NCBI GenBank assembly: GCA_016874095.1
Contig: VGVH01000006.1
Coordinates: 62,001-126,000 of the forward strand
Reading direction: 5' to 3'
DNA length: 64,000 nt
DNA from: Gammaproteobacteria bacterium
GTDB taxonomy: Bacteria > Pseudomonadota > Gammaproteobacteria > Steroidobacterales > GCA-2729495
Under the pieces are notes generated by a model. That model worked only from the letters and a program-made list of their open reading frames with translations. It did not search any database and was not told where the DNA came from. A program made the translations under genes and the position numbers. Shown one piece after another: positions 1 through 64,000 of this stretch (its first letter is position 1; the number at the start of each line of letters is the position of its first letter).

Positions 1-1091
1 CGGCCATTGACGAGCTCAAGACCTCTCGCGAAACGGAATCGGTCGCCGGCCGCCTCGTTACTTGCCGCCGGGTCCGGCACTCGCACTGACACGGTCTGCG
101 GCACCAGGCCGGTGTCGTCACGCGAGAACGTCACCGTCAGGTCGTAGTCGCCAGGGGCAAGATCGGCTATGCGAAGCTTCGCGCTGGCCTGACCATTCGC
201 GAGGTGCACAGGTGCCGAAACCAGTCTCTGCCGATCCCTGGAACCGATCGAGAATACGGCGGTCGTCCGCGCGTCGGCAGTGACCGCCGTGGACGCAGTG
301 ACGCGGGCCACGAGGGTGGCCCCAAAGTCCTCGACCGAGTACCGCAGCTCGGCGGAGCGAACCGCCTTGCCGCTGGCGACTTGCCGTCGGCCAAGGAACG
401 CCTGCCTGACCTGGGCCGGGGTCAGCGCCCGGTCATAGATACGAACTTCGTCGATCACCGAGGACGACAGGCGAAGCGTGCTCCAGGTCAGGTCTCCGAT
501 CTGGAATTGACCGCCTGTCGACTGAGGCAACACGGCTGCGATCGGCTCGTCCGTCTGGGCCACGCCGTCGACATAGGCGAGCACGCCGTCCTCGGACCAG
601 GTACCTGCGATGTGCCGCCACTGTCGCGGAGCCCAGTCGGCGTCCCTCGCACTGAAGTGATATGGCCCCTGCTCCGCGTCATCCGTGCCCAGCATGAGCA
701 GTCGCGGCGAGTCGAGATACTTGTACAGATAGAGGGCCCCGACGTCGCGCATCTGGAAGAACACGTGGAACTTGCCGTCGAAACCGTCCCAGTCGACCGG
801 CGCGACCCACATTTCGACGGTACCCTGCCGCCGGTCTATGACTCCACGTGCGGGATAACTGACACTGCCGGATTTCGGCCCGGCCAGCAGGGCGTTGCCG
901 AAACGCCCGGGAACCAGGCGCGGGAAACCCGACTTGTCGGCTGAAAGCCGGCTGTCGTCGCGCATGGTCGCTTCGAATCCGCTGTCGAATGATGCGTAGA
1001 AGACTGGGTCCGGCTGGGCAGCAGCGTTGCCTGTCGCCGCCAAGGCTGAACCCAGCCATGCAGCGACCATGGTCGCAAGACGTGTGCGCAC
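1..1091 (-). CDS. Secreted LamG (concanavalin A-like) domain protein, 3' end outside the window
   Basis: The reading frame on the minus strand is open from a GTG at 1091 to the window edge, so about 363 residues are seen and the C-terminus is missing. The N-terminus is Arg-rich and then hydrophobic (VAAWLGSALAATGNAAAQP), a typical signal peptide; an internal ATG at 1070 is an alternative but would lose the basic n-region. The mature part begins DPVFYASFDSGFEA and carries LamG/laminin-G-3 hallmarks: GTVEMWVAP, WRHIAGTWS, LAYVDGVAQ and IDEVRIYDRALT. A second beta-rich part follows (DLTVTFSRDDTGLVPQ). Such proteins bind or decorate surface carbohydrates; the ligand here is unknown. It lies downstream of the polymer-export ATPase on the same strand, so it may be a surface partner of the polymer. 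Several short overlapping frames in this region are shadows. Confidence 0.75.
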   Translation of the reverse strand, partial: MRTRLATMVAAWLGSALAATGNAAAQPDPVFYASFDSGFEATMRDDSRLSADKSGFPRLVPGRFGNALLAGPKSGSVSYPARGVIDRRQGTVEMWVAPVDWDGFDGKFHVFFQMRDVGALYLYKYLDSPRLLMLGTDDAEQGPYHFSARDADWAPRQWRHIAGTWSEDGVLAYVDGVAQTDEPIAAVLPQSTGGQFQIGDLTWSTLRLSSSVIDEVRIYDRALTPAQVRQAFLGRRQVASGKAVRSAELRYSVEDFGATLVARVTASTAVTADARTTAVFSIGSRDRQRLVSAPVHLANGQASAKLRIADLAPGDYDLTVTFSRDDTGLVPQTVSVRVPDPAASNEAAGDRFRFARGLELVNG

Positions 1092-1155
1092 GCGGCAGCG
1101 ATAGCTGCGACTGGCGGGAGTGCCGACGCACAAGTTGACACCCACGCGATTGACG

Positions 1156-2052
1156 CTAAGCGCTAGGCTCGACGACCTGCTGCCGTAGGCCCGCGGCGGC
1201 TTCGCCAGAGGCGCTCGCCTCATGGCGACGCATCCCACCCACCGGCAACCCCATCCGCAGCCGGTCGCGCAGGACCGAGCGGAGGACGGGCGCGCCGATG
1301 GTGGTGAGCTCCTCGGAGAATGCGTAGACGAGGGCGAGGTCGCAGAGCGTGTTGACGAGCCGCGGGATGCCGTCGCTGGCCGCGGCGATAAGGCGGATGG
1401 CGGCGGGGGTGAAGAGCTCGGGGTTGCCACCGGCGACAGTGAGGCGGTGGGCGATGTAGGCGGTCACGTCGGCCAGGTTCAAGGGCGCGAGGTTGTAGGC
1501 GACGGAGACGCGCTGGGTGAGCTGGCGCAGTTCCTGCTTCTGCAGGAGCTGCTGGAGTTCGGGCTGGCCGACCAGGATCAGGTGAAGGAGATAATCCTTC
1601 TGGGCGTTGACGTTGGAGAGCATGCGCAGCTCCTCGAGGCCTTGCACGCCCATGTTCTGCGCTTCGTCGACGATGAGCACGACGGGCCGGCCGGCCGCGT
1701 GCTCGCGGATCAGGAACTGCACGAAGTCGTCGTAGAGCTCGACCTTGCTCTTGCCCTTGTAGTCGAGGCCGAAGACCATCATGATCCACTCGGCCATTTC
1801 ACCGAAATTGTTGTGGGTGAAATTGATCAGGCCCACACGCAGTTCGCGCTGGACCTCATCGAGCAGCCGGTTGATCAGGGTCGTCTTGCCGCAGCCGACC
1901 TCGCCGGTGATGACCGTGAAGCCCTGGCGGTTCTGGATGCTGTACTGAAGGAGCGTCAGCGCGGTGCCGTGGCGCTTCGACATGTACAGGAACGACGGGT
2001 CCGGCAACAGCTGGAACGGCCGTTCTTTCAGCCCGTAGAAGCTCTCGTACAT
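1156..2052 (-). CDS. ExeA-like AAA ATPase of PEP-CTERM/exosortase polysaccharide loci
   Basis: A 298-residue cytoplasmic ATPase. It opens with MYESFYGLKERPFQLLPDP, characteristic of the ExeA/GspA-like ATPases that accompany exosortase polysaccharide loci (XrtA-associated ATPase family). Walker A is GEVGCGKT (about residues 50-57) and Walker B is VVLIVDEAQ (about 124-132). A sensor-like segment LLHLILVGQPEL follows, then a helical lid domain with a GIPRLVN motif. Unlike full GspA proteins it has no transmembrane helix or peptidoglycan-binding domain. It is the third gene of a minus-strand run after the chain-length protein and the tyrosine kinase, 37 bp after the kinase stop. The family is assumed to energise or regulate polymer export; its exact role is not established. 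Confidence 0.88.
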   Translation of the reverse strand: MYESFYGLKERPFQLLPDPSFLYMSKRHGTALTLLQYSIQNRQGFTVITGEVGCGKTTLINRLLDEVQRELRVGLINFTHNNFGEMAEWIMMVFGLDYKGKSKVELYDDFVQFLIREHAAGRPVVLIVDEAQNMGVQGLEELRMLSNVNAQKDYLLHLILVGQPELQQLLQKQELRQLTQRVSVAYNLAPLNLADVTAYIAHRLTVAGGNPELFTPAAIRLIAAASDGIPRLVNTLCDLALVYAFSEELTTIGAPVLRSVLRDRLRMGLPVGGMRRHEASASGEAAAGLRQQVVEPSA

Positions 2053-2089
2053 CGCTGTCTGCCGCCCCCTGCCCGGCCACCGGCCGGGA

Positions 2090-2992
2090 TCAGGCCTTAG
2101 TGCGGGCCGCAGCGCGGGCCTTAGCGCGCTCGGCGCGCCGCTTCTTGCCGTAGTACCAACCGTAGCCGTAGCCGTAGCCGTAGCCGTAGCCGTAGCCGTA
2201 GCGGCTGCGCCGTGACGGTGCCTTGTTGAGCACGGTGCCGATCATCGGCGCGCTCTTCAGGACACTCAGTGCCTTCTGCAGGTCGTCGCGGGAGGTCACA
2301 CCGGCCTCGGCCACCATCAGCATGGAATCGATGTAGGGGACGAAGACGAGCGCATCGTCCGCGTCCAGGATCGGCGGCAGGTCGAAGATGGTCAGCCGAT
2401 CCGGGTAGCGGTGCTTCAGCTCGTTCACCAGCGCCACCATCTTCGGCGAGTTCAGCATTTCCGAGGAATTCCGGACGGGCTCGCGACCCGGCAGCACGAC
2501 CAGGCGCTCGATGCCCGGGTTTATCAGCGCTTGCGACAACGGTACATCGTGCAGCAGGTAGTCCGACAGTCCCACTTCCGGCTGGTAGCCGAGGTACTCG
2601 TGAATCGACGGCTTGCGCATGTCGAGGTCGACCAGAAGTACAGTGTGGGTGACTTCCATCGCGAGGCTGATCGCGAGATTGATGGCCGTCAGCGACTTGC
2701 CGCAACCAGGGTTCGGGCCGGTGATCGCGAGGGAGGTCCACTGGTTCTCTTGCATGGTCTGCAGCACGCGCGTACGCAGCATGCGGTAGGCGTCCTTGCT
2801 CTCGTGGAAGGGCACGGCGGCGATGATCCGGTTTTCAGTTAGTACGCGCTCCGGCACGTCGATGACCTTCGTCTGCGTGTAGCGGATAGCGCTGGAGAGG
2901 TTCGCGGCAATGCCGCCGCCGGACCCGAGGTCTGCGTGGCCCTGCGCCCGATCGCGGTTAGCCTGTTCCAATGCTTTGCGGATGCGTTCCAT
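2090..2992 (-). CDS. BY-type tyrosine autokinase of an exosortase-associated EPS locus, with YG-repeat tail
   Basis: A 300-residue bacterial tyrosine kinase ATPase domain of the CpsD/Wzc-C/EpsG type. Walker A is GPNPGCGKS (about 92-100), Walker A' is VLLVDLDMRKP (about 118-128) and Walker B is LTIFDLPPILD. It lacks the membrane Wzz half, which is supplied by the neighbouring chain-length gene 12 bp upstream, so the two form a split Wzc. The C-terminus is unusual: seven perfect Tyr-Gly pairs (about 265-278), then WYYG and a Lys/Arg/Ala-rich tail. A C-terminal tyrosine cluster is the normal autophosphorylation target in this family, but a perfect YG run is not usual. The run is encoded by seven identical hexanucleotides at 2161-2202. 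The kinase cycles between phosphorylation states to control polymer length and export. Confidence 0.9.
   Translation of the reverse strand: MERIRKALEQANRDRAQGHADLGSGGGIAANLSSAIRYTQTKVIDVPERVLTENRIIAAVPFHESKDAYRMLRTRVLQTMQENQWTSLAITGPNPGCGKSLTAINLAISLAMEVTHTVLLVDLDMRKPSIHEYLGYQPEVGLSDYLLHDVPLSQALINPGIERLVVLPGREPVRNSSEMLNSPKMVALVNELKHRYPDRLTIFDLPPILDADDALVFVPYIDSMLMVAEAGVTSRDDLQKALSVLKSAPMIGTVLNKAPSRRSRYGYGYGYGYGYGYGWYYGKKRRAERAKARAAARTKA
2161..2202 (-). repeat. Hexanucleotide microsatellite, 7 perfect copies, in the tyrosine kinase gene
   Basis: Seven consecutive exact copies of CGTAGC (plus strand) encode seven Tyr-Gly pairs in the C-terminal tyrosine cluster. The unit is two codons, so copy-number change would lengthen or shorten the phospho-acceptor tail without a frameshift. 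Confidence 0.95.
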
Positions 2993-3004
2993 GTGGGTCG
3001 TTCC

Positions 3005-4771
3005 TTACATGCCCATGCGGCGTATGGCGATATACCAGATGACGTCGAGGTTTAAGTAGAAGAAGTGCACGATCACCGCGAGAATCACGAGGACGGTCGG
3101 CACGGCGACCAGGGCCGTCCTCAGGATGTTGCGCTTGCGGACGATGTCCGCCCAGTTCTGGATGAAGGGGATCTCAGCGAGCGGCGGGCTGCCCGCCACG
3201 CGCTCGACGGTGCGGGCGCTGGTGATCGAGTTGTCCATGGACTCAGCGACCTGCGGCCAGCCGAAGCCGGTGGCCAGCACGAGCAGGATCAGCAGGACCA
3301 GCAGCACCGGGCGGTTGGGGCTGGCTGGCAACAGCGGCAGGTCGGGCGGCTCCACCAGGGTGAAGCGCTCGCCCTTGCTCTGGGTTTCGAGTGACTGGCC
3401 CATCTGGGCGGCGAAGAGGCGCGCGCGGGCAGCCTCGTAGCTGGCCGTCGCTGTCTGCAGCTTGCGGTCCAGCCCCAGCAGCTGGCGCTCCGTCTCCGTA
3501 GTCTCGCCGACGTTGCGTTCGTACTCGGCGATCTTGCCGCGGATCTGGCCACGCTGGTCCTGCAGGGCAGAGACGCGGGCATCGAGCTGCTTGCGCCTGG
3601 CGAGCACCTCGATGTACACCGGATTCGTCGGCTCCTGGGCCGAGCGCTTCACCCGCGGCCTCAAGCCCTCGGTTTCGAACTGGCTTTCGAGGGCGGTCAC
3701 TTCGCGGCGCAGCCGCAGGACCTCCGGGTGTTCGTCGCTGTAGGTCTCGCGCGCCTTGGCGAGCTGCGTGCGCGCCTCGGTGAGCCGCGAGAAGGTGTCG
3801 TTCGGCATCAGGTCCTGGCCGACCTGCTGCTTCAGGGCCTCGACCTCGCGCCGCGTCCGCAGCACGTCGGGATGGTCGGTCGCATAGCGCGCCTCGAGTA
3901 TCGACAACTGGCTCTGCGCGGCCCGCAACTGGTCCGCCGGGGCGGCGACCGGGCGGCCCTCTGACGTCACCACGGTCTGCATCGGCTCGAGCTGGGCGAG
4001 CTGCGCATCGAGCAGCACTTTCTGCGACTCGAGTTCGCGGATGTCGCGCTCGTTCGTGTTCAGGTCATCGTCAAAACGCTGCAGGAACTGCACGTTGAAG
4101 GCGCTGCGCATCGGGATCGAGCCTTCGTTGTCCTGCTTGACCTTGGCGATATCCGCCTCGATCCCGCGCACCTCGCCGTCGAGCCGGTCCACCTCGGACT
4201 GTATGAACTGGCTGGTCTCGGCCGTCTGCTCGGTCCGTGAGCGCACGTTCTCGGCGAGATACAGCGACACGAGCTCGTTGGCGACCTGGCGCGCCACCGC
4301 CGGTTGCTCGTGCTCGAAACCGAGGGTGAAGGCGATGGTCGGGCTGATTAGACCCCGGCCGGACGGGTCTTCCATCTTCACGTCGACCAGGTCGATCTTG
4401 ACGTCCTCCTGTACCTCATCGACCAGGAGCAACGTCGGCAGGTACTTGCGCTCCTCCTCGTAGAGATTGAACTTCTCGATGATCTGGGCGAGGTTCGTGC
4501 GGGTCATGACCCGCTGGTTGATGTACTGGATCTGGCGGGCGGCAAACGTGGTGACCGTCGTCTGGACCAGACTCGGCGGCACCTCCGGGTCCTCGATCAG
4601 GATCGTCGCCGTCGAGCGATAGGTATTCGGCAGCAGCCAGATGGTGGCCACGCCAAACAGCAGCAGCACGGCAGCAATCTTGATGGACGCGCCCTTGCGG
4701 CGCCGGAGCGTCTCCAGGTATTCGTTGAAGTTGGCGCCAGTGTCTTCGGGGATCGGGATTTCGTAGGCCAT
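3005..4771 (-). CDS. Wzz/Wzc-type polysaccharide chain-length determinant of an exosortase locus
   Basis: A 588-residue inner-membrane polysaccharide co-polymerase. The N-terminus has a Wzz domain with a first membrane segment at about residues 28-47 (ASIKIAAVLLLFGVATIWLL) and then YRSTATILIEDP. A very long periplasmic coiled-coil region follows with repeated LRREV.ALESQ-type heptads. A Pro-rich second membrane segment (PVLLVLLILLVLATGFGWP) comes near residue 490, and an extra C-terminal hydrophobic segment (LVAVPTVLVILAVIVHFFYLNLDV) near 560. This layout matches the chain-length proteins of PEP-CTERM/exosortase loci. It sets polymer length together with the separate tyrosine kinase encoded immediately downstream. 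The start is the first ATG of the Wzz domain; a 330-bp non-coding stretch with a candidate promoter lies upstream. Confidence 0.9.
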   Translation of the reverse strand: MAYEIPIPEDTGANFNEYLETLRRRKGASIKIAAVLLLFGVATIWLLPNTYRSTATILIEDPEVPPSLVQTTVTTFAARQIQYINQRVMTRTNLAQIIEKFNLYEEERKYLPTLLLVDEVQEDVKIDLVDVKMEDPSGRGLISPTIAFTLGFEHEQPAVARQVANELVSLYLAENVRSRTEQTAETSQFIQSEVDRLDGEVRGIEADIAKVKQDNEGSIPMRSAFNVQFLQRFDDDLNTNERDIRELESQKVLLDAQLAQLEPMQTVVTSEGRPVAAPADQLRAAQSQLSILEARYATDHPDVLRTRREVEALKQQVGQDLMPNDTFSRLTEARTQLAKARETYSDEHPEVLRLRREVTALESQFETEGLRPRVKRSAQEPTNPVYIEVLARRKQLDARVSALQDQRGQIRGKIAEYERNVGETTETERQLLGLDRKLQTATASYEAARARLFAAQMGQSLETQSKGERFTLVEPPDLPLLPASPNRPVLLVLLILLVLATGFGWPQVAESMDNSITSARTVERVAGSPPLAEIPFIQNWADIVRKRNILRTALVAVPTVLVILAVIVHFFYLNLDVIWYIAIRRMGM

Positions 4772-5035
4772 GGTTATGGATGCCCTCTGGGTATCCCGGG
4801 TGCGGCCCAGGGTCGTTTATGAGCGCAGCAATGTGGAGGGATGATAGCGGGCTGGGTCGGTATTGTATGTGAGCTAACGCCCAAAATAACCCGTGTAAAT
4901 GACTGAAGTGAATGAATTCTATCGCAAAGACACTGTGATCCGAGCAGCACTCCGGCAGGAGCACCCACCGGCCGGATCCGAAAGCGCGAGCGAGTATTGG
5001 AAGGGAAAATTAAGGCGAAATTAAGGTGCCCAATG
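4772..5035 (-). promoter_or_regulatory. Non-coding leader and promoter region of the chain-length/kinase/ATPase genes
   Basis: There is no convincing gene in this stretch. It is clearly more AT-rich than its surroundings. On the minus strand a TACAAT -10-like box (plus 4862-4867) is preceded by a weak AT-rich -35 region, about 90 bp before the ATG at 4771. Near 5003-5026 two AAATTAAGG copies lie about 10 bp apart. The promoter call rests on one good hexamer only. Confidence 0.35.
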
Positions 5036-5062
5036 AAAAAAGCGGCCCCTCAAGGGCCGCTT
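5036..5062 (-). terminator. Rho-independent terminator of the VPLPA-CTERM gene
   Basis: On the minus strand a perfect 9-bp stem AAGCGGCCC/GGGCCGCTT with a 5-nt loop is followed by a run of T (plus strand 5036-5040). It sits about 40 bp after the stop of the gene starting at 5775 and separates that gene from the chain-length operon. Confidence 0.85.
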
Positions 5063-5103
5063 TCCCGGTGATCTGGCGAGGGCGAAACCCGCCTGGTGTT
5101 GCC

Positions 5104-5775
5104 TCAGTGCCGGAACCTGCGACGGGCGCGCATCGCCACGCCAGCCATGCCGGTGAGGAAGAGCCAGGCCGTGGCCGGCAGCGGGACTTCGGAGCTGCCA
5201 CCGAAGAAGCCGTTGGTGAGGCATTTCCGCTCACCCTTGAGGCACTTGAAGCCGGCCACCTTCGCGGCGAAGAACTGGTTGCCGCCAGACGCACTGCCCG
5301 ACGACGCGAAGATGTAGTCTTCCAGCGTATCGCCATCGATACCGGTGATCGAGAAGGTGAGCGTGCCAGAGCGGGCGTTGTTTGAGCCGGTCAACAACCG
5401 AATATCGAACAGGCCGAAGCCTGCCATGCGGAAATTGTCGCGGGCACTCCAGCCGGCAGGCAGATTCGTGACGTTGCGTGCCTTCACCTTCACGCTGATA
5501 TCCGGCCCTACGTTGAAAGCGAAAGCCTGGATGCCGAAATTTGTGCCGGCGATCTCCAGCAGATCGGGATTGATCGCGCCGACGACGAAATCGATCGCGC
5601 CGTTCAGGCCGTCCGACACGGTGACCTGCAGGTAACCCACGCCGTCGGGCAGGATGTGCGACTGGTCGAGCACGTAGGTGATGCTGGCTGAGCGCACCGG
5701 CATCGCGGCGCCGAGCAGCACGACGAGCGAAACAATTACCCGAATGAGAAGTGACGCTGTTCGTTTGTTGTTCAT
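5104..5775 (-). CDS. VPLPA-CTERM sorting-domain surface protein
   Basis: A 223-residue secreted protein. Residues 1-30 form a signal peptide (LLIRVIVSLVVLLGAAMPVRS). The mature part is beta-rich and contains one Cys pair (FKCLKGERKCL) near the C-terminus. The end is an exosortase sorting signal: VPLPA at about 197-201, a hydrophobic stretch (TAWLFLTGMAGVAM) and a basic tail RARRRFRH. This is the VPLPA variant of PEP-CTERM, the class assigned to XrtD-type exosortases, and an XrtD-like enzyme is encoded at 19568-21184. The protein is expected to be exported by Sec, held in the inner membrane by the tail, cut at the motif and released to the surface or matrix. It is a single-gene unit with its own terminator. 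Confidence 0.88.
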   Translation of the reverse strand: MNNKRTASLLIRVIVSLVVLLGAAMPVRSASITYVLDQSHILPDGVGYLQVTVSDGLNGAIDFVVGAINPDLLEIAGTNFGIQAFAFNVGPDISVKVKARNVTNLPAGWSARDNFRMAGFGLFDIRLLTGSNNARSGTLTFSITGIDGDTLEDYIFASSGSASGGNQFFAAKVAGFKCLKGERKCLTNGFFGGSSEVPLPATAWLFLTGMAGVAMRARRRFRH

Positions 5776-5874
5776 TGGTTGCCCGTGAGCGGCCCGGCGG
5801 TGATTCCCCCGCTGTCCGGATCCGTTCTAAAACTGCTGCATGCGGCGCGGAATGCTCGCCGTCCTCCGGTATCC

Positions 5875-5903
5875 AAAGTACCAACCGGAAACCGCGAGCG
5901 CAA
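5875..5903 (-). promoter_or_regulatory. Candidate sigma70-type promoter of the VPLPA-CTERM gene
   Basis: On the minus strand TTGCGC (plus 5898-5903), a 17-bp spacer and TACTTT (plus 5875-5880) lie about 100 bp before the ATG at 5775. The same TTGCGC -35 appears at the promoter of the VPLPA-CTERM gene at 26198-27400. The leader here has no recognisable riboswitch. Confidence 0.4.
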
Positions 5904-5966
5904 GCCGGAAATTACATAATGGGGGCAAGCCGTTGTGCGCATTTACCCAATCGTCTTTTGGCCGGT

Positions 5967-6779
5967 TCATCGGCCCGGGACATCTCCCGATGATGCCCTC
6001 ATGACAGCCTGCCAGAGCGCCTCTACGGCCACGTACAACTGGCGGGCCACGACCAGGCGATCGAGCACGCCTGGCGCGCCAGAGGCCGCGTAGGCGGACA
6101 GAAAGCGCCTGCCCACACCCGCCGGCAGCACGTCCAGGACCGCCGCCAGATCGAATGCCGGATCTCCCGGGCCGGCGTATTCCCAGTCGATCAGCAGCGG
6201 CGGCCGGCGACCTGCCACATTCGCCGCCAGCGGGTCACGATGGCACAACGCCAGACCCCCACGACCGGACGCTCGCCAGAGCATGGCGGCCTGCTGCGCC
6301 AGCGTTCGCATGGCGGCTGACTTCGCTGCGCGGCCGTAGTGCGCGATCCGCTCGCCGAGGTCGTCCGCAGCGGTCGCGGGGAGCGGCAGGGCATGCAAGG
6401 CACTGAGCCGCTGTGCCAGCTGCTCCACCCGGTCGGCGTCACGAAGATCCGCAGGGGTCCACGTACGCCCGGGCGCGAAGCGCGACACCAAGCATGCGGT
6501 CCGGCCCGTGCGCAACAGCACCGGCTCCGGTGCCAGCCCATGGCGCCAGGCGAGGCGCTGCCAAAGCCACTCCGTCCGCCGATCGAGGCCCAGGGCCACC
6601 GACAGCGGGCCATCGACGCGCAGCACGAAGCGTTCGCCGCTCCGGCGCACGAGCCAGGTCGTACGCGCCGGCGTCGCCGCCAGCCTGGACTCGATCCGGG
6701 CACCCGCGCCGAAGCGCCCGGTTCGTGCCAGCGCCTGCCGCGCGCTCAGGAGTTCGCGCGCTGCCATGCCCGCCGCCAT
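5967..6779 (-). CDS. Thiamine kinase-like phosphotransferase (APH/choline kinase fold)
   Basis: About 270 residues of the aminoglycoside phosphotransferase/choline kinase fold. The catalytic loop is LCHRDPLAANV and the metal-binding segment is LLIDWEYAGPGDPAFDLA. The frame stays open further upstream, but that part lies over the PnuT gene and reads as non-protein. The start is therefore placed at the ATG at 6779 (or 6767), overlapping the end of pnuT by 20-35 bp. It is the last gene of the TPP-riboswitch operon, so the best guess is phosphorylation of imported thiamine to thiamine phosphate (ThiK-like), which traps it in the cell. Other APH-fold substrates cannot be excluded from sequence alone. 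Confidence 0.72.
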   Translation of the reverse strand: MAAGMAARELLSARQALARTGRFGAGARIESRLAATPARTTWLVRRSGERFVLRVDGPLSVALGLDRRTEWLWQRLAWRHGLAPEPVLLRTGRTACLVSRFAPGRTWTPADLRDADRVEQLAQRLSALHALPLPATAADDLGERIAHYGRAAKSAAMRTLAQQAAMLWRASGRGGLALCHRDPLAANVAGRRPPLLIDWEYAGPGDPAFDLAAVLDVLPAGVGRRFLSAYAASGAPGVLDRLVVARQLYVAVEALWQAVMRASSGDVPGR

Positions 6780-7306
6780 GTGCCCAAGCCGAGCAGGGCG
6801 AGGCCGAAATAGCCTGCGAACAACGCCGCAGTGAGCCACAGCCCGCGCGCGGCGAACAACGCGGCTGACACCGCGTCGATCACCAGCCACCAATGCCAGT
6901 TCTCGAGCACCCGGTGCGCCACCAGCCAGGTGGCGGCGACCGCCGCGCAGGCCGTGGCGGCGTCCAGCCAACGGGTCCAGGCCGGCTCCTCATCGGGCAG
7001 CAGCTGAAAGGTCACCGCGACGAGCAGCGCAACCGCGATCAGCAGCAGGCCATGCGCCGCGAGCGGCCAGCGCACGATGGCGAGATCCTCGGCAGAGCGC
7101 GACCAAAGCCACCAGCCGCGCAGCGCCACCGCAACGTAGAACACCTGCAGAGCGGCCTGGGTCAGGAGTCCGCTCGCTGCGAACACCTGCAGGTAAAGCA
7201 CGGCGCTCATGATGGCGAACGGCCAGCACCAGACGCTGCGGCGGATCGCCAGGACGACATACGCAAGCGCACCCGCCAGCGCCGCTACTTCGAGCGCGAC
7301 TCCCAC
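6746..7306 (-). CDS. pnuT: PnuC-family thiamine transporter (PnuT)
   Basis: A 186-residue inner-membrane protein with about seven hydrophobic segments and the PnuC-family features: YVVLAIRRSVWCWPFAIMSAVLY near the N-terminus, LYLQVFAASGLLTQAALQVFYV, GWWLW and later LENWHWWLVIDAVSA. PnuC relatives move vitamins by facilitated diffusion coupled to phosphorylation inside the cell. Their specificity follows genome context: the TPP riboswitch upstream and the kinase downstream point to thiamine rather than nicotinamide riboside. The start is GTG at 7306, 10 bp after the preceding stop. Confidence 0.85.
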   Translation of the reverse strand: MGVALEVAALAGALAYVVLAIRRSVWCWPFAIMSAVLYLQVFAASGLLTQAALQVFYVAVALRGWWLWSRSAEDLAIVRWPLAAHGLLLIAVALLVAVTFQLLPDEEPAWTRWLDAATACAAVAATWLVAHRVLENWHWWLVIDAVSAALFAARGLWLTAALFAGYFGLALLGLGTWRRAWQRANS

Positions 7307-7316
7307 CGCGGCTGCT

Positions 7317-7595
7317 TCAGGCCGACCGCTCGAGCGCCGGCGCGTTCGCGATCGGCAGATCGGCGTTGATGCACTTGACCACGAAGACCACGGTGCCCGG
7401 CTGCTCCATCGCGGCGCGCATGCCGGCGCTCACCGCAGCAAGAACCTGGTCGAACTCGCCGCGCAGCTGCGTACTCATCTGGTTGGTGACGACCTCGATG
7501 CCCGGCTGGCGACGGAGCAGCGCAATGCACTCGAGGATCGGCGCGACGAAACCCTCCTTGAGCGGATAGAGACTGATCTCGGCGGTAATGCGCAT
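7317..7595 (-). CDS. YkoF/MTH1187-like thiamine-binding protein
   Basis: A 92-residue soluble protein starting MRITAEISLYPLKEGF. It resembles the small ferredoxin-like thiamine-binding domain of YkoF and MTH1187: the alternating-strand N-terminus, IEVVTNQMSTQLRGEFDQVLAAV and VVFVVKCINADL are typical. The start is ATG 7595 with a GGAGG ribosome-binding site just upstream. It lies between the TonB receptor (11 bp) and pnuT (10 bp), so it is co-expressed with thiamine uptake and probably binds the pyrimidine moiety or buffers thiamine. Its frame continues upstream as an apparent long ORF over the receptor gene, which is a shadow. Confidence 0.8.
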   Translation of the reverse strand: MRITAEISLYPLKEGFVAPILECIALLRRQPGIEVVTNQMSTQLRGEFDQVLAAVSAGMRAAMEQPGTVVFVVKCINADLPIANAPALERSA

Positions 7596-7606
7596 GCCTT
7601 GCCTCC

Positions 7607-9796
7607 TCAGCGGGATTCGAAACGCCAGCCGAGGCCGATGCCGGCCTGGCGGGAATCGCCGGCGCGCACGTAGCGGCGGGCGGAATATTCGGGCGGCTCG
7701 TTGCCGAAGTAGAAGCCACGGGTGCCGTATTCCTCGTCCAGCAGATTGCGCACCCAGGCTTCGATCTCGAAGCCCGACCAGCGAAACCCGGCGCGGGCGT
7801 TGGCGAGCAGCACGTCGGGTTCGCGGCGATCGTCGCCCGTGCTCGCGTCGTAGTCGTAGCGGTAGCTGCCGCGGCCGGCGAGGTCCAGCCGCCCGAACCA
7901 GCCGCGCGGCACGTCGCGGCCGACGGCGAACGCGTAGCTCGCGCGCGGGGCATGGGGAAATTCGCTGCCGACCAGCCAGGGCGAGCTGCCTTGCGCGGCG
8001 GAAAACCGCTCGATCTCCGTGCGGAGCCAGGCCGCGGTAGCAGCGAGAAACCAGCCGTCGGCGAACTGCCGCTCGAAGCCGGCCTCGATGCCGAGGGAAT
8101 GCGCCGCCTCGGCGTTGTCGGTGAGGAACAGGAACGTGTTCGGGTCGCCCTCGCGGTACTGCAGTGGCACCTTCACCTGCATGTCGTGGCGCGTCTGCCA
8201 GAAGGCATGCACGCCGGATCGCCACGACCCGTCGCGCCCGGCGTGACGCCAGCCGCCTTCCCAGGCGATGAGTCGTTCGTCGTCGTAGTCGACCTGGTCT
8301 TCGTCCGGCTCGAAGCGGGCCAGCCCCGGGTTGAAGCCGCTCGCCCTGAAACCCCGGGCGATGCGCAGGTACAGATCGTCGTTCGCGCCGGCTGCGTGCA
8401 GCAGCGCCAGCTGGCCGCCCCACAGCCGGTCGAGCGGCGCGAACCGGGCCCCGCTGGCCGTGCCGGCGATGAGATCCTCCGCTTCGTCACTGTAGCGCGC
8501 GCTGCGACGTTCGAGCCGCGCGCCGGCGAGGAGGCGCGTGGCGGCCGTCAGCGGCCACTCCGCCTCGCCGAACACCGCGACCGTGTCGGCGCGGAACACG
8601 CTCTCGAGGCGTCGATCGGTCGGGTACGGGTCGCACCACCAGCTCTCATAGGGTGAGCCGGGCTCGGCGCAGAACGCGTCATCGACGTCGCCCAGGCCGA
8701 AGTCGATGACGCGATTGTCCTCGGCGAGACGCTGGAACCATGCACCCGCAAGCAGCGCCGGCCTGCCCTGCTCCGGAACGCTCGCCAGCCGCCATTCCTG
8801 GGTCCAGGTGCGCCGCTCGCGCCGCGTGTCCTGCCGGTAGCGGTAGACATGCGGGGCCCAGAGCGCGTCGTTGCCCCAGTCGGCATCGAAGGCGAAGTCC
8901 ATATCCGTTTCGGCCACGGTGGCGATGCCAGTGAGCTGCCAGTCGTCGCCGGCGACGCCGGTGTAGCGCAGCGCCACGGCATTGCTGGTCTGCGCATCGC
9001 GGCCAGGTTCGTCGCTGTAGGTCACCTGCCCGCCGCCCGGGCTCCAGGCGTCGTAGCCGTTGTCGAGATCGACATGCATCGCCACGAGGTCCAGCTGTCG
9101 CCCCGCGCCGTCCTGCCAGCGCAGCCGCGTGCGCAGCGTGAGTTCGTCGCGCCCGTTGCTGTCGTCCTCGCCGAGAAAGTCGTTGCGACGGAAGCCGTCC
9201 GACCGTGCATGTTGCGCGGTCGCCCGCCAGGTCAGCCGGTCGCCCTGCCCGGAAACCGGGCCGCCCGCCGCGAGTCCTGCAGTGAACAGGCCGTCGCTGC
9301 CGGCATCCGCCCGCAGCAGCAGCTCGGGTGTCGCGGCAGGCGCAATGGAGCGCAGATAGATGAGTCCGCCGAGCGCACTCGCCCCGTAGCGCGTGCCCTG
9401 GGGACCGCGCAGCACTTCCACCCGCTCGACATCGAACGTCGTCGCCACGGCGCCGAGACCCGAGAAGTCGATGTCGTCGATGAGGAATCCCACCGCGGCG
9501 TTGGGCGCGCCCTCGTACTGCTCGAGTTCGCCGACACCGCGAACCTGCAGGTAACGGGCCCGCGATCCCTCGCCCGAGGTGCCGAGGTTCGGCACGTGGG
9601 CAAGCAGTTCCTCGAAATGCTGGATGGCGACGCCGCTGATGTCGGACTCCTCCAGCACGGCGACGCTGGCCGCCGTGTCCTCGAGCGAGGCGCCGTCGCG
9701 CAGGCTGCCGGTAACGATGATCGTGCCGGTCTCGGCGGAGGCGCCAGCGGCCAGCAGCGCAAAGACCAGAAGCGGAGGTTTGAATCGGGCAGGCAT
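7607..9796 (-). CDS. TonB-dependent outer-membrane receptor, probably for thiamine
   Basis: A 729-residue TonB-dependent receptor. Residues 1-21 are a signal peptide (LLVFALLAAGASA). The TonB-box-like region is TGTIIVTGSL. The plug domain carries VPNLGTSGEGSRARYLQVRGVGELEQ and VERVEVLRGPQGTRYGASALGG. The rest is a 22-strand-type barrel with many aromatic-rich strands, ending in GIGLGWRFESR; the terminal residue is Arg and not the usual Phe. It is the first gene after a TPP riboswitch, followed by a thiamine-binding protein, PnuT and a kinase, so thiamine or a precursor is the likely substrate. The start is the ATG directly downstream of the riboswitch. Confidence 0.88.
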   Translation of the reverse strand: MPARFKPPLLVFALLAAGASAETGTIIVTGSLRDGASLEDTAASVAVLEESDISGVAIQHFEELLAHVPNLGTSGEGSRARYLQVRGVGELEQYEGAPNAAVGFLIDDIDFSGLGAVATTFDVERVEVLRGPQGTRYGASALGGLIYLRSIAPAATPELLLRADAGSDGLFTAGLAAGGPVSGQGDRLTWRATAQHARSDGFRRNDFLGEDDSNGRDELTLRTRLRWQDGAGRQLDLVAMHVDLDNGYDAWSPGGGQVTYSDEPGRDAQTSNAVALRYTGVAGDDWQLTGIATVAETDMDFAFDADWGNDALWAPHVYRYRQDTRRERRTWTQEWRLASVPEQGRPALLAGAWFQRLAEDNRVIDFGLGDVDDAFCAEPGSPYESWWCDPYPTDRRLESVFRADTVAVFGEAEWPLTAATRLLAGARLERRSARYSDEAEDLIAGTASGARFAPLDRLWGGQLALLHAAGANDDLYLRIARGFRASGFNPGLARFEPDEDQVDYDDERLIAWEGGWRHAGRDGSWRSGVHAFWQTRHDMQVKVPLQYREGDPNTFLFLTDNAEAAHSLGIEAGFERQFADGWFLAATAAWLRTEIERFSAAQGSSPWLVGSEFPHAPRASYAFAVGRDVPRGWFGRLDLAGRGSYRYDYDASTGDDRREPDVLLANARAGFRWSGFEIEAWVRNLLDEEYGTRGFYFGNEPPEYSARRYVRAGDSRQAGIGLGWRFESR

Positions 9797-9799
9797 GGT

Positions 9800-9890
9800 C
9801 CTGTTCCTACGCCGGTACTAACCGGATCAGGTTCAAAGGGTTCCCGTGGGCCGGGTCTCAGGCCTGTCGCGCAGGCCACCCCTCAGACGC
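9800..9890 (-). promoter_or_regulatory. TPP (THI-box) riboswitch
   Basis: On the minus strand the leader reads GAGGGGTGGCC, then CTGAGA, then ACCCTTTGAACCTGATC and GGTTAGTACCGGCGTAGG, the conserved thiamine pyrophosphate aptamer. It ends a few bases before the ATG of the TonB receptor, so control of translation initiation is likely. A TATATT -10-like box lies just upstream (plus 9896-9901). It should turn the four-gene uptake and kinase operon off when TPP is abundant. Confidence 0.95.
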
Positions 9891-9989
9891 GGCAAAATAT
9901 AGCACGCGGCAGGCCTGCCGGCCGCGATGCCCCGCGGCAGGGTTTCTGGTAAGGTCTGCCGCCTTTCGCGGCAGGCGAGGACGACAGCG

Positions 9990-10862
9990 ATGGCACCCGC
10001 AGGACACGGCTACAAGATCATCGACGCGGTCGTGAATATCTGGACCGAAGAGGCGCTACGCCAGCGCCCGGGCTGGGGCGCCGACTTCTTCGCCGGCAAG
10101 ATGAAGGCCGACCGCGACATGGTGTCGAACGCGATCAGCCTCGAGCAGATGATCGACATGCTCGACGAGGCAGGCATCGACATCGCCTTCCTGATCGCCG
10201 CGCGCTCGGGCCGACCGGGCCTACCCGGCTGCTACCACATGCCTTACGAAATCGTCGCGCGCGCCTGCGAGAAGTATCCGCAGCGCTTCCGCGGCCTCGC
10301 CGGCATCGACCCCTACACGGGCATGAAGGGCGTGCGGGAGTTCGAGTCGGCGGTGCGCAACCACGGCTTCGTCGGCGCGCACCTGTATCCGCACTGGTTC
10401 GAGCTGGCGCCGGATCATGCGAAGTACTACCCGTTCTACGCGAAGTGCGTGGAACTCGACGTGCCGATCCAGATGCAGGTCGGCCAGTCGATGATCTACG
10501 CGGCCGACTTCCCCTGCCGCAGCGTCGGACGCCCGATCGCGCTCGACGGCGTGGCCTGCGACTTCCCGGAACTGAAGCTGATCGGCATCCACGTCGGCAT
10601 CCCCTGGACCGACGAGATGATCGCGATGGCCTGGAAGCACAAGAACGTCTACATCGGCTGCGACGCCCACCGGCCGAAGTACTGGCCGGACGCCTTCAGG
10701 AAGTACATCAACTCCTTCGGCCAGGACAAGGTCATCTTCGGCACCGACTTCCCCGTGCTGCCGTTCAGGCGCACGGTCGAGGACATCGACGACATCGGCT
10801 TCAAGCCCGAAGCCCGCCGCAAGCTGATGCGCGACAACACCGCCCGCCTCTACACCCTGTAG
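9990..10862 (+). CDS. Amidohydrolase-2 family protein with altered N-terminal metal motif
   Basis: A 290-residue TIM-barrel protein of the amidohydrolase-2 family. ATG 9990 follows a GGCGAGG ribosome-binding site; an in-frame extension to 9927 lacks one. The usual N-terminal metal motif (D-x-H-x-H) reads IIDAVVNIW, so both histidines are replaced. The later conserved parts are kept: AGIDPYTG, GFVGAHLYPHW, LIGIHVGIPW, NVYIGCDAH and the strand-8 IFGTDFPVLP. A role as hydrolase or decarboxylase on a small carboxylate or ring substrate is usual for the family; here the metal site must differ. It stands alone between the divergent thiamine operon and the RAYT element, and its stop codon TAG lies inside a REP sequence. 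Confidence 0.75.
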   Translation: MAPAGHGYKIIDAVVNIWTEEALRQRPGWGADFFAGKMKADRDMVSNAISLEQMIDMLDEAGIDIAFLIAARSGRPGLPGCYHMPYEIVARACEKYPQRFRGLAGIDPYTGMKGVREFESAVRNHGFVGAHLYPHWFELAPDHAKYYPFYAKCVELDVPIQMQVGQSMIYAADFPCRSVGRPIALDGVACDFPELKLIGIHVGIPWTDEMIAMAWKHKNVYIGCDAHRPKYWPDAFRKYINSFGQDKVIFGTDFPVLPFRRTVEDIDDIGFKPEARRKLMRDNTARLYTL

Positions 10863-10895
10863 GAGCGGCGGGTAGGAGCGGCGCAAGCCGCGACC
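10858..10895 (+). repeat. REP element, 3' side of the amidohydrolase, partly duplicated
   Basis: GTAGGAGCGGCG occurs twice in tandem, the second as the full GTAGGAGCGGCGCAAGCCGC followed by GACC. The first copy supplies the TAG stop of the amidohydrolase gene. The same sequence flanks the other side of the RAYT gene. Confidence 0.88.
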
Positions 10896-10923
10896 GTCCG
10901 CGAAATCTTTCCCTCCAACCCCC

Positions 10924-11409
10924 TCACAACAACTCCCCCAACGAAATCTCCCACGCACAATCCCAATGCGGGTATCGCCAATGGCTGTCGACCAGTCCGG
11001 CGCGCACGGGATTCCCGATGAGATAGCGTGCCGCGGCAGCGACATCCGCCTCGCGCCGGACCGCCCGGTCGTAGTAGCCCGCCTGCCAGAGCGGCGCGGC
11101 GACGCCAAAGGCGCTGCACAGGGCCCGCGATGACCGCGCCTTCACCAGACGCACCGCGTCTGCCAGCGAGATGGTCTGCGGCCGCATGAGCCAGTGCACA
11201 TGGTCGGGCATCACGACGAAAGCGAGCGTCCCGGCCTGCCCTGCCACGTCGAGATCGCGCAACTTGCCGATCAGCAGGCGCGCTGCCTCGAAGGACCGGA
11301 ACACGGGTTGTCTTCGCTGCGTCACGAAAGTCAGGACATAGGCATGGCCGGCCAGGCTGACCCGACCATTGCGCAGCGCGGCGACTCCACGGTCTCGGTG
11401 CAGGACCAT
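10924..11409 (-). CDS. REP-associated tyrosine transposase (RAYT, Y1_Tnp/TnpA_REP)
   Basis: A 161-residue HUH-family single-strand transposase. The metal-binding HUH motif is MPDHVHWL (His70, His72) and the nucleophile region is GYYDRAVRRE (Tyr112/113), preceded by LWQ. The C-terminal ARYLIGNPVRAGLV is the classic RAYT ending. RAYTs are domesticated IS200/IS605 relatives that act on REP sequences rather than moving themselves. The gene is bracketed by REP copies at 10858-10895 and 11538-11603, with more family members at 26057-26127 and 30063-30089. Start choice: ATG 11409; the conserved domain begins about 12 residues in. Confidence 0.9.
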   Translation of the reverse strand: MVLHRDRGVAALRNGRVSLAGHAYVLTFVTQRRQPVFRSFEAARLLIGKLRDLDVAGQAGTLAFVVMPDHVHWLMRPQTISLADAVRLVKARSSRALCSAFGVAAPLWQAGYYDRAVRREADVAAAARYLIGNPVRAGLVDSHWRYPHWDCAWEISLGELL

Positions 11410-11497
11410 CGCGCCATTGAAGCGCAGGGTTGCGTCGGTGGCCGGCAGCGAATCCGGTCAGTTCGTCGTGAAATGTGGGTTGATGTTTGGCGGGGTC

Positions 11498-11545
11498 GCG
11501 GGTGACCGGGTCGCGGGTGGCGGGTCGCGGGTCGCGGGGTCGCGG
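11498..11545. repeat. GGGTCGCGGG direct-repeat tract next to a REPIN
   Basis: Several imperfect, closely spaced copies of GGGTCGCGGG with short insertions (GTGACC, TGGC) lead directly into the left arm of the REPIN, whose outer end is GGTCGCGGC. This looks like repeated partial duplication of a REP end. A shorter relative lies at 14599-14622. Confidence 0.7.
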
Positions 11546-11603
11546 CTTGCGCCGCTCCTACAATCGGACGGAACGCCTTGTAGGAGCGGCGCAAGCCGCG
11601 ACC
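11538..11603. repeat. REPIN: two REPs in perfect inverted orientation
   Basis: Left arm 11538-11563 and right arm 11578-11603 are perfect 26-bp inverted repeats (core GTAGGAGCGGCGCAAGCCGC) separated by 14 bp. It ends one base before the stop codon of the methyltransferase gene and can form a long hairpin in its transcript, so it may protect or terminate that mRNA as well as being a RAYT substrate. Confidence 0.92.
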
Positions 11604-11604
11604 G

Positions 11605-12495
11605 TCATCCGTTGCGCAGACCGCCGATCCCGATCTCGGCGCGAAGCCAGTACGCCACGCCGAGCAGGCGGTCGACGGGCAGCAGGTTCAACGCGGCCAC
11701 GGCGGCGCGGATGCGCCAGTTGAAATCAGCCTGTTGCGACAGGTAGGCCACCTGCGCGGTGCTGCGGATCGGGTTGTAGCGGGTCACGACCGGCTGACCG
11801 CAAACGCGCTCGCCGAACTGCGCGAGCGACGCCCGCGTGAACAGGTTGATGTGACCCGGGAAAGTCGGCGGCTTCTTTTCGCCACGCAGGAAATCCTGCA
11901 CGCGTGCGCGCCAGGCAAGCCCCGCCTCGTTCGGCACCTCGACCAGCAGGCGCGAGCCGGGCGGCGATCCGCGATGCAGTCGCGCGAGCAGGCGGCCGGG
12001 CCAGGTGACATGCTCGAGGACGTTGTCCATGAGTATCAGCGCTCGCTTTCCCTGCTGCCGGACCGCTGCGAGGGCGCTGTCCGTCGCCTGATCGGGCTCA
12101 GCCCCGTACACCTCGAACCCGGACTCGCGCAGCACCTTGGCGAAGTAATCGCGGGGCTCCACAAGGAGGATTCGCGTTGCCGGCGAGCGGCGCCGGATGG
12201 CAGCGGCGACACTGCCGATACCGGGCCCCAGCTCGACGAAAGCCATGCCGGGCGTGAGGTGCCGCAGCACCCAGCCAGCTTTCTCGTCCGCCACGGCATC
12301 GAACACGGCACGGGCTGCAGCATAGGCCTTGTATGGCGCGGCGAAGTCCTCGTCGTCGCGCGCCAGTTCGCTCGTGTAGGGAGAGAGCCAGCCGCCGCCA
12401 CAGCCCGCGCAGCGGTGCCACTCGAGCGAGTCGTAGCGCAGGAAGACTGCCGAAGCAGCACCTGACTCACAGATCGGACAGGCGTGGGCAGTCAT
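11605..12495 (-). CDS. Class I SAM-dependent methyltransferase with N-terminal zinc ribbon
   Basis: A 296-residue methyltransferase. The N-terminus holds two Cys pairs (CPICES and CAGCGG), a zinc-ribbon seen in surface-sugar methyltransferases. SAM motif I is FVELGPGIGSVAA, followed by ILLVEPRDY, and the post-I/IV region is ALILMDNVLEHVTWPGRLL, a typical Methyltransf_23 pattern. The C-terminal part (TRYNPIRSTAQVAYLSQQAD) is less conserved. ATG 12495 overlaps the TGA of the upstream GT9 gene by 4 bp (ATGA), so the two are translationally coupled. It probably methylates a sugar in the polymer or glycolipid made by this region. Confidence 0.8.
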   Translation of the reverse strand: MTAHACPICESGAASAVFLRYDSLEWHRCAGCGGGWLSPYTSELARDDEDFAAPYKAYAAARAVFDAVADEKAGWVLRHLTPGMAFVELGPGIGSVAAAIRRRSPATRILLVEPRDYFAKVLRESGFEVYGAEPDQATDSALAAVRQQGKRALILMDNVLEHVTWPGRLLARLHRGSPPGSRLLVEVPNEAGLAWRARVQDFLRGEKKPPTFPGHINLFTRASLAQFGERVCGQPVVTRYNPIRSTAQVAYLSQQADFNWRIRAAVAALNLLPVDRLLGVAYWLRAEIGIGGLRNG

Positions 12496-13646
12496 GCCAG
12501 TGAACCCTCCAGGCTCAGGATTGCAGCGAGCACGGGCGCGCTCGCCAGGTCGCGCATGCAGGCGACATCGTGCGGACAGGGCGGCAGGCGGCCGCCAGCA
12601 ACGCAGGGACTGCAGGGCAGGCCGAGACGCACCAGCCGGTGCCGCGGCCCGCGCGGCGCCCACTTGCGCCAGAGCCCGGGACCGAAGAGCGCCACCGTCG
12701 GTGTGCCGAGCGCTGCCGCAATGTGCAGCACGCCGGAGTCCGGTCCGAGCGCGAAGCGCGCACGCGCAAGGATCGCGGCAGTCTGCGCCAGCGTCGTGCG
12801 GCCCGTCATATCGATCACTAGCGGGCTGCGGCCCACTGCGGCCGCGATCGCCGCGCCGGCTTCGATCGCATCGGTGCCGCCGACTATCGCCACCCGGTAA
12901 CCGCGGCCAAGCAACATTACCGCGACCTCGCCGTAGCGCTCCACGGGCCAGAGCCGGAAGCTGCCGCCTGCGGCGGGAATGATGACGGCCAGCGGCGCCC
13001 CTGCGGTACGCATGAGCGCACCATCGGCCCAGGCGAGATCTGCAGCGGTCGCCTCGAGGAAGGGCTCCCCTGGCTCCTGCGCGGCATTCGCACCCGTGAC
13101 CGCGTTCACGAGATCCAGGAAGCAGTCGACCTCGCAGCGTCCCTCGTCATGGGCGACAGGATGCGTACGCAGCGCCTCGCGATCGAGCGAGTCGAAGCCG
13201 CAGATCCAGCGCGGCGACAGCAGGCGGGCGAGCAACGCCGGGAAACAGTGGTACTGCTCCGTATCGATCACCAGGTCGTAGCGTCGGCGCCGCAACTGGC
13301 GCAGGGTCGCGGCTGGCGACTCGTCATAGAGCAGCGTGGCACAGGGCGCCGCGCCGATGCGCAACCCGGCGACGTTGCGCCGCTCGGCCAGCACGTCGAC
13401 GGCGGCATCCGGCCAGGCGCGGCTGAGAGCCGCGAGCGCCGGCCGCAGCAGGACCGCATCGCCGAGCCCGCCCGGGCGGATGACGAGCACCCTGCGCACT
13501 TGCGCAGACGGCAGGGGCGCGCCATCCGTGCCCGTGCGCCCCGGCCGCGGCGCCATCCGGCAGAGGGCGGGACCGATTCGATGATCGAGCAACTGGAGCC
13601 AGCGCAACCGCAGCGGTACGGCAGTCGCGACGGACGTGACGGCCAT
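12492..13646 (-). CDS. Glycosyltransferase family 9 (heptosyltransferase-like)
   Basis: A 384-residue GT-B enzyme. The N-terminal Rossmann domain has VLVIRPGGLGDAVLLRPALAAL, the GT9 signature, and the C-terminal domain has the nucleotide-sugar binding part FALGPDSGVLHIAAALGTPTVALFGPG. A Cys-containing segment near the end (LPCSPCVAGGRLPPCPHDVACM) may bind a metal and is seen in other GT9 members. The first 45 residues before the Rossmann fold are basic and variable. It is coupled to the downstream methyltransferase and lies 21 bp after the UbiA-type gene. The donor may be a heptose or another NDP-sugar; the sequence does not decide. Confidence 0.85.
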   Translation of the reverse strand: MAVTSVATAVPLRLRWLQLLDHRIGPALCRMAPRPGRTGTDGAPLPSAQVRRVLVIRPGGLGDAVLLRPALAALSRAWPDAAVDVLAERRNVAGLRIGAAPCATLLYDESPAATLRQLRRRRYDLVIDTEQYHCFPALLARLLSPRWICGFDSLDREALRTHPVAHDEGRCEVDCFLDLVNAVTGANAAQEPGEPFLEATAADLAWADGALMRTAGAPLAVIIPAAGGSFRLWPVERYGEVAVMLLGRGYRVAIVGGTDAIEAGAAIAAAVGRSPLVIDMTGRTTLAQTAAILARARFALGPDSGVLHIAAALGTPTVALFGPGLWRKWAPRGPRHRLVRLGLPCSPCVAGGRLPPCPHDVACMRDLASAPVLAAILSLEGSLA

Positions 13647-13667
13647 GGCAGATCGACGGCGCCGCGC

Positions 13668-14567
13668 TCAGCGCAGCATGCCCTCAGCAGCTGCAAACAG
13701 CCCCGCCATGGCGGCGATCACGGCGTAGCTGACACGGTCGCGCAGCGCGAATACCACTGGATCGTGGTGCAGCTCGCTGCGCAGCGCGAATATCCAAACC
13801 CGCATGACCCAGTAGAACAGCAGCGGGCACAGCAGCCAGAGGAATTCCGGCGACACATAGTGGGCGCGGATCGGCTCGCTGCCGACATACAGCGCGAGAA
13901 CGAGCACGGCCAGGCCGCCGGAGGCCGGCCCGATCGCGCCGAATGCCGCGCGATCAGAGCGCCGATAGGCGCGGTTCCCGTCGCGCTCGGCCTGCCCGGC
14001 GTGCAGCGCGTCGAGTTCCGCGATGCGTTTGGCAAACGCCATCGAAACGAAGAAGAACATCGCGAAGATCATGAGCCAGGACGACACGGCGATGTCCACG
14101 GCGGCACCTCCGGCGAGCAGTCGCATCCCGTACAGCGCCGCGAGCACCATGACATCGACCACCAGCAGCCGGCGGAAGAATTTCGAGTAGGCCAGCGCGA
14201 GGATCAGGTAGGCGAGCAACATCAGCCCGAACGGGCGGTTGATCACCGCGAAGGCGATCCACAGGCCGATAGCCAGCAGCGCCGCCGCGACGACCGACGC
14301 CGTCACCGGGCTCAGCCGACCTGACGCGAGCGCCCTGCCCTGCTTGGCCGGATGGCGACGATCCGCCTCGAGGTCAATCAGGTCGTTCAGCAGATAGTTG
14401 CCGGATGCCGTGAGCGAGAAGGCGAGAAACGCGACCAGCAGGGCCAGGTAGACCTGCGGTTCGCCCGCCACCTGGGCAGTTGCCGCAGGGACGAGCAGCA
14501 GCAGGTTCTTCGCCCACTGGTGCAGGCGCAGGCTTTCGACCAGCGGAGGCAGCGTTGGCAACGGCAC
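13668..14567 (-). CDS. UbiA-family prenyltransferase (DPPR synthase-like)
   Basis: A 299-residue integral membrane protein with about nine hydrophobic segments. The first Asp-rich motif is NYLLNDLIDLEADRRHPAK, the Mg-diphosphate site of UbiA enzymes, and the second conserved region is LAYSKFFRRLLVVDVMVLA. The opening LRLHQWAKNLLLLVPAA resembles decaprenyl-phosphate phosphoribosyltransferase, the enzyme that makes prenyl-phospho-pentose donors for arabinan-type sugars. The setting beside a GT9 and away from quinone genes fits a lipid-linked sugar donor more than ubiquinone synthesis; this is inference. The start is GTG at 14567. Confidence 0.8.
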   Translation of the reverse strand: MPLPTLPPLVESLRLHQWAKNLLLLVPAATAQVAGEPQVYLALLVAFLAFSLTASGNYLLNDLIDLEADRRHPAKQGRALASGRLSPVTASVVAAALLAIGLWIAFAVINRPFGLMLLAYLILALAYSKFFRRLLVVDVMVLAALYGMRLLAGGAAVDIAVSSWLMIFAMFFFVSMAFAKRIAELDALHAGQAERDGNRAYRRSDRAAFGAIGPASGGLAVLVLALYVGSEPIRAHYVSPEFLWLLCPLLFYWVMRVWIFALRSELHHDPVVFALRDRVSYAVIAAMAGLFAAAEGMLR

Positions 14568-14595
14568 CAGGAGCTCCGGAGCGGCTATGCGGCAA

Positions 14596-14650
14596 TTCTA
14601 ACGGGTCGCGGCTTGCGGGTCGCGGCCCACGGTCCCGCGCCCCGCAACCC
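14596..14650. repeat. Degenerate REP-like sequence between UbiA and CoA-transferase genes
   Basis: GGGTCGCGGCTTGCGGGTCGCGG resembles the outer part of the REP arm fused to a second copy, without the GTAGGAGC head. No gene lies in the 100 bp between the two coding regions. Confidence 0.5.
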
Positions 14651-14667
14651 CGCTCCAACCCGTCACC

Positions 14668-15864
14668 TCAATCCGCCCGGGCGGCAGCGCCCTTGCTGAC
14701 GAGCAGGTTGATTTCGGCATCGCTGTAGCCGGCCTCGCGCAGCACTTCGGCGCTGTGCTCGCCGAGTCGCGGCTGCAGCCGCCGGACATCTGTCGGCGTT
14801 GCCGAGAACGTCATGGGGAAGCGTGTCATGCGCAGCCGCCCTTCCGTCGGGTGTTCGACCTCCTGCCAGAAGCCGACCGCCTCCAGGTGCGGGTCGTGCA
14901 CCAGGCCTTCCAGCGAATTGACGACGATGGTCGGTACGCTCGTCTCGCCGAAGAGGTCCAGCCACTCCTGCGTGGTGCGCGTGGCCATCGTCTTCGCCGT
15001 CTCGCTGTAGGTGTCGTCGATGTTGGTGACGCGATCGGAGAGCGTCCGGAAGCGCGCATCGGCCAGCAGGTCGGTGCGACCCGAGAGCTTGCAGAAGGTC
15101 TCCCAGTGGCTGTCGAGGTACGGAAGGATGGCGATGTAGCCGTCCTTCGTCCGGTAGGGCTTGCGGTGATGGCTCATGAGCCTGGTGTACCCCGCCGTGC
15201 CGAGCGGCGGCTCGAAGGACATGCCCCAGAGGTGCTCGGCCATCACGAAATACACCATCGTCTCGAACATCGGCACTTCGATTTCCTGGCCCTGGCCCGT
15301 GCGCTCGCGGCAGTAGAGCGCCGCGGTGACGGCCTGCACGACCGCCATCGCCGTGGTCTTGTCGGCAACGACCGTGGGCAGGTAGCGCGGCTCGCCGAGC
15401 ACCATTTCGTTCAGCATGGCGATGCCACTCACCGCCTGGATAGAATCGTCGAGCGCGCCGCGGCTGCCGTAGGGGCCATTGCGGCCGTAACCGTAGGTGC
15501 CGCAGTAGATGATCTGCGGGTTGGCCGCCTTGAAGTCGCTGTAGGCGAGGCCCAGCTTGTCCATCACCTGCGGGCGGTTGTTGTGGATGACGACATCGCA
15601 ACTCCCGGCGATGCGCAGCACCGCCGCACGCGCCTCGGGCTGCTTGAGATCGAGCACGATGCTGCGCTTGTTGCGGTTGCAGGTGAGGTACAGCGCCGCC
15701 ATGCCGGGGTTGCGGTACGCGCCGAGCGAGCGGTTGGAATCGCCGCGCGGCGGTTCGACCTTGATCACCTCGGCGCCCATGTCCGCCAGGATCTGGCAGG
15801 CCCAGGGGCCGAGCACGACGGCGGTCATCTCCAGTATGCGGACACCCGCGAGTGGGCCGGCCAT
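14668..15864 (-). CDS. CaiB/BaiF (class III) CoA-transferase
   Basis: A 398-residue cytoplasmic enzyme that moves CoA between acyl groups. The N-terminal LAGVRILEMTAVVLGPWACQILADMGAEVIKVEPP and KRSIVLDLKQPEARA are family hallmarks. The catalytic Asp lies in GALDDSIQAVSG (Asp139), followed by the usual swap-dimer region LPTVVADKTTAMAVVQAVTAAL. Full family length. The substrate cannot be told from sequence. It is preceded by 70 bp from the TPR gene and is probably unrelated to the polysaccharide genes around it, although it is on the same strand and could be read through. Confidence 0.9.
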   Translation of the reverse strand: MAGPLAGVRILEMTAVVLGPWACQILADMGAEVIKVEPPRGDSNRSLGAYRNPGMAALYLTCNRNKRSIVLDLKQPEARAAVLRIAGSCDVVIHNNRPQVMDKLGLAYSDFKAANPQIIYCGTYGYGRNGPYGSRGALDDSIQAVSGIAMLNEMVLGEPRYLPTVVADKTTAMAVVQAVTAALYCRERTGQGQEIEVPMFETMVYFVMAEHLWGMSFEPPLGTAGYTRLMSHHRKPYRTKDGYIAILPYLDSHWETFCKLSGRTDLLADARFRTLSDRVTNIDDTYSETAKTMATRTTQEWLDLFGETSVPTIVVNSLEGLVHDPHLEAVGFWQEVEHPTEGRLRMTRFPMTFSATPTDVRRLQPRLGEHSAEVLREAGYSDAEINLLVSKGAAARAD

Positions 15865-15936
15865 GGTGGGTCCCTGGAAAATGACGCGGCGCGAAATATG
15901 CCGAGCGCGGTCCGGGGTGTCAGACGCAGGCCGCGC

Positions 15937-18420
15937 TCAGCCGCCGAGCCGCGCCAGCGTGGCACGGGCCTCGTCGAGACCCGGGTAATCGGCCTTCGCG
16001 CCCGATACCGCCAGCTTCAGCTCCTGCCTGGCGCCAGCCTCGTTCTTGTTGGCGACGTAGGCCATGCCGAGGTGGTAGCGCAGCAGCGGCACCTGCCCGG
16101 CGCCGGCGACGGCGCGCTCGAGGAACGGCACCGCACGGGCGATGTCGCCGTTGCGGTAGTACGCCCAGCCGACCGTGTCGAGCACGGCTGGGTTGGTCGT
16201 ATTCTTGAGTTTTTTCGCCAGCTCGAGCGCCTGGGCGTGGCTCCCCTTGTCCATGCGGTAATCGAGGAGCAGCGCAGCCAGGTTGTTCAGTGCGATTTCT
16301 ATCGCGGGGTTGGCCTCGAGCAGGTCCCGGTAATGGGCAATGGCCTCTTCGTAGCGCTTCGCCTGCTCGTACTCGGTGCCGAGCAGCAGACCGAGCTCGG
16401 CGCTGCCCGGATTCGCCGCCAGGCCGCGCCTGTAGGACGCGATGCGGGCCTCGGGATCGTCGCGGTCGAGGCCGGCCATTGCCGCCCAGACCATGCTGGC
16501 GTCGGGTTTGGCGCCAACGATTTCCTCGTAGATCTGCTTCGCCGCGACCCGGTCACCCTTCTGCGCGATGGTGCCGCCACGCAGGAACTTCGCCGACAGG
16601 TTTTCCGGATTCTGCTTCAGGAAGTCGTCGATGGCCGCGAGCGCGTCGTCGCGCCGCCCGGAACCCGACAGCGTGCCGGCCAGGCCGGCAAGCGCGCCGA
16701 TCAGCTCGGGATTCCTGTCGAGCGCCTTGCGGTAGGCTTCGGCGGCTTCAGGCAGCTTCTTCTGCGCCTGATAGAGGCGCGCCAGCTGGAACTGGCCGAA
16801 GCCCTTGTCGTTCTCGAGCGCGGCTACGCGCTTCGCCTCCGTCTCGGCTTCGCCCCAGGCCTGCTGGGCGCCGAGCAGCTCGACCAGCCGGCTCGCCGTC
16901 TCGATGTCGCCAGGCTCGACCTTCAGGCGCGCGCGCAATATGTCCTCGGCGGCCTGCAGATTCTTGTCGATCACCTCCAGCGTCGCCAGCTCCTGCGGCG
17001 CCTCGGTGTTCCTGGGATCGGCGGCGATCAGCCGCCGGTAGGCATCCTTGGCAAGCACCTTGTCGTTCATCAGCGTATGCGTGCGGGCGAGCATCAGTAT
17101 GGCACGGGAATTCTCGGGTTCCTTGCGCATGACGGCGCGCATATCGGCCACGGCGTCCTCGAACTTCTTGTCGATGACCAGCATGCCGGCGCGCAGCAGC
17201 AGCGCATCCGCGTTATCCGGCTCGTCGACGAGGATCGCGGCGATGAGCTGGCGACCGGCGTCAATTTCTCCCTTGTTGATGCGCAGCGCCGCGAGTCGCC
17301 CGCGGGCCGCGAGACCGGCCTTCGACTTCGGATCGCGCTTCGCCAGCTCTTCGTAGACAGCCAGCGCCGCGTCCGGCTTGCGGTTCACCTCGTAGAGCCG
17401 GCCGAGCGCACCGCGCAACTCGGACTGTTCGGGATTCTCCGCCACGAAAGCCTCGAGCGCCTTCTCCGCCGCTTCGGGGCTGCGCAGCTGCGCCAGGAAT
17501 TGCGTGAGGCCGAGCTGGGCGGTGACGTCGCCCGGCTCCAGCTCGACGACGCCGCGCATCACCTGCTCGGCTTCATCGAGGCGCCCCTGCGTCGCGTAGA
17601 AGCGCGCGAGCTGGTAGTAGTACTCCTGCTCCTTCGGGAAGTCGCGGATCAGGTCGCGGAATTCCTTTTCGATGTCGCCGAAGCGGTTCTGCTGGGCGAG
17701 GATCGCGATGCGCAGCTGGCGCAGTATCTTCCCCTTGTCCTTGTCCTTGTCCTTGTCCTTGTCCTTGTCGAGCCGGGCGAGTGCCGCGTCGAGGATCTTC
17801 AGGCCGCCGTCCGGATCGGTGACCGCCTCGGCCCCCGCGCGCAGCAGGATCGCTTCGGGCAGGTCCGGGTTCTTCGCCAGCGCGGCGTCGAGCTTCGTAA
17901 CGCCGCCGGCCATGTCCTTGTTCCGCAGCAGCAGGCGCGCCTGCAGGACCATGCCCTCCGGGTCCTCCGGCGCGAGCTCGGCCGCAGCCTTGGACTGTTC
18001 CTCGGCGAGGTCGAAAGCCTCGCCGAAGAAATACAGGCTGCCGAGCTTGACGCGCGCCGGCACCAGCTTCGGGTCGGCATCTACAGCCATCTGCAGCCGC
18101 CGGACCATGATGCGGAACTCTTCCTGTTTCTCCGCCACCAGGGCGAGCAGGTAATGGGCCTGCGCGTTGCGCGGCTCGATCTGCGCGGCGTTCTGTGCTT
18201 CGAGCTTTGCCTTCGTGTACTCGCCCTCGTCGAAGAACGACTGGGCGGCCTTCATGTACCCGGCTGCCCTCTCTTCCGGCGGCGAGCGGAAGTTGACAAG
18301 CATGAAGAGCGAAGCCGCCAGGATGACGGCGGAGCAGGTCGCCCAGAGGGCGCGGCGCCGTGCGCGAGCTCGGCGACGTGCTTTTCGCAGTTTGCGCGAT
18401 TGCGGTTCAGGAATGTTCAT
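15937..18420 (-). CDS. Exosortase-system TPR protein (PrsT-like), membrane-anchored
   Basis: An 827-residue TPR protein. The start is set at ATG 18420 (after AAAGAGAG), giving a short basic N-terminus (LRKARRRARARRRALW) and one membrane segment (ATCSAVILAASLFMLV). The remainder is a continuous series of 34-residue TPR units. Its first TPR region (PEERAAGYMKAAQSFFDEGEY..AKLEAQNAAQIEPRN) is closely similar to that of the lipoprotein at 21395-23806, so the two are paralogues. No lipobox is present here. Six Asp-Lys pairs (encoded at 17734-17769) interrupt the repeats. Large periplasmic TPR proteins of this class are standard in exosortase polysaccharide loci and are thought to scaffold the export machinery. 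An open frame of more than 1300 codons on the opposite strand is a shadow. Confidence 0.85.
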   Translation of the reverse strand: MNIPEPQSRKLRKARRRARARRRALWATCSAVILAASLFMLVNFRSPPEERAAGYMKAAQSFFDEGEYTKAKLEAQNAAQIEPRNAQAHYLLALVAEKQEEFRIMVRRLQMAVDADPKLVPARVKLGSLYFFGEAFDLAEEQSKAAAELAPEDPEGMVLQARLLLRNKDMAGGVTKLDAALAKNPDLPEAILLRAGAEAVTDPDGGLKILDAALARLDKDKDKDKDKDKGKILRQLRIAILAQQNRFGDIEKEFRDLIRDFPKEQEYYYQLARFYATQGRLDEAEQVMRGVVELEPGDVTAQLGLTQFLAQLRSPEAAEKALEAFVAENPEQSELRGALGRLYEVNRKPDAALAVYEELAKRDPKSKAGLAARGRLAALRINKGEIDAGRQLIAAILVDEPDNADALLLRAGMLVIDKKFEDAVADMRAVMRKEPENSRAILMLARTHTLMNDKVLAKDAYRRLIAADPRNTEAPQELATLEVIDKNLQAAEDILRARLKVEPGDIETASRLVELLGAQQAWGEAETEAKRVAALENDKGFGQFQLARLYQAQKKLPEAAEAYRKALDRNPELIGALAGLAGTLSGSGRRDDALAAIDDFLKQNPENLSAKFLRGGTIAQKGDRVAAKQIYEEIVGAKPDASMVWAAMAGLDRDDPEARIASYRRGLAANPGSAELGLLLGTEYEQAKRYEEAIAHYRDLLEANPAIEIALNNLAALLLDYRMDKGSHAQALELAKKLKNTTNPAVLDTVGWAYYRNGDIARAVPFLERAVAGAGQVPLLRYHLGMAYVANKNEAGARQELKLAVSGAKADYPGLDEARATLARLGG
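17734..17769 (-). repeat. Hexanucleotide microsatellite, 6 perfect copies, in the TPR gene
   Basis: Six exact copies of CTTGTC (plus strand) encode six Asp-Lys pairs in a linker between TPR units. Copy-number change would stay in frame. The surrounding codons vary normally, so the run is a real microsatellite rather than a codon-bias effect. Confidence 0.95.
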
Positions 18421-18467
18421 CGTCTGCTCTCTTTCCCGGTGCAGCGGTGGGCCGCAACGAATGGTCT

Positions 18468-19571
18468 TCAGTGCCGCGCCAGGCGCCGACGCAGGCTGTC
18501 TACGCAGCGGCCGGCGGTCCGGCCGTCCCAGAGGTCGGGCCGCCGTCCGCACGGCCAGTCGCCTGCCACGGCCTTGCGGATATTCTCCAGCAAAGCCGCG
18601 GGCGGAACCAGCCGGTTGGTCCCCTCCGTCACGGTGACGGGCCGCTCGGTGTTCGGCCGCACCGTCAGGCAGGGGATATTCAGGTAGGTCGTTTCTTCCT
18701 GCAGGCCGCCCGAATCGGTGATGGCGAGCGCGGCATGGGTCACCACGCTCATGAACTGCACATAGCCGAGCGGCTCGATCAGGCGGATGCCCGGGGTGCG
18801 CTCCAGCACCTCGTGCAGGCCGAACTCGCGCAACTGCTTGCGCGTCCGCGGGTGCACCGGGAAGACCAGCGCCATGTTCTGCGCCGCGACCCTCAGTTGT
18901 TCGACGATGCCCTGCAGCGTGGCCGGATCGTCGACGTTGGACGGCCGGTGCAGCGTGACGACGGCGTAGCGCTGCCCTGCCAGCCCGAGAGCGGCATGGG
19001 TAGCGTCGGCGACGATCCGCTCGCGCAGCAGCTCGAAGGAGTCGAGCATGATGTTGCCGACGCGCTCGATGCGGCTGTCAGCAACGCCTTCGCGGCGCAG
19101 GTTCTCGTCGCCGTCGGGCGACGGGGTCCACAGCAGGTCGGCGAGCGCATCGGTGACCAGGCGGTTCACCTCCTCCGGCATCGTGCGGTCACCGCTGCGC
19201 AGGCCCGCCTCGAGGTGCGCGACGGGGATCAGCAGCTTCGCGCAGACCAGCGAGACCGCAGCGGTGGAATTGACGTCGCCGACGACGATGGTCCAGTCGG
19301 GGCGCTCGGCGAGGCAGATCTTCTCGTAGCCCATCATCACGCGGCCCGTCTGTTCCGCGTGGGAGCCGCTGCCGACACCCAGGTGATGATGGGCCTCGGG
19401 CAGGCGCAGGTCGCTGAAGAACGCATCCGACATGTTGGCGTCGTAGTGCTGGCCGGTGTGCACCAGCCGCGGGGCGAAGCCGCCGTCCGCGACGAGCGCA
19501 TGCCACAGCGGCGCGACCTTCATGAAATTCGGTCGCGCTGCCGCGATCAGATGCAGCAGCGGCCGCTTCAC
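18468..19571 (-). CDS. wecB: UDP-N-acetylglucosamine 2-epimerase (non-hydrolysing)
   Basis: A 367-residue cytoplasmic epimerase converting UDP-GlcNAc to UDP-ManNAc. The start is GTG 19571, overlapping the stop of the exosortase gene by 4 bp (GTGA). The longer open frame upstream lies over the exosortase and is a shadow. Family motifs: IAAARPNFMKVAPLWHAL, LVHTGQHYDANMSDAFF, VVGDVNSTAAVSLVCAKL, VAHLEAGLRSGDRTMPEEVNR, VVTLHRPSNVDDPATL, AITDSGGLQEETTYLNIPCLTVRPNTERPVT. The product feeds ManNAc or ManNAcA into the polymer. WecB-type epimerases are a frequent companion of exosortase genes. Confidence 0.93.
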   Translation of the reverse strand: MKRPLLHLIAAARPNFMKVAPLWHALVADGGFAPRLVHTGQHYDANMSDAFFSDLRLPEAHHHLGVGSGSHAEQTGRVMMGYEKICLAERPDWTIVVGDVNSTAAVSLVCAKLLIPVAHLEAGLRSGDRTMPEEVNRLVTDALADLLWTPSPDGDENLRREGVADSRIERVGNIMLDSFELLRERIVADATHAALGLAGQRYAVVTLHRPSNVDDPATLQGIVEQLRVAAQNMALVFPVHPRTRKQLREFGLHEVLERTPGIRLIEPLGYVQFMSVVTHAALAITDSGGLQEETTYLNIPCLTVRPNTERPVTVTEGTNRLVPPAALLENIRKAVAGDWPCGRRPDLWDGRTAGRCVDSLRRRLARH

Positions 19572-21184
19572 CGGCGTGCGTCCGTCAGCCGCATCACGGC
19601 GTCCTGCTGCGGCAGGAAGTAGTTCAGCTTCGGATCGATCTCGCGGGCGAAGCGCTGCAGCCGCTCGTCGGCCTGTTCGAGACCGGCTTCGCCCGGCTCC
19701 ACGGAGGTCACCAGCCGGACCAGCGCGCCGTCCGTGCGGTTGCGGGTTATCGAGTCCCAGAAGATGTACCACTTCACGGCGTACTCGTTGGTGAGGAGCC
19801 GGCCGCGCTGCACGAACCAGTAGTACACCAGCTGGCGTTGCTCCTGCAGGCGGATGAGCGTGCGATTGACCGGCACGGACGCGCCGTCGGCGCGGACACC
19901 GTCCAGCATGACGCTGTCGAGGTTCAGGATCTCCCAGCCGCCGCCGGGCAGGCAGGTGCGGGGCGAATGGACCGAGCGGCCGCCCCGCTGCGAACCGTAG
20001 TAGGCGATCCACAGCGACACCGGCGCGCGTTCCTCCGCGCTTTGGAAATTGGCCATGATCGCCGCGTCGGTCTTCAGCGTCTTCAGCTGCTCCGGGTCGA
20101 CAGCGGACTCGAAGCCGCGCCAGCCGCCGACGAGCAGCGGGAAGGCGGCGAGCCGCGGCACGTCCGGCACGAGTTCGTCACGGCCCTGGATCGTCATCGT
20201 CGAGAGCGCGCCCGCCAGGACCAGGACGGCGGAGACGGCCAGCGTACGGTTCACCGGGCGGCGCGCGAACGCCGCCATCATTTCGGCGAGCGGCGGCGTG
20301 TCCATGCGCAGCGACCGCAGGAACGGCTTGCCCGCCACGCGGCAGATCAGGTACATCTCGACGAACAGGATCGCCACGCAGAGCATGAAAACGACCCAGC
20401 CCTCGAAGAAGTGGGTGAATCCCTCGGCCATCTCGATGCCGAAGGCGTTGACGAGAATGCCGATGACACCGATGCGCAGGCTGTTCATGAAGACCGTGAG
20501 CGGCACGGAAGTCAGGAACACCAGCACGCGCTGCCAGTTCTTCGCCTCGAAGATGGCGGCGCACATGAAGCCGAAGCTCATCAGCGGGAAGAGGTAGCGC
20601 AGGCCGCTGCAGGCCTCGGCCACCGCGAGGCGATAGGGGCCCAGGTCGATGACGTTGCCCTCGAGGTAGACGGGCAGGCCGGCCAGGCGGATCACGGCCA
20701 CGCCCAGCTGCGAGGAGATCAGCTGCAGCTGGGCGGTGAGCTGCACCTCGAGGAAATCCGGCATCGGCACCATGAAGGCGAGGTACAGCAGCGCGGGCCA
20801 GATGGTCAGCGTCGCGCGCATGCCGATCGCGGCCAGCACGGCGCCCCACACGACGACGATCGTGGCGTACTGGCTGATGGTGACGACCGCGCTCAGGTTG
20901 CCGAGAAGGAGCAGCACCAGCCCGAAGACGATCACGGCGACGCCGGCCCAGGACGTGGTCCACGGCGCCGCCGCCAGTTCGCGGGCGCGCGTGGCCAACA
21001 GGAACAGGGCGATCGGCGGGATCAGCCAGCAGTGGTTGTATTCGTCGCGCGCCCAGTCATCGTTGGCCATCCAGGCGATGGCGTCCCAGGCCGCGGCGAT
21101 GACGACCGCCGTGATCGCGAGGACCAGCAGGGGGGCCGAGCGCCAGGGAGCTCCCGCGGAATTCGCTGCTGCGGTGGAGGACAT
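19568..21184 (-). CDS. xrtD: Exosortase XrtD-type fused to EpsI (DUF3485) domain
   Basis: A 538-residue inner-membrane transpeptidase/protease. Residues 15-300 contain about eight membrane helices with the three catalytic parts of exosortases: Cys192 in AEACSGLRYLFPLMSFG, Arg237 in FMNSLRIGVIGI and His258 in EGFTHFFEGWVVF. From about 315 a periplasmic EpsI-like domain follows (FPLLVGGWRGFES, VSLWIAYYGSQRGGRSVHSPRTCLPGGGWEI, YYWFVQRGRLLTNEYAVKWYIFWD). The fusion and motif details fit XrtD, the enzyme type linked to VPLPA-CTERM tails; three such proteins are encoded in this window. It lies between a TPR lipoprotein gene and wecB, to which it is overlap-coupled. Confidence 0.9.
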   Translation of the reverse strand: MSSTAAANSAGAPWRSAPLLVLAITAVVIAAAWDAIAWMANDDWARDEYNHCWLIPPIALFLLATRARELAAAPWTTSWAGVAVIVFGLVLLLLGNLSAVVTISQYATIVVVWGAVLAAIGMRATLTIWPALLYLAFMVPMPDFLEVQLTAQLQLISSQLGVAVIRLAGLPVYLEGNVIDLGPYRLAVAEACSGLRYLFPLMSFGFMCAAIFEAKNWQRVLVFLTSVPLTVFMNSLRIGVIGILVNAFGIEMAEGFTHFFEGWVVFMLCVAILFVEMYLICRVAGKPFLRSLRMDTPPLAEMMAAFARRPVNRTLAVSAVLVLAGALSTMTIQGRDELVPDVPRLAAFPLLVGGWRGFESAVDPEQLKTLKTDAAIMANFQSAEERAPVSLWIAYYGSQRGGRSVHSPRTCLPGGGWEILNLDSVMLDGVRADGASVPVNRTLIRLQEQRQLVYYWFVQRGRLLTNEYAVKWYIFWDSITRNRTDGALVRLVTSVEPGEAGLEQADERLQRFAREIDPKLNYFLPQQDAVMRLTDARR

Positions 21185-21394
21185 CGGTTCCGTCGCGTTG
21201 TTGTCGTTGTCTGAGCGGTGCGGGACACGGCTGGCGCAGGGCTCCAGCCCTGCGCGGCCAGTGGCCGCACCGCCTGCAGCGATTATCCGAAATCCGCCGG
21301 ACCGTTCGTCCGACCGGATTCACAGTACCGTCACAAAGATTAAGCCGGACTTACTTGTTGCGCCGCGCCGTCGCCTCCGCGATTTGACAGATTC
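21185..21394 (-). other. Intergenic region between the TPR lipoprotein and xrtD genes
   Basis: No gene is seen. A nearly perfect 22-bp palindrome GCGCAGGGCT-CC-AGCCCTGCGC lies at about 21235-21256, with a second small inverted repeat (CGGCCAGTGGCCG) beside it. There is no T run, so this is not a standard terminator; it could slow RNase decay or bind a protein. Confidence 0.45.
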
Positions 21395-23806
21395 TCAGCC
21401 CTGGCCGGCATTTGCCGCCGGCGCGGTGCCGAGCGCGCTCAAGGTCTTCTTCGCGTCCTCGACCCAGGGCGCGCGCGGATTGGCATCCTTCAGCGCCTTC
21501 TCCAGTTCCTGCCGGGCTCCCACGGTGTTTTCCGTCGCGAGGTAGGCCTTGGCGAGGTGGTAGCGCGCCTCCGTCTCGTTGCGGCCGTAGGCGACGGCAA
21601 GCTCCAGGAAACGGATCGCCGAATCGTAGTCCTTGTTGCGGTAGTGGGCCCAGCCGAGCGTGTCGAGGAACGTCGGCTGGCGACTCTCGGCGAAGGGCCG
21701 CGCGAGCTCGAGCGCGCGCTTGTGGCTCGCGGCGTCCTGGCGGTAATCGAGCAGCAGCGCGGCCAGGTTGTTGGCGACCTGTGGGCGGTTCTCGTCGGCG
21801 GCAATGACCTTCTCGTAGACGGCGATCGCGTCATCGACGCGACCGGCGGCCTGGTGCTCGCCGGCGAGGAGCAGCGCAACCGGCGCGGCCGCGGGAATGG
21901 CTTCCAAACCACGCTTCAGCGCGTCGATGCGTGCCGCGGGATCCTCCGGGTAACTGCTGGCGAGGATGATATACGCCTGGGCGTACCGCGGCTGCTGGTC
22001 GATCGCCAGGTTGAGCGCAGCGCGCGCCTCCTCCGGCTTGCCGATGCCCAGGTAGGCGCCGCCAAGCAACACTCTCGCGATGATGTGATCGGGGTGCTCT
22101 TCGAGATGGGTCTGCAGATACTGCGCTGCCTCCGCACCGCGCCCTGCGACCTGCAAAGTGCGCGTAGCACCCTCGAGCGCGATAAAGGAGTCCGACTTGG
22201 CGGCGAGCGACTTGCGGTAGGCCTCGCTGGCCGGCACGAATTTCTGCTGTGCCTCCAGCACGCGACCAAGCTCGCGCTGGCCGATGCCCTCGCTGTCGCC
22301 GAGTGCCGCAAGCGCGCGAGCATGCTTCTCCGCGGCTTCCAGGTCTTTCTTCGCCAGCGCATAGCCCACGAGCGCTTCGAGCGTCTTCGGGCTCTGCGGG
22401 TCGCGCGCCAGTGCCGCGTCCAGCATCTTGCCGGCCTCATCCAGCTGCCCGGTCTCGGCGAGCAGCCGCGCCAGCGAGGTCAGGGCCTCGACGTTGCCCG
22501 CATCGGCGAGCAGGATCCGCCGGTAGGCGTCCTCGGCCAGCAGCCGGTTGCCGGTCGCCTGGTGGGCATCCGCCATCATCAGCAGGGCGGTAACGTTGTC
22601 CGGGGAACGACGCAGCACGCCACGCAGGTCCGCAATGGCTTCGCCATGACGGCCGAATGCGCTGTGGATGTCGGCGCGCGTCAGCAGCGCGTCCTCGAGA
22701 TCGGGCTGGTCCTCGAGGATGGCATCGAGCTGCTCCTCGGCGGCCGCGAGATCGCCCTTCTGCAACAGCAACGCGGCGATGCGACTGCGGGCGCTGAGCC
22801 CTTCCGCGGTCTTCCTGTCGAGCCTGACCACGACCTCGTACACCTTGATCGCATCGTCGGCGCGGCCCGTGCCCTCGAGGAAATTGCCGAGGTATGTCTG
22901 GATCTGCTGGTTGTCGGGATCCTCGGCGATGAAGCCGCGCAGCGTCTTCTCCGCCTCCTCCGGCTTGCGCAGGTACTTCGACTGGTACTGCGCGAGGCTG
23001 ACCTTGCGCTCGATGCTGTCGGGTGCGCGGGCCACGGCGTCACGCAGCACGGCCATGGCGTCGTCGTATCGCTCCTGGGCGGTGAGCAGCAATGCCAGGT
23101 TGTTGGAATACTCGGCGCCGCCGAATTCCTCGAGCATGACACGCAGCTCGCGCTCGACCTCGTCGTTGCGGCCCAGGCGGTTCAGGAGATCGATGCGCAG
23201 CTTGCGCAGGGCCTCGGCTTTGGGTGGCCCGACGCGGGCGATGGACGCCTCGAGATCGGCGAGAGCCTTGAGCGGGTCCTGCAGCGACAGCGCGACGGCG
23301 CGCAGGGCGGCTGCGCTCTGCTCGCCCGGATCGAGCTCGATGGCCCGGTCGAGGCTCGCCAGCGACGCGGGCAGGTCGTTTTTCTGCAGGGCGAGGCGGG
23401 CTTTCAGCACGTGGACGGCCGGGTCGTCCGGCGCCATCGCCATCGCTTCCTCGGCGAGCAACGCGGCGCCCTCGTAGTCCTGGGCGTAGACCAGCAGGGT
23501 CCCGAGCTTGACCCTGGCAGGCGCATTCTTGCGGTCTTCCTCGACGACCACTGCCAGTTGCGAGAGCAACTCGCCGGTGTCGTTCTTCTGTTCGGCGATC
23601 AGGACAAGCAGGTAGCGGGCGACCGTGTTCTTCGGCTCGATCTGCACGGCATTGCGCGCCTCGACGCGGGCTTCCTCGAGCTTGCCTGCAGCGAAGAGTT
23701 CCTGCGCCCTGGCCGTGTAGGCGGCTGCGCGTTCCTCGGGAGTCGCGCAACCGGCGACGATGAAACAGCAGATGGCGACGAAAAGCGTACGTGCGAGGCT
23801 GTGCAT
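21395..23806 (-). CDS. Exosortase-system TPR lipoprotein (PrsT family)
   Basis: An 803-residue lipoprotein made of TPR repeats. The start at ATG 23806 gives a lipoprotein signal: LARTLFVAICCFIVAGC with lipobox IVAG|C, then ATPEERAAAYTARAQELFAAGKLEEARVEARN. The open frame further upstream has no protein character and no ribosome-binding site. About twenty TPR units follow, ending AADAN-like with PAANAGQG. It matches the PEP-CTERM system TPR-repeat lipoprotein family in length and start and is paralogous to the protein at 15937-18420. It would face the periplasm and act as a scaffold in polymer synthesis, export or substrate handover to XrtD. It is the first gene of the lipoprotein-xrtD-wecB-TPR block. 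Confidence 0.9.
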   Translation of the reverse strand: MHSLARTLFVAICCFIVAGCATPEERAAAYTARAQELFAAGKLEEARVEARNAVQIEPKNTVARYLLVLIAEQKNDTGELLSQLAVVVEEDRKNAPARVKLGTLLVYAQDYEGAALLAEEAMAMAPDDPAVHVLKARLALQKNDLPASLASLDRAIELDPGEQSAAALRAVALSLQDPLKALADLEASIARVGPPKAEALRKLRIDLLNRLGRNDEVERELRVMLEEFGGAEYSNNLALLLTAQERYDDAMAVLRDAVARAPDSIERKVSLAQYQSKYLRKPEEAEKTLRGFIAEDPDNQQIQTYLGNFLEGTGRADDAIKVYEVVVRLDRKTAEGLSARSRIAALLLQKGDLAAAEEQLDAILEDQPDLEDALLTRADIHSAFGRHGEAIADLRGVLRRSPDNVTALLMMADAHQATGNRLLAEDAYRRILLADAGNVEALTSLARLLAETGQLDEAGKMLDAALARDPQSPKTLEALVGYALAKKDLEAAEKHARALAALGDSEGIGQRELGRVLEAQQKFVPASEAYRKSLAAKSDSFIALEGATRTLQVAGRGAEAAQYLQTHLEEHPDHIIARVLLGGAYLGIGKPEEARAALNLAIDQQPRYAQAYIILASSYPEDPAARIDALKRGLEAIPAAAPVALLLAGEHQAAGRVDDAIAVYEKVIAADENRPQVANNLAALLLDYRQDAASHKRALELARPFAESRQPTFLDTLGWAHYRNKDYDSAIRFLELAVAYGRNETEARYHLAKAYLATENTVGARQELEKALKDANPRAPWVEDAKKTLSALGTAPAANAGQG

Positions 23807-23837
23807 GATGCCATCGGTTCTCTGGAGGGACGCCGTA

Positions 23838-25001
23838 TTATGCATGGGCGCCCGGCCCTTGGCAGGAACGGAATACCATTTCATAGGCCTCCGCCACGGC
23901 GTCCGGCGCGACCCGGGCAGCCAGCTGGCGCGTGTCCCCGTCGGCTCGGCCACCACCCGACAGAAGATCGCCCAGCGCGGACGCCAGCGCGGCCGGGTCG
24001 GCGGGGGGCACGATCCGCCCCCGGCCGCTCAGCCGCACCGGCTGGCGCACCCCGGGCAGGTCGGTGGAGACGACCGGCACGCCGGCCAGCAGCGACTCGA
24101 CCTGCACCATGCCAAAGGACTCGGTGCTGTTGACGCTCGGCAGAACCGTCACGTCGCAGGCGCGGTAGAGCGCGGCGAGTTCGCCCGCACCCAGGTTGCC
24201 CAGGAAGCGCCAGCGATCGCCCAGGGCAGACACCAGCGGTATCACCCGCCGCGCGCAGGCTTCCTCGCCGAACACGCGCTCGTGCTCCCCGGCAAAGAGT
24301 ACCCGCGCCCGCGGCACCCGCTCGATGACGGCGGGCAGCGCCGCTGCCAGGTGCTCGACGCCCTTCTCGGTCGCGAGCCGGGCCACCATGCCGATGACCC
24401 GGTCGCCCTCGACGAGCCCGGCCCGGGCGCGAAGCGCGGCTACGTCCGCGGCGGTGGGTTCAGCCATCTCGACTGGCGGCAGGATCTCGTGGACCTTGCC
24501 GAGATGGCGGCGGAGGAATGGCGAGTGCTCCGCATAGTCGCGGGTGTTCGTGACGATGGCGGGCACCAGTCCCGCGGCGAGGCGGTTCGCGGCATTCGAC
24601 ACCAGGTTGGCCAGCGCGTGCATGGCGCCACCGGGCAGGCGCAGGTCACAGTGATAGGTCATGACCGCCGGCTTGCGCGCGAGCCGCGCGACCAGCGCGA
24701 GCCAGGCGGCGTCGAACTGCGGGACGTGCAGGTTGACGACGTCGGCTCGACGTATCAACGGCCAGGCGCGGCTGAGCATGCCCGGCATGAGCACGCCCTT
24801 GCTCACGCGCAGCGCGACATCGAGGCGCAGGATGCGCACGCCGTCACGCACTTCCGCGGCCGGCAGCTCCGGCAGGTAGCGCGAGGTCAACACGGTGACT
24901 TCGTGGCCACGGCGGGCCAGTGCGCGGGCGAGGCGCTCGGCGTAGACGGTGAGCCCGGAGTAATGCGGGCGGTAGTAAGTGAGGGCGATTAAGATGTTCA
25001 T
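23838..25001 (-). CDS. Glycosyltransferase family 4
   Basis: A 387-residue GT-B enzyme starting MNILIALTYYRPHYSGLTVYAERLARALARRGHEVTVLT. The C-terminal domain shows IGMVARLATEKGVEHLAAALP, VLFAGEHE, FLGNLGAGELAALYRACDVTVLPSVNSTESFGMVQVESLLAGVPVVSTDLPG, i.e. the GT4 E-x7-E region. ATG 25001 is chosen because the frame upstream crosses the promoter region of the divergent gene and has no family similarity. Predicted to add a hexose to the lipid-linked repeat unit; donor and acceptor unknown. Its downstream neighbour is the TPR lipoprotein gene, 31 bp away. Confidence 0.88.
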   Translation of the reverse strand: MNILIALTYYRPHYSGLTVYAERLARALARRGHEVTVLTSRYLPELPAAEVRDGVRILRLDVALRVSKGVLMPGMLSRAWPLIRRADVVNLHVPQFDAAWLALVARLARKPAVMTYHCDLRLPGGAMHALANLVSNAANRLAAGLVPAIVTNTRDYAEHSPFLRRHLGKVHEILPPVEMAEPTAADVAALRARAGLVEGDRVIGMVARLATEKGVEHLAAALPAVIERVPRARVLFAGEHERVFGEEACARRVIPLVSALGDRWRFLGNLGAGELAALYRACDVTVLPSVNSTESFGMVQVESLLAGVPVVSTDLPGVRQPVRLSGRGRIVPPADPAALASALGDLLSGGGRADGDTRQLAARVAPDAVAEAYEMVFRSCQGPGAHA

Positions 25002-25043
25002 CGCATCGCGCCGGGGCGCCGCGCGAGTATAGGACGAAACCGG

Positions 25044-26043
25044 ATGTCGAAGCGGATCGCGACCGTCGTCGGCGTGAACCTGGTCGTGCTCGCCGGCCTG
25101 CTCGCAGTCGTGGAACTCGGCGGCCGCGCGCTGGCCTGGGCGAAACCCTCGTTCGACGTGCTGTTCCTCGCCGCGGGCTTCCGCGACCTCGAGCGCGCGC
25201 GCGAAACCGCCCGGCACCAAACGCGTCGCGATGCTGGGGGATTCCTTCATCGAGGCCGTGCAGGTGCCCTTCGCCGACACGGCGGGCCAGCGCCTCGAGA
25301 AAAAACTGAACGCCAGAGTCAGCGCCCGCTGGGAGGTGCTCAACTTCGGCGTCTCGAACTACGGCCTCGGCCAGTTCCTGCTGGCCTGGCAGCAGCACGC
25401 GCGCGACTACCAGCCCGACGTGGTCACGGTGATGCTCGCGCAGATCCACCTGCTGCGCACGCTCGACCGCCACGAGGCCGGTGCCTTCGCCGCCACGGCC
25501 GGCCGCCAGCTCGCCCTGCGCCCGACCTTCGAACTTGTCGGTGAGCGCCTGCTGAGCCGCCCGGCCGCGGACACGGCCGCGTTCGCCGCGGCCCAGGACG
25601 CGCTGATCGCGAATGAATTCGACGGCGGGCGCAGCCGCAGGAAGCAGGTGCCCTTCCTGCTGCCGCTGTTTGCCAGGGAGCTGTTCGCCGCCGCCCGCGG
25701 CAGCGAACCAGCCGCAACGACCGCGCCCGTGCTGCAGCCGGCGCAGTACGAGGTCCTGTTCGACATCAACCTGCGCATCCTCGCGGAGCTCGCCCGCGAC
25801 GCCCGCGAGCGCGGCGCGCAACTCATCGTCGCCAATGCCTCAGCCTACTGCGGCGATCCCCCGCTCGTCGCCGAACGCCTGAACGCATTCTGCGCCGCCG
25901 AGCGCGTCACCTGCATCCCGTTCGCCGACGACCTCGCCGCGCTGAACGCGACAGGCATCGACACCCGCTGGCCGCACGACGGGCACTTCAATGTCGCGGG
26001 GAATGAAGCGCTGGCCGCGGCGTTGGGCCGGGCGATCGATTGA
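25044..26043 (+). pseudogene. SGNH/GDSL-type hydrolase gene broken by a 2-bp loss in a GC run
   Basis: Two overlapping frames together make one membrane-anchored SGNH-type protein. The first part from ATG 25044 gives a signal-anchor (VVGVNLVVLAGLLAVVELGG) and then FRDLERAR, after which the frame loses sense. The second frame continues from about 25204: KPPGTKRVAMLGDSFIEAVQVPF (block I GDSF), FGVSNYGLGQFLLAWQ, VTVMLAQIH, and near the end DTRWPHDGHFNVAGNEALA with the Asp-x-x-His pair of SGNH enzymes. The break lies in the 10-bp CGCGCGCGCG run at 25194-25203; adding one GC unit restores one frame of about 333 codons. This may be a true slippage event or a sequence error. The second part could be translated from ATG 25231. 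Confidence 0.82.
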
Positions 26044-26056
26044 TTGGAATGCAATG

Positions 26057-26127
26057 GGTCGCGGCTGGCGCCGCTCCTACAACGTTACGGCCGCTCGAAC
26101 GCCGTAGGAGCGGCGCCAGCCGCGACC
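26057..26127. repeat. REPIN: inverted REP pair
   Basis: Left arm 26057-26080 and right arm 26104-26127 are perfect 24-bp inverted repeats with core GTAGGAGCGGCGCCAGCCGC. Compared with the pair beside the RAYT gene, the centre has changed from GCAAGC to GCCAGC in both arms, so the hairpin is kept. It is located just after the SGNH gene. Confidence 0.92.
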
Positions 26128-26140
26128 GGTGACAGATCCC

Positions 26141-26177
26141 CAAAAAAAGAAAGCCCCGCATTCGCGGGGCTTTCTTC
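26141..26177. terminator. Bidirectional rho-independent terminator
   Basis: AAGAAAGCCCCGC-ATTC-GCGGGGCTTTCTT forms a 13-bp stem. On the minus strand it is followed by a run of T interrupted once, so it ends the VPLPA-CTERM gene at 26198-27400. The plus side (TTTCTT) could also stop reading from the SGNH gene. Confidence 0.9.
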
Positions 26178-26197
26178 GTCCAAAAGGACTACCAGCT

Positions 26198-27400
26198 TCA
26201 GCCAGCCTTGCGCCGGCGCGCGTAGCGGCCCGCGGCCAGGATCGCCGGAGCGAGCAGCCAGGCGGCAGCCGGTGCCGGCACGACCGTACCGGTGAAGTTG
26301 AGTTTGCCGACGGTCAGGGTGCCGCAGGAGATCTTGGTGCCGTCGTAACGGATGTGCTCCGTGCCGCAGCCACCGCCAGAGGAACCCAGCGCGCGACGGT
26401 ACTCGCCCGCGTTCGTGGTGATGTTGCCAGCACCGTCGACCGAAATGCTCGCGAGCACGCCTGATAGCGTCTGCAGCAGGGCCACACCGCCGGCATCGCG
26501 GACGTTGATCATGCTGGTCGTGTTGTCAGTCGTAGAGCTGCCGTCGAGGTCCCAGCCCCAGGACAGGTGACTGCCGGTATTGCTCTGGCCGCCCGACGTG
26601 ACGCCCGCCGTGCACAACGTGCCCGCCGAGGTGTCGCTCGTCGCACCAAGGCCGCCCTGCTGGCAGGCGAAGCCTGAGTCATTGAACCGGGCGGTGCCGC
26701 CGGTGATGTCCCAGGTGGTCGCCGTGAACGTGCCGGTCAAATTGAGCGTGATCGTCGCCGCCGTCGTGATGCCCTGCCAGTAGTTGCCAAACGGTGAACC
26801 GTCAGCCGAGCGGATGTTGAAGCCGTTGGCGCCGTTGCCGGCGCTGTTGCTGAGACGGATGCCGGTAGGCGACGTGGTGGTGGTCGCACCCGTCGGCTCA
26901 TCGGTCGTCGCTACGATGTTCAACGTACCGGTCAGTGTCGTGTCGGTGACCGTGACGGTGCCGGTCGCGCGCGGGTTCGGGCCCAGGTCACCGGCATCGG
27001 TGGTGACCGGGGTATTGAGAAAACTCGGATTGCCGTAATAGCTGGTATACCGGCACCCATACTTCCGTGTAGACGGAGCAGCACCGCCCGCTGCTGAGAC
27101 AAGTGCAGCGCACTGCGCAGAAGACGCAAAGTCGGCGTTGAAGAAGGTGCGCGAGTTGTACCCGCTCAGGGTCGTGAAATAGGTGCTGTTGCTGATGCTC
27201 GACAGCGTGGCGGTGCCGCTAGAGGTCCAGGCGATGTCGTTGAGCGTCGAACTCGGCCCGAACGTCAGCGACGCGTCGGGCGTACCCCCACCGTTACCAC
27301 CGATGTCGACGGTGATAGTCGCGGTGGTGCTGTAGCCGAACGCGCTCTGCGCGCTCAGCCCCAGTGCTGCTATGCCCGCGAGGGCTGCCAGCTTCTTCAT
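26198..27400 (-). CDS. VPLPA-CTERM surface protein, paralogue A
   Basis: A 400-residue secreted protein. Signal peptide MKKLAALAGIAALGLSAQSAFG. The mature region is rich in Ser, Thr, Gly and Asn, typical of matrix proteins and of O-glycosylation substrates. It contains conserved segments DEPTGATTTT, RLSNSAGNG, RSADGSPFGNYWQGITTA and RYDGTKISCGTL, plus several Cys. The sorting tail is VVPAPAAAWLLAPAILAAGRYARRRKAG, a VPLPA-like motif (VPAPA), a hydrophobic segment and Arg/Lys. The gene at 27891-29075 is a clear paralogue (same segments in the same order). ATG 27400 has GGAGGATAG upstream, the same spacing and sequence as the paralogue. It is a single-gene unit with its own promoter, structured leader and terminator. 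Confidence 0.9.
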   Translation of the reverse strand: MKKLAALAGIAALGLSAQSAFGYSTTATITVDIGGNGGGTPDASLTFGPSSTLNDIAWTSSGTATLSSISNSTYFTTLSGYNSRTFFNADFASSAQCAALVSAAGGAAPSTRKYGCRYTSYYGNPSFLNTPVTTDAGDLGPNPRATGTVTVTDTTLTGTLNIVATTDEPTGATTTTSPTGIRLSNSAGNGANGFNIRSADGSPFGNYWQGITTAATITLNLTGTFTATTWDITGGTARFNDSGFACQQGGLGATSDTSAGTLCTAGVTSGGQSNTGSHLSWGWDLDGSSTTDNTTSMINVRDAGGVALLQTLSGVLASISVDGAGNITTNAGEYRRALGSSGGGCGTEHIRYDGTKISCGTLTVGKLNFTGTVVPAPAAAWLLAPAILAAGRYARRRKAG

Positions 27401-27573
27401 GGGTTCTATCCTCCAACCAGTGCGTGCGACGAGAAGGGTTTTTCTGACCTTCGAAGGGCAACCTGGCTGTCTTCCCCGAGAATCCCCGGCTGATTTCTCG
27501 CGTCAGCGTCGAGGCAAGACCCCTGGCTTTCCGCACCCGATTCGCACCGGGATTGGGTATTTTTCTTCGATGG
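27401..27573 (-). promoter_or_regulatory. Structured 5' leader resembling a c-di-GMP-I (GEMM-I) riboswitch, copy A
   Basis: The about 170-nt leader shares ordered blocks with the leader of paralogue B. A 6-bp hairpin CCCGGU-GCGA-AUCGGG (plus 27536-27551) has a GNRA tetraloop. Then follow GGAAAGCC, GGGUCUU and later AAGACAGCC and GGUUGCC, the order seen in c-di-GMP-I aptamers (CAAAGCC, GGGUCU, AGACAGCC, GGUUGCC). The canonical 5' strand GGCAAA is not present; instead UCGAAG upstream can pair with CUUCGA at the 3' end. That 3' segment (CCUUCGAAGG) can alternatively pair with a conserved downstream CCUUC, a possible on/off switch before the GGAGG site. Ligand identity is inferred from similarity only. 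Confidence 0.55.
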
Positions 27574-27579
27574 GATCCG

Positions 27580-27607
27580 ACTATACACGCACACGGCAGG
27601 TGCGCAA
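27580..27607 (-). promoter_or_regulatory. Sigma70-type promoter of VPLPA-CTERM paralogue A
   Basis: On the minus strand TTGCGC (plus 27602-27607), a 16-bp spacer and TATAGT (plus 27580-27585). The start of transcription would fall about 7 bp downstream, directly at the beginning of the structured leader. A run of ten G lies further upstream at 27649-27658. Confidence 0.6.
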
Positions 27608-27807
27608 CCGCAGTTTTGACATAAGTGCCAGCAACTTGCGCGTGGGTTGGGGGGGGGGCGCAATCGCCCCTTTCCGACCGGCCCGGCTGCCATCGCTGGC
27701 AACGATTCCAGAACCGTTTCCGTGCAGACAGTTGCGGCGCGAAGCTGCGGTGTCGGTTCACGGCGGCGGCGAGGCGGTGGGGAGGCCGCTGGGTGAAGTT
27801 GCGGTGG
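27608..27807. other. Non-coding spacer with a G10 homopolymer between the two paralogue units
   Basis: No gene is seen. It contains a run of ten G (27649-27658) about 45 bp upstream of the -35 box of the paralogue A promoter. Such a run is prone to slippage. Nothing else recognisable. Confidence 0.5.
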
Positions 27808-27839
27808 AAAAAAGAAAGCCCCGCTTGCGCGGGGCTTTC
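27808..27839 (-). terminator. Rho-independent terminator of VPLPA-CTERM paralogue B
   Basis: On the minus strand GAAAGCCCCGC-GCAA-GCGGGGCTTTC is followed by TTTTTT. The stem is almost the same sequence as the terminator of paralogue A, so the whole unit (promoter, leader, gene, terminator) appears duplicated. Confidence 0.9.
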
Positions 27840-27890
27840 CTGACTCGTCAGTCCATGATCGCTAGATCACGAACCGCTTATCGCTTTGGC

Positions 27891-29075
27891 TCAGGCAGCC
27901 GCCTTGCGGCGCATCCAGCCGAGGAGGCCCAGGGCGGAGCCCATGAGCCACACGGCGGCCGGGACCGGAACCACGGTGCCGCTGACGCTGAGTGCACCCG
28001 TCAGCAGGGTGCCGCAGGAGATCTTGGTGCCGTCGTAGCGCAGGTGGGCAGCGCAGCCACCTGCGGCGTTGCCGAGGCCGCGACGGAACTCACCGGACTG
28101 CGTCGTCAGCACACCGTTAGCGACACTGATGCTCGCCAGGACGCCCGAGAGGGTCGAAAGCACGGTTGAACCACCCGAATCTCTAACTTCCAGCATCGAG
28201 ATCGCGGTAGTACCCGTAGCTGCGCCGTCGAGGTCCCAACCCCAGGAGAGGTTGGCTCCGTTGTTTTGCTGGCCACCCGCTGTGGTGCTGCGGGTACAGA
28301 GGGTGCCCGCCGTTTGGTCGCTCGTCGCACCATTGCCGCCCTGCTGGCAGGCGAAAGTGTTGTCTGTGAACTTCGCCGTGCCACCGCTGATCGACCAGGA
28401 GTTCTGGTCGAAGGTGCCCGTCAGGTTCAGCACGAGGGTGCCGGCCGTGGTGATGCCCTGCCAGTAGTTGCCGAAGGGCGAGCCGTCAGCCGAGCGGTAG
28501 TTGTACCCATTGAAGCCGTTGCCAACCGAGTTGCTGAGGCGAACGCCAGTCGCCGACGTGAACGTCGTCGTGGCGCCCGTGGGCTCGTCCGTCGTGCTGT
28601 TGATGGTCAAGGTGCCGGTCAGGGTCGTGTCGGTGACGAAGACCACACCCGTCGCCGAAGCGCCGGTCAGCGTGGCCGCAGCATCAGCCACCGGCGCCAG
28701 GACGAAACCCGCGGTTCCGTTTTCGGTGTTGTACCGGCACCCGTATTTGCGGGTTGCGTTAACGGTGGCAGGAGTAGCACTAGCGGGAATGAGCCCGGTG
28801 CACTCCGCGTCGCTGGCGAAGTCAGCGTTGTACCAAGCCTGCGAGTTGTGGCCGGTTTGCTGATTGAAATAAGTGGTGTTGGTGACGTTCGCAAGCGCGT
28901 TGGAGCCGGACGAGGTCCAGCCAACATCTGCTGCCGTGTTGGCCGAGCCTGCAAAGGGAGCGGCGCCAGCATTGCCGCCCCAGCTGAACGTCAAGTTGCC
29001 GCTGGCGCTGTAACCGAACGCCTGCGTGCTCAGTCCGAGCACCGCCGTGCCGGCGAGTACTGCAATCTTACCCAT
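27891..29075 (-). CDS. VPLPA-CTERM surface protein, paralogue B
   Basis: A 394-residue secreted protein starting MGKIAVLAGTAVLGLSTQAFG (signal peptide). ATG 29075 follows GGAGGATAG; the upstream extension of the open frame runs over the leader and is not protein. The middle contains the same ordered segments as paralogue A (RKYGCRYN, LTGTLTINSTTDEPTGATTT, RLSNSVGNG, RSADGSPFGNYWQGITTAG, FACQQGGNGATSD, LSWGWDLDGA, LSGVLASISV, LRYDGTKISCGTL). The tail is VVPVPAAVWLMGSALGLLGWMRRKAAA, a VPLPA-CTERM signal for the XrtD-type exosortase. Six or more conserved Cys suggest disulfides. Function unknown; likely a matrix or cell-surface protein. Confidence 0.9.
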   Translation of the reverse strand: MGKIAVLAGTAVLGLSTQAFGYSASGNLTFSWGGNAGAAPFAGSANTAADVGWTSSGSNALANVTNTTYFNQQTGHNSQAWYNADFASDAECTGLIPASATPATVNATRKYGCRYNTENGTAGFVLAPVADAAATLTGASATGVVFVTDTTLTGTLTINSTTDEPTGATTTFTSATGVRLSNSVGNGFNGYNYRSADGSPFGNYWQGITTAGTLVLNLTGTFDQNSWSISGGTAKFTDNTFACQQGGNGATSDQTAGTLCTRSTTAGGQQNNGANLSWGWDLDGAATGTTAISMLEVRDSGGSTVLSTLSGVLASISVANGVLTTQSGEFRRGLGNAAGGCAAHLRYDGTKISCGTLLTGALSVSGTVVPVPAAVWLMGSALGLLGWMRRKAAA

Positions 29076-29248
29076 GAGAGCTATCCTCCAAAACGATCCA
29101 AAGAGAAGGGTTGTGGTATCACCTTCGAAGGGCGGCCCGGCTGTCTTCCCCAAGCCCTCGACTGTTCTTGGCGTCAGTGTCGAGGCAAGACCCTTTAGGC
29201 ATTCCTCACCCGGTTCGCACCGGGATCGGCTTTTTCCTTTTTCGGTTA
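29076..29248 (-). promoter_or_regulatory. Structured 5' leader resembling a c-di-GMP-I (GEMM-I) riboswitch, copy B
   Basis: The leader has the same length (about 170 nt) and the same block order as copy A. The GNRA hairpin is CCCGGU-GCGA-ACCGGG (plus 29209-29224); one pair changes from G-U in copy A to G-C here, which supports the stem. GGGUCUUGCC and AAGACAGCC follow with a longer GCCUCGAC/GUCGAGGGC stem between them. The 3' part CCUUCGAAGG and the later CCUUC are both conserved, so the alternative pairing is also possible. The linker sequences differ freely. The canonical GGCAAA strand is again absent. Confidence 0.55.
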
Positions 29249-29254
29249 AGGGCG

Positions 29255-29283
29255 ACTATGGCAGCGTCAAAAAGGCGTGTAAA
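29255..29283 (-). promoter_or_regulatory. Sigma70-type promoter of VPLPA-CTERM paralogue B
   Basis: On the minus strand TTTACA (plus 29278-29283), a 17-bp spacer and CATAGT (plus 29255-29260), at the same distance from the leader hairpin as in copy A. Between 29284 and 29434 no gene or other clear signal is seen; the promoter of the plus-strand gene at 29435 must lie there. Confidence 0.55.
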
Positions 29284-29434
29284 GGCGGTATTAACATAAA
29301 CGCCAAACTTTATATCCGCAGGCCCTCCATCGGGAAAACCTCAAGGCGGTCAAGGGGGTTGGCGCGGGTCTTTCATGTGGCCCCTGCTGCGAACGGCCAG
29401 ATTTTTTAGCCGCCAGGGATGCTAGCGTCCATCC

Positions 29435-31288
29435 ATGACGATTCACGGCCCGATTCGCCTCGCCGCGCTGCTCCTGCTCGGCGCGCTGGCCTACGCCAAC
29501 GTCCCGACGCTCGGGTTCGTCTGGGACGACATCGCGGTCGTCGATTTCCAGCTCGAGCGGCTGCAGACGCTGGCCGACGTCATCCGCCCCCCGCCCGACA
29601 TCGTGCGCTGGAGCTACCAGTACTACCGGCCGCTGATGACCCTGAGCTACCTCGTCGACGCGCGCGTTTTCGGCGCGGGTGAGCCCGCTGGCGCGCACCT
29701 CAGCAACCTGCTGGTGCATCTGGTCGCGACCGCACTGCTGTGGCGCCTGCTGCTGCGCGCACTGGCCGGGGCCGCCGGCGGGGCCGCGGGCGCCTGGATC
29801 GGCGCGGCGCTGTTCGCCGTGCACCCGATCCACACCGAGTCGGTCACGTGGATGGCCGGGCGCAGCGACGTATTCGCTGCGGCGGGGCTGTTCGGCGCGC
29901 TGCTCTGTGCGCTGGCGTGGCGGGATCGCGGGTCGCGGGGGGCGCTGGCCGCATCGGCGCTGCTGTTTCTGGCGGCGTTGATGAGCAAGGAGGTGGCGGT
30001 CACGGGGTTGGGGTTGTTGCCGTTGGTCTGGGGGGCGGTCGGGGGTTCGGTCAGAGGTGGGTCGGTCGGGGCTGGCGCCCCTCCTACAAAGAGCATGCGG
30101 GCGGGCTTGATGGCCTTTGCGCTATGGGTCGTCGTGCTCGGGGCGTTCGTCGTGCTGCGGCAGTGGGCAGGGTCGTCGTCGCAGATCGGGACGACCGCGG
30201 TGCCGGGCGATGCGCTGGAGGCCGGGGTTCGCGCCAGTGCTTTCTATTTGATGAAGCTGGTCTGGCCCTGGCCGCAGGTGAACCTGGTCGCCTGGGAGAT
30301 GGCGCCCGGCGCGGCGAGCGCTGCGCTCGCCACGCTCACTGCCCTGGTGCTGACCGGACTGGCCGCGGTACGCGCCTGGCGTGGCCGGGGTGGCACGGCC
30401 TTCCTCGCCTGGGGCTGGTTCTGGGTCACCATCAGCCCGCCACTGCTCATCGCCATGCAGGGGGCGACCAACACGCCGCTCGCGGAGCGCTACCTTTATC
30501 TGCCGTCCGTGGCGTTGTCGATCGGCGTCGGTTTGCTGTCGGCGCGTCTGCTGGCCGCCGGCTGGCGGCGGTCGGTTGCCGTCGTCACCGTCGCGGTGCT
30601 GAGCACGCTCGCTGTGGCGACCTTCCAGCGCAACGGCGTCTGGCGCGACGACATCGCTCTGTGGTCCGACGCCGCCAGGGGTCCGGCCGTCGGCTCGCTG
30701 GCCTGGCTGAATCTCGGGCTGCACCTGATGGAGACCGACGAGCGCCGCTCGATCGACGCCCTGGCGCAGGCCGCAGGGCGCAGCGACCTCACGCCGCTGT
30801 GGCGCTCGCGCGCGGAGAACGGCATTGGGCATCTGCTCATGGAGCGCGGGGATGCGGATGGCGCGGAGCCCCGCTACCGCGCCGCGATTGCCGCAGCACC
30901 CGACAACCATGAGCCCTATTACGGGCTGGCCTGGGTCGCGCAGCACCGTGCCGAGGCCGGTGACACCCTCGAACGGGACGCGCAGGCCGAGCGTGCGGTC
31001 GGCTATTACGTCGTGGCACTCCAGCGCAATGCCGCCTACCACGCCGCGCGGCTGCGCTTCGCCGGCTTTCTCGCCGAGCTGGGCGACTGGCGCAGCGCCG
31101 CCGGCGACCAGGCCGGCGCCGAGCGTCGCTGGCGCGCCGCCGTCGAGCAACTCGACGCGCTCGATGCGCTCATCCCCGCGGCGCGGCGCGCGCGGGTGGT
31201 CGGCAAGCTCGCAGCGGATTCCGGCATCGACCCTGCGGCACTGCGCGCGAGACTGGCGACACAGCTGACCGGGGAACCGGCGGGCTAG
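29435..31288 (+). CDS. TMTC-like (DUF1736) GT-C membrane glycosyltransferase with TPR tail, paralogue 1
   Basis: A 617-residue protein with about ten membrane helices (residues 1-400) and a C-terminal TPR part. Family marks: FVWDDIAV in the first loop (Asp31/Asp32, the place of the catalytic Asp in GT-C enzymes), YRPLMTLSYLVD, VHPIHTESVTWMAGRSDV, SKEVAVTG, KLVWPWPQ, PLAERYLYLPS and WRDDIALWSDA. The same series occurs in eukaryotic TMTC O-mannosyltransferases. Four more copies lie in this window. It would transfer a sugar from a polyprenyl-phosphate donor to a protein or glycan in the periplasm; substrate unknown. A REP sequence (30063-30089) is read in frame in the loop after the KEV helix. 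A phosphatase-fold gene follows after 9 bp. Confidence 0.82.
   Translation: MTIHGPIRLAALLLLGALAYANVPTLGFVWDDIAVVDFQLERLQTLADVIRPPPDIVRWSYQYYRPLMTLSYLVDARVFGAGEPAGAHLSNLLVHLVATALLWRLLLRALAGAAGGAAGAWIGAALFAVHPIHTESVTWMAGRSDVFAAAGLFGALLCALAWRDRGSRGALAASALLFLAALMSKEVAVTGLGLLPLVWGAVGGSVRGGSVGAGAPPTKSMRAGLMAFALWVVVLGAFVVLRQWAGSSSQIGTTAVPGDALEAGVRASAFYLMKLVWPWPQVNLVAWEMAPGAASAALATLTALVLTGLAAVRAWRGRGGTAFLAWGWFWVTISPPLLIAMQGATNTPLAERYLYLPSVALSIGVGLLSARLLAAGWRRSVAVVTVAVLSTLAVATFQRNGVWRDDIALWSDAARGPAVGSLAWLNLGLHLMETDERRSIDALAQAAGRSDLTPLWRSRAENGIGHLLMERGDADGAEPRYRAAIAAAPDNHEPYYGLAWVAQHRAEAGDTLERDAQAERAVGYYVVALQRNAAYHAARLRFAGFLAELGDWRSAAGDQAGAERRWRAAVEQLDALDALIPAARRARVVGKLAADSGIDPAALRARLATQLTGEPAG
30063..30089 (+). 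repeat. REP element inside a coding region, in frame
   Basis: GGTCGGGGCTGGCGCCCCTCCTACAA matches the REP arm (GGTCGCGGCTGGCGCCGCTCCTACAA) except for two compensating changes that keep the hairpin. It is translated as part of GSVGAGAPPTKS in a loop of the TMTC-like protein. The preceding 30 bp also repeat GGTCGGT/GGTTCGGT, which looks like target or arm duplication. Confidence 0.8.
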
Positions 31289-31297
31289 AATGGCGCG

Positions 31298-32800
31298 ATG
31301 ACCGAACGACGATCCCCTGTCCTGCCGGCGCTCGCGGGCGCTGGTCTCCTCGCCGTCGCGGCGCTGGCCTGGTGGTTCACCGGCCGGAACGCCGACACGA
31401 TGCCTGATTCCACCGCGGCAGCGACTGCGCAGCGCCGTCCCGTGCCGGTGATCTTCTATCTCATCGACACGCTGCGCGCCGACCGGCTGGGGCTCTACGG
31501 CTACGACAAGCCGACCTCGCCCATAATCGATGCCCTGGCGAAGGAAAGCGTGGTGTTCGACCGCGCCCACTCGGCCGCCCCGTGGACCCTGCCCTCGGTG
31601 TCTTCGCTGTTCACCTCGCGCTTCCCCTGCGAGCACGGCGTGATCCGGAACCAGCTGCGGCTGTCAGAGTCCCTGCCCACGCTGGCCGAGCGACTGCAGG
31701 CTGCCGGCTATGCAACGGGCTCCTACTACCAGAACAATTTCGTGGGCCCGATGGCCGGGCTGTCGCGCGGCTTCCAGGTCGTGGAGTTTCGCCAGGATCT
31801 CGAGACACTGGACCTCGACGCCCGTGAATTCCTGGGGCGCGTCGCTGACCAGCCCTATTTCCTGTACCTCCATTCGATGGAGCCGCATGCCACGTATTTC
31901 GCGCCCCGCGATCTCGTCAAGAAATTCGGCTACGTCAGCATCGACGACCACGAGGCCTTCCGCGCACACTGGATCGGCTATCGGATGATGTGGTTTGCCG
32001 ATGCCAAGGCCAGCCGGCCGGTGGGCAGCACCGACACGACCGAAGGTGTCGACCTGGCCATCAATAACATCAACGCCCTCGAGGCGAGCGCGCACATCCT
32101 CTACGACGCGGCGGTGAACTTCGCCGACATCGAGCTCGGCCAGACGATCGAGGTGCTGCGCCAGACCGGCGCCTGGGACGAGGCGATCTTCGTGCTGCTG
32201 GCCGACCACGGCGAGGAAATGCGTGACCACGGCTTGTGGTTCCACGACCAGTCCGTCTACGAGGAAATGACCCACGTCCCGCTCATGATCCACTTTCCCG
32301 GCGGCAGGCACGGCGGCAAGCGCGTCAGCGAGAACGTGTCGCTGCTCGACGTCATGCCCACTGTTCTCGACTTCGTCGGCGAGGGCGACGCCTGCGAGAA
32401 CTGCCGCGGTTCGAGCCTGTTGCCGCTGGTCGACGCGGCCTACGGCGGCACGTACCGCCCCAGCGAACTCCCCACCATGCGCTGGAACGTCTGGGGCTAC
32501 TACAAGCCGCTGAAGGCCAGTCGGGGCGACATCAACGTCGTGGTGCGCGACGGCGATCTCAAGGGCATCTGGAACAAGGAGCCGGGCACGGTCGAGCTCT
32601 ACGATCTCGCGAGTGATCCGGGTGAGCAACAGGATCTCGGCCCGTCGGACGGCACCCGCGCGACGGCGATGGCCGACAAGGCCGCGCAGTGGCTGGCGCA
32701 GTGCGAGGCGACGAAAGTTGCGCCGACCGAGGTGGCGCCCGAGGATATATCCAGCGAAGACCGGGACCGCCTGCGCGCGCACGGGTATTTCGGCGGGTGA
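31298..32800 (+). CDS. Membrane-anchored sulfatase-fold (alkaline phosphatase superfamily) hydrolase or transferase
   Basis: A 500-residue protein with an N-terminal anchor (LPALAGAGLLAVAALAWWF) and a periplasmic alkaline-phosphatase-superfamily domain. Metal and active-site parts: YLIDTLRADRLGLYGY (Asp57), APWTLPSVSSLFTSRFPCEHG, LADHGEEMRDHGLWFHDQSVYEEMTHVPLMI. At the position of the Cys that becomes formylglycine in sulfatases there is Thr97, so this is not a classical sulfatase; a Thr nucleophile fits phosphatase or phospho-transfer chemistry (as in LtaS or EptA). It is the second gene after TMTC paralogue 1 with a 9-bp gap, so it probably modifies the same glycan or glycoprotein. Confidence 0.82.
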   Translation: MTERRSPVLPALAGAGLLAVAALAWWFTGRNADTMPDSTAAATAQRRPVPVIFYLIDTLRADRLGLYGYDKPTSPIIDALAKESVVFDRAHSAAPWTLPSVSSLFTSRFPCEHGVIRNQLRLSESLPTLAERLQAAGYATGSYYQNNFVGPMAGLSRGFQVVEFRQDLETLDLDAREFLGRVADQPYFLYLHSMEPHATYFAPRDLVKKFGYVSIDDHEAFRAHWIGYRMMWFADAKASRPVGSTDTTEGVDLAINNINALEASAHILYDAAVNFADIELGQTIEVLRQTGAWDEAIFVLLADHGEEMRDHGLWFHDQSVYEEMTHVPLMIHFPGGRHGGKRVSENVSLLDVMPTVLDFVGEGDACENCRGSSLLPLVDAAYGGTYRPSELPTMRWNVWGYYKPLKASRGDINVVVRDGDLKGIWNKEPGTVELYDLASDPGEQQDLGPSDGTRATAMADKAAQWLAQCEATKVAPTEVAPEDISSEDRDRLRAHGYFGG

Positions 32801-32859
32801 TCCGGCGGACGTTAACCGTCGCGGCGTTGCTCACGCCCGGCCATATCCGCTGAGCCGGC

Positions 32860-33654
32860 TCAGCGGCGCAGGAAGGCCACCACCGCGTCGGTCCACGCCC
32901 GCGGCAACTCGTCGATGGCGTCGATCGTGCCGCCCTCGATTTCGGCCCAGGCGAACTGCGGAAACTGTTCGCGTGCCCGTTGCGAGAAGCCGTAGATGGC
33001 ATCGCCGGTGTTGGCGAGGATCAGGCAGGGCGCCGTGAGCCGCGCCATCGCCTCCTCGTGCCGGTAGGTCATCACCGCGTCGTGCGCGTACCAGACCGTG
33101 CGGCCGGCCAGCAGCCCGTGGATGAAATTCGCGTGGAAGGCCTCGATGTCGGTCCAGGCGCCCTGGGCGCCGTGGCGGAAGCCCCACTGCTCGATGAGAT
33201 GGCTGCCGTCCCAGCGCAGGTTCCACTCCTTCTCGCGCGACAGGATCTGGCGCCACATCGCGCGCTCCTCGTCGCTCATCGGCAGCGGGCCGTGCAGGAT
33301 CACGCGATCGGTGCGTCCGGGAAACTGCAGCGCCGCCTCGGTGGCGATGATCGCGCCGGTGTGGTGGCCGAGGATGTGCGCGCGGGCGATGCCGAGCGCG
33401 TCGAGCACGGCGGGCACGACGGGCGCGTACTCGGCGATCGTCGGCGGATGATCCGGCACGTCGGAGCTGCCGAAGCCGGGCAGGTCGATCGCGATGGCGC
33501 GTATGCCGGCAGCAGCGAGCAGCGGCATCACGCGCGCGAACTGCACCATGTCGGTCGGCGACTGGTGCAGCAGCACGAGCGGCATGCCGGTGCCGCAGAC
33601 GGCATAGTGGATCTGGCCGAACGGACCGTCGGCGTAGGCTTTGCGTGGTTTCAT
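32860..33654 (-). CDS. Alpha/beta-hydrolase-fold protein lacking the usual Ser and His
   Basis: A 264-residue cytoplasmic alpha/beta-hydrolase fold: PLVLLHQSPTDM (oxyanion region), IAIDLPGFGSSD, then the nucleophile elbow AHILGHHTGAI. The normal G-x-S-x-G reads G-H-H-T-G, so His98 is at the Ser position. The C-terminal site that usually holds the catalytic His (GGxH) reads EGGTIDAIDELP, so that residue is also missing. The fold is otherwise complete. It may have other chemistry or be a binding protein. ATG 33654 lies only 17 bp from the start of the divergent TMTC gene. Confidence 0.8.
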   Translation of the reverse strand: MKPRKAYADGPFGQIHYAVCGTGMPLVLLHQSPTDMVQFARVMPLLAAAGIRAIAIDLPGFGSSDVPDHPPTIAEYAPVVPAVLDALGIARAHILGHHTGAIIATEAALQFPGRTDRVILHGPLPMSDEERAMWRQILSREKEWNLRWDGSHLIEQWGFRHGAQGAWTDIEAFHANFIHGLLAGRTVWYAHDAVMTYRHEEAMARLTAPCLILANTGDAIYGFSQRAREQFPQFAWAEIEGGTIDAIDELPRAWTDAVVAFLRR

Positions 33655-33671
33655 CCACTAAGCTTATCGCA

Positions 33672-35474
33672 ATGACGAAGGAATCCGCCGTGCGACGCGC
33701 GTGGCCAGGGGCAGTGCTCGTGCTGCTCGTGATGGCGGCCTATGCGCCCGCGCCCTGGGGCGAGCTCGTCTGGGACGACCGGATCCTCATCGACAACCAG
33801 CTGCCGGCCTTCACCGGCTGGCGCGACGCCTTCTGGCCGCCGGCGAACGTCGATCAGTGGTCCGACAACTACTACCGGCCGATCCTCACGCTGAGTTACC
33901 TCGCCGACCGCGCCCTGTTCGGCCGCGAGCCCGGCGGCATGCATGTCGTGAACGTGTTGTTTCACCTGGCCGCGACACTCGGCCTGTACGCGCTGCTGGG
34001 GCTGCTCCTGCGCCAGCGCGCCGCCGGGCACTGGGGCGCACTCGCCGGCGCCGCGCTCTTCGCCGTGCACCCGATCCACACGGAGACGGTGAGCTGGATC
34101 CTCGGCCGCAGCGACGCCGTGGCGGCGCTGTTCCTGTTTCCGGCGACCGCGCTGGCACTGCGCTGGCGCGACGGCGCCGGCGTCGCGTCGCTGATCGCGG
34201 CAGCCGTCGGCTTCGCCCTCGCGCTGCTGTCCAAGGAGGTCGCTGCAGCCGGACTGCTGCTGATTCCTGCGACCCTGTGGCTTGCGCCGCGAGCGGCGGG
34301 CGCGCCGTTGCCGGATGCCGGTCGCTGGCTGCGGCTTGCGATCGCACTGCTCGCAGCGCTGGCTGCTGTCCTGGCGCTGCGCCAGTCCGCGGGCGACGCG
34401 GCGGCCGGATCCGGTTTCGGCACAGCGGACCTGGATACCTGGCCGGCACTCCAGTCGCTGGCCTGGTTCAGCATCAAGGCGATCTGGCCGTGGCCGCAGT
34501 CGATCTTCGTGCCCGCTGAATCACTGCCGGGTGTCGCCGTCACGCTCACCAGCGTCGCGCTACTGCTGGCCGTCGCGGTCTGGGGGTTGCGCCGCTGGCG
34601 CGCCGGCGGCGACGCCCTGCCATTGCTGGCGCTGCTGTGGTTCGGGGCGACCGCCGCGCCGACTCTGGCGGCAGCCGCGTTCAACCTCGCGGCCACGCCG
34701 GTGGCGGAACGCCAGCTCTACCTGCCGAGCGCCGCCGTGTCGCTGCTCGCGGCACTGGCGGTCGCTGCGACGGCCGGCACCGGCCGATGGCGGCTGGCGT
34801 GCAGCGCCGCGGTCATCGTGATCCTCGGCTACGGCGCCACCACGGTGGCGCGCGGCTTCGCCTGGCAGGACAACGAGCGGCTGTGGAGCGACGCGGTGGC
34901 GCAAGCGCCGGCGCACGGGCTGCCCGCGAACGAACTGGCGGTCGTCTATGCCCAGCGCGGCGACATCGAGCGCGCCTTCGCCCTGTGGCAGCGGGCGCGC
35001 ACGCTCATCAACGAGCCGAAGGAGGCCGGCATCGTCGAGGCGAATCTCGGCAACTTCTACCTGCGCCGCGGTGAGGAGCGCCAGGCGTTCGGGCATTTCG
35101 ACCGCGCCGTGCAGCTGTTCTGGGCGCAGCCGAACGCGCACCAGGGGCTGGGGCGACTGCTGATGCGGGAGTCGGCGCGAATCGCCAGCGCCGATGGCGC
35201 CAGGGCGGCGGCAGCGGCGGACCGGGCGACGCTGCACTACCGCGCGGCGCTGGAATTCCGTCCGGCCGCCGCGACCATCCGTTTCGAACTCGCCGACGCG
35301 CTGGCGCGCCTCGGCCAGATGGAAGAACAGCAGGGTGCCGGCAGCACCGCTGCCCTGCACTACGCCGAAGCCCGGGCGGAACTCGAGCGGGCGCTCGCAT
35401 CGGACCCGGCGGCCGGCGAATCGTCCGGCATCCGGTCGCTGCGCGATTTCCTCGCAGCGCGTACCCGCGGCTAG
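33672..35474 (+). CDS. TMTC-like (DUF1736) GT-C membrane glycosyltransferase with TPR tail, paralogue 2
   Basis: A 600-residue protein. ATG 33672 is preferred to the GTG at 33645. Marks: LVWDDRILIDNQLP in the first loop, YYRPILTLSYLADR, VHPIHTETVSWILGRSDAV, SKEVAAAGLLLIPA, KAIWPWPQSIFVP, PVAERQLYLPSAAVS and WQDNERLWSDAVAQAP, then four or five TPR-like helix pairs (LGNFYLRRGEERQAFGHFDRA). Loop sequences are shorter than in paralogue 1 and contain no REP. Its stop overlaps the stop of the convergent paralogue 3 by 4 bp. Expected to sit in the inner membrane with the active loop in the periplasm. Confidence 0.82.
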   Translation: MTKESAVRRAWPGAVLVLLVMAAYAPAPWGELVWDDRILIDNQLPAFTGWRDAFWPPANVDQWSDNYYRPILTLSYLADRALFGREPGGMHVVNVLFHLAATLGLYALLGLLLRQRAAGHWGALAGAALFAVHPIHTETVSWILGRSDAVAALFLFPATALALRWRDGAGVASLIAAAVGFALALLSKEVAAAGLLLIPATLWLAPRAAGAPLPDAGRWLRLAIALLAALAAVLALRQSAGDAAAGSGFGTADLDTWPALQSLAWFSIKAIWPWPQSIFVPAESLPGVAVTLTSVALLLAVAVWGLRRWRAGGDALPLLALLWFGATAAPTLAAAAFNLAATPVAERQLYLPSAAVSLLAALAVAATAGTGRWRLACSAAVIVILGYGATTVARGFAWQDNERLWSDAVAQAPAHGLPANELAVVYAQRGDIERAFALWQRARTLINEPKEAGIVEANLGNFYLRRGEERQAFGHFDRAVQLFWAQPNAHQGLGRLLMRESARIASADGARAAAAADRATLHYRAALEFRPAAATIRFELADALARLGQMEEQQGAGSTAALHYAEARAELERALASDPAAGESSGIRSLRDFLAARTRG

Positions 35475-37330
35475 GGCTGCTGCGTTTCGCCCCGGCGCGG
35501 CCCGGGGGCGCCCGCCGCTGCCCAGATCCGCGCGCGGTAGGCCGGCACGTCGCGCTCGAGTCCCGGCTCGGCGCCGGCCAGGAACGCTGTGAGCGCCTCG
35601 CCCTTCATGCGGGCTTCGAGGTCGTCTAGGCTACCGATCGCCTGGCGCCAGGTGGCGAGCGCCTCGGCGTGGCGCCCTGTGGCGTCCAGCGCCAGCGCCT
35701 CGGCGTGCAGCGCCTGCGCCAGCGCCACCCGCGCTTCGTGGAAGTCGGGCGACTCGATGAGCGCGTTGCGCAACCCGCGGATCGCGCCCGCACGTGCGGC
35801 AAAGGACGCGGCGTCCCGATCGCTGCCGACGGTGAGGACCGTGAGCAGGTCGAGGCCGTAGCCCGCGCGCAGGAATTGCGGGTTCTCGCTGCGCGAGCGC
35901 CGCATCCAGCTGCGGGCGCCGTCGCGGTCGCCGGCGGCGAGGTCCAGCTCCGCGAGGCCGTACATGACCTTGGCGCGCTCGGAGGAATCGGCGTCGGCAT
36001 CGAGCCCGCGCAGGTAGGCAGCGCGGGCCTCTACGCTGCGGCCCGCCGCACGATGGGCGCGGGCGAGGCTGTGCCAGGCGAACACGTTGCCGGGCGCGCG
36101 CTCGGCGGTGGCCGCCCAGAGGCGCGACTCCTCCGACCAGGTCAGGCCCCAGGCGAAGGCGCCGGCGGTGAAAGCGGCAATGCCGGCGAGCAGTGCTGCG
36201 CGCAGCCACGCGTCGGCCAGTCGGGCCCACGCCCAGCCCGCCAGCAACGCCGCACCGACCGACGGCAGATAGGCGTAACGCTCCGCCACCGGCGCACGGG
36301 TCCCGAACGAAATCGCGACCCAGAGTGCGGGGGCCAGAGCCAGCAGGAACCACAGCAGCCCGAGCAGCGGCACGCCATCGCGCTGCCGGCGCCACCTTTG
36401 AATGGCTGCGTAGCCAGCGGCGGCCGTGGCGAGCAGGATCAGGCCGCTGCCGATCAGCGAGGGCAGATCGCCCCAGCCCGCCAGATGCTGCATCGGCCAC
36501 GGCAGGGCGATCTTGAGCAGGTACCAGGCGGTCGAACGGCCCAGCGCGACCAGCGTCAGCAGCGGGCCGAGATCCAGCGGATCGCCGATGCCCGTGGCCG
36601 TGGCCTGCCTGGCCCAGGCATACAGCGTCAGCGGCAGGAGCAGCGCAACCGCGCCGAGCGCCATCGCGCGGCCGTCGAAGGCCGGTGCGGCGGCGGGTCG
36701 CGGCGCGAGCCACAGCAGTGCGGGCAGCAACAGCGCGGCGACCACGCCCACTTCCTTCGCGCCCAGGGCGAGCAACACGAACAACGCCGCCGCGACGAGG
36801 CTCGCTGTGGAACGCCGATCGCGCCAGCCGAGCGCGGCGAGACCGGCTGCGACCACGAAAAGCGTCGAGAGCACGTCGGTGCGCGCACAGATCCAGTTGA
36901 CCGACTCGACGTGCAGCGGATGGACGGCGAACAAGGCCGCTGCCACCAGCGCCGCTTCCCGTGCATCGTCGCCGAGCACCCGCCGCGCGAGCAGCCATAC
37001 CAGCCAGGTCGCAAGGACATGCAGCAGCAGGTTGGTCGCATGCGCCAGCGCGGTCGCCGCCTCGCCGCCGCCGCTCAGATCGAGGAGAAAGCTCAGCGTC
37101 ACCAGCGGGCGGTAATAGGTGTCCGACCAGTTCGGGACGGCGGCCGGCGGCTGGAGCACGTCAACCAGTGACTCGATGCGCGGCAACTGGTCGTCGACGA
37201 GGATGTGGTCGTCCCAGACGAGGCCGCTCCAGAATGCCGGCAGGTGGGCGAGCACGGCGAGCACCAGCGGCACCAGCACGAGCCAGGGACGCGCGATGTC
37301 GATGCGGGCGGTCGGTTCGGCGGACTGCAA
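35471..37330 (-). CDS. TMTC-like (DUF1736) GT-C membrane glycosyltransferase with TPR tail, paralogue 3
   Basis: A 619-residue protein, convergent with paralogue 2. Marks: LVWDDHILVDDQLP, YYRPLVTLSFLLD, VHPLHVESVNWICARTDVL, AKEVGVVAALLLPAL, KIALPWPMQHLAGWGDLP, PVAERYAYLPSVGAALLAG and WSEESRLWAATAERAPGN. The fourth mark differs from the others (LPWP in place of WPWPQ), which suggests it has diverged in donor or acceptor. The C-terminal half is a solenoid of TPR-like units (AYLRGLDADADSSERAKVMYGLAELDLAAGDRDGARSW). It is a single-gene minus-strand unit between two plus-strand genes, which hints at insertion or inversion. Confidence 0.82.
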   Translation of the reverse strand: MQSAEPTARIDIARPWLVLVPLVLAVLAHLPAFWSGLVWDDHILVDDQLPRIESLVDVLQPPAAVPNWSDTYYRPLVTLSFLLDLSGGGEAATALAHATNLLLHVLATWLVWLLARRVLGDDAREAALVAAALFAVHPLHVESVNWICARTDVLSTLFVVAAGLAALGWRDRRSTASLVAAALFVLLALGAKEVGVVAALLLPALLWLAPRPAAAPAFDGRAMALGAVALLLPLTLYAWARQATATGIGDPLDLGPLLTLVALGRSTAWYLLKIALPWPMQHLAGWGDLPSLIGSGLILLATAAAGYAAIQRWRRQRDGVPLLGLLWFLLALAPALWVAISFGTRAPVAERYAYLPSVGAALLAGWAWARLADAWLRAALLAGIAAFTAGAFAWGLTWSEESRLWAATAERAPGNVFAWHSLARAHRAAGRSVEARAAYLRGLDADADSSERAKVMYGLAELDLAAGDRDGARSWMRRSRSENPQFLRAGYGLDLLTVLTVGSDRDAASFAARAGAIRGLRNALIESPDFHEARVALAQALHAEALALDATGRHAEALATWRQAIGSLDDLEARMKGEALTAFLAGAEPGLERDVPAYRARIWAAAGAPGPRRGETQQP

Positions 37331-37397
37331 TGCTTTATCCTTCGCGAACCAGAGGTGGAACTCGGGGGGTCACAGGTCCGCAGTGTAAGCGAGCGCC

Positions 37398-37817
37398 ATG
37401 CGGCGCGCCCCTGGCGGTACCTGCGCAGGTTCGATGGCCACCTTCCTGCTTGCCACGCTTGCACTGTGGCTCACCTGGACCGCGTACTTCGCGACCCGCG
37501 AGGCGGCCACGCCGCGCGAGGCCTTTGCCTACGGCGCCGTCGCGTTCGCCGCCCAGCTCGTCGCGACCGAACTCGCGCTCGGCATCGCCGGCGTGCTGAC
37601 GCGGCCCGCACTGCTGGCGGCGCTCGCACTGGGCGCCATTCCGCCAGCTGTTGCCGCGGCCTCGCGGTGGCGGCTGTCGGTGCTGCGTTTCTCCACCGGC
37701 GCCAGGGGCGACGCCGCCCTGTGGCTGCTAGTTGCACTCGCAGGCGTCGCCCTGGCCTGGATTGCAGCGGCGGCGTGGCTGCTGCCGCCGCGGGGAATGG
37801 ACGATCTCGCCTACTGA
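37398..37817 (+). pseudogene. N-terminal remnant of a GT-C membrane glycosyltransferase
   Basis: An open frame of 139 codons that matches only the start of the large GT-C protein at 44417-46666: FAAQLVATELALGI aligns with FAAQLVAVQLALGL, and AWLLPPRGMDDLAY aligns with TWLLPPRGVDDLSY. The match ends exactly in the first periplasmic loop that normally carries the catalytic Asp pair; a TGA follows at once. The remaining roughly 600 residues are absent. The fragment faces a GT-C gene that is missing its own C-terminus, with 66 bp between them. A deletion is the simplest explanation. Confidence 0.75.
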
Positions 37818-37883
37818 CCGGCCGCGCCCGCGCCAGCCTGAGTCGTTTGCCTCGAAGGAGAACGCGATGGTGCCGCGCGCCGC

Positions 37884-39158
37884 CTAGGCCAGGCGCTCGG
37901 CCGGCGTGCCCTGCGGCGCAACGGCCAGCGAAGCCATCATGTGCCGGCGCAGGTAGGTCGCATCCTCGTTCCAGATGCGCTCCTCGACGCGCTCGTGCAG
38001 GTAGGGATAGAGCGGATCGCCGTACCACGCGAGGTTCTTCAGCCAATGCGGGGCGGTGAGCGTGAGCACGGCGGCGAAGGCGACGCCTGCTGCCGCCAGC
38101 CAGCGACCGCGATCACCCGGTCGCAGTGCGCGCCAGAGGACCCGCAGCGCCAGTGCCAGCGCGGGAAACGCCACGATCAGCACGGCGGAGTACTTGGTGA
38201 GCAGCGCACCCGCCACCGCGACGGCAAGGAGCAGCCAGACGCCGGTGCGATGCGTGCGCCAGGCGCGCAACGCCAGGAGCGCCAGCACCGGCGCCCAGAA
38301 CGCCGCCACGTGGTCCGCCCCGGCGATCAGCGCCGAGTCGAACACGAACAGGGCCGGGAACAGGAACAGGGCAACCCAGGCGTGGCGCAGGCGCGGCCGG
38401 GCGATCAGCGCCCGGGCCAGCACCGCGATACCAGCGAGTGTGGCGAGGAACAGCGTGTACTCCAGATGCAGCGCGAGCGCGACCTGGTCGAACAGCGCCC
38501 CGCCCGGCACCATGAACGCCCAGGCGTAGAGCACGCTCGAGAGGTGTGGATAGGCGCCGATGTACCAGCCTTCGCGGAACGCGCTGATCCCGCCGTCCGC
38601 GACGTAGTGCTCCGCGATGGCGAGGTGGTACCAGCGCGCATCGAAACCGATCTGGTGCGGCACCAGGATGCCGATGTAGACCACCGCCGCCGCCGTGATG
38701 CCGAGAGCAACGAGGACCGCGCGCCAGACACGTACCGCCAGCGGCCGCGGACGGGAATGCGCAACCGCGCGGACATGGCGCCTGATGCGCGGCCCCAGCA
38801 CCCGCCAGGCCGGTCGCGCGAAGCCGCCCAGGAGGAGCGCCGGCCAGGCAAGGAAAAAAGCCGTGCCGAACCATCCCGCAATGCCGGCGAGGAAGGTGCC
38901 GAGGAAGAAAACATAAACCCCGGCGGCTGACGCGGCGAGCAGACGCTCGCCTGTCCGTGCACGGCCCGGCAGCAGCCGGGCCGTCAGCGCCGTGCCCGCC
39001 GCGAGGCAGGCGGCAGCCCATGCGAGGCAGGCGAGCCAGTAGCCGGCATAGCGCCAGACCAGCCAGAATTCCAGCGGGTAGGCCGCATGCACGGCCCGCA
39101 CGAACACGGCGAGCGCTGCCGCCAGCACGACGCTGAGGGCAGCGCGACGCCAGAGCAT
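37884..39158 (-). CDS. GT-C type membrane glycosyltransferase, C-terminally truncated
   Basis: A 424-residue protein with about ten membrane helices. The first long periplasmic loop has IGFDARWYHLAIAEHYVADGGISAF, which fits the Asp-containing loop of GT39-like enzymes, followed by YPHLSSVLYAW, LIAGADHVAAFWAPVLALLALRAW, LLTKYSAVLIVAFPAL and HWLKNLAWYGDPLYPYLHE. The protein stops soon after this last motif (TPAERLA), where relatives continue for 100-300 residues. The TAG is next to the remnant at 37398-37817. It starts with ATG at 39158, sharing one base with the stop of the upstream gene, and is the last gene of the operon from 46666. Activity may be lost. Confidence 0.72.
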   Translation of the reverse strand: MLWRRAALSVVLAAALAVFVRAVHAAYPLEFWLVWRYAGYWLACLAWAAACLAAGTALTARLLPGRARTGERLLAASAAGVYVFFLGTFLAGIAGWFGTAFFLAWPALLLGGFARPAWRVLGPRIRRHVRAVAHSRPRPLAVRVWRAVLVALGITAAAVVYIGILVPHQIGFDARWYHLAIAEHYVADGGISAFREGWYIGAYPHLSSVLYAWAFMVPGGALFDQVALALHLEYTLFLATLAGIAVLARALIARPRLRHAWVALFLFPALFVFDSALIAGADHVAAFWAPVLALLALRAWRTHRTGVWLLLAVAVAGALLTKYSAVLIVAFPALALALRVLWRALRPGDRGRWLAAAGVAFAAVLTLTAPHWLKNLAWYGDPLYPYLHERVEERIWNEDATYLRRHMMASLAVAPQGTPAERLA

Positions 39159-39970
39159 CAGAAAGTCACCCTGAACACGCCGCGCAGGGCGAAACCCAGC
39201 AACAGCGTGAATCCGAAGAGCAGCCAGGACGCCGACGACAGGCCGATGAACTCCCCCCGCGCGCGCGGGTAGTCCACCGTCACGGATGCAACCGGAGAGC
39301 CTGCGGGCAAGGCCTGCTCAACCGCGGAACCGAGCGTGCGCCAGTCATCGGCGCGATAGACCACTGGCGCCAGCGGCGGCATCCCGTCGCCGACGAGGAC
39401 ACGTCGCGCAACGGTGTTTCCCGCCACGTCGAACTCGACCTGCTGCGGACCGGATCCTGCGCCGCTGACCCGCCAGAGCACTTCGCCGCGGTCATCCAGG
39501 CGCAGCGCCGGCGTCTCGACCACGACGCCCGAGCCACGCAGCGACACGGCGCCTTGCGACTCGATCGCGATCGTGACGATCGCTCCTTCGCCGGGCGCGA
39601 GCGGTCGCCACGCGTGGCGCGCCTCGACCTGCACGAGCAGCAGCGCCACCGGCACCAGCATCAGCGCGAGCGGGACGACCGAGTAACCGAGATAAGCCAG
39701 CGAATGCAGGACCACCCTGCCCTGCGCCCGCAACAGGACGCCAGGATCGTCCTTGTAGAGCCACAGCTCCAGCAGGTGCGCCTTGATCTGGTCCTTGGCA
39801 TGGGTAATGCCCGCCTGGTCGGACGCGAACCGGAAGACCAGCAGCGCAAAAACCGTGAGCGGCACTGCAGTGGCAGCGATCTGCCATGCGGCCGGGAGAC
39901 CGGCGATCAGCCCGAACCACGCCGAGCCCAGTGCGTTCGTCCCGGCGTTGAGCGCCTCGTAGGCCGTCAT
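39158..39970 (-). CDS. Membrane protein of unknown function with periplasmic beta domain
   Basis: A 270-residue protein I do not recognise. Hydrophobic segments lie at about 25-45 (AWQIAATAVPLTVFALLVFRF), 95-120 (AYLGYSVVPLALMLVPVALLLVQV) and at the C-terminus (SSASWLLFGFTLLLGFALRGVF). Between the first two, a basic cytoplasmic stretch GITHAKDQIKAHLLELWLYKDDPGVLL recalls the cytosolic helical part of YidC/EMC3-type proteins, but the similarity is weak. The 130-residue periplasmic part is beta-rich (VTIAIESQGAVSLRGSGVVVETPALRLDDRGEVLWRV). ATG 39970 is used; the longer frame lies over the small gene upstream. It is in the operon with a phosphodiesterase-fold enzyme and TMTC paralogue 4. Confidence 0.65.
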   Translation of the reverse strand: MTAYEALNAGTNALGSAWFGLIAGLPAAWQIAATAVPLTVFALLVFRFASDQAGITHAKDQIKAHLLELWLYKDDPGVLLRAQGRVVLHSLAYLGYSVVPLALMLVPVALLLVQVEARHAWRPLAPGEGAIVTIAIESQGAVSLRGSGVVVETPALRLDDRGEVLWRVSGAGSGPQQVEFDVAGNTVARRVLVGDGMPPLAPVVYRADDWRTLGSAVEQALPAGSPVASVTVDYPRARGEFIGLSSASWLLFGFTLLLGFALRGVFRVTF

Positions 39971-39974
39971 CGTC

Positions 39975-40178
39975 TCAACTGATGTAACCGAGACCGCGCA
40001 GTTTCTTGCGGATCTCCTCGTCGCTTTCCGCGCCCTCGAACTCGGCGACCTGGCGCTCGAGTGCGTGCGCGACGAATTCCTCCGGTGACGAATACCCCGC
40101 AGCCTCCGCAATCACGCGGATCTTTTCCCAGAGGTTCTTGTCGATCGACACCTTCTTCGAACCGAACATCCCATGCAC
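39975..40178 (-). CDS. Small conserved ribbon-helix-helix-like protein
   Basis: A 67-residue soluble protein (or 64 if it starts at the ATG at 40169). KKVSIDKNLWEKIRVIAEAAGYSSPEEFVAHALERQVAE has the strand-helix-turn-helix layout of ribbon-helix-helix DNA-binding or antitoxin-like domains, followed by an acidic helix EGAESDEEIRKKLRGLGYIS. There is no toxin gene beside it. It lies between the phosphodiesterase-fold gene (17 bp) and the membrane gene (4 bp) and is therefore part of the operon. It could be a regulator of the operon, or a small partner of the membrane proteins. Confidence 0.68.
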   Translation of the reverse strand: MHGMFGSKKVSIDKNLWEKIRVIAEAAGYSSPEEFVAHALERQVAEFEGAESDEEIRKKLRGLGYIS

Positions 40179-40195
40179 TCCCGATTCGGATGACC

Positions 40196-42151
40196 TCAGC
40201 GCAGCAGGTTGCGACCTTGCATGACGTCAGGCGCGTCGACGCCGAAGTAACCCAGGATGGTCACCGGCAGGTCCGCGAGATCGCCACCGTCGAGCACCGG
40301 GCGGTTGGCAACCAGCACGCCCGGCACGGTCCGCGAGTCCATGCAGTGATCGCCGCTCCAGGCCTCGTCATTGTCCTCGAGCAGGGTCGCAGCGACCTTG
40401 CCGGTGCTCGTCGCCCAGGATGCGCGATAACCCCAGGCATAGCCGACGACGACATCCGGCGCCGCCTCGACGTGCGGACCATGATAAACGTCCTCGCGCA
40501 GCACCGCCTGCGTCACCACCGGCTGATTGCCCGGCAGATCGCGCCAGGCGAGCAGCTTGCCGGCGATCTCCCGGGCCAGCGCAGCGCGTTCGGCAGGAGC
40601 CACGATGCCATCGCGCTCGCGACCCTTCACGTTGATGTACAGCGAGTTCAGGCCGATGCTGAACGCGCGGGTTCTTTTCCAGTCGATCCCGCCGAGCCAG
40701 TCGTTGCGATCACGGGCCGAAGGATCCGCGAGCGCGAGGTAGCCCTGCTGCTCGAGCCAGGCATTCAGGTGTGCCTGGCGGCGAAACGGCGCGAAGCCGT
40801 GGTCCGACATGACGATGAGCGCGGTCTCGTCGCCCGCGGCGGCCATCGCCTGACCCACGAAGTCGTCGACCTCGCGATAGGTCTCGCGCATCGCGCCCAG
40901 CAGGTCACCGGGCGTGGCCGGGTCGTGGAACGGGTGCGAGGGATCGTTCTCCCGGCCCAGCATGTGGTGGCGCTGGTCGAGCGTGCTCAGGTAGAAGAAC
41001 AGGAACCGGTCGCCCCGCGCGCGGCGGAACTGCCCGAGTTCCAGGGCGAAGAGCCGCCGCCGCTCCTCCATCACCAAACCCGACTGGCGCACGAATTCCT
41101 GCGGCGTGAACAGATTCGCCGACAGCGCCTTCGTTTCCTCCGGCATCTCCTCCGTATAGAAGAGACCCGCGTGCTCGGCGAGCTCGCGCGCGTATTCGGC
41201 GGGATGCGAGACCGGCTGGGCCGGCTCGGTCGGATCGATGTTGACCGGCGTGACGTAGATCGCCGGCTGCGGCAGGAGCCGCTGCGCGTAGACCCGCACC
41301 ATGCCGGGCACATCGAGGAGGCCCGGCACGAGGCTGAAGCGCACCTTGAGCCAGGGACTCCACTCGCCTTCCCGCAGCAACGCACGCGCGGTGCCGAAAT
41401 CCACGAGTGCGACCGGGTTCTCGCGGTCGATGCGCAGGTCGAAACGCGCCGTGGACCAGGGCGCACTCTCCAGCAGCGAATTCGGCGGGCCGTCGATCTC
41501 GCCGCTGAACACACCGCGGCCGCCAAGCAGGCGCCGCACGATGCCGCCGGAAACCGTGCCGGCGGCAACCGCCGTGTCATTGGTGAAATAGAAGAAGGTG
41601 CCGGGCGTGCCGCGCAGGTCCGGCGTGCCCATGCCGGAAACCGAGCGCCCGGCGGGCACCGGCGGATAGTTCGCCGGAACCTGGAAGAGCCGGACGTCGA
41701 CATCGGCTTCGTCGAGGAATTCCCAGAACGCCCGGCCCTTGCGCAGGAGCACCGTCTTCTCGGTGCCGAGCGGCAGCCGCCAGCGGCCGAGCGGAATCGG
41801 CTCGAGCCCCGCCTTCTCGACGCGGGCGGCCGAGAGATAGGGCTCCAGCGTGGCGCGATCGAGATGCAGGAAATCGAACAGTCCATGGCCGCCGGGATCC
41901 ATGCCGGTGATGAAGCTCGACCAGGCGACAGGGCTCTGCGGCGGAATGGTGGTGCCGAGTGTCGACTGCCCGCCCTGCTTCGCGAGGCGCGACAGGTTGG
42001 GCAGCAGGCCTTCATCCATGTACTGGCGCATCAGGCCCGGATCCATGCCGTCGACGCCGAGCACGATCATGCGCCGATCCGCGGCGCCGGCTGCGAGCGC
42101 CACCAGTGCCAGCAGCACCGCCGCGATCCGCGCGATACGACGGGCGTCCAT
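40196..42151 (-). CDS. Secreted type I phosphodiesterase/nucleotide pyrophosphatase-fold enzyme
   Basis: A 651-residue periplasmic protein. Signal peptide MDARRIARIAAVLLALVALAAGA. The alkaline-phosphatase-superfamily domain shows MIVLGVDGMDPGLM (Asp34), TTIPPQSPVAWSSFITGMDPGGHGLFDFL (likely nucleophile Ser73), TLDQRHHMLG, ALIVMSDHGFAPF and a late DHCMDSRTVPGVLVAN. It resembles the phosphodiesterase/nucleotide pyrophosphatase group, not the Cys sulfatases. The start shares one base with the stop of TMTC paralogue 4 (TAATG). The paired occurrence of a TMTC-like gene and an alkaline-phosphatase-superfamily gene is also seen at 29435-32800. Substrate unknown; a polyprenyl-phosphate sugar or phospho-substituted glycan is possible. 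Confidence 0.82.
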   Translation of the reverse strand: MDARRIARIAAVLLALVALAAGAADRRMIVLGVDGMDPGLMRQYMDEGLLPNLSRLAKQGGQSTLGTTIPPQSPVAWSSFITGMDPGGHGLFDFLHLDRATLEPYLSAARVEKAGLEPIPLGRWRLPLGTEKTVLLRKGRAFWEFLDEADVDVRLFQVPANYPPVPAGRSVSGMGTPDLRGTPGTFFYFTNDTAVAAGTVSGGIVRRLLGGRGVFSGEIDGPPNSLLESAPWSTARFDLRIDRENPVALVDFGTARALLREGEWSPWLKVRFSLVPGLLDVPGMVRVYAQRLLPQPAIYVTPVNIDPTEPAQPVSHPAEYARELAEHAGLFYTEEMPEETKALSANLFTPQEFVRQSGLVMEERRRLFALELGQFRRARGDRFLFFYLSTLDQRHHMLGRENDPSHPFHDPATPGDLLGAMRETYREVDDFVGQAMAAAGDETALIVMSDHGFAPFRRQAHLNAWLEQQGYLALADPSARDRNDWLGGIDWKRTRAFSIGLNSLYINVKGRERDGIVAPAERAALAREIAGKLLAWRDLPGNQPVVTQAVLREDVYHGPHVEAAPDVVVGYAWGYRASWATSTGKVAATLLEDNDEAWSGDHCMDSRTVPGVLVANRPVLDGGDLADLPVTILGYFGVDAPDVMQGRNLLR

Positions 42152-43947
42152 TACGCGCCACCCCCGCCAGTTGCGGCCCGCAACACCGCCTCGAGCTGCG
42201 CCGCCAGCGCGCGCACCTCCGGCCGGTCCGCGATGGCGGGATCGAGTGCGACGGCGCGGTCGATCTGGTCAAGCCCGGCGCGGGCGCTGGCCGTGGCCAT
42301 GGCAGGCCCGTCGGCAATGGCCGCCTCGGCCGCGAGAATCCGCGCCAGATCGAGCCGGGCGGGCACGTGGCTCGAATTCAGCTCGAGCGCACGCTGGTGG
42401 TGGGCGCGCGCCTCCGCGAGCAGTTCGCCGGGCGCGCGACCGGGACTGCGCAGCACGCGCTCGAGCAGCGCCCGGCCGACGCCGTAATGTCCCATGGCGT
42501 AACCGGGATCTTCAGCGACAGCCTGCCTGAACAGCCGCTCGGCGCCGGCGAAATCAGCGCGCATGGCCGCGAGCACGCCACGGTTGTAGTCGGCTGTCGC
42601 GCGCAGCCGCGACGTGTCGGCGACGCGCCGCGCCTCGTCGAAGTTCAGCTCCGCTTCGACGAGTCGCCCCGCCTGGAACTGCGCCTTGCCGTACTCGATG
42701 AGCGGCAGCGCCTCGCCGGGGGCCCGAGCCGCCGCATCGGCCCAGAGGCGCAGGTCACTGCGCCAGATGGTGCCGCGCCAGACCGTGGCTGCCGCGAAGG
42801 CGACCAGTATCAGCGCGGCAACTGCGATCACGCGCTTTTGCGCGACCGCGTAGCGCGCGACCAGGGCACCCGCGATCAGCGCGAGTCCGACGGACGGCAG
42901 GTACAGGTACCGTTCGGCGAGCGGCGTGGCGGCAACCGACGTGAGGGCCACCGGCAGCGCGGGTGCCATCGCGACTCCGATCCAGACGGCGCCGGCAGCC
43001 AACGCCGCGCCCCCCGACGCCCGACGGAAACGCAAAGCGAGAATCGCCGTGGCGATCGCCACCATCACGATGCCGGCTGCAACGGGAACGGCGGGCGCCA
43101 TCTCCCAGGTGACGAAATTCGTCTGTGGATACGGCCAGACCAGTTTCGCCAGGTAGTAGCCTGTCGCTCGCACCGCGTTGACCGCGGCCTCCGGCAACGC
43201 CAGGTCAGCGCCCTCCGGCGGGCGCGTCGCGGCGCCCGCGCGCAGCAGCCACCAGAGCGACGCGGCCGCCAGCCAGGCGACTCCTGCGGCTATCCATGCG
43301 AACGCGCGAGCTGCGGCTGTTTGCTGCATCGGTCTTGCACCGGCAGGCGCAAGCCAGAGCAGGAGCGGCGCGAGCAGCAGACCAGCGATCGCCACCTCCT
43401 TCGCGAGCAACGCTGCCACTGCTGCGAATGGAACGGCGCACAGCCGAAGAAACGAGCCGCTGTCACGCCAGGCAAGCGTCAGGGTCAGCGCAGGCAGCAG
43501 GAACATTGTCGCCAGCACGTCGCTGCGCCCCGTGATCCAGCTCACCGACTCCGTATGCAGGGGGTGCACGGCGAACAGGAGCGCCGCCGCAACGGCCCCC
43601 TCTTCGGCCGCAGGGGCATCGCGCAACAACCGCCGCGCCAGCGACCAGACACCGAGTGTCACCAGCAGTTGCCAGAGCACGTTCATCGCGTGCGGGCCTG
43701 CTGCAGCGCCCCGGCCAAAAAGCGCTTGATCGAGCAGGTAGCTCAGCACGACAACCGGGCGGTAGTACGAATAGGTCCACTGGGGGATATCGGGCGGCGG
43801 TACAAACACGTCGCCGAGGTCCTGCACGGCAGCCATCTGCTGGCGGGCGACGATCTGATCGTCCCAGACGAGCTCCCCGGTCGGCGCGATCGCGTAGACC
43901 GCGATCACGGCAAGCAGCGGCCACAGCCAGGGCCAGCGGATGGTCAC
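42151..43947 (-). CDS. TMTC-like (DUF1736) GT-C membrane glycosyltransferase with TPR tail, paralogue 4
   Basis: A 598-residue protein. GTG 43947 overlaps the stop of the upstream small membrane gene (GTGA); the longer frame upstream is a shadow. Marks: LVWDDQIVARQQM, YYRPVVVLSYLLDQ, VHPLHTESVSWITGRSDVL, AKEVAIAGLLLAPL, KLVWPYPQTNFVTWEM, PLAERYLYLPSVGLAL and WRSDLRLWADAAARAPGE. The C-terminal TPR part runs from about 440 (AQFQAGRLVEAELNFDEARRVADTS) to the end. The EM after WPYPQTNFVTW is shared with paralogue 1 (NLVAWEM), so paralogues 1 and 4 look closest. It is in the middle of a tightly overlapping operon. Confidence 0.82.
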   Translation of the reverse strand: MTIRWPWLWPLLAVIAVYAIAPTGELVWDDQIVARQQMAAVQDLGDVFVPPPDIPQWTYSYYRPVVVLSYLLDQALFGRGAAAGPHAMNVLWQLLVTLGVWSLARRLLRDAPAAEEGAVAAALLFAVHPLHTESVSWITGRSDVLATMFLLPALTLTLAWRDSGSFLRLCAVPFAAVAALLAKEVAIAGLLLAPLLLWLAPAGARPMQQTAAARAFAWIAAGVAWLAAASLWWLLRAGAATRPPEGADLALPEAAVNAVRATGYYLAKLVWPYPQTNFVTWEMAPAVPVAAGIVMVAIATAILALRFRRASGGAALAAGAVWIGVAMAPALPVALTSVAATPLAERYLYLPSVGLALIAGALVARYAVAQKRVIAVAALILVAFAAATVWRGTIWRSDLRLWADAAARAPGEALPLIEYGKAQFQAGRLVEAELNFDEARRVADTSRLRATADYNRGVLAAMRADFAGAERLFRQAVAEDPGYAMGHYGVGRALLERVLRSPGRAPGELLAEARAHHQRALELNSSHVPARLDLARILAAEAAIADGPAMATASARAGLDQIDRAVALDPAIADRPEVRALAAQLEAVLRAATGGGGA

Positions 43948-44420
43948 GGCGTCGCTCCCGCCATTGACAGCAGTCGCGGCAGTCCATCGAGGTAACGGTC
44001 GATGCTCCAGCAGAAATACAACGCCGAGAGCGACCCCATGGCGTGCAGCAGGAGGAGACCCTCCGCTGCGCTCGTCGGCCGACGCCAGGATGACACGACC
44101 GCGACGCTGATCGCAGCGATGCATGCCAGCGGCGCCCAGTCCCAGCCGGCCGCCTTGAGGAACGCGAAGTAGCCGATCGCAACCGGCCATGCCAGGCGCA
44201 ACAACGCTTCCCGCAGCCGGGTCACTGCGGCAGTCGCCGCGGCCAGCAGCGCCGCGGCCAGCGAGTAAGCGAGGAAGAGCGGCGTCGACGACAACGGATC
44301 CGCCAGGCCGTCCGCGGTCTCGGTGAGGGCCAGTGCGAGGAATCCCGCAGCCGGTCCGATCGAAAGCGCGGCTGCGAGCGCATCACGCCAGCCGCGACCG
44401 GCGTCCGTCCCGCCAGTCAC
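43944..44420 (-). CDS. Small four-helix membrane protein of unknown function
   Basis: A 158-residue protein not recognised. GTG 44420 overlaps the TGA of the large GT-C gene (GTGA). Four or five hydrophobic segments: ALSIGPAAGFLALAL, LFLAYSLAAALLAAATAAV, LAWPVAIGYFAFLKAAG, LACIAAISVAVVSS and AEGLLLLHAMGSLSALYFCW. The end is SIDRYLDGLPRLLSMAGATP. Between two overlapping GT-C genes it may be a small partner subunit. The longer frame upstream of 44420 lies over the GT-C gene and is a shadow. Confidence 0.65.
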   Translation of the reverse strand: MTGGTDAGRGWRDALAAALSIGPAAGFLALALTETADGLADPLSSTPLFLAYSLAAALLAAATAAVTRLREALLRLAWPVAIGYFAFLKAAGWDWAPLACIAAISVAVVSSWRRPTSAAEGLLLLHAMGSLSALYFCWSIDRYLDGLPRLLSMAGATP

Positions 44421-46666
44421 GCGGCCACCTCGTTGAAGTAGATGCTCACCGTTCCCTCGCGCGTACTGGCGGTGCCGAGCACGCGAACGGCCGCTCCGCG
44501 GATCGATGTCCCGACGCTGATCACGCGGCGCGCAGCGGCGAGCCTGGCCGCTTCCTCGACGCGGCCGGTGCGCACGAGACGTACCGGTGCGGCAATCTCG
44601 CCGCGAAGCTGCCAGTAGCGAAGGGCCTGCACGGCGCGCGAGTCGCCAACCACCAGGTCGGCTGGCGGCAGCGAGCCGAGCAGCGGCCTGATGCTCTCTA
44701 TGTCGTCCGCGAAGCGCCACTCGTAAAAGGCAAGCAGCGCCTTGCGGGTCGACGGGTCCTCGAGCCGCCCGGCGGCAACCCACAGCTCGGTCGGTCCCGA
44801 GCGAGTCAGCAGCAGGTAGCGCGGGTCGCGTTCGACTTCCTGGGGTTCGATCCGGCCACGGACGTAGAACAGGTTGTCGGCGCCGCCGCTGAAGCCCGCG
44901 TGGAATACCAGCGCGTCCGGCGCATCGCGCTGATCGGGCTGGAAGTTCCACACGCGATTCTGCAGGCGGCTGCCGTACAACGGTGCGGTGATGAACACGC
45001 GCCAGTCGGCCGCCATGTAGACGCTCCAGCCGGGGCCGTCGCGCGTCAGCGCATCGAGCGGCTCGAACGCGGCGGCGAGGCTCGGCAGGTCACCGGTGGC
45101 CTGCAGGTAATAACGCTGCGGCGAAGTCACGGTGCCGGCAAGGCGATCGCGCAGCGCCTCGCTGAAGTCGAATCCCGGCAGCTTCGACGCCGGCAGCTGC
45201 AGGAGTGCCGCGGCAGATCCCAGCACGACAACGGCCTGCACGGCGGCTGCCGCGACCGCATTCGCGGCGCGGATCCTCGCCAGGGCGAGCCCGAGCGCCA
45301 CGAGGCCCAGCGGCACGACCACCAGCGCAAGACGCATGTTGAACGCCAACCGCATGACGTCGGTCTCGGCAAGGAAGATCGCCATCACGGCGAAGGCCGT
45401 GCCCCACAGGAAGGCCGGCACGAGTTCGCCGCGGCGCGTATCGCGCAGCGCAGCGGCCAGGCACCACACCAGTGCCGGCAGGCCAAGGCCCCAGAACACC
45501 ACGCCCAGCCCGCCATTCAGGCTTCCGAGACCGGGATCGCGCAACAGGAAGGTCAGCAGGCGCAACGGCTCGGCGAACAACTGCGAGAGCGCCAGGCCCA
45601 TCTGCGCGGTGCCCTGTTCGATTGCGACTTCGTACGGCACGACGGTGACCGATCCCAAGCCGTCGAGCCCCAGTACGTAGGGGTACAGCGGCAGCCCCGT
45701 CACCGACAGGTTGCGCAGCATCCAGAACGCCGGCAGCGGCGCGGCCACGAGGCTGAACAGCGCCATCGCGCGCAGCGGCGCAACGGCGGCGCGGTGCCGC
45801 CACAGCCCGGCGGCCAGTATCGGCAACGCCAGCACGACGGCGACGATCATGTTGTATTTCACGCCAAGACCGAAACCGGCTGCGATCCCCGCCATCGCTA
45901 GATGCGCGGACTGGCCGCTGCGATGGAACGCGAGCAGCGCGTATAGAAGCGCGAGATGGGCCGCGACGACGACAAGGTCGACGTAGTTGCTCGCTGCCTG
46001 GGCGATCACCACCGGCACGAGGAGAAAGGCCAGCGACACGAACGCCGCATCGCGCGGCGCAACGCCGCGTTCACGGGCGATGGCCCAGACGATCCAGGCG
46101 CAATACGCGGCGACCAGCCAGCCGCAGCCGTCGATCCAGGTGTCGTTGCCCAGGAACAGCAGCGGCCACAGCCACAGGAAGTCGCCGCCGAGCGGCATCC
46201 CGAATTGCGCGCGCAACTCGAGCGGCAGCAGCGCGATGCGGCCGGTCTGCACGTACTCGTAGAGCGGCGGCAGGTGATAGGACAGGTCATCCACGCCCCG
46301 CGGCGGCAGCAGCCAGGTCGCCACGCCGATCCAGATCGTGGCGAACGTCGCGAGCAGCGCCAGTGCGCCGTTCCACGGGGTCGCGAGATCGCGGAACACC
46401 GGCCCGCTGTTGCCGGCAGTCGGCCCGGAACGCAGCGCGCCGTAGGTGACAAGCCCCGTCAGCACCGCATGCGCCGCGAGGACTGAACCCAGGCGCAACT
46501 GCCCGACGAGGCCCAGTGCCAGCTGAACGGCGACCAGCTGGGCGGCGAAGAGCAGGCCGGCGTAGACACCGCGCGCGGGTGCCGGAATCCGCAGCACGCG
46601 GCCGAGCCACGCATGCCAGGCGCCCCAGAGAAGCGCGCTAACGATCAGGAAGGCCAGGATGCGCAA
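44417..46666 (-). CDS. Large GT-C (GT39-like) membrane glycosyltransferase
   Basis: A 749-residue protein with a membrane part of about 12 helices (1-500) and a C-terminal soluble part. The first periplasmic loop carries LLPPRGVDDLSYHLPPLYEYVQTGRIA, with the Asp pair of GT-C glycosyltransferases; further marks are FLGNDTWIDGCGWL, QAASNYVDLVVVAAHLALLYALLAF, GFGLGVKYNMIVAVVLALP and FWMLRNLSVTGLPLYPYVLG. The C-terminal part (LPSLAAAFEPLDALTRDGPGWSVYMAADWRVFITAPLYGSRLQNRVWNF) looks like a periplasmic alpha/beta domain. It is the first gene of the minus-strand operon and divergent from the flippase gene with 58 bp between the starts. A remnant of a related gene is at 37398-37817. Confidence 0.8.
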   Translation of the reverse strand: MRILAFLIVSALLWGAWHAWLGRVLRIPAPARGVYAGLLFAAQLVAVQLALGLVGQLRLGSVLAAHAVLTGLVTYGALRSGPTAGNSGPVFRDLATPWNGALALLATFATIWIGVATWLLPPRGVDDLSYHLPPLYEYVQTGRIALLPLELRAQFGMPLGGDFLWLWPLLFLGNDTWIDGCGWLVAAYCAWIVWAIARERGVAPRDAAFVSLAFLLVPVVIAQAASNYVDLVVVAAHLALLYALLAFHRSGQSAHLAMAGIAAGFGLGVKYNMIVAVVLALPILAAGLWRHRAAVAPLRAMALFSLVAAPLPAFWMLRNLSVTGLPLYPYVLGLDGLGSVTVVPYEVAIEQGTAQMGLALSQLFAEPLRLLTFLLRDPGLGSLNGGLGVVFWGLGLPALVWCLAAALRDTRRGELVPAFLWGTAFAVMAIFLAETDVMRLAFNMRLALVVVPLGLVALGLALARIRAANAVAAAAVQAVVVLGSAAALLQLPASKLPGFDFSEALRDRLAGTVTSPQRYYLQATGDLPSLAAAFEPLDALTRDGPGWSVYMAADWRVFITAPLYGSRLQNRVWNFQPDQRDAPDALVFHAGFSGGADNLFYVRGRIEPQEVERDPRYLLLTRSGPTELWVAAGRLEDPSTRKALLAFYEWRFADDIESIRPLLGSLPPADLVVGDSRAVQALRYWQLRGEIAAPVRLVRTGRVEEAARLAAARRVISVGTSIRGAAVRVLGTASTREGTVSIYFNEVAA

Positions 46667-46724
46667 GGGCGATGTTCGATCCGCGAGGCAGTGCTTCGGC
46701 TGCGATCATAATAGAATCGCGGCC

Positions 46725-48158
46725 ATGCAGTCCGGCGGCATCCGCTCCATATTCCGAAATTCCGCGCAGCTGTCCGCCGCCCAGGTCATCGGCGTCCTGA
46801 CCCGGCTCGCCATGGTGGTCATCGTCACGCGGGAGCTCGGCGCTGATCTCTATGGACTGCTCGCCTATTCGCAGGCGTGGAGCGCCAGTTTCTTTTCGCT
46901 TGCGACGGCCGGAATCGGCGCGGCACTGGTCCTCGAGATCAACCGGCGCCGCGAAGCTGCCACGCGGATCGCCGCTGAAGCGCTCGGCCTGCAACTGCTG
47001 CTCACGCTCGTGGCCGCGGCGCTGAGCGTTGCCGGCGCCCTGCTCGTCACGCCGGATCCGCGGGCGCCTGCGCTGATCTTCATCCTCGCCCTCGCGCTGG
47101 CAGGACGTTCCGTCGTGAGCTGGACGACGCAGGTGCACACCGCGCGGGAAACCACGCATCACGTCATGCGCCAGGAGGTCGTGTTCCGGACCGTGGAACT
47201 GGCCGCCGTCACGGCCATCCTTGCCGCCGGCGGCGGTGTCCTCGCACTGGCCTGGGTGGCCGCAGCCGCCTGGCTGCTGCAGGCGGGCTGGGCGGTGTCG
47301 GTCCTGCACCGCAAGGTGCTGCCAGTGGGCATTGCGGCCGATGGCGCAGCCTGGAAGGCACTGCTCGTCCTGGCAGCACCGTTCTTCATCATGATGCTCA
47401 GCGCGGAATGGCGCAGCTACGGCGCCCTGATCCTGTTCCGCAACACCGTGCCGGACGCCCAGGCGTTCGCGCAGCTCGCGCTCGGCTTCCAGGCAGCGTT
47501 CATCGCGGCGATCCTGCCGCTGTCGCTTTCGGCGGCGGTGCAGCCGGCACTGGTCCGATCCTGCGCACGGGGCGACGGCCGCGACCTCGCCTGGGGCGAT
47601 GTCGTGCAGCGTTGGTCGGTGGTACTCGGCGCAGCGGTCGCGCTGGTTGCGATGGCCTTCGGGCGCGACCTGTTCAGGCTGGTGTTCGGCGAAGAATTCG
47701 CGGAGGCCGGCAGCATCGCGGCGATGGCGCTGTGGTGGTATGCCGGCATGCTGGCCGGCGCAGGTTACGCGCAGGTGCTGATCGCCCGCGGCCATACGCG
47801 CATCGTCGCGGCATCCTCCATCGCCGGTGCGGTGGCGATGACACTGCTGCTGCCGCCGCTCGCCGCGCGCTACGGCGTCGACGGAGCACTCGCCGCGATG
47901 AACGTGAGCTATGCGCTGCCGCCGCTGGTGGTGCTCGCCGCAGCGGTACGCCATGGCTGGACCGGCTGGATGCGCGGCCTGATCCGGCCGCTGTGCGCGG
48001 TGTTGCCGGGAACCGCTGCGTTCCTGCTGTTGCGGCCGCAGGGCGCGATCGTCGCGCTCGCGGTGGCCCTGGCGGCGCTCGTCGCCGGGTGCCTCGTGTT
48101 CCGCGCGGTCTCGCCCGGCGATGCACGCGGACTGCCGATGGCGTCGCATGCAGGCTGA
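46725..48158 (+). CDS. Polysaccharide flippase (Wzx/MOP family)
   Basis: A 477-residue membrane protein with about 12-14 helices. The N-terminus NSAQLSAAQVIGVLTRLAMVVIVTRELGADLYGLLAYSQAW is the classic Wzx/MATE-fold opening. The middle has a conserved polar helix (APFFIMMLSAEWRSYGALILFRN), and LVFGEEFAEAGSIAAMALWW is the usual second-half motif. It would flip the undecaprenyl-linked repeat unit across the inner membrane. ATG 46725 is chosen; a CATAAT box at 46707-46712 is a possible -10 with the start close behind, so the leader would be very short. The following desaturase gene overlaps its end by 11 bp. Confidence 0.87.
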   Translation: MQSGGIRSIFRNSAQLSAAQVIGVLTRLAMVVIVTRELGADLYGLLAYSQAWSASFFSLATAGIGAALVLEINRRREAATRIAAEALGLQLLLTLVAAALSVAGALLVTPDPRAPALIFILALALAGRSVVSWTTQVHTARETTHHVMRQEVVFRTVELAAVTAILAAGGGVLALAWVAAAAWLLQAGWAVSVLHRKVLPVGIAADGAAWKALLVLAAPFFIMMLSAEWRSYGALILFRNTVPDAQAFAQLALGFQAAFIAAILPLSLSAAVQPALVRSCARGDGRDLAWGDVVQRWSVVLGAAVALVAMAFGRDLFRLVFGEEFAEAGSIAAMALWWYAGMLAGAGYAQVLIARGHTRIVAASSIAGAVAMTLLLPPLAARYGVDGALAAMNVSYALPPLVVLAAAVRHGWTGWMRGLIRPLCAVLPGTAAFLLLRPQGAIVALAVALAALVAGCLVFRAVSPGDARGLPMASHAG

Positions 48159-49032
48159 AACGAATTCGCCCCGGCAGCTCCTGCCCTGGCAGCACGGCGC
48201 CCTGAACCTGCTGCAGCTGCTCGGCCTGCACGGCGCATTGCTCGCCTGGCTCTGGGCCGGCCGCGGGCTGGTTCCCTGGGCCGCGTTCCTGCCGCTGTCG
48301 GTGTTCGCCTGCCTGCTGCACCAGCGACAGCTGTCGGAGTGGTATCACGAAGCGACGCACTGGAACCTCTTTCCCGGACACCGCTGGAACGACCTCTGCG
48401 CCAACCTGCTGATCGCGCCGTTGAACGGCGTACCGGTGTCAGGCAACCGGCCGGGTCACTTCCGCCATCACGCGGTGAGCGCCTTCTTCGGGCCCGATGA
48501 TCCGGACACGCGTGCCGCAGCCGCGCGGACCCGGCAGGAGCTGCGCGCGGGCCTGCTCCGGGACGTGGCGGGCATCACCGCCTGGCGCGCTTTCCGTGAC
48601 GCGAGCCAGGCAGGTACATCTCCCGCCCGGCGCGCCGGCTGGTTTGTCCTGCTCGCCGCGCTGCACGCCGGCGGCCTGCTGGCCTGCCTGTCGGCGGGGC
48701 GCGTCGACATCTATCCGCTGTACTTCGGCACGCTCCTCACGCTCTACCCGATCGCCAACCGGCTGCGGCTGTACGCGCAGCACGCACAGTTCGACGCAGC
48801 AGGAGCGCCGCTCCTCGCCGGCAGCAGCGCGTCACGCAGTTTCCACAGCGGCTTGCTCGAACGCCTGATCCTGCACTCGCAGGTGATCGTCTACCACCAC
48901 GAACACCACGCGGCACCGAGCCTGCCGTTTCGCGAGCTGCGGGCACGCTCGCGTGCCTCCGCCGATCCGAACGTCCACGGGACCAGCGGCTTCGCCTGCG
49001 TTGCCCAGGTGCTGCGGGGGCTGCCACCGTGA
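48148..49032 (+). CDS. Membrane fatty acid desaturase-like di-iron protein
   Basis: A 294-residue membrane protein of the FADS-like family. The three His boxes are present: HEATH (67-71), HFRHH (104-108) and HHEHH (near 263-267). Hydrophobic segments flank them. ATG 48148 overlaps the end of the flippase gene, so it is co-translated. In a polysaccharide cluster it may hydroxylate or desaturate a lipid carrier, a lipid A-type acyl chain or an acyl substituent rather than serve general membrane lipids. The His boxes are intact, so it should be an active di-iron oxygenase. Confidence 0.85.
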   Translation: MQAETNSPRQLLPWQHGALNLLQLLGLHGALLAWLWAGRGLVPWAAFLPLSVFACLLHQRQLSEWYHEATHWNLFPGHRWNDLCANLLIAPLNGVPVSGNRPGHFRHHAVSAFFGPDDPDTRAAAARTRQELRAGLLRDVAGITAWRAFRDASQAGTSPARRAGWFVLLAALHAGGLLACLSAGRVDIYPLYFGTLLTLYPIANRLRLYAQHAQFDAAGAPLLAGSSASRSFHSGLLERLILHSQVIVYHHEHHAAPSLPFRELRARSRASADPNVHGTSGFACVAQVLRGLPP

Positions 49033-49928
49033 CGATCGCCTGTCCCGCCTGCGCGAGCGACGCCACCAGCCCCTTCATCGAGGCGCCGCGCGATCGCGAG
49101 TACCACGTCGAACATCGCGCCACCGTGCGCCGCTGCGACAGCTGCCGGAGCCTGTTCCAGCACCCGCAACCCGCCGCAGAGGAAGTCCGGGGTTTCTACG
49201 GCGCGGACTACCAGAACTACGGCGGTTCGAGCGTGCCGCTGCTCGCCCGCCTGGACGCCGCCTACCAGCGCCGCCAGGCCGACGCGTTTCTCGCACGGCA
49301 CGGTCGAGCTGCGCGAGTGCTCGACTTCGGCTGCGGCCAGGGCGGGTTCCTGCGCGCGATCCTCGCCGCCGGCGCCGAAAAACCTGCCGGCTTCGACTTC
49401 GTGCTGTACCCGGAACTGCGCGCGCTGGCTGGCATACGCACGTTCGACGATATCGACGCGATGGCAGCGGGCGGTGTGCGGTTCGACGTCATCCGCATGC
49501 GCCATGTGATCGAGCACCTCACCGACCACGACGGCACCATGCGCCGCCTCGCGGGCCTGCTCGCACCGGGCGGCCGCATCGTGGGACAGACGCCGAACGG
49601 CGGACACCATACGGCGGGCTGGATGCGGCAGTGGTGGGGGCCGCTGCACTTTCCCTATCACACGCTGCTGTACTCGGTTGCCGGGCTGAAAGCCGCAGCG
49701 AAGCGCTGGGGACTGCAGCTCGACGGGACCAGCGGAGCGCTGCTGCCGTCGGCCTGGTCGATCGGCGCCGAGAACCTGCTGAAGGCCCTGACCGGCTCGC
49801 GACGCCGCGGGCGTACACCGCTGTATGTCGGCCTGATGGCGGCGGGCATGCCCCTCGCCTTGCTCGACTACGCGCTCAACCCGCGCGCGACGGCCAACTT
49901 CGATTTCACCCTGGTGGCAGCCTCGTGA
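49029..49928 (+). CDS. Class I SAM-dependent methyltransferase with zinc ribbon
   Basis: A 299-residue methyltransferase. N-terminal Cys pairs CPACAS and CDSCRS form a zinc ribbon. Motif I is VLDFGCGQGGFLRAI, motif II FDFVLYPE, then DVIRMRHVIEHLTDHDGTMRRLAGLLAPGGRIVGQTPN. The C-terminal part is hydrophobic and likely membrane-proximal. GTG 49029 overlaps the desaturase stop (GTGA). It belongs to the same plus-strand run from the flippase to the GT2 at 50803. It probably O-methylates a sugar of the repeat unit. Confidence 0.83.
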   Translation: MTIACPACASDATSPFIEAPRDREYHVEHRATVRRCDSCRSLFQHPQPAAEEVRGFYGADYQNYGGSSVPLLARLDAAYQRRQADAFLARHGRAARVLDFGCGQGGFLRAILAAGAEKPAGFDFVLYPELRALAGIRTFDDIDAMAAGGVRFDVIRMRHVIEHLTDHDGTMRRLAGLLAPGGRIVGQTPNGGHHTAGWMRQWWGPLHFPYHTLLYSVAGLKAAAKRWGLQLDGTSGALLPSAWSIGAENLLKALTGSRRRGRTPLYVGLMAAGMPLALLDYALNPRATANFDFTLVAAS

Positions 49929-50803
49929 CCGACGGGACGACACCCATCGAGATCTCGGTGATCGTGCCGTCCTACAACTCGGCGCGCACGATCCGCCGCT
50001 GCCTCGAGTCGCTGCTCCACCAGCACACCGCGCGGAGCTACGAGATCATCGTCGCGGACAGCTCGACCGACGACACGCCGGCGATAGTCGGCACATTCGG
50101 CGGCCGCGTAAGACTGGTGCGCAACGACCGGCAGCTGCCACCCGGCCCGGCGCGAAACCTGGGCGTGCGGGAGGCGCGCGGCGCGATCCTCGCCTTCACC
50201 GACTCCGACTGCGTACCCGAGCCGGACTGGCTGGAGCAGATCGCCAGGGCGCACGAGCGGCACGAGGCGGTCGGCGGCCGCATCGACAATGGCACGCCTG
50301 GCAGCTGGTGCGGCACGGCGCTGTACCTCGCCGAGTTCGTGGAATTTGGCGGCGGGCCCGAGCGCGTGGTCGCGAGCATGCCCTCCTGCAACATCTCCTA
50401 CAGCCGGCGCCTGTTCGATGCGCACGGCGGGTTTCCCGACGTGGCCTGGGGCGAGGAGTACATCTTCAACCACCGGCTGCCAGACGGCGTGCTGTTCACA
50501 CCAGCGGCCGCCGTACGCCACGTCAATCGCACCGGCTTCGGCGAAACCTTGCACCACGCCCGCCGCGTGGGCCACGGCAGCGCGATCTCGAGATGGGCCA
50601 CCGGGCAGCTCGGTTTTCTATTCCGCTGGCCCGTCCTGATCCCGCTGCTCTGGTTCTATCGTCTGGCGCGCATCGCCGCGCTGTCCCTGCGGGCTGGCCG
50701 GTTCACCTCGTTTGCCTGGGCCCTGCCGATGCTGATCCTCGATCTCGGCGCGTGGACGCTCGGCTTTCGCGATGGCGCGCGCGAGTCGCGGCAACTCAGG
50801 TAG
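49925..50803 (+). CDS. Glycosyltransferase family 2
   Basis: A 292-residue GT-A enzyme. GTG 49925 overlaps the stop of the methyltransferase gene. ISVIVPSYNSARTIRRCLESLLHQ, EIIVADSSTDDTPAIV, PARNLGVREARGAILAFTDSDCVPEPDWL (DSD metal motif) and the GGFPDVAWGEEYIFNHRL region are all typical. The C-terminus has two hydrophobic stretches (FRWPVLIPLLWFYRLARIAAL) that would hold it at the membrane. The frame can be followed further upstream over the methyltransferase gene, but that part is a shadow. The 3' end overlaps the convergent gene by 8 bp. Confidence 0.87.
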   Translation: MTDGTTPIEISVIVPSYNSARTIRRCLESLLHQHTARSYEIIVADSSTDDTPAIVGTFGGRVRLVRNDRQLPPGPARNLGVREARGAILAFTDSDCVPEPDWLEQIARAHERHEAVGGRIDNGTPGSWCGTALYLAEFVEFGGGPERVVASMPSCNISYSRRLFDAHGGFPDVAWGEEYIFNHRLPDGVLFTPAAAVRHVNRTGFGETLHHARRVGHGSAISRWATGQLGFLFRWPVLIPLLWFYRLARIAALSLRAGRFTSFAWALPMLILDLGAWTLGFRDGARESRQLR

Positions 50804-51299
50804 CGGGCTTGCGCAGGACTGCCCACTGGCCGGTGACCATGAACCGGCGATTGCTCACGATCTCGAAAAACGGAATGTCTTCCACGTAAACCAGATGATC
50901 GTGCGGACTCGTGCGTCGCTGATTGATGCCCAGCAACTCGAGCACGCGGCAGGCCCAGTCCCAGTGCGGGACCGGCGTCGTGAGTCGCAGCGTGCCCCCG
51001 GGCCGCAACAGGTCGAATACCTCTCGATAGCACGGCACGTGTTCCAGCACCTCGAACGCCAGGACGGTGTCGTATGCGCCGGCCTCGAGCCCGAGCGATC
51101 GCCAGTGAAGGATGCTGCCCACGATATCTGCCGGTGGCTGCAGATCGAGCCCGGTGTAGTTCGCGCGACCCGTGGATCGCAGGAAGTCGCCCACCCACCG
51201 ATCGCCGCAACCGATCTCGAGGATGCGCGCCTCGGCCGGTATGTCGGCCATGAGCCACGAGGCGCGATGACGTCGTGCGTATTCGCTCAGGAGTCCCAT
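50796..51299 (-). CDS. Short SAM-dependent methyltransferase
   Basis: A 167-residue methyltransferase core without zinc ribbon. Motif I is ILEIGCGDRWVGDFL, then YTGLDLQPPADIVGSI and YDTVLAFEVLEHVPCYREVFDLLRPGGTLRLTTPVPHWDWA. It is short for the family, with only the Rossmann core and a small C-terminal cap (ISNRRFMVTGQWAVLRKPAT-like end). It is convergent with the GT2 gene and divergent from glf, with only 20 bp between the two ATG codons. Confidence 0.8.
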   Translation of the reverse strand: MGLLSEYARRHRASWLMADIPAEARILEIGCGDRWVGDFLRSTGRANYTGLDLQPPADIVGSILHWRSLGLEAGAYDTVLAFEVLEHVPCYREVFDLLRPGGTLRLTTPVPHWDWACRVLELLGINQRRTSPHDHLVYVEDIPFFEIVSNRRFMVTGQWAVLRKPAT

Positions 51300-51319
51300 G
51301 CGCTACGATGGGGCTACCC

Positions 51320-52447
51320 ATGACCAATCGTCAATATGACTACCTCATCGTCGGCAGCGGTCTGTTCGGCTCCGTCTTCGCCCAGCAGGCGGTCGAGAAC
51401 GGCCGCTCGGTGCTCGTGCTCGAGAAGCGCACCCACATCGGCGGAAACTGCTATTCCGCCGAGCATGAGGATACCGGCATCATCGTGCATCGTTACGGCA
51501 CGCACATCTTCCACACGCCGAACAAGGCCATCTGGGATTACGTCAACCGGTTTTCCGCGTTCACGCGCTATCGCCATCGCGTGCTCACGAAGCATCGGGG
51601 GCGCGTCTATTCGATGCCGATCAACCTCGGCACTATCAACGCGTTCTACGGGCTGGACCTGAAGCCGGGGGAAGTCGACGCCTTTCTCGCAGCGCGACGG
51701 CCGAGAATTGAGCGGCCCGCCAATCTCGAGGAGAAGGCGATCAGCCTCGTCGGCGAGGAGCTCTACCGCGCCTTCATCGCCGGCTACACAGAGAAGCAGT
51801 GGGCACGGTCGCCGCGCGAACTGCCCGCCAGCATCATCAACCGCCTGCCCGTGCGAACGAGCTACGACGACAGTTACTTCGACGACACCTGGCAGGGCCT
51901 GCCCGCCGAGGGCTACACGCCGATATTCGAGCGCCTGCTCGCTGGCGCCGACATCGAGCTGGGCTGCGACTTCCTGGCCGACCGCGATTACTGGCGCAGC
52001 CGGGCAAGGCGTGTCATCTATACCGGCCCGGTCGACGCCTGGTTCGACTACTGCCATGGCCGGCTCGGCTGGCGATCGGTGCGCCTCGATACCGAAGTGC
52101 TGCCGGTCGGGGACTTCCAGGGCACCTCGGTGATGAACTACGCCGATACCGACGTGAGCTGGACCCGCATCCACGAACCAAAGCACCTGCACCCGGAGCG
52201 CAGCGTTCGCGAGAACACCACCGTGATCGTGCGTGAGTATTCCCAGGTCGACGACGACGCGCCCTACTATCCGATCGGCACCGCCGCCGACCAGGAGTTG
52301 TTCGGCAGGTACCAGGAGATGGCGGCGCGCGAGGCCGGAGTCCGCATGGGCGGGCGGCTGGCGCAGTATCGTTATTTCGACATGCACCACGTCGTGGCGC
52401 AGGCGCTGAAAGCGGCGCGCGAGGAACTCAGCGCTGGCGCGGCATGA
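51320..52447 (+). CDS. glf: UDP-galactopyranose mutase
   Basis: A 375-residue flavoenzyme interconverting UDP-galactopyranose and UDP-galactofuranose. FAD motif YLIVGSGLFGSVFAQQA, then VLEKRTHIGGNCYS, RYGTHIFHTPNKAIWDYVNRF, INLGTINAFYGL, FIAGYTEKQWARSPRELPASIINRLPVR, YTPIFERLLAGADIEL, VIYTGPVDAWFDYCHGRLGWRSV and the C-terminal YYPIG. ATG 51320 is used. The gene shows that the cell makes galactofuranose, so the surface polymer likely contains Galf. The 3' end overlaps the convergent GT2 gene by 20 bp. Confidence 0.96.
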   Translation: MTNRQYDYLIVGSGLFGSVFAQQAVENGRSVLVLEKRTHIGGNCYSAEHEDTGIIVHRYGTHIFHTPNKAIWDYVNRFSAFTRYRHRVLTKHRGRVYSMPINLGTINAFYGLDLKPGEVDAFLAARRPRIERPANLEEKAISLVGEELYRAFIAGYTEKQWARSPRELPASIINRLPVRTSYDDSYFDDTWQGLPAEGYTPIFERLLAGADIELGCDFLADRDYWRSRARRVIYTGPVDAWFDYCHGRLGWRSVRLDTEVLPVGDFQGTSVMNYADTDVSWTRIHEPKHLHPERSVRENTTVIVREYSQVDDDAPYYPIGTAADQELFGRYQEMAAREAGVRMGGRLAQYRYFDMHHVVAQALKAAREELSAGAA

Positions 52448-53180
52448 AGGTGTAGCGGTAGCGCACCGACTGGAACCAGGAGCGGATCGACTCCTTCACG
52501 AGCTTCCACTTGCGGATGGACACGACGCCGCTGTAACGGCTGCGATGGGGAACGTGGATTTCCACCGTCTTGGCCTCGTGAAAAGCGCAGTAACCGGAAA
52601 TCAGCACGTTCGGGGCGAAGGTCGCGGGCGGAATCGACAGGAAACAATCGTGGAAAGCGCTCGCGCGCATCAGCCGGTAGGGACAATTCACGTCGTACAC
52701 GCACGGCCCATAGAAAACATTGACGGTCAGGCGGGCCGCGAAACTCACGACCTTCCGCGCCAGTGAACTCTGGCGCTCGAAGCGCCGCCCGGTGATGAAG
52801 TCGTGGTCGTGGCGGATGTTCCAGAGCTTGTAGAACCAGTCGGGACCCATCTCGTCGTCCGAGTCGACCTGGAACAGCCACTCCGCACGATCCATGTTCT
52901 CCAGATAGCCCTGGCGGATGGTGGAACCGTGCCCGCTGTTGCGCTTGCTGTGGACGATCACGCCGGGCATGGACACCCGGAGGTTTTCCAGCCGTTCTGC
53001 CGTCTCGTCGCTCGAACCGTCGTTGTAGACATGGATTTCGTAGCGCAGGCCCAGTGCGTCCAGTACGCGCGTCCATGCAGACAGCACATTGCCGATGGCG
53101 TCCTGCTCGTTGTATACGGGCATGACGATGACCAGATCGAGCGACGGGGGGCCTGCCGTGGAGCGCATCGTGGGCGCCAT
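52428..53180 (-). CDS. Glycosyltransferase family 2 (dolichol-phosphate mannose synthase-like)
   Basis: A 250-residue GT-A protein (ATG 53180; a GTG at 53228 is an alternative). LDLVIVMPVYNEQDAIGNVLSAW, YEIHVYNDGSSDETAERL, SGHGSTIRQGYLENM, WLFQVDSDDEMGPDWF and a conserved CPYRLMRASAF region are close to the DPM1/polyprenyl-phosphate sugar synthases. No C-terminal membrane helices are seen. Such an enzyme would make a polyprenyl-phosphate sugar, the donor that GT-C enzymes (including the TMTC-like proteins here) require; this link is inference. It overlaps the glf end convergently. Confidence 0.85.
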   Translation of the reverse strand: MAPTMRSTAGPPSLDLVIVMPVYNEQDAIGNVLSAWTRVLDALGLRYEIHVYNDGSSDETAERLENLRVSMPGVIVHSKRNSGHGSTIRQGYLENMDRAEWLFQVDSDDEMGPDWFYKLWNIRHDHDFITGRRFERQSSLARKVVSFAARLTVNVFYGPCVYDVNCPYRLMRASAFHDCFLSIPPATFAPNVLISGYCAFHEAKTVEIHVPHRSRYSGVVSIRKWKLVKESIRSWFQSVRYRYTFMPRQR

Positions 53181-53317
53181 TCTGACGGACGAACGGAGAG
53201 GTTGAAACAGTCCAGGTCGCGTTTGCACCGGCGCCTCGAAAACATAATTCGCTGCGAGATGCCCGGTATCCCGCCCGCCGTATTGACGCAGCCAGTCGAT
53301 GCCATCATCGTGCCGCC

Positions 53318-54124
53318 GTGAACGGTAACGCCGACAACCCGTCCATTCCGGCAGAAACTTACAGCCGGGAGTACCTGCTGAGCCCGAGCCTGGAGGGCTA
53401 TGCCGAGTTCCTCGACGGAGGACTCAGCTCCGCCAAGCACAAGCAGCTCCTCATGCTGGACCTGGGACCTGGGATCGATCTGCTCGAAATCGGCTTTGGT
53501 CGGGGCGAGTTCCTGCGTCATTGCGCCGGCCGTTGCCGCTCGGCGACCGGTATCGATTACTCGCAGGCGGCGTGGGAAATAGCTGTTGAGACACTTCGCG
53601 GAACGCCCAACGCGTCCGTGCAGGTGGCTGACTGCCGCGCATTGCCGTTCGCCGCAGCAGCGTTCGACAGCGTCTACTCCGGGGACGTCATCGAGCACCT
53701 TTCCGCGAGTGACGGGCAGCGTATGCTCTCGGAGGCCTGGCGTGTCCTGCGCCCGGGCGGCACATTGCTCATTCACACGTCACCGAACGCGGCGTTCATG
53801 CGCTTCGTGTATCCGCTGGCCCGCCGCCTGCTGTCGTTCGGCAACCGCGCCGCGATAGAACGGCTGGATGCACACCTCGACGTCGGCCGTCACGTACACC
53901 TCCATGAGTACGACCTGCGGCACCTCAAACGCGCCGCGCGTCTCGCCGGGATGGATGATGTCGACGCATGGATAGACGCCGACATACTCCGCAGCGGCGC
54001 GAGCTGGCACACGCAGACGCTGCAGGCGAATCCGCTCGTGCGGCTGGCCGCAATGCTGGGGCGGCTCGCCCCGCTGCGTTACTTTCTCGGCAACGACCTC
54101 TATCTGCGCTGCCGGAAACCCTGA
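53318..54124 (+). CDS. SAM-dependent methyltransferase (Methyltransf_11 type)
   Basis: A 268-residue methyltransferase with GTG start at 53318. Motif I is LLEIGFGRGEFLRHCA, then ATGIDYSQAAWEIA, VQVADCRALPFAAAAFDSVYSGDVIEHLSASDGQRMLSEAWRVLRPGGTLLIHTSPN. Asp and Glu contacts for SAM are intact. No zinc ribbon. It is the first gene of a plus-strand run to 60885 and is followed by the GT39-like gene after 1 bp. Confidence 0.85.
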   Translation: MNGNADNPSIPAETYSREYLLSPSLEGYAEFLDGGLSSAKHKQLLMLDLGPGIDLLEIGFGRGEFLRHCAGRCRSATGIDYSQAAWEIAVETLRGTPNASVQVADCRALPFAAAAFDSVYSGDVIEHLSASDGQRMLSEAWRVLRPGGTLLIHTSPNAAFMRFVYPLARRLLSFGNRAAIERLDAHLDVGRHVHLHEYDLRHLKRAARLAGMDDVDAWIDADILRSGASWHTQTLQANPLVRLAAMLGRLAPLRYFLGNDLYLRCRKP

Positions 54125-54125
54125 C

Positions 54126-55613
54126 ATGAGGCTGTCGGCCGACGTCGCGGTCGTCGCGGGCCTGACCCTGGCGGGTGCGCTGCTGCGCCTCCTCACCCTC
54201 GGCGGCGAATCCCTCTGGTACGACGAAGCCGCGATGTACCACCTGGTGCAGGGCAGCTGGCGGGAAGTACTTGCCGCCAATGCTGTCGGCAACAGCTCGC
54301 CGCCGGTCTTCCCGCTGTTGCTCGGCGCACTGACCGCACCCGACTCGTCGGAAGCTGCGCTGCGGGCGCCGGCCGCCCTGGCTGGCATCCTCTCGATCCC
54401 GGCCGCCTGGCTGCTGGCAAGGGAATTCGTCGACTCGCCCTGGGCATTGCTTGCGCCACTGCTGACGGCATTGTCACCGGTGCAGGTCGAGTACTCGCAG
54501 GAAGTCCGCGAGTATTCACTGAGCTTCCTCGCTGCCTGCTGCCTGCTGATCGCCTGGGCGCGCTTCCTGCGCGAGGCGACGCCGCGCCATGCGGCACTGG
54601 TGGCGCTGTCATCTGTCGCGGCCGTCTGCATCCAGTACGGCACGGCGCTGCTGGCGGCAGGCGCCAACCTCGTGTTCGTCGCATTCGCCGCTTGGGAACG
54701 GGCGCCGGTGGCGCGCTGGCGGCTGTGGCTCGCCTCGCAGCTGCCGCTGGCAGTTGCCGGCATCGCCCTCTACGTCACGACCATGAGTTCCCAGCTCGGC
54801 CACGCGGCCGTCGGCGGCGGCGGCTACTGGTACCTGCTCGACCGCTACTGGGATGGCAGCATCGCGGGCCTGCGCACGCTGCTCACGGCCGATCGCGCGG
54901 ACTTCATCCACTTCGCCTTTCCGGGCAAGGCGCTGTTCGCGCTGGTGGTCATCGGCGCCATCGCCGGTGTCGTGGACCGCAGGTTCCGCCACGCGACAGC
55001 GCTGCTGGTCGCGCCGACGGCCGTGACCATCGCTGCGGCGCTCGCGCAAGCCTACCCCTTCGGCGGCATCCGCCAGAACATGTATCTCGCGCCGATGGTG
55101 TATGTCGCCGCAGCTGTCGGCCTGGCCGCGATAGCCGGCTGGCTGCGGCCGCGGGCCGGCACGGCGACTGCCTGGGCAGTCGTGGCAGTGACGGTGGGCG
55201 CATTGGCCTGGATCGGCGCGTCACGCAGCTGGCGGCTGACGCAGGGCGCTGGCGCCGAGCCCATGCGCGAGGTCGCGGCCGAACTCGTCCGCCAGGTCGA
55301 TCCCGGCGACGTCATCTACGTGTACGCAGGCGCCCAGCCAGCCTTCCGCTACTACTGGCGCAACCGTCCCGAGCCCTGGATCGCCGGCAGCCCGCACGCC
55401 TCCGGACTCGACCCGGAAGTCGCCCGACGGCAGATGATGCAGGTCCAATCGGAGCTCCTCGCACTGGTGGATGAACGCCGGCCCTACTGGCTCGTCGGCT
55501 CGCACCTCGACGAGGACGACGGGCTCGAACTCGTCGCGCGGCTGCGCGAGAGGGCTGCCGTAAACGTCACGCTGGGACGGGGCGGTTCGTTCCTGCTGCG
55601 GGTGACGCCGTGA
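54126..55613 (+). CDS. GT39-like GT-C membrane glycosyltransferase
   Basis: A 495-residue membrane protein with about 11 helices. First-loop motif GGESLWYDEAAMYHLVQGSW, with the Asp-Glu pair of ArnT/PMT-type enzymes, then GNSSPPVFPLLLGAL, SPVQVEYSQEVREYSLSFLAACCLL and the late GGIRQNMYLAPMVYVA. A soluble C-terminal part of about 110 residues follows. It would transfer a sugar from a polyprenyl-phosphate donor in the periplasm. It overlaps the acyltransferase gene by 4 bp (GTGA). Confidence 0.85.
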   Translation: MRLSADVAVVAGLTLAGALLRLLTLGGESLWYDEAAMYHLVQGSWREVLAANAVGNSSPPVFPLLLGALTAPDSSEAALRAPAALAGILSIPAAWLLAREFVDSPWALLAPLLTALSPVQVEYSQEVREYSLSFLAACCLLIAWARFLREATPRHAALVALSSVAAVCIQYGTALLAAGANLVFVAFAAWERAPVARWRLWLASQLPLAVAGIALYVTTMSSQLGHAAVGGGGYWYLLDRYWDGSIAGLRTLLTADRADFIHFAFPGKALFALVVIGAIAGVVDRRFRHATALLVAPTAVTIAAALAQAYPFGGIRQNMYLAPMVYVAAAVGLAAIAGWLRPRAGTATAWAVVAVTVGALAWIGASRSWRLTQGAGAEPMREVAAELVRQVDPGDVIYVYAGAQPAFRYYWRNRPEPWIAGSPHASGLDPEVARRQMMQVQSELLALVDERRPYWLVGSHLDEDDGLELVARLRERAAVNVTLGRGGSFLLRVTP

Positions 55614-56686
55614 CGGAGCCCTGGTATCCGCAGCTGCAGGCACTGCGCGCGCTGGCCGTGTCCGGTCCGGTCGTGATGCACCTGTGGCCGACCGACGCGT
55701 CGAGTCCGCTGGAGGCGCGCATCGTCGGCATCGGTTATCTCGGCGTCGACCTGTTTTTCGTCATCAGCGGCTTTCTCATCACGGGGATCCTGCTCCGCGC
55801 GCGCTCGGCAATCGGGTCGACGACGACAGCCGTGACGGTGATCGGGCGCTTCTACGGACGCCGGGCGCTGCGCATCTTTCCGGTTTACTGGCTGCTGCTG
55901 CTGGTGCTCGCGATCGCCGGTGTGCCGCCGGTGCGCGAGGAATTCTGGTGGATGTTCCTCTACGCGTGGAACCTGCGCCTCGCAGACATCGCCTCCTGGC
56001 CGGGGCACGTGTCGCACTTCTGGTCTCTGGCAGTCGAGGAGCAGTTCTATCTCGCCTGGCCGCTGCTGGTACTCCTGTTGCCGCTGCGGCAGGTACCGGT
56101 CGCCATCGCGGCCACCTGCGTGCTGGGCCCGCTCTACCGCCTTTTCGCGCCGTCGCCCTGGCACGCCACCGTGCTGCTGCCGGCCTGCGTGGACGTGCTC
56201 GGCATCGGCGCGCTCCTCGCCTGGCTGCACCATACGACGCCGGCGGATTCCGCCGCGCGCCGGCGGTTCACCGCAGTCGCGCTCGCGCTCGGACTCGCCG
56301 GCACGGCCGTGCATCTCGCGCTGTACCTGCGGGACGCGGCAGCCTGGTTCACCGCCTGGCCGCTGGCGAGAACGAGCTGCGCGCTGCTCTTCGCCGGGCT
56401 CGTGGATCGGGCGGCGACCGGGTTCAAGGGAACGGCGGGTCGCGTCGCCGAATGGCAACCGCTCGTCTTCATCGGCATGATCAGCTACGGCATCTATCTG
56501 TTGCATCCGCTGACGGCAACGCTGCTCAGGCTGCATCGGTTCACCGGTTCGATGCCAACCGATGCGCCGGTGATGTTCTTCCTGCTGCAGGTGTCACTGA
56601 CGATTGGATTGGCAGCGGCATCGTGGTACCTGCTGGAAAAACCCGTCAACAGCCTGCGACGCCATCTCCCCTATCCGCGACCATGA
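55610..56686 (+). CDS. Membrane acyltransferase, family 3 (OafA/YrhL-like)
   Basis: A 358-residue membrane protein with about ten helices. It starts YPQLQALRALAVSGPVVMHLWPTD, a variant of the usual LDGLRAIAV..V..FH opening, then GYLGVDLFFVISGFLITGILL, RFYGRRALRIFPVYWLLLL, HFWSLAVEEQFYLAWPLLVLLL and MISYGIYLLHP. These are the standard family marks. The usual His of the first helix is present (MHLW). It acetylates or otherwise acylates sugars of the surface polymer. GTG 55610 overlaps the GT39 stop. Confidence 0.9.
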   Translation: MTEPWYPQLQALRALAVSGPVVMHLWPTDASSPLEARIVGIGYLGVDLFFVISGFLITGILLRARSAIGSTTTAVTVIGRFYGRRALRIFPVYWLLLLVLAIAGVPPVREEFWWMFLYAWNLRLADIASWPGHVSHFWSLAVEEQFYLAWPLLVLLLPLRQVPVAIAATCVLGPLYRLFAPSPWHATVLLPACVDVLGIGALLAWLHHTTPADSAARRRFTAVALALGLAGTAVHLALYLRDAAAWFTAWPLARTSCALLFAGLVDRAATGFKGTAGRVAEWQPLVFIGMISYGIYLLHPLTATLLRLHRFTGSMPTDAPVMFFLLQVSLTIGLAAASWYLLEKPVNSLRRHLPYPRP

Positions 56687-57588
56687 CCACCCGCGTACGA
56701 ACACTGGCTGCAACGACACTGGGCGGCGCGAGCTGCCCCGTCTGCGGCGCCATCACCCGCCGCGCCGCCGACCTTGGCGACTTCCGGCTGCACGCCTGCG
56801 CCGCCTGTGGTTCGTGGTCGAGCGACGCGCTGGTGCGCGGCGCCACGACGTCGTTCCAGCCGCAGGCCTATTTCGACCATGCCGAGGACGAGCGGCCGCG
56901 CTGGGAAACGCTGCGGCAGGCGATCCAGCCGCTTGCGCCGCGCTCGGTGCTCGATGTCGGTTGCGGCGGCGGCGAGTACCTCGCGTGGACGACCGGAGCG
57001 TTCGCACCGGCGCAGGCGACAGGCATCGAACTCGACACCGGGCGCGCGCGGCGCGCGGCCGAACGCAATCCCCGGGCGACCATCCTGACCGGCGATGCCC
57101 TCGCCGTCGCCGAGGGACTGGGCGGCGATTTCGATCTCATCACGCTCTGGGACGTACTGGAACACGTGCCGGAACCGGCGCGGCTCCTGAAGGCCCTGGC
57201 GCAACGGCTCACGCCGCGCGGGCGGTTGTTCGTCCAGACCATCAACGAGGCGAGCATCGTGCCGCGCATCGGCCGCTGGTCCTACAGGCTTACCGCCGGC
57301 GCGCTCAAGGCTGGCATGCGCCGCACGCACGACGCGCATCACCTGGTGTTCTTCACGCGGCCGGGACTCTGGCGCATGGGACAGGAAGCCGGGCTGGCCC
57401 CGCGGAGGGAGTGGTTCGGCCGGCTGTCACTGGCCCGCATGGACGGCCCGAAGCTGCTGACCGTGCCGACCGCCTGCCTGCTCGCGACCGAAAACTGGTT
57501 CGGCGGCGGGCTGTTCGTCAACGTCCTGTTCAGCCGCGCGGACTGCGAGGACCCCGGGGCCGGCAAAGAAGCGGCGGACTTCGGGTAA
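56683..57588 (+). CDS. Class I SAM-dependent methyltransferase with zinc ribbon
   Basis: A 301-residue methyltransferase. N-terminal zinc ribbon CPVCGA and CAACGS, motif I VLDVGCGGGEYLAW, ATGIELDTGRARRAAE, DLITLWDVLEHVPEPARLLKALAQRLTPRGRLFVQTIN and HHLVFFTRPGLWRMGQEAG. ATG 56683 overlaps the acyltransferase stop (ATGA). It is the third protein in the window with this zinc-ribbon plus methyltransferase form (others at 11605-12495 and 49029-49928), suggesting recent duplication or acquisition as a module. Confidence 0.86.
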   Translation: MTTRVRTLAATTLGGASCPVCGAITRRAADLGDFRLHACAACGSWSSDALVRGATTSFQPQAYFDHAEDERPRWETLRQAIQPLAPRSVLDVGCGGGEYLAWTTGAFAPAQATGIELDTGRARRAAERNPRATILTGDALAVAEGLGGDFDLITLWDVLEHVPEPARLLKALAQRLTPRGRLFVQTINEASIVPRIGRWSYRLTAGALKAGMRRTHDAHHLVFFTRPGLWRMGQEAGLAPRREWFGRLSLARMDGPKLLTVPTACLLATENWFGGGLFVNVLFSRADCEDPGAGKEAADFG

Positions 57589-57598
57589 TCTGCCCCGC

Positions 57599-59080
57599 GT
57601 GATGCGCCCGCAGCGATTGTCAGCCTGGCTGGCCGGTCTCGCCGTCCTCGCCGCGGGGCTCGTCCTCATGGCGATGCGACTCGCCTACGACCTGTTCGAT
57701 GCCGACGAGCTGCAGCACGCCCACCTGGCCTGGCTCGTGGCCGGCGGCAAGCAGTTGTACGTCGACATCTGGGACAACCATGGCCCGCTCTACACGCTGG
57801 CGAATGCCGTTGTGTTGCGGCTCGCCGACCCGGCGCCCTCGCTCGACCTGCTGTTCGCCTGCCGCGCGCTGTCCGCCTGCGCGGCGATCGGCATCGGCGC
57901 CTGCACCTGGCTGATCGCGCGGCGCGCCGGGCTGTCACGCCTGGCGGCGCTGACCGCCGTCAGCATCCTTGCTTCGCTCGTGTTTGCGCAGGACAAGGCC
58001 ATGGAGTGCCGGCCGGATGGCTGGCAGAACCTGTTCTGGCTGGCGGGCCTGGCGCTGCTCGCGACCGGGACGACGTTGCGCCGAGCGGCCGGCGCCGGCG
58101 CGCTCTGGGCGAGCGCGATACTCATCAACGCCAAGGCGGCGCTCGGGCCCCTGGCCGTGCTGCTCTTCTGGCTCCTCGGCAGGCGCTGGCACGGGCGAAC
58201 GGTCATTGAGACTCGGCGCGCCATCGTTGCCGCGGCTGCCGGCGGGTTGGCCGTCTACTTGCCCGTTTTGGCCTGGTTCCAGGCGACCGGCGCTGCCTGG
58301 GCGCTGCACGAATACGCATTGCTCTGGAATCTGCAGGCGCTCGGCAACTCCGGCCCGTCGACGCTCAGCGACGACAACGTCCGCTTCCTGGTAGTCCGAC
58401 AGTGGCCGTTCGTGCTCGCGCTGCTGCTCGGATCGGTGTGGTGGATTGTCGATCTCGCCCGGAGGCACGAGTCGTTGCAGCGCGAAGCCGCAGCGATGAT
58501 CGCCACCGCCGCGCTCATCACCGGCCTCAGCCTCGGCATGGACTTCTACTACCAGTTCTTCCTCATCTGCCTGCCACTGTGGTCGATCGTGGCGGCGCAC
58601 GGCGTACAGCGCAGCGCGGTGGCGCTCGCTGAGCGCTTCGGCCCGGTGGCGTCGTGGACGGCCGGCGTCGCGGCTGCAGCCGGCGCCGCCGTGCTGCTCG
58701 CGACGGCCGCCCGCATCACGCCGGAATCACCCCGACATGAACTCGTTTTCCAGGAGTCGTTCACGCGGTTCATGCTGGCGACGACGCCGCGCGAGGAACC
58801 GCTGGGCGTGATCTGGGACATCTGCGGCGGATTCATGTTCAACGAACCGCTGCAGTTCTATTGGGGCGCCGAAGCTGCAATCGGCAAGGCAGCCGAACGG
58901 CATGCCGGCAGCGATCCGTTCGGCCAGCCCTTCATCGACGCGCTCGAGCGCGGGCAGGTACGGTTCGTGATCGGCCGCGACACAGGCCTCCTGAACCAGC
59001 TGCCGGCGATCACGCAGAGCTACCTGCGCGAGCGCTATCGCTATTCGAACTGCCTGTGGACGCGCCGGACGACACCATGA
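57599..59080 (+). CDS. GT39-like GT-C membrane glycosyltransferase
   Basis: A 493-residue membrane protein with about 11 helices. The first loop has YDLFDADELQHAHLAWLVAGGKQLYVDIWDNHGPLYTL, with the Asp-Ala-Asp-Glu motif and a later DNHGP typical of GT39-like enzymes, followed by AMECRPDGWQNLFWLAGLAL and LALLLGSVWWIV. The soluble C-terminal region is about 110 residues. GTG 57599 or ATG 57602 can serve as start. Its TGA overlaps the ATG of TMTC paralogue 5. Confidence 0.85.
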   Translation: MMRPQRLSAWLAGLAVLAAGLVLMAMRLAYDLFDADELQHAHLAWLVAGGKQLYVDIWDNHGPLYTLANAVVLRLADPAPSLDLLFACRALSACAAIGIGACTWLIARRAGLSRLAALTAVSILASLVFAQDKAMECRPDGWQNLFWLAGLALLATGTTLRRAAGAGALWASAILINAKAALGPLAVLLFWLLGRRWHGRTVIETRRAIVAAAAGGLAVYLPVLAWFQATGAAWALHEYALLWNLQALGNSGPSTLSDDNVRFLVVRQWPFVLALLLGSVWWIVDLARRHESLQREAAAMIATAALITGLSLGMDFYYQFFLICLPLWSIVAAHGVQRSAVALAERFGPVASWTAGVAAAAGAAVLLATAARITPESPRHELVFQESFTRFMLATTPREEPLGVIWDICGGFMFNEPLQFYWGAEAAIGKAAERHAGSDPFGQPFIDALERGQVRFVIGRDTGLLNQLPAITQSYLRERYRYSNCLWTRRTTP

Positions 59081-60885
59081 AAGCCACGGCACGGCTGCAG
59101 GCGGCGACCGCCATCGTCGTGCTGGCGGTACTCGCCGTGCTGCCCTCGATATCCGGGGAAGCCATCTGGGACGACGTCTTCTGGAGCCGCCAGATCGAGT
59201 ACTTCAAGAGCGCCGGCGACGTGCTGCGTCCGCCGGCCGGCATACCGGACTGGCCGAGCGGCTACTTCCGCCCCGTAACGACGGCGAGCTATCTCCTCGA
59301 CCGGGTGACCTGGGGCGAAGACTGGGTGCGCGGGCGGCACGTGTCGAACATCGCGTTCCATGCGCTGGCCTCGCTGGCGCTCTGGGGGCTCGCCCGCCGG
59401 CTGCTGGCCGACCTGCCGCAGCGGGAATTCGGCGCACTCGCAGCCGGCGCACTGTTCGCCGTGCATCCGATCCACACCGAATCGGTCTGCTGGATAGGCG
59501 CGCGGGTCGACGTGCTGGCGACGCTGTTCCTGACCGTCAGCCTCACGCTCAGCCTCGCCTGGCGCGACAGCCGGTCCGTGCTGGCACTGCTCGCGGGCGG
59601 CGCGAGCTTCCTGCTCGCGCTCGGCTCCAAGGAAGTAGCAGTGGCGGGGCTCGCCATCCTGCCGGTGCTGCTCGTGCTCGCGCCGCGTGGCGCAAGCCGT
59701 GGCAGCGGCGACTGGCTGGCACCGGCGGCCGGATACGCGGCAGCGGCGACGCTGTACTTCGTGCTGCGGGCGGACGCGACGACCAGCGTTGCCGGGCAGT
59801 TCGGTGGCCTGGACATCGCCAGGCTCGCGCAGGCAAGCGCTTACTACATCGGCAAGCTCGTCTGGCCCTGGCCGCAGAGCAACTTCGTCGTGCCGGGCGA
59901 TCTGCCCGGACTGGCCGCTGCCGCCGGTATCTTTGCCGCGGGCAGCGTCCTGCTCGCGCTCGCCATCCGCGCCTGGCGCAACGGCGGATCGGCAGCACCG
60001 CTCGCCGGGCTGCTGTGGACCGGCGCAGCCCTGACACCGTCGCTGGTGGTTGCGCTGTCGGGATTCGCCACCAACCCGGTGGCAGAACGCTACCTCTACC
60101 TGCCGTCGGCGGGATTCGCGCTTGCCTGCGGCGCAGGCCTGGCATGGACTGCGTCACGGCTCCCCATAGTGCCGGTACGCGCCGTCGCGGGGCTGATCGT
60201 CGCCGCCCTGCTCGCCGCCAGCGTCAGCCGCAGCGTGGATTGGTCCAGCAACATCCGGCTCTGGTCCAGCACGACGGCACTCGGCACCACCCATGCCCAG
60301 CCCTGGGTCGAGCTGGCGACGGCGCAGATGGCCGCGGGCGAGTACCCGCAGGCGCTCGCCGCATTCGACGAGGCGCGGCGGCGCGTGATCGACGACGGCA
60401 CCCTCTCGGTCGCCGAGTACAACACGGGGCTCGTCCATCTGAAGCTCGGCGATCCGGCGCAGGCCGAGCTTGCATTCACGCGCGCGCGCAATGCAGACCC
60501 TGCCTATGCACTGGCGCGCTACGGGCTCGGGCGTGCGTACTACGAGCAGGCGCTCCTGCTGCCGGCCGGTCGCAGCCGGCTGGCACTGTTCGAACGCGCC
60601 GAGAACGCCTTTCTCGCGGCGATCGGACTCAACGCCGGTTTCGGCGAACCGCGGCTCGAGCTCGTCAAGGTCGCGCTGCGCCGTGGCCAGTCGCTGGCGG
60701 CGGACGGTGACGCGGCCGGCGCCGCTCGCGGCTATGCCAGCGCCCGCACCCGGCTCGACGCGCTGCTCGCCGCCCTGCCATCGCTGGCGACCGCGCCCGG
60801 CATACCGGAGCTGTCGGCCGAGATCGACGCCGCTGCGCGTGGATCAGTGCCGCGGACGCCGCTCGGGGCCGGCGATGCGCCGTAG
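59077..60885 (+). CDS. TMTC-like (DUF1736) GT-C membrane glycosyltransferase with TPR tail, paralogue 5
   Basis: A 602-residue protein. ATG 59077 overlaps the stop of the GT39-like gene; the frame upstream is a shadow. Marks: AIWDDVFWSRQ, YFRPVTTASYLLDR, VHPIHTESVCWIGARVDVL, SKEVAVAGLAILPVL, KLVWPWPQSNFVVPG, PVAERYLYLPSAGFAL and WSSNIRLWSSTTALG. The TPR part follows from about 400. The WDD loop is kept, but SWITGRSD has become CWIGARVD, the same direction of change as in paralogue 3 (ICARTD). It ends the plus-strand run and overlaps the convergent GT2 gene by 42 bp. Confidence 0.82.
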   Translation: MKATARLQAATAIVVLAVLAVLPSISGEAIWDDVFWSRQIEYFKSAGDVLRPPAGIPDWPSGYFRPVTTASYLLDRVTWGEDWVRGRHVSNIAFHALASLALWGLARRLLADLPQREFGALAAGALFAVHPIHTESVCWIGARVDVLATLFLTVSLTLSLAWRDSRSVLALLAGGASFLLALGSKEVAVAGLAILPVLLVLAPRGASRGSGDWLAPAAGYAAAATLYFVLRADATTSVAGQFGGLDIARLAQASAYYIGKLVWPWPQSNFVVPGDLPGLAAAAGIFAAGSVLLALAIRAWRNGGSAAPLAGLLWTGAALTPSLVVALSGFATNPVAERYLYLPSAGFALACGAGLAWTASRLPIVPVRAVAGLIVAALLAASVSRSVDWSSNIRLWSSTTALGTTHAQPWVELATAQMAAGEYPQALAAFDEARRRVIDDGTLSVAEYNTGLVHLKLGDPAQAELAFTRARNADPAYALARYGLGRAYYEQALLLPAGRSRLALFERAENAFLAAIGLNAGFGEPRLELVKVALRRGQSLAADGDAAGAARGYASARTRLDALLAALPSLATAPGIPELSAEIDAAARGSVPRTPLGAGDAP

Positions 60886-61821
60886 CGTCGCGCTGATCCG
60901 CCGCGCCAGCGGGCCCGGCAGCAGCGCGACGATCGCTATCCGGCCCAGAAATCTGCCGAGCACCGGCGCATCGTGCCAGCGTCGCGGTGTCTGCCGAAGA
61001 AACCGCCACCAGTAACTCAGCGCCAGCCGGGGCGCCTCGGCGGTAAGCGCCCGCCCGGTGAAGTACCGCGCGAGATTCCCGCGACCCTCCCGGCCCAGGC
61101 GGTCGCGCTGCGGTCCGGGCGCGATTCGATCGAGCGCGCGAGCGAACACCAGCTCGCAGGCTGACTCCTGGCGGCCGATGCGCGAGGACATTGCGCCGGG
61201 CGACAGCCGGTAGAGCACGTCCGCGTGCGGCACGCAGGCGAACTCATGATGCCAGGCGATGCGCAACCAGAGGTCCCAGTCCTCGGCGGCCGGCAGCGTC
61301 TCGTCGAACCCGCCGCTCGCGAGCAGCGCATCGCGACGGGCGATCATGGAAGAGCCGTTGTCGAGAAAATTCCAGACGAGCAGGCGCTCGTAGACGCGGC
61401 CCTCGGCCACGATGTAGCTGCCGGGCCCGACGACGGTGCCGCCTTCGTCGATGCAGTCGGTGAAGCTGTAGGCCAGGGCCGCCGTCGGTGCGGCGTCCAG
61501 CGCCTCGAGCTGGCGCGCCAGGCGCTCAGGGCGCCAGAGGTCGTCGGCGTCCACGAAGGCGATGAATTCGCCGCGTGCCAGCCGCATGCCGCGGTTACGG
61601 CTGGCGGCCAGGCCGCGGTTTTCGAACCGGTGCAGTGCGACGCGCGAGTCCGCCGACTTACTCACGATGGCAGCGGTGCCATCCGTGGAGCCGTCGTCGA
61701 TCACCAGCACCTCGATGTCCCGCACCGTCTGCGCGAGCACGCTGTCCAGGGTTGCGGCGATCGTCCGCTCGCCGTTCCAGACGGGAATGACGACCGAAAC
61801 ACGCGGCGTCGCTGCGCTCAC
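60844..61821 (-). CDS. Glycosyltransferase family 2
   Basis: A 325-residue GT-A enzyme. VSVVIPVWNGERTIAATLDSVLAQ, VLVIDDGSTDGTAAIV, RGLAASRNRGMRLARGEFIAFVDADDLW (DAD metal motif), NGSSMIARRDALLASGGFDETLPAAEDWDLWLRIAW. A basic region and a hydrophobic stretch (IAIVALLPGPLARRISATL) lie near the C-terminus. It is the last gene of a minus-strand run from the window edge and overlaps the GT4 gene start by 4 bp (ATGA). Confidence 0.9.
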   Translation of the reverse strand: MSAATPRVSVVIPVWNGERTIAATLDSVLAQTVRDIEVLVIDDGSTDGTAAIVSKSADSRVALHRFENRGLAASRNRGMRLARGEFIAFVDADDLWRPERLARQLEALDAAPTAALAYSFTDCIDEGGTVVGPGSYIVAEGRVYERLLVWNFLDNGSSMIARRDALLASGGFDETLPAAEDWDLWLRIAWHHEFACVPHADVLYRLSPGAMSSRIGRQESACELVFARALDRIAPGPQRDRLGREGRGNLARYFTGRALTAEAPRLALSYWWRFLRQTPRRWHDAPVLGRFLGRIAIVALLPGPLARRISATLRRIAGPERRPRH

Positions 61822-63080
61822 GGCGCGATCCTGTAGAGGAAGGGCGCGATCAGGTGCCGGAAGTGGGCGGCAGCGATCGCCGGCCAGTCACACCGCTCCG
61901 CGATCGTACGCGCAGCGCCTGTGACGGCCGCCCGTTCCGCCTCGCCGAGCGTCAGTGCCCGCAGCATCGCCTCAGCCAGTGCTTGCGGATCGCGCTGGGG
62001 CACGATGAACCCGGAGACGCCATCGGCCAGCAGCTCCTCCGCGCCGCTCGCATCGGTCGCGACGCAAGGCAGGCCGGCCGCCAGCGCCTCGAGCAACGCC
62101 ACCGGCAGTCCCTCCGCATCGCCGTCGGCCGCGACCACCGATGGCAGGACGAACACCTCCGCGGCGCGCAGCAGGTCACGCTTGCGCTCGCCCTCGACGT
62201 ACCCGACGAAGCGCACGCCTGATGCACCCGCCGCTGCGCGCTCCAGAGCCGCGCGCTCCTCGCCCTCGCCGGCGATCAGCAGCAGCGCGTCGGGCATGCG
62301 GCTCGTGACGAGGGCGAAGGCCTGCAGCAGTACATCGACGCCCTTCTTGGCGGTGAGCCGGCCGAGGAACAGGACGGTCCGCCGGGGCGCGAGCCCGAGC
62401 GACGACTGCAGCGCAAGGCGCTCCGGCCCCGTGGCAGGTCGCAGACCCGAGACGTCAGTACCCATCGGCAGGACACGCAGGCGCGAGTCGAGCATGGCGA
62501 GATCGGCGGGACGCGCGAAGAACCCGCGCAGCTTGCCGGCGGTCCGCGTACTGACGGCCGTGACCGCGGCAAGCCGGCGCGCGATGCCGCGCACGACGGC
62601 GGGACCCAGGAGCGGCAGGCGCCGCATGACTTCGGCGTCGGCTGCGTGTGTCGTCAGCACATGCGGTATGCCGAGCAACCACGCAGCGGCGCCGCAGGCG
62701 ATCCCCTGCGGTGCGAACCAGTGGGAGTAGATGACTGCCGGGCGCCGGCTCCGCGACAGCGCGATCACCGCGGCGAATTCAGCCGCGAAGAGCAGCGGCA
62801 CCTGCAGCCAGAGCCAGGGATGCCGGCGCAGGTTCGGCAGGATGGCGGGATAGGCCAGGCGTTGCCACGTCTCCGGCCAGCAGTAGCGGAACCGGCGGAT
62901 CCCGACGCCGGCAAGCACCTCCTCGCGTGCCGCGCCTGCCTCGTGGGGCGCGAGGAGCAGGTAGTCGCATTCCGGGTGCGCTGCCTGGAGTGCCGCCACC
63001 TGCTCGAGCACGAACGCGGGCAGCGCGTCGCCGGGGCGGCGCGGCACGGTGGAGGCGACGACGAGAACGAGCGGCTTCAT
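61818..63080 (-). CDS. Glycosyltransferase family 4
   Basis: A 420-residue GT-B enzyme. The N-terminal domain starts MKPLVLVVASTVPRRPGDALPAFVLEQVAALQ and holds IYSHWFAPQGIACGAAAWLLGIPHVLTTHAAD. The C-terminal domain has TVLFLGRLTAKKGVDVLLQAFALV, LLIAGEGEERAALERAA, VRFVGYVEGERKRDLLRAAEVFVLPS and GDAEGLPVALLEALAAGLPCVATDASGAEE, the GT4 E-x7-E motif. It overlaps its neighbours on both sides by 4 bp and acts in the cytoplasm on a lipid-linked sugar. Confidence 0.92.
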   Translation of the reverse strand: MKPLVLVVASTVPRRPGDALPAFVLEQVAALQAAHPECDYLLLAPHEAGAAREEVLAGVGIRRFRYCWPETWQRLAYPAILPNLRRHPWLWLQVPLLFAAEFAAVIALSRSRRPAVIYSHWFAPQGIACGAAAWLLGIPHVLTTHAADAEVMRRLPLLGPAVVRGIARRLAAVTAVSTRTAGKLRGFFARPADLAMLDSRLRVLPMGTDVSGLRPATGPERLALQSSLGLAPRRTVLFLGRLTAKKGVDVLLQAFALVTSRMPDALLLIAGEGEERAALERAAAGASGVRFVGYVEGERKRDLLRAAEVFVLPSVVAADGDAEGLPVALLEALAAGLPCVATDASGAEELLADGVSGFIVPQRDPQALAEAMLRALTLGEAERAAVTGAARTIAERCDWPAIAAAHFRHLIAPFLYRIAP

Positions 63081-63949
63081 GGATCGCCCGCCGCCTGCCA
63101 GTACTCACGCGCGCCGCGCAGCTCCTGCGGCACGAACCGCAGCCGCCAGGGCGCGAGGCTGCGGCCGATCCACCCGGCGAGGTAATTCCAGTCACCGGCG
63201 CGGATCCGTTTCGCATAGTAGGCGCCGCGACCATGGGCATTCGCCTGCTTGAGCGCCTCGGTGCCGGGCCCGGCCTTGCGGCCGTGGTGGTGGTGGACGA
63301 GCAGCGACGGCAGGTAGGCGCCGGTGAAGCCGGCGGCGGACGCCCGGGCGCACAGATCGATGTCCTCGCAGCGGAAACGCGTGGCGGGCCCCAGCGCAGC
63401 ATCGAAGCCGCCGATGCGCTCGAACACAGCCCGCGAAACCACCATGTTCGCGCCCTGGATCAGGCCGGCCCGCAGGAAGCTGCCCGGCGCCAGCAGCCGG
63501 CGGCGTGTCGAGTAATTGGTCGCGATGCGCGAATCGGACGGATCGTGCAGCACGATGCGGCCTCCGGCGTACTGGAAGCTGCCGGAGGCGAATTCGGCCA
63601 GCGCCGTCGCGAGGTAGCCCGCGCCGAGATAGCAGTCGTCGTCGGTGAAGGCAACAAGCGGCGCGCGCGTCGCGTCGATGCCGCGGTTGAGGGCGAGGCT
63701 CTTGCCGGGGCGCGGCTCCGCGAGCACCCGCACGTCCAGACCGCTGTCGGCGGCGAACGACTCCAGCAGGGCAAGGGATCCATCCGCCGAGGCGTTGTCC
63801 ACCAGGACCAGCTCGGCCGCCGCCGCGCGGATCTCGGTCACGGGGAGCGCAGCGAGAAAGCGCCGCAGCTGGGTCTCTCGATCCCGCGTACAGACCAGCA
63901 GCGAAATCGCCGGCGCGCCCGCGGCGCGCTGCTCAGCCGGCGAGGTCAT
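63077..63949 (-). CDS. Glycosyltransferase family 2
   Basis: A 290-residue GT-A enzyme starting MTSPAEQRAAGAPAISLLVCTRDRETQLRRFLAAL. Further marks: ELVLVDNASADGSLALLESFA, GKSLALNRGIDATRAPLVAFTDDDCYLG (DDD metal motif) and a cap region with NMVVSRAVFERIGGFDAALGPATRFRCEDIDLCARASAAGF. The overlap with the GT4 gene is 4 bp. It is near the window edge with another gene continuing upstream. Confidence 0.91.
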   Translation of the reverse strand: MTSPAEQRAAGAPAISLLVCTRDRETQLRRFLAALPVTEIRAAAAELVLVDNASADGSLALLESFAADSGLDVRVLAEPRPGKSLALNRGIDATRAPLVAFTDDDCYLGAGYLATALAEFASGSFQYAGGRIVLHDPSDSRIATNYSTRRRLLAPGSFLRAGLIQGANMVVSRAVFERIGGFDAALGPATRFRCEDIDLCARASAAGFTGAYLPSLLVHHHHGRKAGPGTEALKQANAHGRGAYYAKRIRAGDWNYLAGWIGRSLAPWRLRFVPQELRGAREYWQAAGDP

Positions 63950-64000
63950 CGCCGCGGCGATGCACGTCGCGCACGACGTACTGCGGGCGTCCCGTGGTCG
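63933..64000 (-). CDS. 3' end of an upstream gene, cut by the window edge
   Basis: Minus-strand frame ending TTGRPQYVVRDVHRRGDDLAG before TGA at 63933-63935. It overlaps the start of the GT2 gene by 17 bp, in line with the dense overlaps of this run. The residues look protein-like but too few are visible to name a family. Other frames in this 68-bp stretch are also open. Confidence 0.4.
   Translation of the reverse strand, partial: TTGRPQYVVRDVHRRGDDLAG

Follow-up and report, generated by a model that had tools for sequence, protein, structure and literature searches.

Five paralogous genes in an exosortase and polysaccharide locus

We observed five paralogous genes within ~31.5 kb of one contig in the window, the 64-kb stretch of DNA that was analysed (Table 1). 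Gene coordinates and an alignment of the five proteins confirmed the original prediction of five paralogues, on both strands, that share a set of named motifs; the five genes are real, but the numbers first given for the minus-strand copies 3 and 4 were their 3′ ends. Common to all five are WDD, VHP(I/L)H.E(S/T)V.W, R.D, KEV and AER.xYLPS, with YRP in copies 1-4 and FRP in copy 5. The mid-loop reads, from copy 1 to copy 5, GRSDV, GRSDA, ARTDV, GRSDV and ARVDV, so the proposed split between GRSDV and ARTDV/ARVDV holds except that copy 2 reads GRSDA. The other copies are 32-38% identical to copy 1. A whole-genome search with copy 1 as query, at E up to 1e-5, returned exactly these five, and a search of the genome with a five-row profile added one match that is confined to TPR positions; neither revealed another full-length copy. 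The match pattern of the five paralogues is far beyond chance. Pfam TPR repeats were found in all five; the curated cut-offs were passed in copies 2 and 3 alone, and there by part of the matches. About 80 N-terminal residues of copy 4 lie outside the alignment with the other copies, so that its true start is probably the GTG at 43947.

Table 1 Features of the window discussed in the text, in order of position.
Feature	Position	Strand	Basis and remarks
VPLPA-CTERM protein	5104-5775	-	TIGR03370 25.9 bits, over cut-off
Methyltransferase	11605-12663	-	Adjoins GT9; similar-looking family near TMTC-like genes in 13/78 loci (judged one family by eye)
GT9 (heptosyltransferase-like)	12492-13646	-	Adjoins UbiA; homologues recur near TMTC-like genes
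UbiA-type prenyltransferase, decaprenyl-phosphate phosphoribosyltransferase kind	13668-14567	-	NF006088 350 bits in one search and 356 in another, cut-off 351
XrtD exosortase	19568-21184	-	TIGR04152 548 bits, cut-off 400
VPAPA-tailed paralogue of the 27891-29153 protein	26198-27400	-	TIGR03370 15.8 bits, below cut-off 25.35
Ser/Thr-rich exported protein, VPVPA C-terminal sorting signal	27891-29153	-	TIGR03370 26.0 bits, over cut-off; divergent from copy 1
Copy 1, TMTC-like GT-C and TPR protein	29435-31288	+	Motif alignment, genome search, structure model
Alkaline-phosphatase-superfamily (sulfatase-like) hydrolase	31298-32800	+	PF00884 E 2.5e-42; begins 9 nt past copy 1
Copy 2, TMTC-like GT-C and TPR protein	33672-35474	+	Motif alignment, genome search; convergent with copy 3
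Copy 3, TMTC-like GT-C and TPR protein	35471-37330	-	Motif alignment, genome search; convergent with copy 2
Membrane protein, GT-C-like	37884-39158	-	Weak LIC_10190 match; no Pfam match
Unknown protein	39158-40111	-	Conserved next to the phosphodiesterase gene of G016 and of G021
Alkaline-phosphatase-superfamily phosphodiesterase	40196-42151	-	PF01663 E 7.5e-36; overlaps copy 4
Copy 4, TMTC-like GT-C and TPR protein	42151-44190	-	TAATG overlap with next gene; sister is a G016 copy
PMT_2-type GT-C protein	44417-46666	-	Homologues close to family genes of G016, G021, G026
Polysacc_synt flippase (Wzx-like)	46659-48158	+	E 1.7e-9
UDP-galactopyranose mutase	51275-52447	+	TIGR00031 352 bits, cut-off 304
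PMT_2-type GT-C protein	54126-55613	+	PMT_2 match
Membrane protein, GT-C-like by inspection only	57599-59080	+	Overlaps copy 5
Copy 5, TMTC-like GT-C and TPR protein	59077-60885	+	ATGA overlap with upstream gene; sister is a G016 copy

The XrtD gene bears out the description of the region as an exosortase region, and Ser/Thr-rich exported proteins do lie near the copies: the two that adjoin copy 1 contain 23.3% (27891-29153) and 26.5% (26198-27400) Ser+Thr, compared with 13.5-19.5% in eight other VPxPA-tailed proteins chosen by eye among 16 matched loci. The remaining neighbours include the Wzx-like flippase, UDP-galactopyranose mutase, a UDP-GlcNAc 2-epimerase, GT2, GT4 and GT9 glycosyltransferases, an acyltransferase and the PMT_2 GT-C proteins. 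Given so many polysaccharide genes in the locus, a polymer is an equally natural acceptor, and the five enzymes may instead decorate the exopolysaccharide or O-antigen of the XrtD locus, each adding a different periplasmic side sugar, like GT136 or Gtr enzymes. The two very Thr-rich exported proteins beside copy 1 argue against this explanation, which we regard as possible but somewhat unlikely.

Hydrolase genes of the alkaline phosphatase superfamily immediately follow copy 1 and copy 4. These could belong with the copies to a phospho-sugar modification pathway, in which the hydrolases would remove or transfer a phospho group. Homologues 60-63% identical to the phosphodiesterase lie near family genes in genomes G016 and G021, and a second pair of phosphodiesterase and sulfatase-like genes is present at locus L107 (6246-10522). 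However, phmmer searches with the two window hydrolases matched within 4 kb of the family in 0/60 class loci and in 1/78 loci from many phyla (a sulfatase-like gene in L049), and we consider such a pathway improbable. A general link between the family and these hydrolases was dropped, as it is confined to the window family except for the gene in L049.

Predicted fold and family membership

The predicted structure of copy 1 (pLDDT 93.5) consists of a GT-C membrane domain followed by a TPR tail. Foldseek placed TPR chains first for this model, and a second aligner gave GT-C matches on top, with Z 21.8 to STT3, 19.9 to Pmt4 and 19.7 to ArnT (5f15; rmsd 4.4 over 322 aligned residues, 14% identity); the TPR tail matched the OGT TPR at Z about 17. 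A PDB sequence search with the N-terminal profile gave no match at E up to 1. The copy 1 model agrees with the earlier claim of a GT-C fold and a TPR tail, and its Asp pair is close to the N-terminus. Based on this model, and on homology for the other four, the five copies are members of the GT-C superfamily by fold and by an Asp pair in what is predicted to be the first extracytoplasmic loop.

The label DUF1736 did not survive. No match to Pfam TMTC_DUF1736 (PF08409) was listed for any of the five at a maximum E of 10, in a search where HMMER's filters let few matches weaker than about E 0.1 through, and 7 of the 67 members of alignment A3 (the five copies and 62 relatives) matched it at 0.01. 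DUF1736 membership was therefore dropped, and we call the five "TMTC-like". When compared with the TMTC motifs M1-M7 as defined in PMC7801869, M1 (DD), M3 (RxD), M4 (KE) and M7 (ERxxY) are invariant in the five copies, M2 (SHKSYRP) is incomplete with only YRP/FRP present, and no conserved acid was found at the place aligned with the M5 DW metal ligand, where the alignment is loose. The same source describes full-length TMTC homologues in many little-characterised prokaryotes; we found no function for these in the open-access literature surveyed.

Co-occurrence with XrtD in the class and among close relatives

It had been proposed that the family is dedicated to XrtD and VPLPA-CTERM proteins. 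Across the class, in counts compiled by hand from match lists, the family occurred in 16/30 genomes with XrtD versus 74/243 of all others (p = 0.02), but it was just as frequent where only other exosortases were matched (25/51; p = 0.82 against the XrtD genomes). Here "other" stands for hits of the XrtD model that score under its cut-off, and XrtD fragments can be among them. No exosortase was found within 4 kb of a family gene in any of 88 class genomes or 78 loci from many phyla, and VPxPA/PEP-type tails near a family gene numbered 0/60 in class loci and 1/78 in the multi-phylum loci. A class-wide dedication to XrtD was consequently dropped.

Sixty close relatives of the window genome lean the opposite way. 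XrtD was above cut-off in 32 of these, and family matches of at least 100 bits were present in 8/32 genomes with XrtD versus 0/28 without (p = 0.005), or 7/31 versus 0/28 when the window genome was removed (p = 0.011); these p values ignore kinship, and the 60 genomes are related rather than independent. Half of the eight carriers (the window genome, G016, G021 and G026) have strong matches, and counting only these gave 4/32 versus 0/28 (p = 0.12, with the same disregard of kinship). An XrtD-specific co-occurrence is not supported class-wide; among the close relatives, all eight carriers have XrtD.

These data bear on the view that the five are genuine TMTC O-mannosyltransferases, forming a system dedicated to XrtD-sorted VPLPA-CTERM proteins. 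The motifs and fold in common with TMTC speak for it, as do the XrtD and VPxPA genes of the window, the eight carriers and G016, in which XrtD is about 11 kb from a family copy. Against it stand the missing DUF1736 match, the class-wide counts, the 24/32 XrtD-bearing close relatives without the family at 100 bits, and the failure to find a GtrA/DPMS_TM protein in the genome. We think this view quite unlikely.

Type IV pilin genes lie beside many relatives

In 48/88 class genomes, a type IV pilin gene and the family gene are no more than 1 kb apart. The class held 91 genomes with a match, from which the window genome, G168 and G187 were left out; mostly one (best) family gene was taken from each, together with as much as 5 kb of flanking DNA in each direction. 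Among the 81 of these 88 genes with at least 600 bp upstream, 46 had a pilin within 1 kb. In the 60 loci that were analysed first (the rest came later), the count was 37, with one more at 1-5 kb, and 35 of these 37 pilins lie directly upstream of the family gene on the same strand, at a median gap of 86 bp. Pilins were recognized by a regular expression and adjacency. The pilin motif was absent from 217 kb of other DNA, a control made up of 12 convenience stretches, four of them from the window genome; without two stretches that carry weak family members (L099 and L100) it amounts to 177 kb. The motif was also absent from the window itself and from the loci of G002, G007, G016, G021, G023, G024 and G026. 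No paper linking TMTC-like proteins with pilins was among the open-access matches listed, as judged from titles and the starts of abstracts.

The pilin neighbours argue against polymer decoration, and they give a protein-glycosylation role, as originally suggested, an independent context. However, the majority of the pilin-linked class members fall into a group of their own, with M3 and M7 unlike those of the five, and 18 changes of the pilin label are needed on the tree, so a pilin-linked function may not carry over to the five. The five themselves group with relatives that have pilins and a UbiA-type phosphoribosyltransferase as neighbours. Both trees are quick ones that lack bootstrap values; many of their forks are open, and some branches are long. 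The window copies fall within a 22-row clade (97*) that includes 6/9 rows from UbiA loci; in comparisons chosen post hoc, after the pattern had been seen, and with L001-L003 excluded, this clade differed from the rest in pilins (7/13 vs 4/62) and in UbiA (5/13 vs 1/62). In L006, L010, L015, L025 and L030, a TMTC-like gene has pilin and UbiA genes close by on the same strand. Copy 4 and copy 5 are each sister to a copy in G016, which marks them as old paralogues that were retained.

A candidate pentofuranose donor

With the E limit set at 0.1, the window UbiA protein has just 8j8j and 8j8k as PDB relatives, with a best E of 4e-24. Its gene lies 15 kb from the nearest TMTC-like copy. UbiA homologues adjoin the family in G016, G021, G026, L006, L010, L015, L025, L029 and L030, and in L029 a TMTC-like gene is followed in line by UbiA, DprE1-like, DprE2-like and further TMTC-like genes. 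None of the 88 class genes had UbiA within 4 kb, and the link at genome level was weak (26/62 vs 64/211, p = 0.09). In G162, a weak second family match (59.5 bits, outside the 88 genes) adjoins UbiA-DprE2-DprE1.

In the window genome, DprE1 gave nothing beyond a generic 56-bit partial match, and the HAD phosphatase half of NF006088 was not found. G342, G343 and G345, the genomes with the TMTC-like arrays, do carry DprE1 homologues, and no TMTC-like gene was seen on the stretches examined around these. The donor is probably a lipid-linked pentofuranose. Mannose, the sugar implied by the animal counterpart, is disfavoured by the DPPR-synthase-like UbiA together with the missing GtrA/DPMS_TM protein. 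The closest characterised UbiA/GT-C system found, described in PMC11127046, modifies a polysaccharide, which favours polymer decoration.

Proposed function

Taken together, the five enzymes probably attach sugars to surface proteins or slime. Our leading but tentative reading, which we hold at a little short of an even chance, is that they are polyprenyl-phosphate-dependent GT-C glycosyltransferases with TPR tails that work outside the inner membrane. They would be part of a TMTC-like family, widespread in bacteria, that probably serves as a rule to O-glycosylate a surface protein exported by the cell, in many cases an adjacent type IV pilin, and that was duplicated here in an XrtD/exopolysaccharide locus. 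By homology, UbiA would load ribose-5-phosphate onto polyprenyl phosphate, after which a putative phosphatase and a flippase would bring polyprenyl-P-pentofuranose to the periplasm; the Polysacc_synt protein could be this flippase and could equally be Wzx. The WDD / R.D / KE / ERxxY site of each copy, with motifs seen in all five and the fold modelled for copy 1, would bind the sugar lipid. Each copy may then glycosylate its own acceptor, probably at protein Ser/Thr, for example in the Thr-rich VPxPA proteins beside copy 1, and XrtD would sort the glycosylated VPxPA-tailed products.

A broader version, which we consider rather unlikely, holds that the large bacterial GT-C/TPR family are general surface-protein O-glycosyltransferases with pilins as frequent targets, the counterpart of the animal TMTCs. 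In the lineage of the window, five-fold duplication would have re-targeted it to exosortase-sorted Thr-rich proteins, with lipid-linked ribofuranose replacing mannose. The pilin linkage offers a concrete, checkable substrate for the bacterial TMTC-like branch, and the UbiA and DprE1/DprE2 neighbours a concrete candidate donor pathway. If this is right, the window would show TMTC-like enzymes multiplied and turned towards exosortase-sorted proteins.

Comparison with known systems

In gene context, the relatives of the five resemble TfpW of P. aeruginosa Pa5196/PA7, as many lie just downstream of a pilin gene. TfpW is described as a GT-C pilin arabinosyltransferase encoded beside the pilin, with a D-Araf pathway that includes ubiA (PMC11841053, PMC12369383). 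The five differ from it in that no pilin is near them and no convincing DprE1 is in the genome. In gene content, the window resembles the GT136 three-component pentofuranose systems (Citrobacter youngae): here, too, the gene for a UbiA-type polyprenyl-phosphoribose synthase shares its region with GT-C genes and a candidate flippase gene. Going by its sequence match, the synthase of such a system is present in the window; the HAD phosphatase part was not found, a TPR tail takes the place of the CBM, and there are five copies. The copy 1 model resembles the aminoarabinose transferase ArnT in fold; ArnT itself lacks a TPR tail and uses lipid A as its acceptor. Animal TMTC1-4 (CAZy GT105) O-mannosylate cadherins. 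The five differ from these in having no DUF1736 match, no SHKS of M2 and no DW of M5, and in sitting among bacterial surface genes, and they share with them the GT-C fold, the first-loop DD, R.D, KE, ER..Y and the TPR tail.

Five TMTC-like paralogues of a probable GT-C branch

The original prediction held that five paralogous TMTC-like (DUF1736) genes with shared motifs lie on both strands of this region, and we found all five where they were expected. The other copies share 32–38% identity with copy 1, and WDD, YRP/FRP, VHP.H.E.V.W, R.D, KEV and AER.xYLPS are common to the whole set. A whole-genome search with copy 1 matched only these five at E values up to 1e-5. Copy 4 and the downstream phosphodiesterase gene overlap as TAATG, copy 5 and its upstream gene overlap as ATGA, and a sulfatase-like gene starts 9 nt past the end of copy 1. 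Because Thr (TLPS) stands at what we take to be the position of the sulfatase Cys/Ser, the product of this last gene may be a phosphodiesterase or phospho-transferase.

Features of the window and of compared loci
Feature	Coordinates	Strand	Location
UbiA prenyltransferase gene	13668-14567		window
XrtD (exosortase)	19568-21184		window
TMTC-like copy 1	29435-31288	+	window
Sulfatase-like gene	31298-32800		window
TMTC-like copy 2	33672-35474	+	window
TMTC-like copy 3	35471-37330	-	window
TMTC-like copy 4	42151-44190	-	window
TMTC-like copy 5	59077-60885	+	window
Candidate lipid-arabinose glycosylation operon	6278-16473	one direction	L029
Second phosphodiesterase and sulfatase-like genes, third Thr-rich protein	6246-13420		L107, outside the window
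UbiA-DprE2-DprE1 cluster	4355-7878		L127 (genome G162)

Pfam searches of the full proteins returned mainly TPR models, and the remaining entries were weak (e.g., GtrII, E 0.08, in copy 3; DDE_Tnp_1, E 0.07, in copy 2). None of the five matched DUF1736 or PMT_2 at a limit of E 10, under which HMMER filters still discard most matches above ~0.1. NCBIfam gave weak Agl23 matches for copies 2 and 3, TPR-type matches for copies 2, 3 and 5, and nothing for copies 1 and 4. When the N-terminal domains of the five were aligned with those of 62 relatives, PMT_2 was matched by 25 of the 67 and TMTC_DUF1736 by 7. Since DUF1736 went unmatched, Pfam does not class the five as TMTC proteins; they nevertheless fall in a TMTC-like branch of GT-C.

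An AlphaFold2 model of copy 1, built from a 64-row alignment with copy 1 as first row, reached a pTM of 0.92 and a pLDDT of 93.5. Structural alignment matched residues 1–430 to STT3 (Z 21.8), Pmt4 (19.9) and ArnT (19.7), and residues 418–617 to TPR domains such as that of OGT (Z about 17). The ArnT alignment starts at model residue 3 and chain residue 26; read as gapless, it would place D32 of copy 1 on ArnT D55, an active-site residue according to PMC7801869. The five are very likely GT-C glycosyltransferases.

Association with XrtD

Among 274 genomes of the window's class, the family was present in 91 and XrtD above cut-off in 31. With the window genome excluded, 16 of 30 XrtD genomes carried the family, compared to 74 of 243 others (p=0.02). 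Genomes whose exosortase matches did not include XrtD carried the family too, at 25 of 51, compared to 49 of 192 without any exosortase match (p=0.002). As the 25/51 is similar to the 16/30 (p=0.82), XrtD adds nothing beyond other exosortases. No exosortase lay within 4 kb of a family gene in 88 class genomes or in 78 multi-phylum loci. At least two family copies were found in 23 of those 78 loci, with a maximum of nine (L033); multi-copy sets are therefore no peculiarity of XrtD loci. L033, L019 and L040 carry 9, 8 and 7 TMTC-like genes in tandem, and the genomes of these loci encode DprE1 homologues of ~384 bits elsewhere.

XrtD was above cut-off in 32 of 60 close relatives, and these included all eight family carriers at 100 bits or more: four strong (the window genome, G016, G021 and G026) and four weaker at 100–143 bits (G002, G007, G023 and G024). 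In statistics that ignore kinship, this distribution (8/32 vs 0/28) gave p=0.005, or p=0.011 without the window genome (7/31 vs 0/28) and p=0.12 for strong matches alone. Among the genomes inspected, XrtD was close to a copy in just two: at 8 kb in the window genome and at about 11 kb in G016. The window's contig carries a second XrtD beyond the window. The proposed dedication to XrtD is thus not supported class-wide; the counts in the close relatives speak for some link in the window's lineage and still allow dedication there.

Exported Thr-rich proteins and a possible sugar donor

The five are surrounded by polysaccharide genes, further GT-C proteins and UDP-galactopyranose mutase. Copy 1 is adjoined by two Thr-rich proteins with VPxPA sorting tails, one above the VPLPA-CTERM cut-off. 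Their Ser+Thr content is 23.3% and 26.5%, compared to 13.5–19.5% in eight other VPxPA-tailed proteins chosen by eye from the genome's 16 matched loci. The L107 locus also encodes a sulfotransferase-like gene, and the tail of its Thr-rich protein presumably resembles GlyGly-CTERM.

The sole PDB relatives of the UbiA protein at E values up to 0.1 were decaprenyl-phosphate phosphoribosyltransferase (best 4e-24), and PMC11127046, where UbiA was assayed in vitro on PRPP and farnesyl phosphate, describes UbiA-made polyprenyl-phosphoribose as supplying a GT-C enzyme. UbiA homologues adjoin the family in G016, G021 and G026 (54–56% identity). Of the 78 multi-phylum loci, eight have one at most 4 kb from the family gene (L006, L010, L015, L025, L029, L030, and L001 and L002 counted); none of the 88 class genomes does. 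The UbiA and TMTC-like reading frames of L025 and L030 overlap at the end of the latter. The candidate operon in L029 runs TMTC-like, UbiA, DprE1-like (439 bits; cut-off 500), DprE2-like (180 bits; cut-off 250) and PHP-type gene, then further TMTC-like genes. The class genome G162 has its cluster beside a divergent weak family match (59.5 bits). Because the window genome has no convincing DprE1, arabinose via the DprE1 route is unlikely there. A pentofuranose donor is plausible, and ribose is our guess.

Pilin-linked relatives

Two trees made by a quick method both placed the five and the G016, G021 and G026 copies in one starred clade (99). In one tree, that clade was nested in a starred 22-row clade with six of nine UbiA-locus rows, the other three being those of L029. 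Copies 4 and 5 each paired with a G016 copy, and those duplications therefore predate the split of the genomes.

Of the 60 class loci taken first, 38 have a type IV pilin gene within 4 kb and 37 have it within 1 kb; 35 of these 37 pilin genes immediately precede the family gene in the same orientation (median gap 86 bp). A pilin at 1–5 kb was seen in one more locus. The pilin motif was absent from 217 kb of other DNA. Adding 28 class genomes brought the total to 88, of which 48 had a pilin within 1 kb and 50 had one within 4 kb; the corresponding counts in the 78 multi-phylum loci were 8 and 11. No pilin was seen in the window or in the inspected loci of its own relatives. Three further genes recur by the pilin and TMTC-like genes in L015, L021, L025, L030 and L044; they encode an ABC ATPase, a permease and a protein that is membrane-anchored or periplasmic.

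The majority of the pilin-linked class members fall in a group of their own, where R.[TAN] and EHRxY replace R.D and ERxxY, and on these motif differences their function may differ from that of the five. The pilin label costs 18 changes over the whole tree, and window-type motifs are kept in a sister group with pilin neighbours (L006, L010, L015, L021, L022, L025 and L030). The N-terminal parts of pilin-linked members gave no match (ten by Pfam, nine by NCBIfam) except one DUF6056 (E 0.006). Loci L131–L190 and L207–L231 hold this GT-C/TPR family, a neighbour of a pilin gene in 48 of the 88 class genomes; its N-terminal part has no Pfam or NCBIfam name.

The model of one pilin-linked protein (pLDDT 92.0) has the GT-C plus TPR build of copy 1, with Z scores of 18.8 to Pmt4 and 17.7 to ArnT; its tail matched PilW (Z 13.1) and PilF (Z 12.4), values that are middling for helical repeats. 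In conclusion, the original prediction describes a real and coherent observation that is partly as proposed, and the analogy with the pilin-linked relatives somewhat favours protein as the acceptor.
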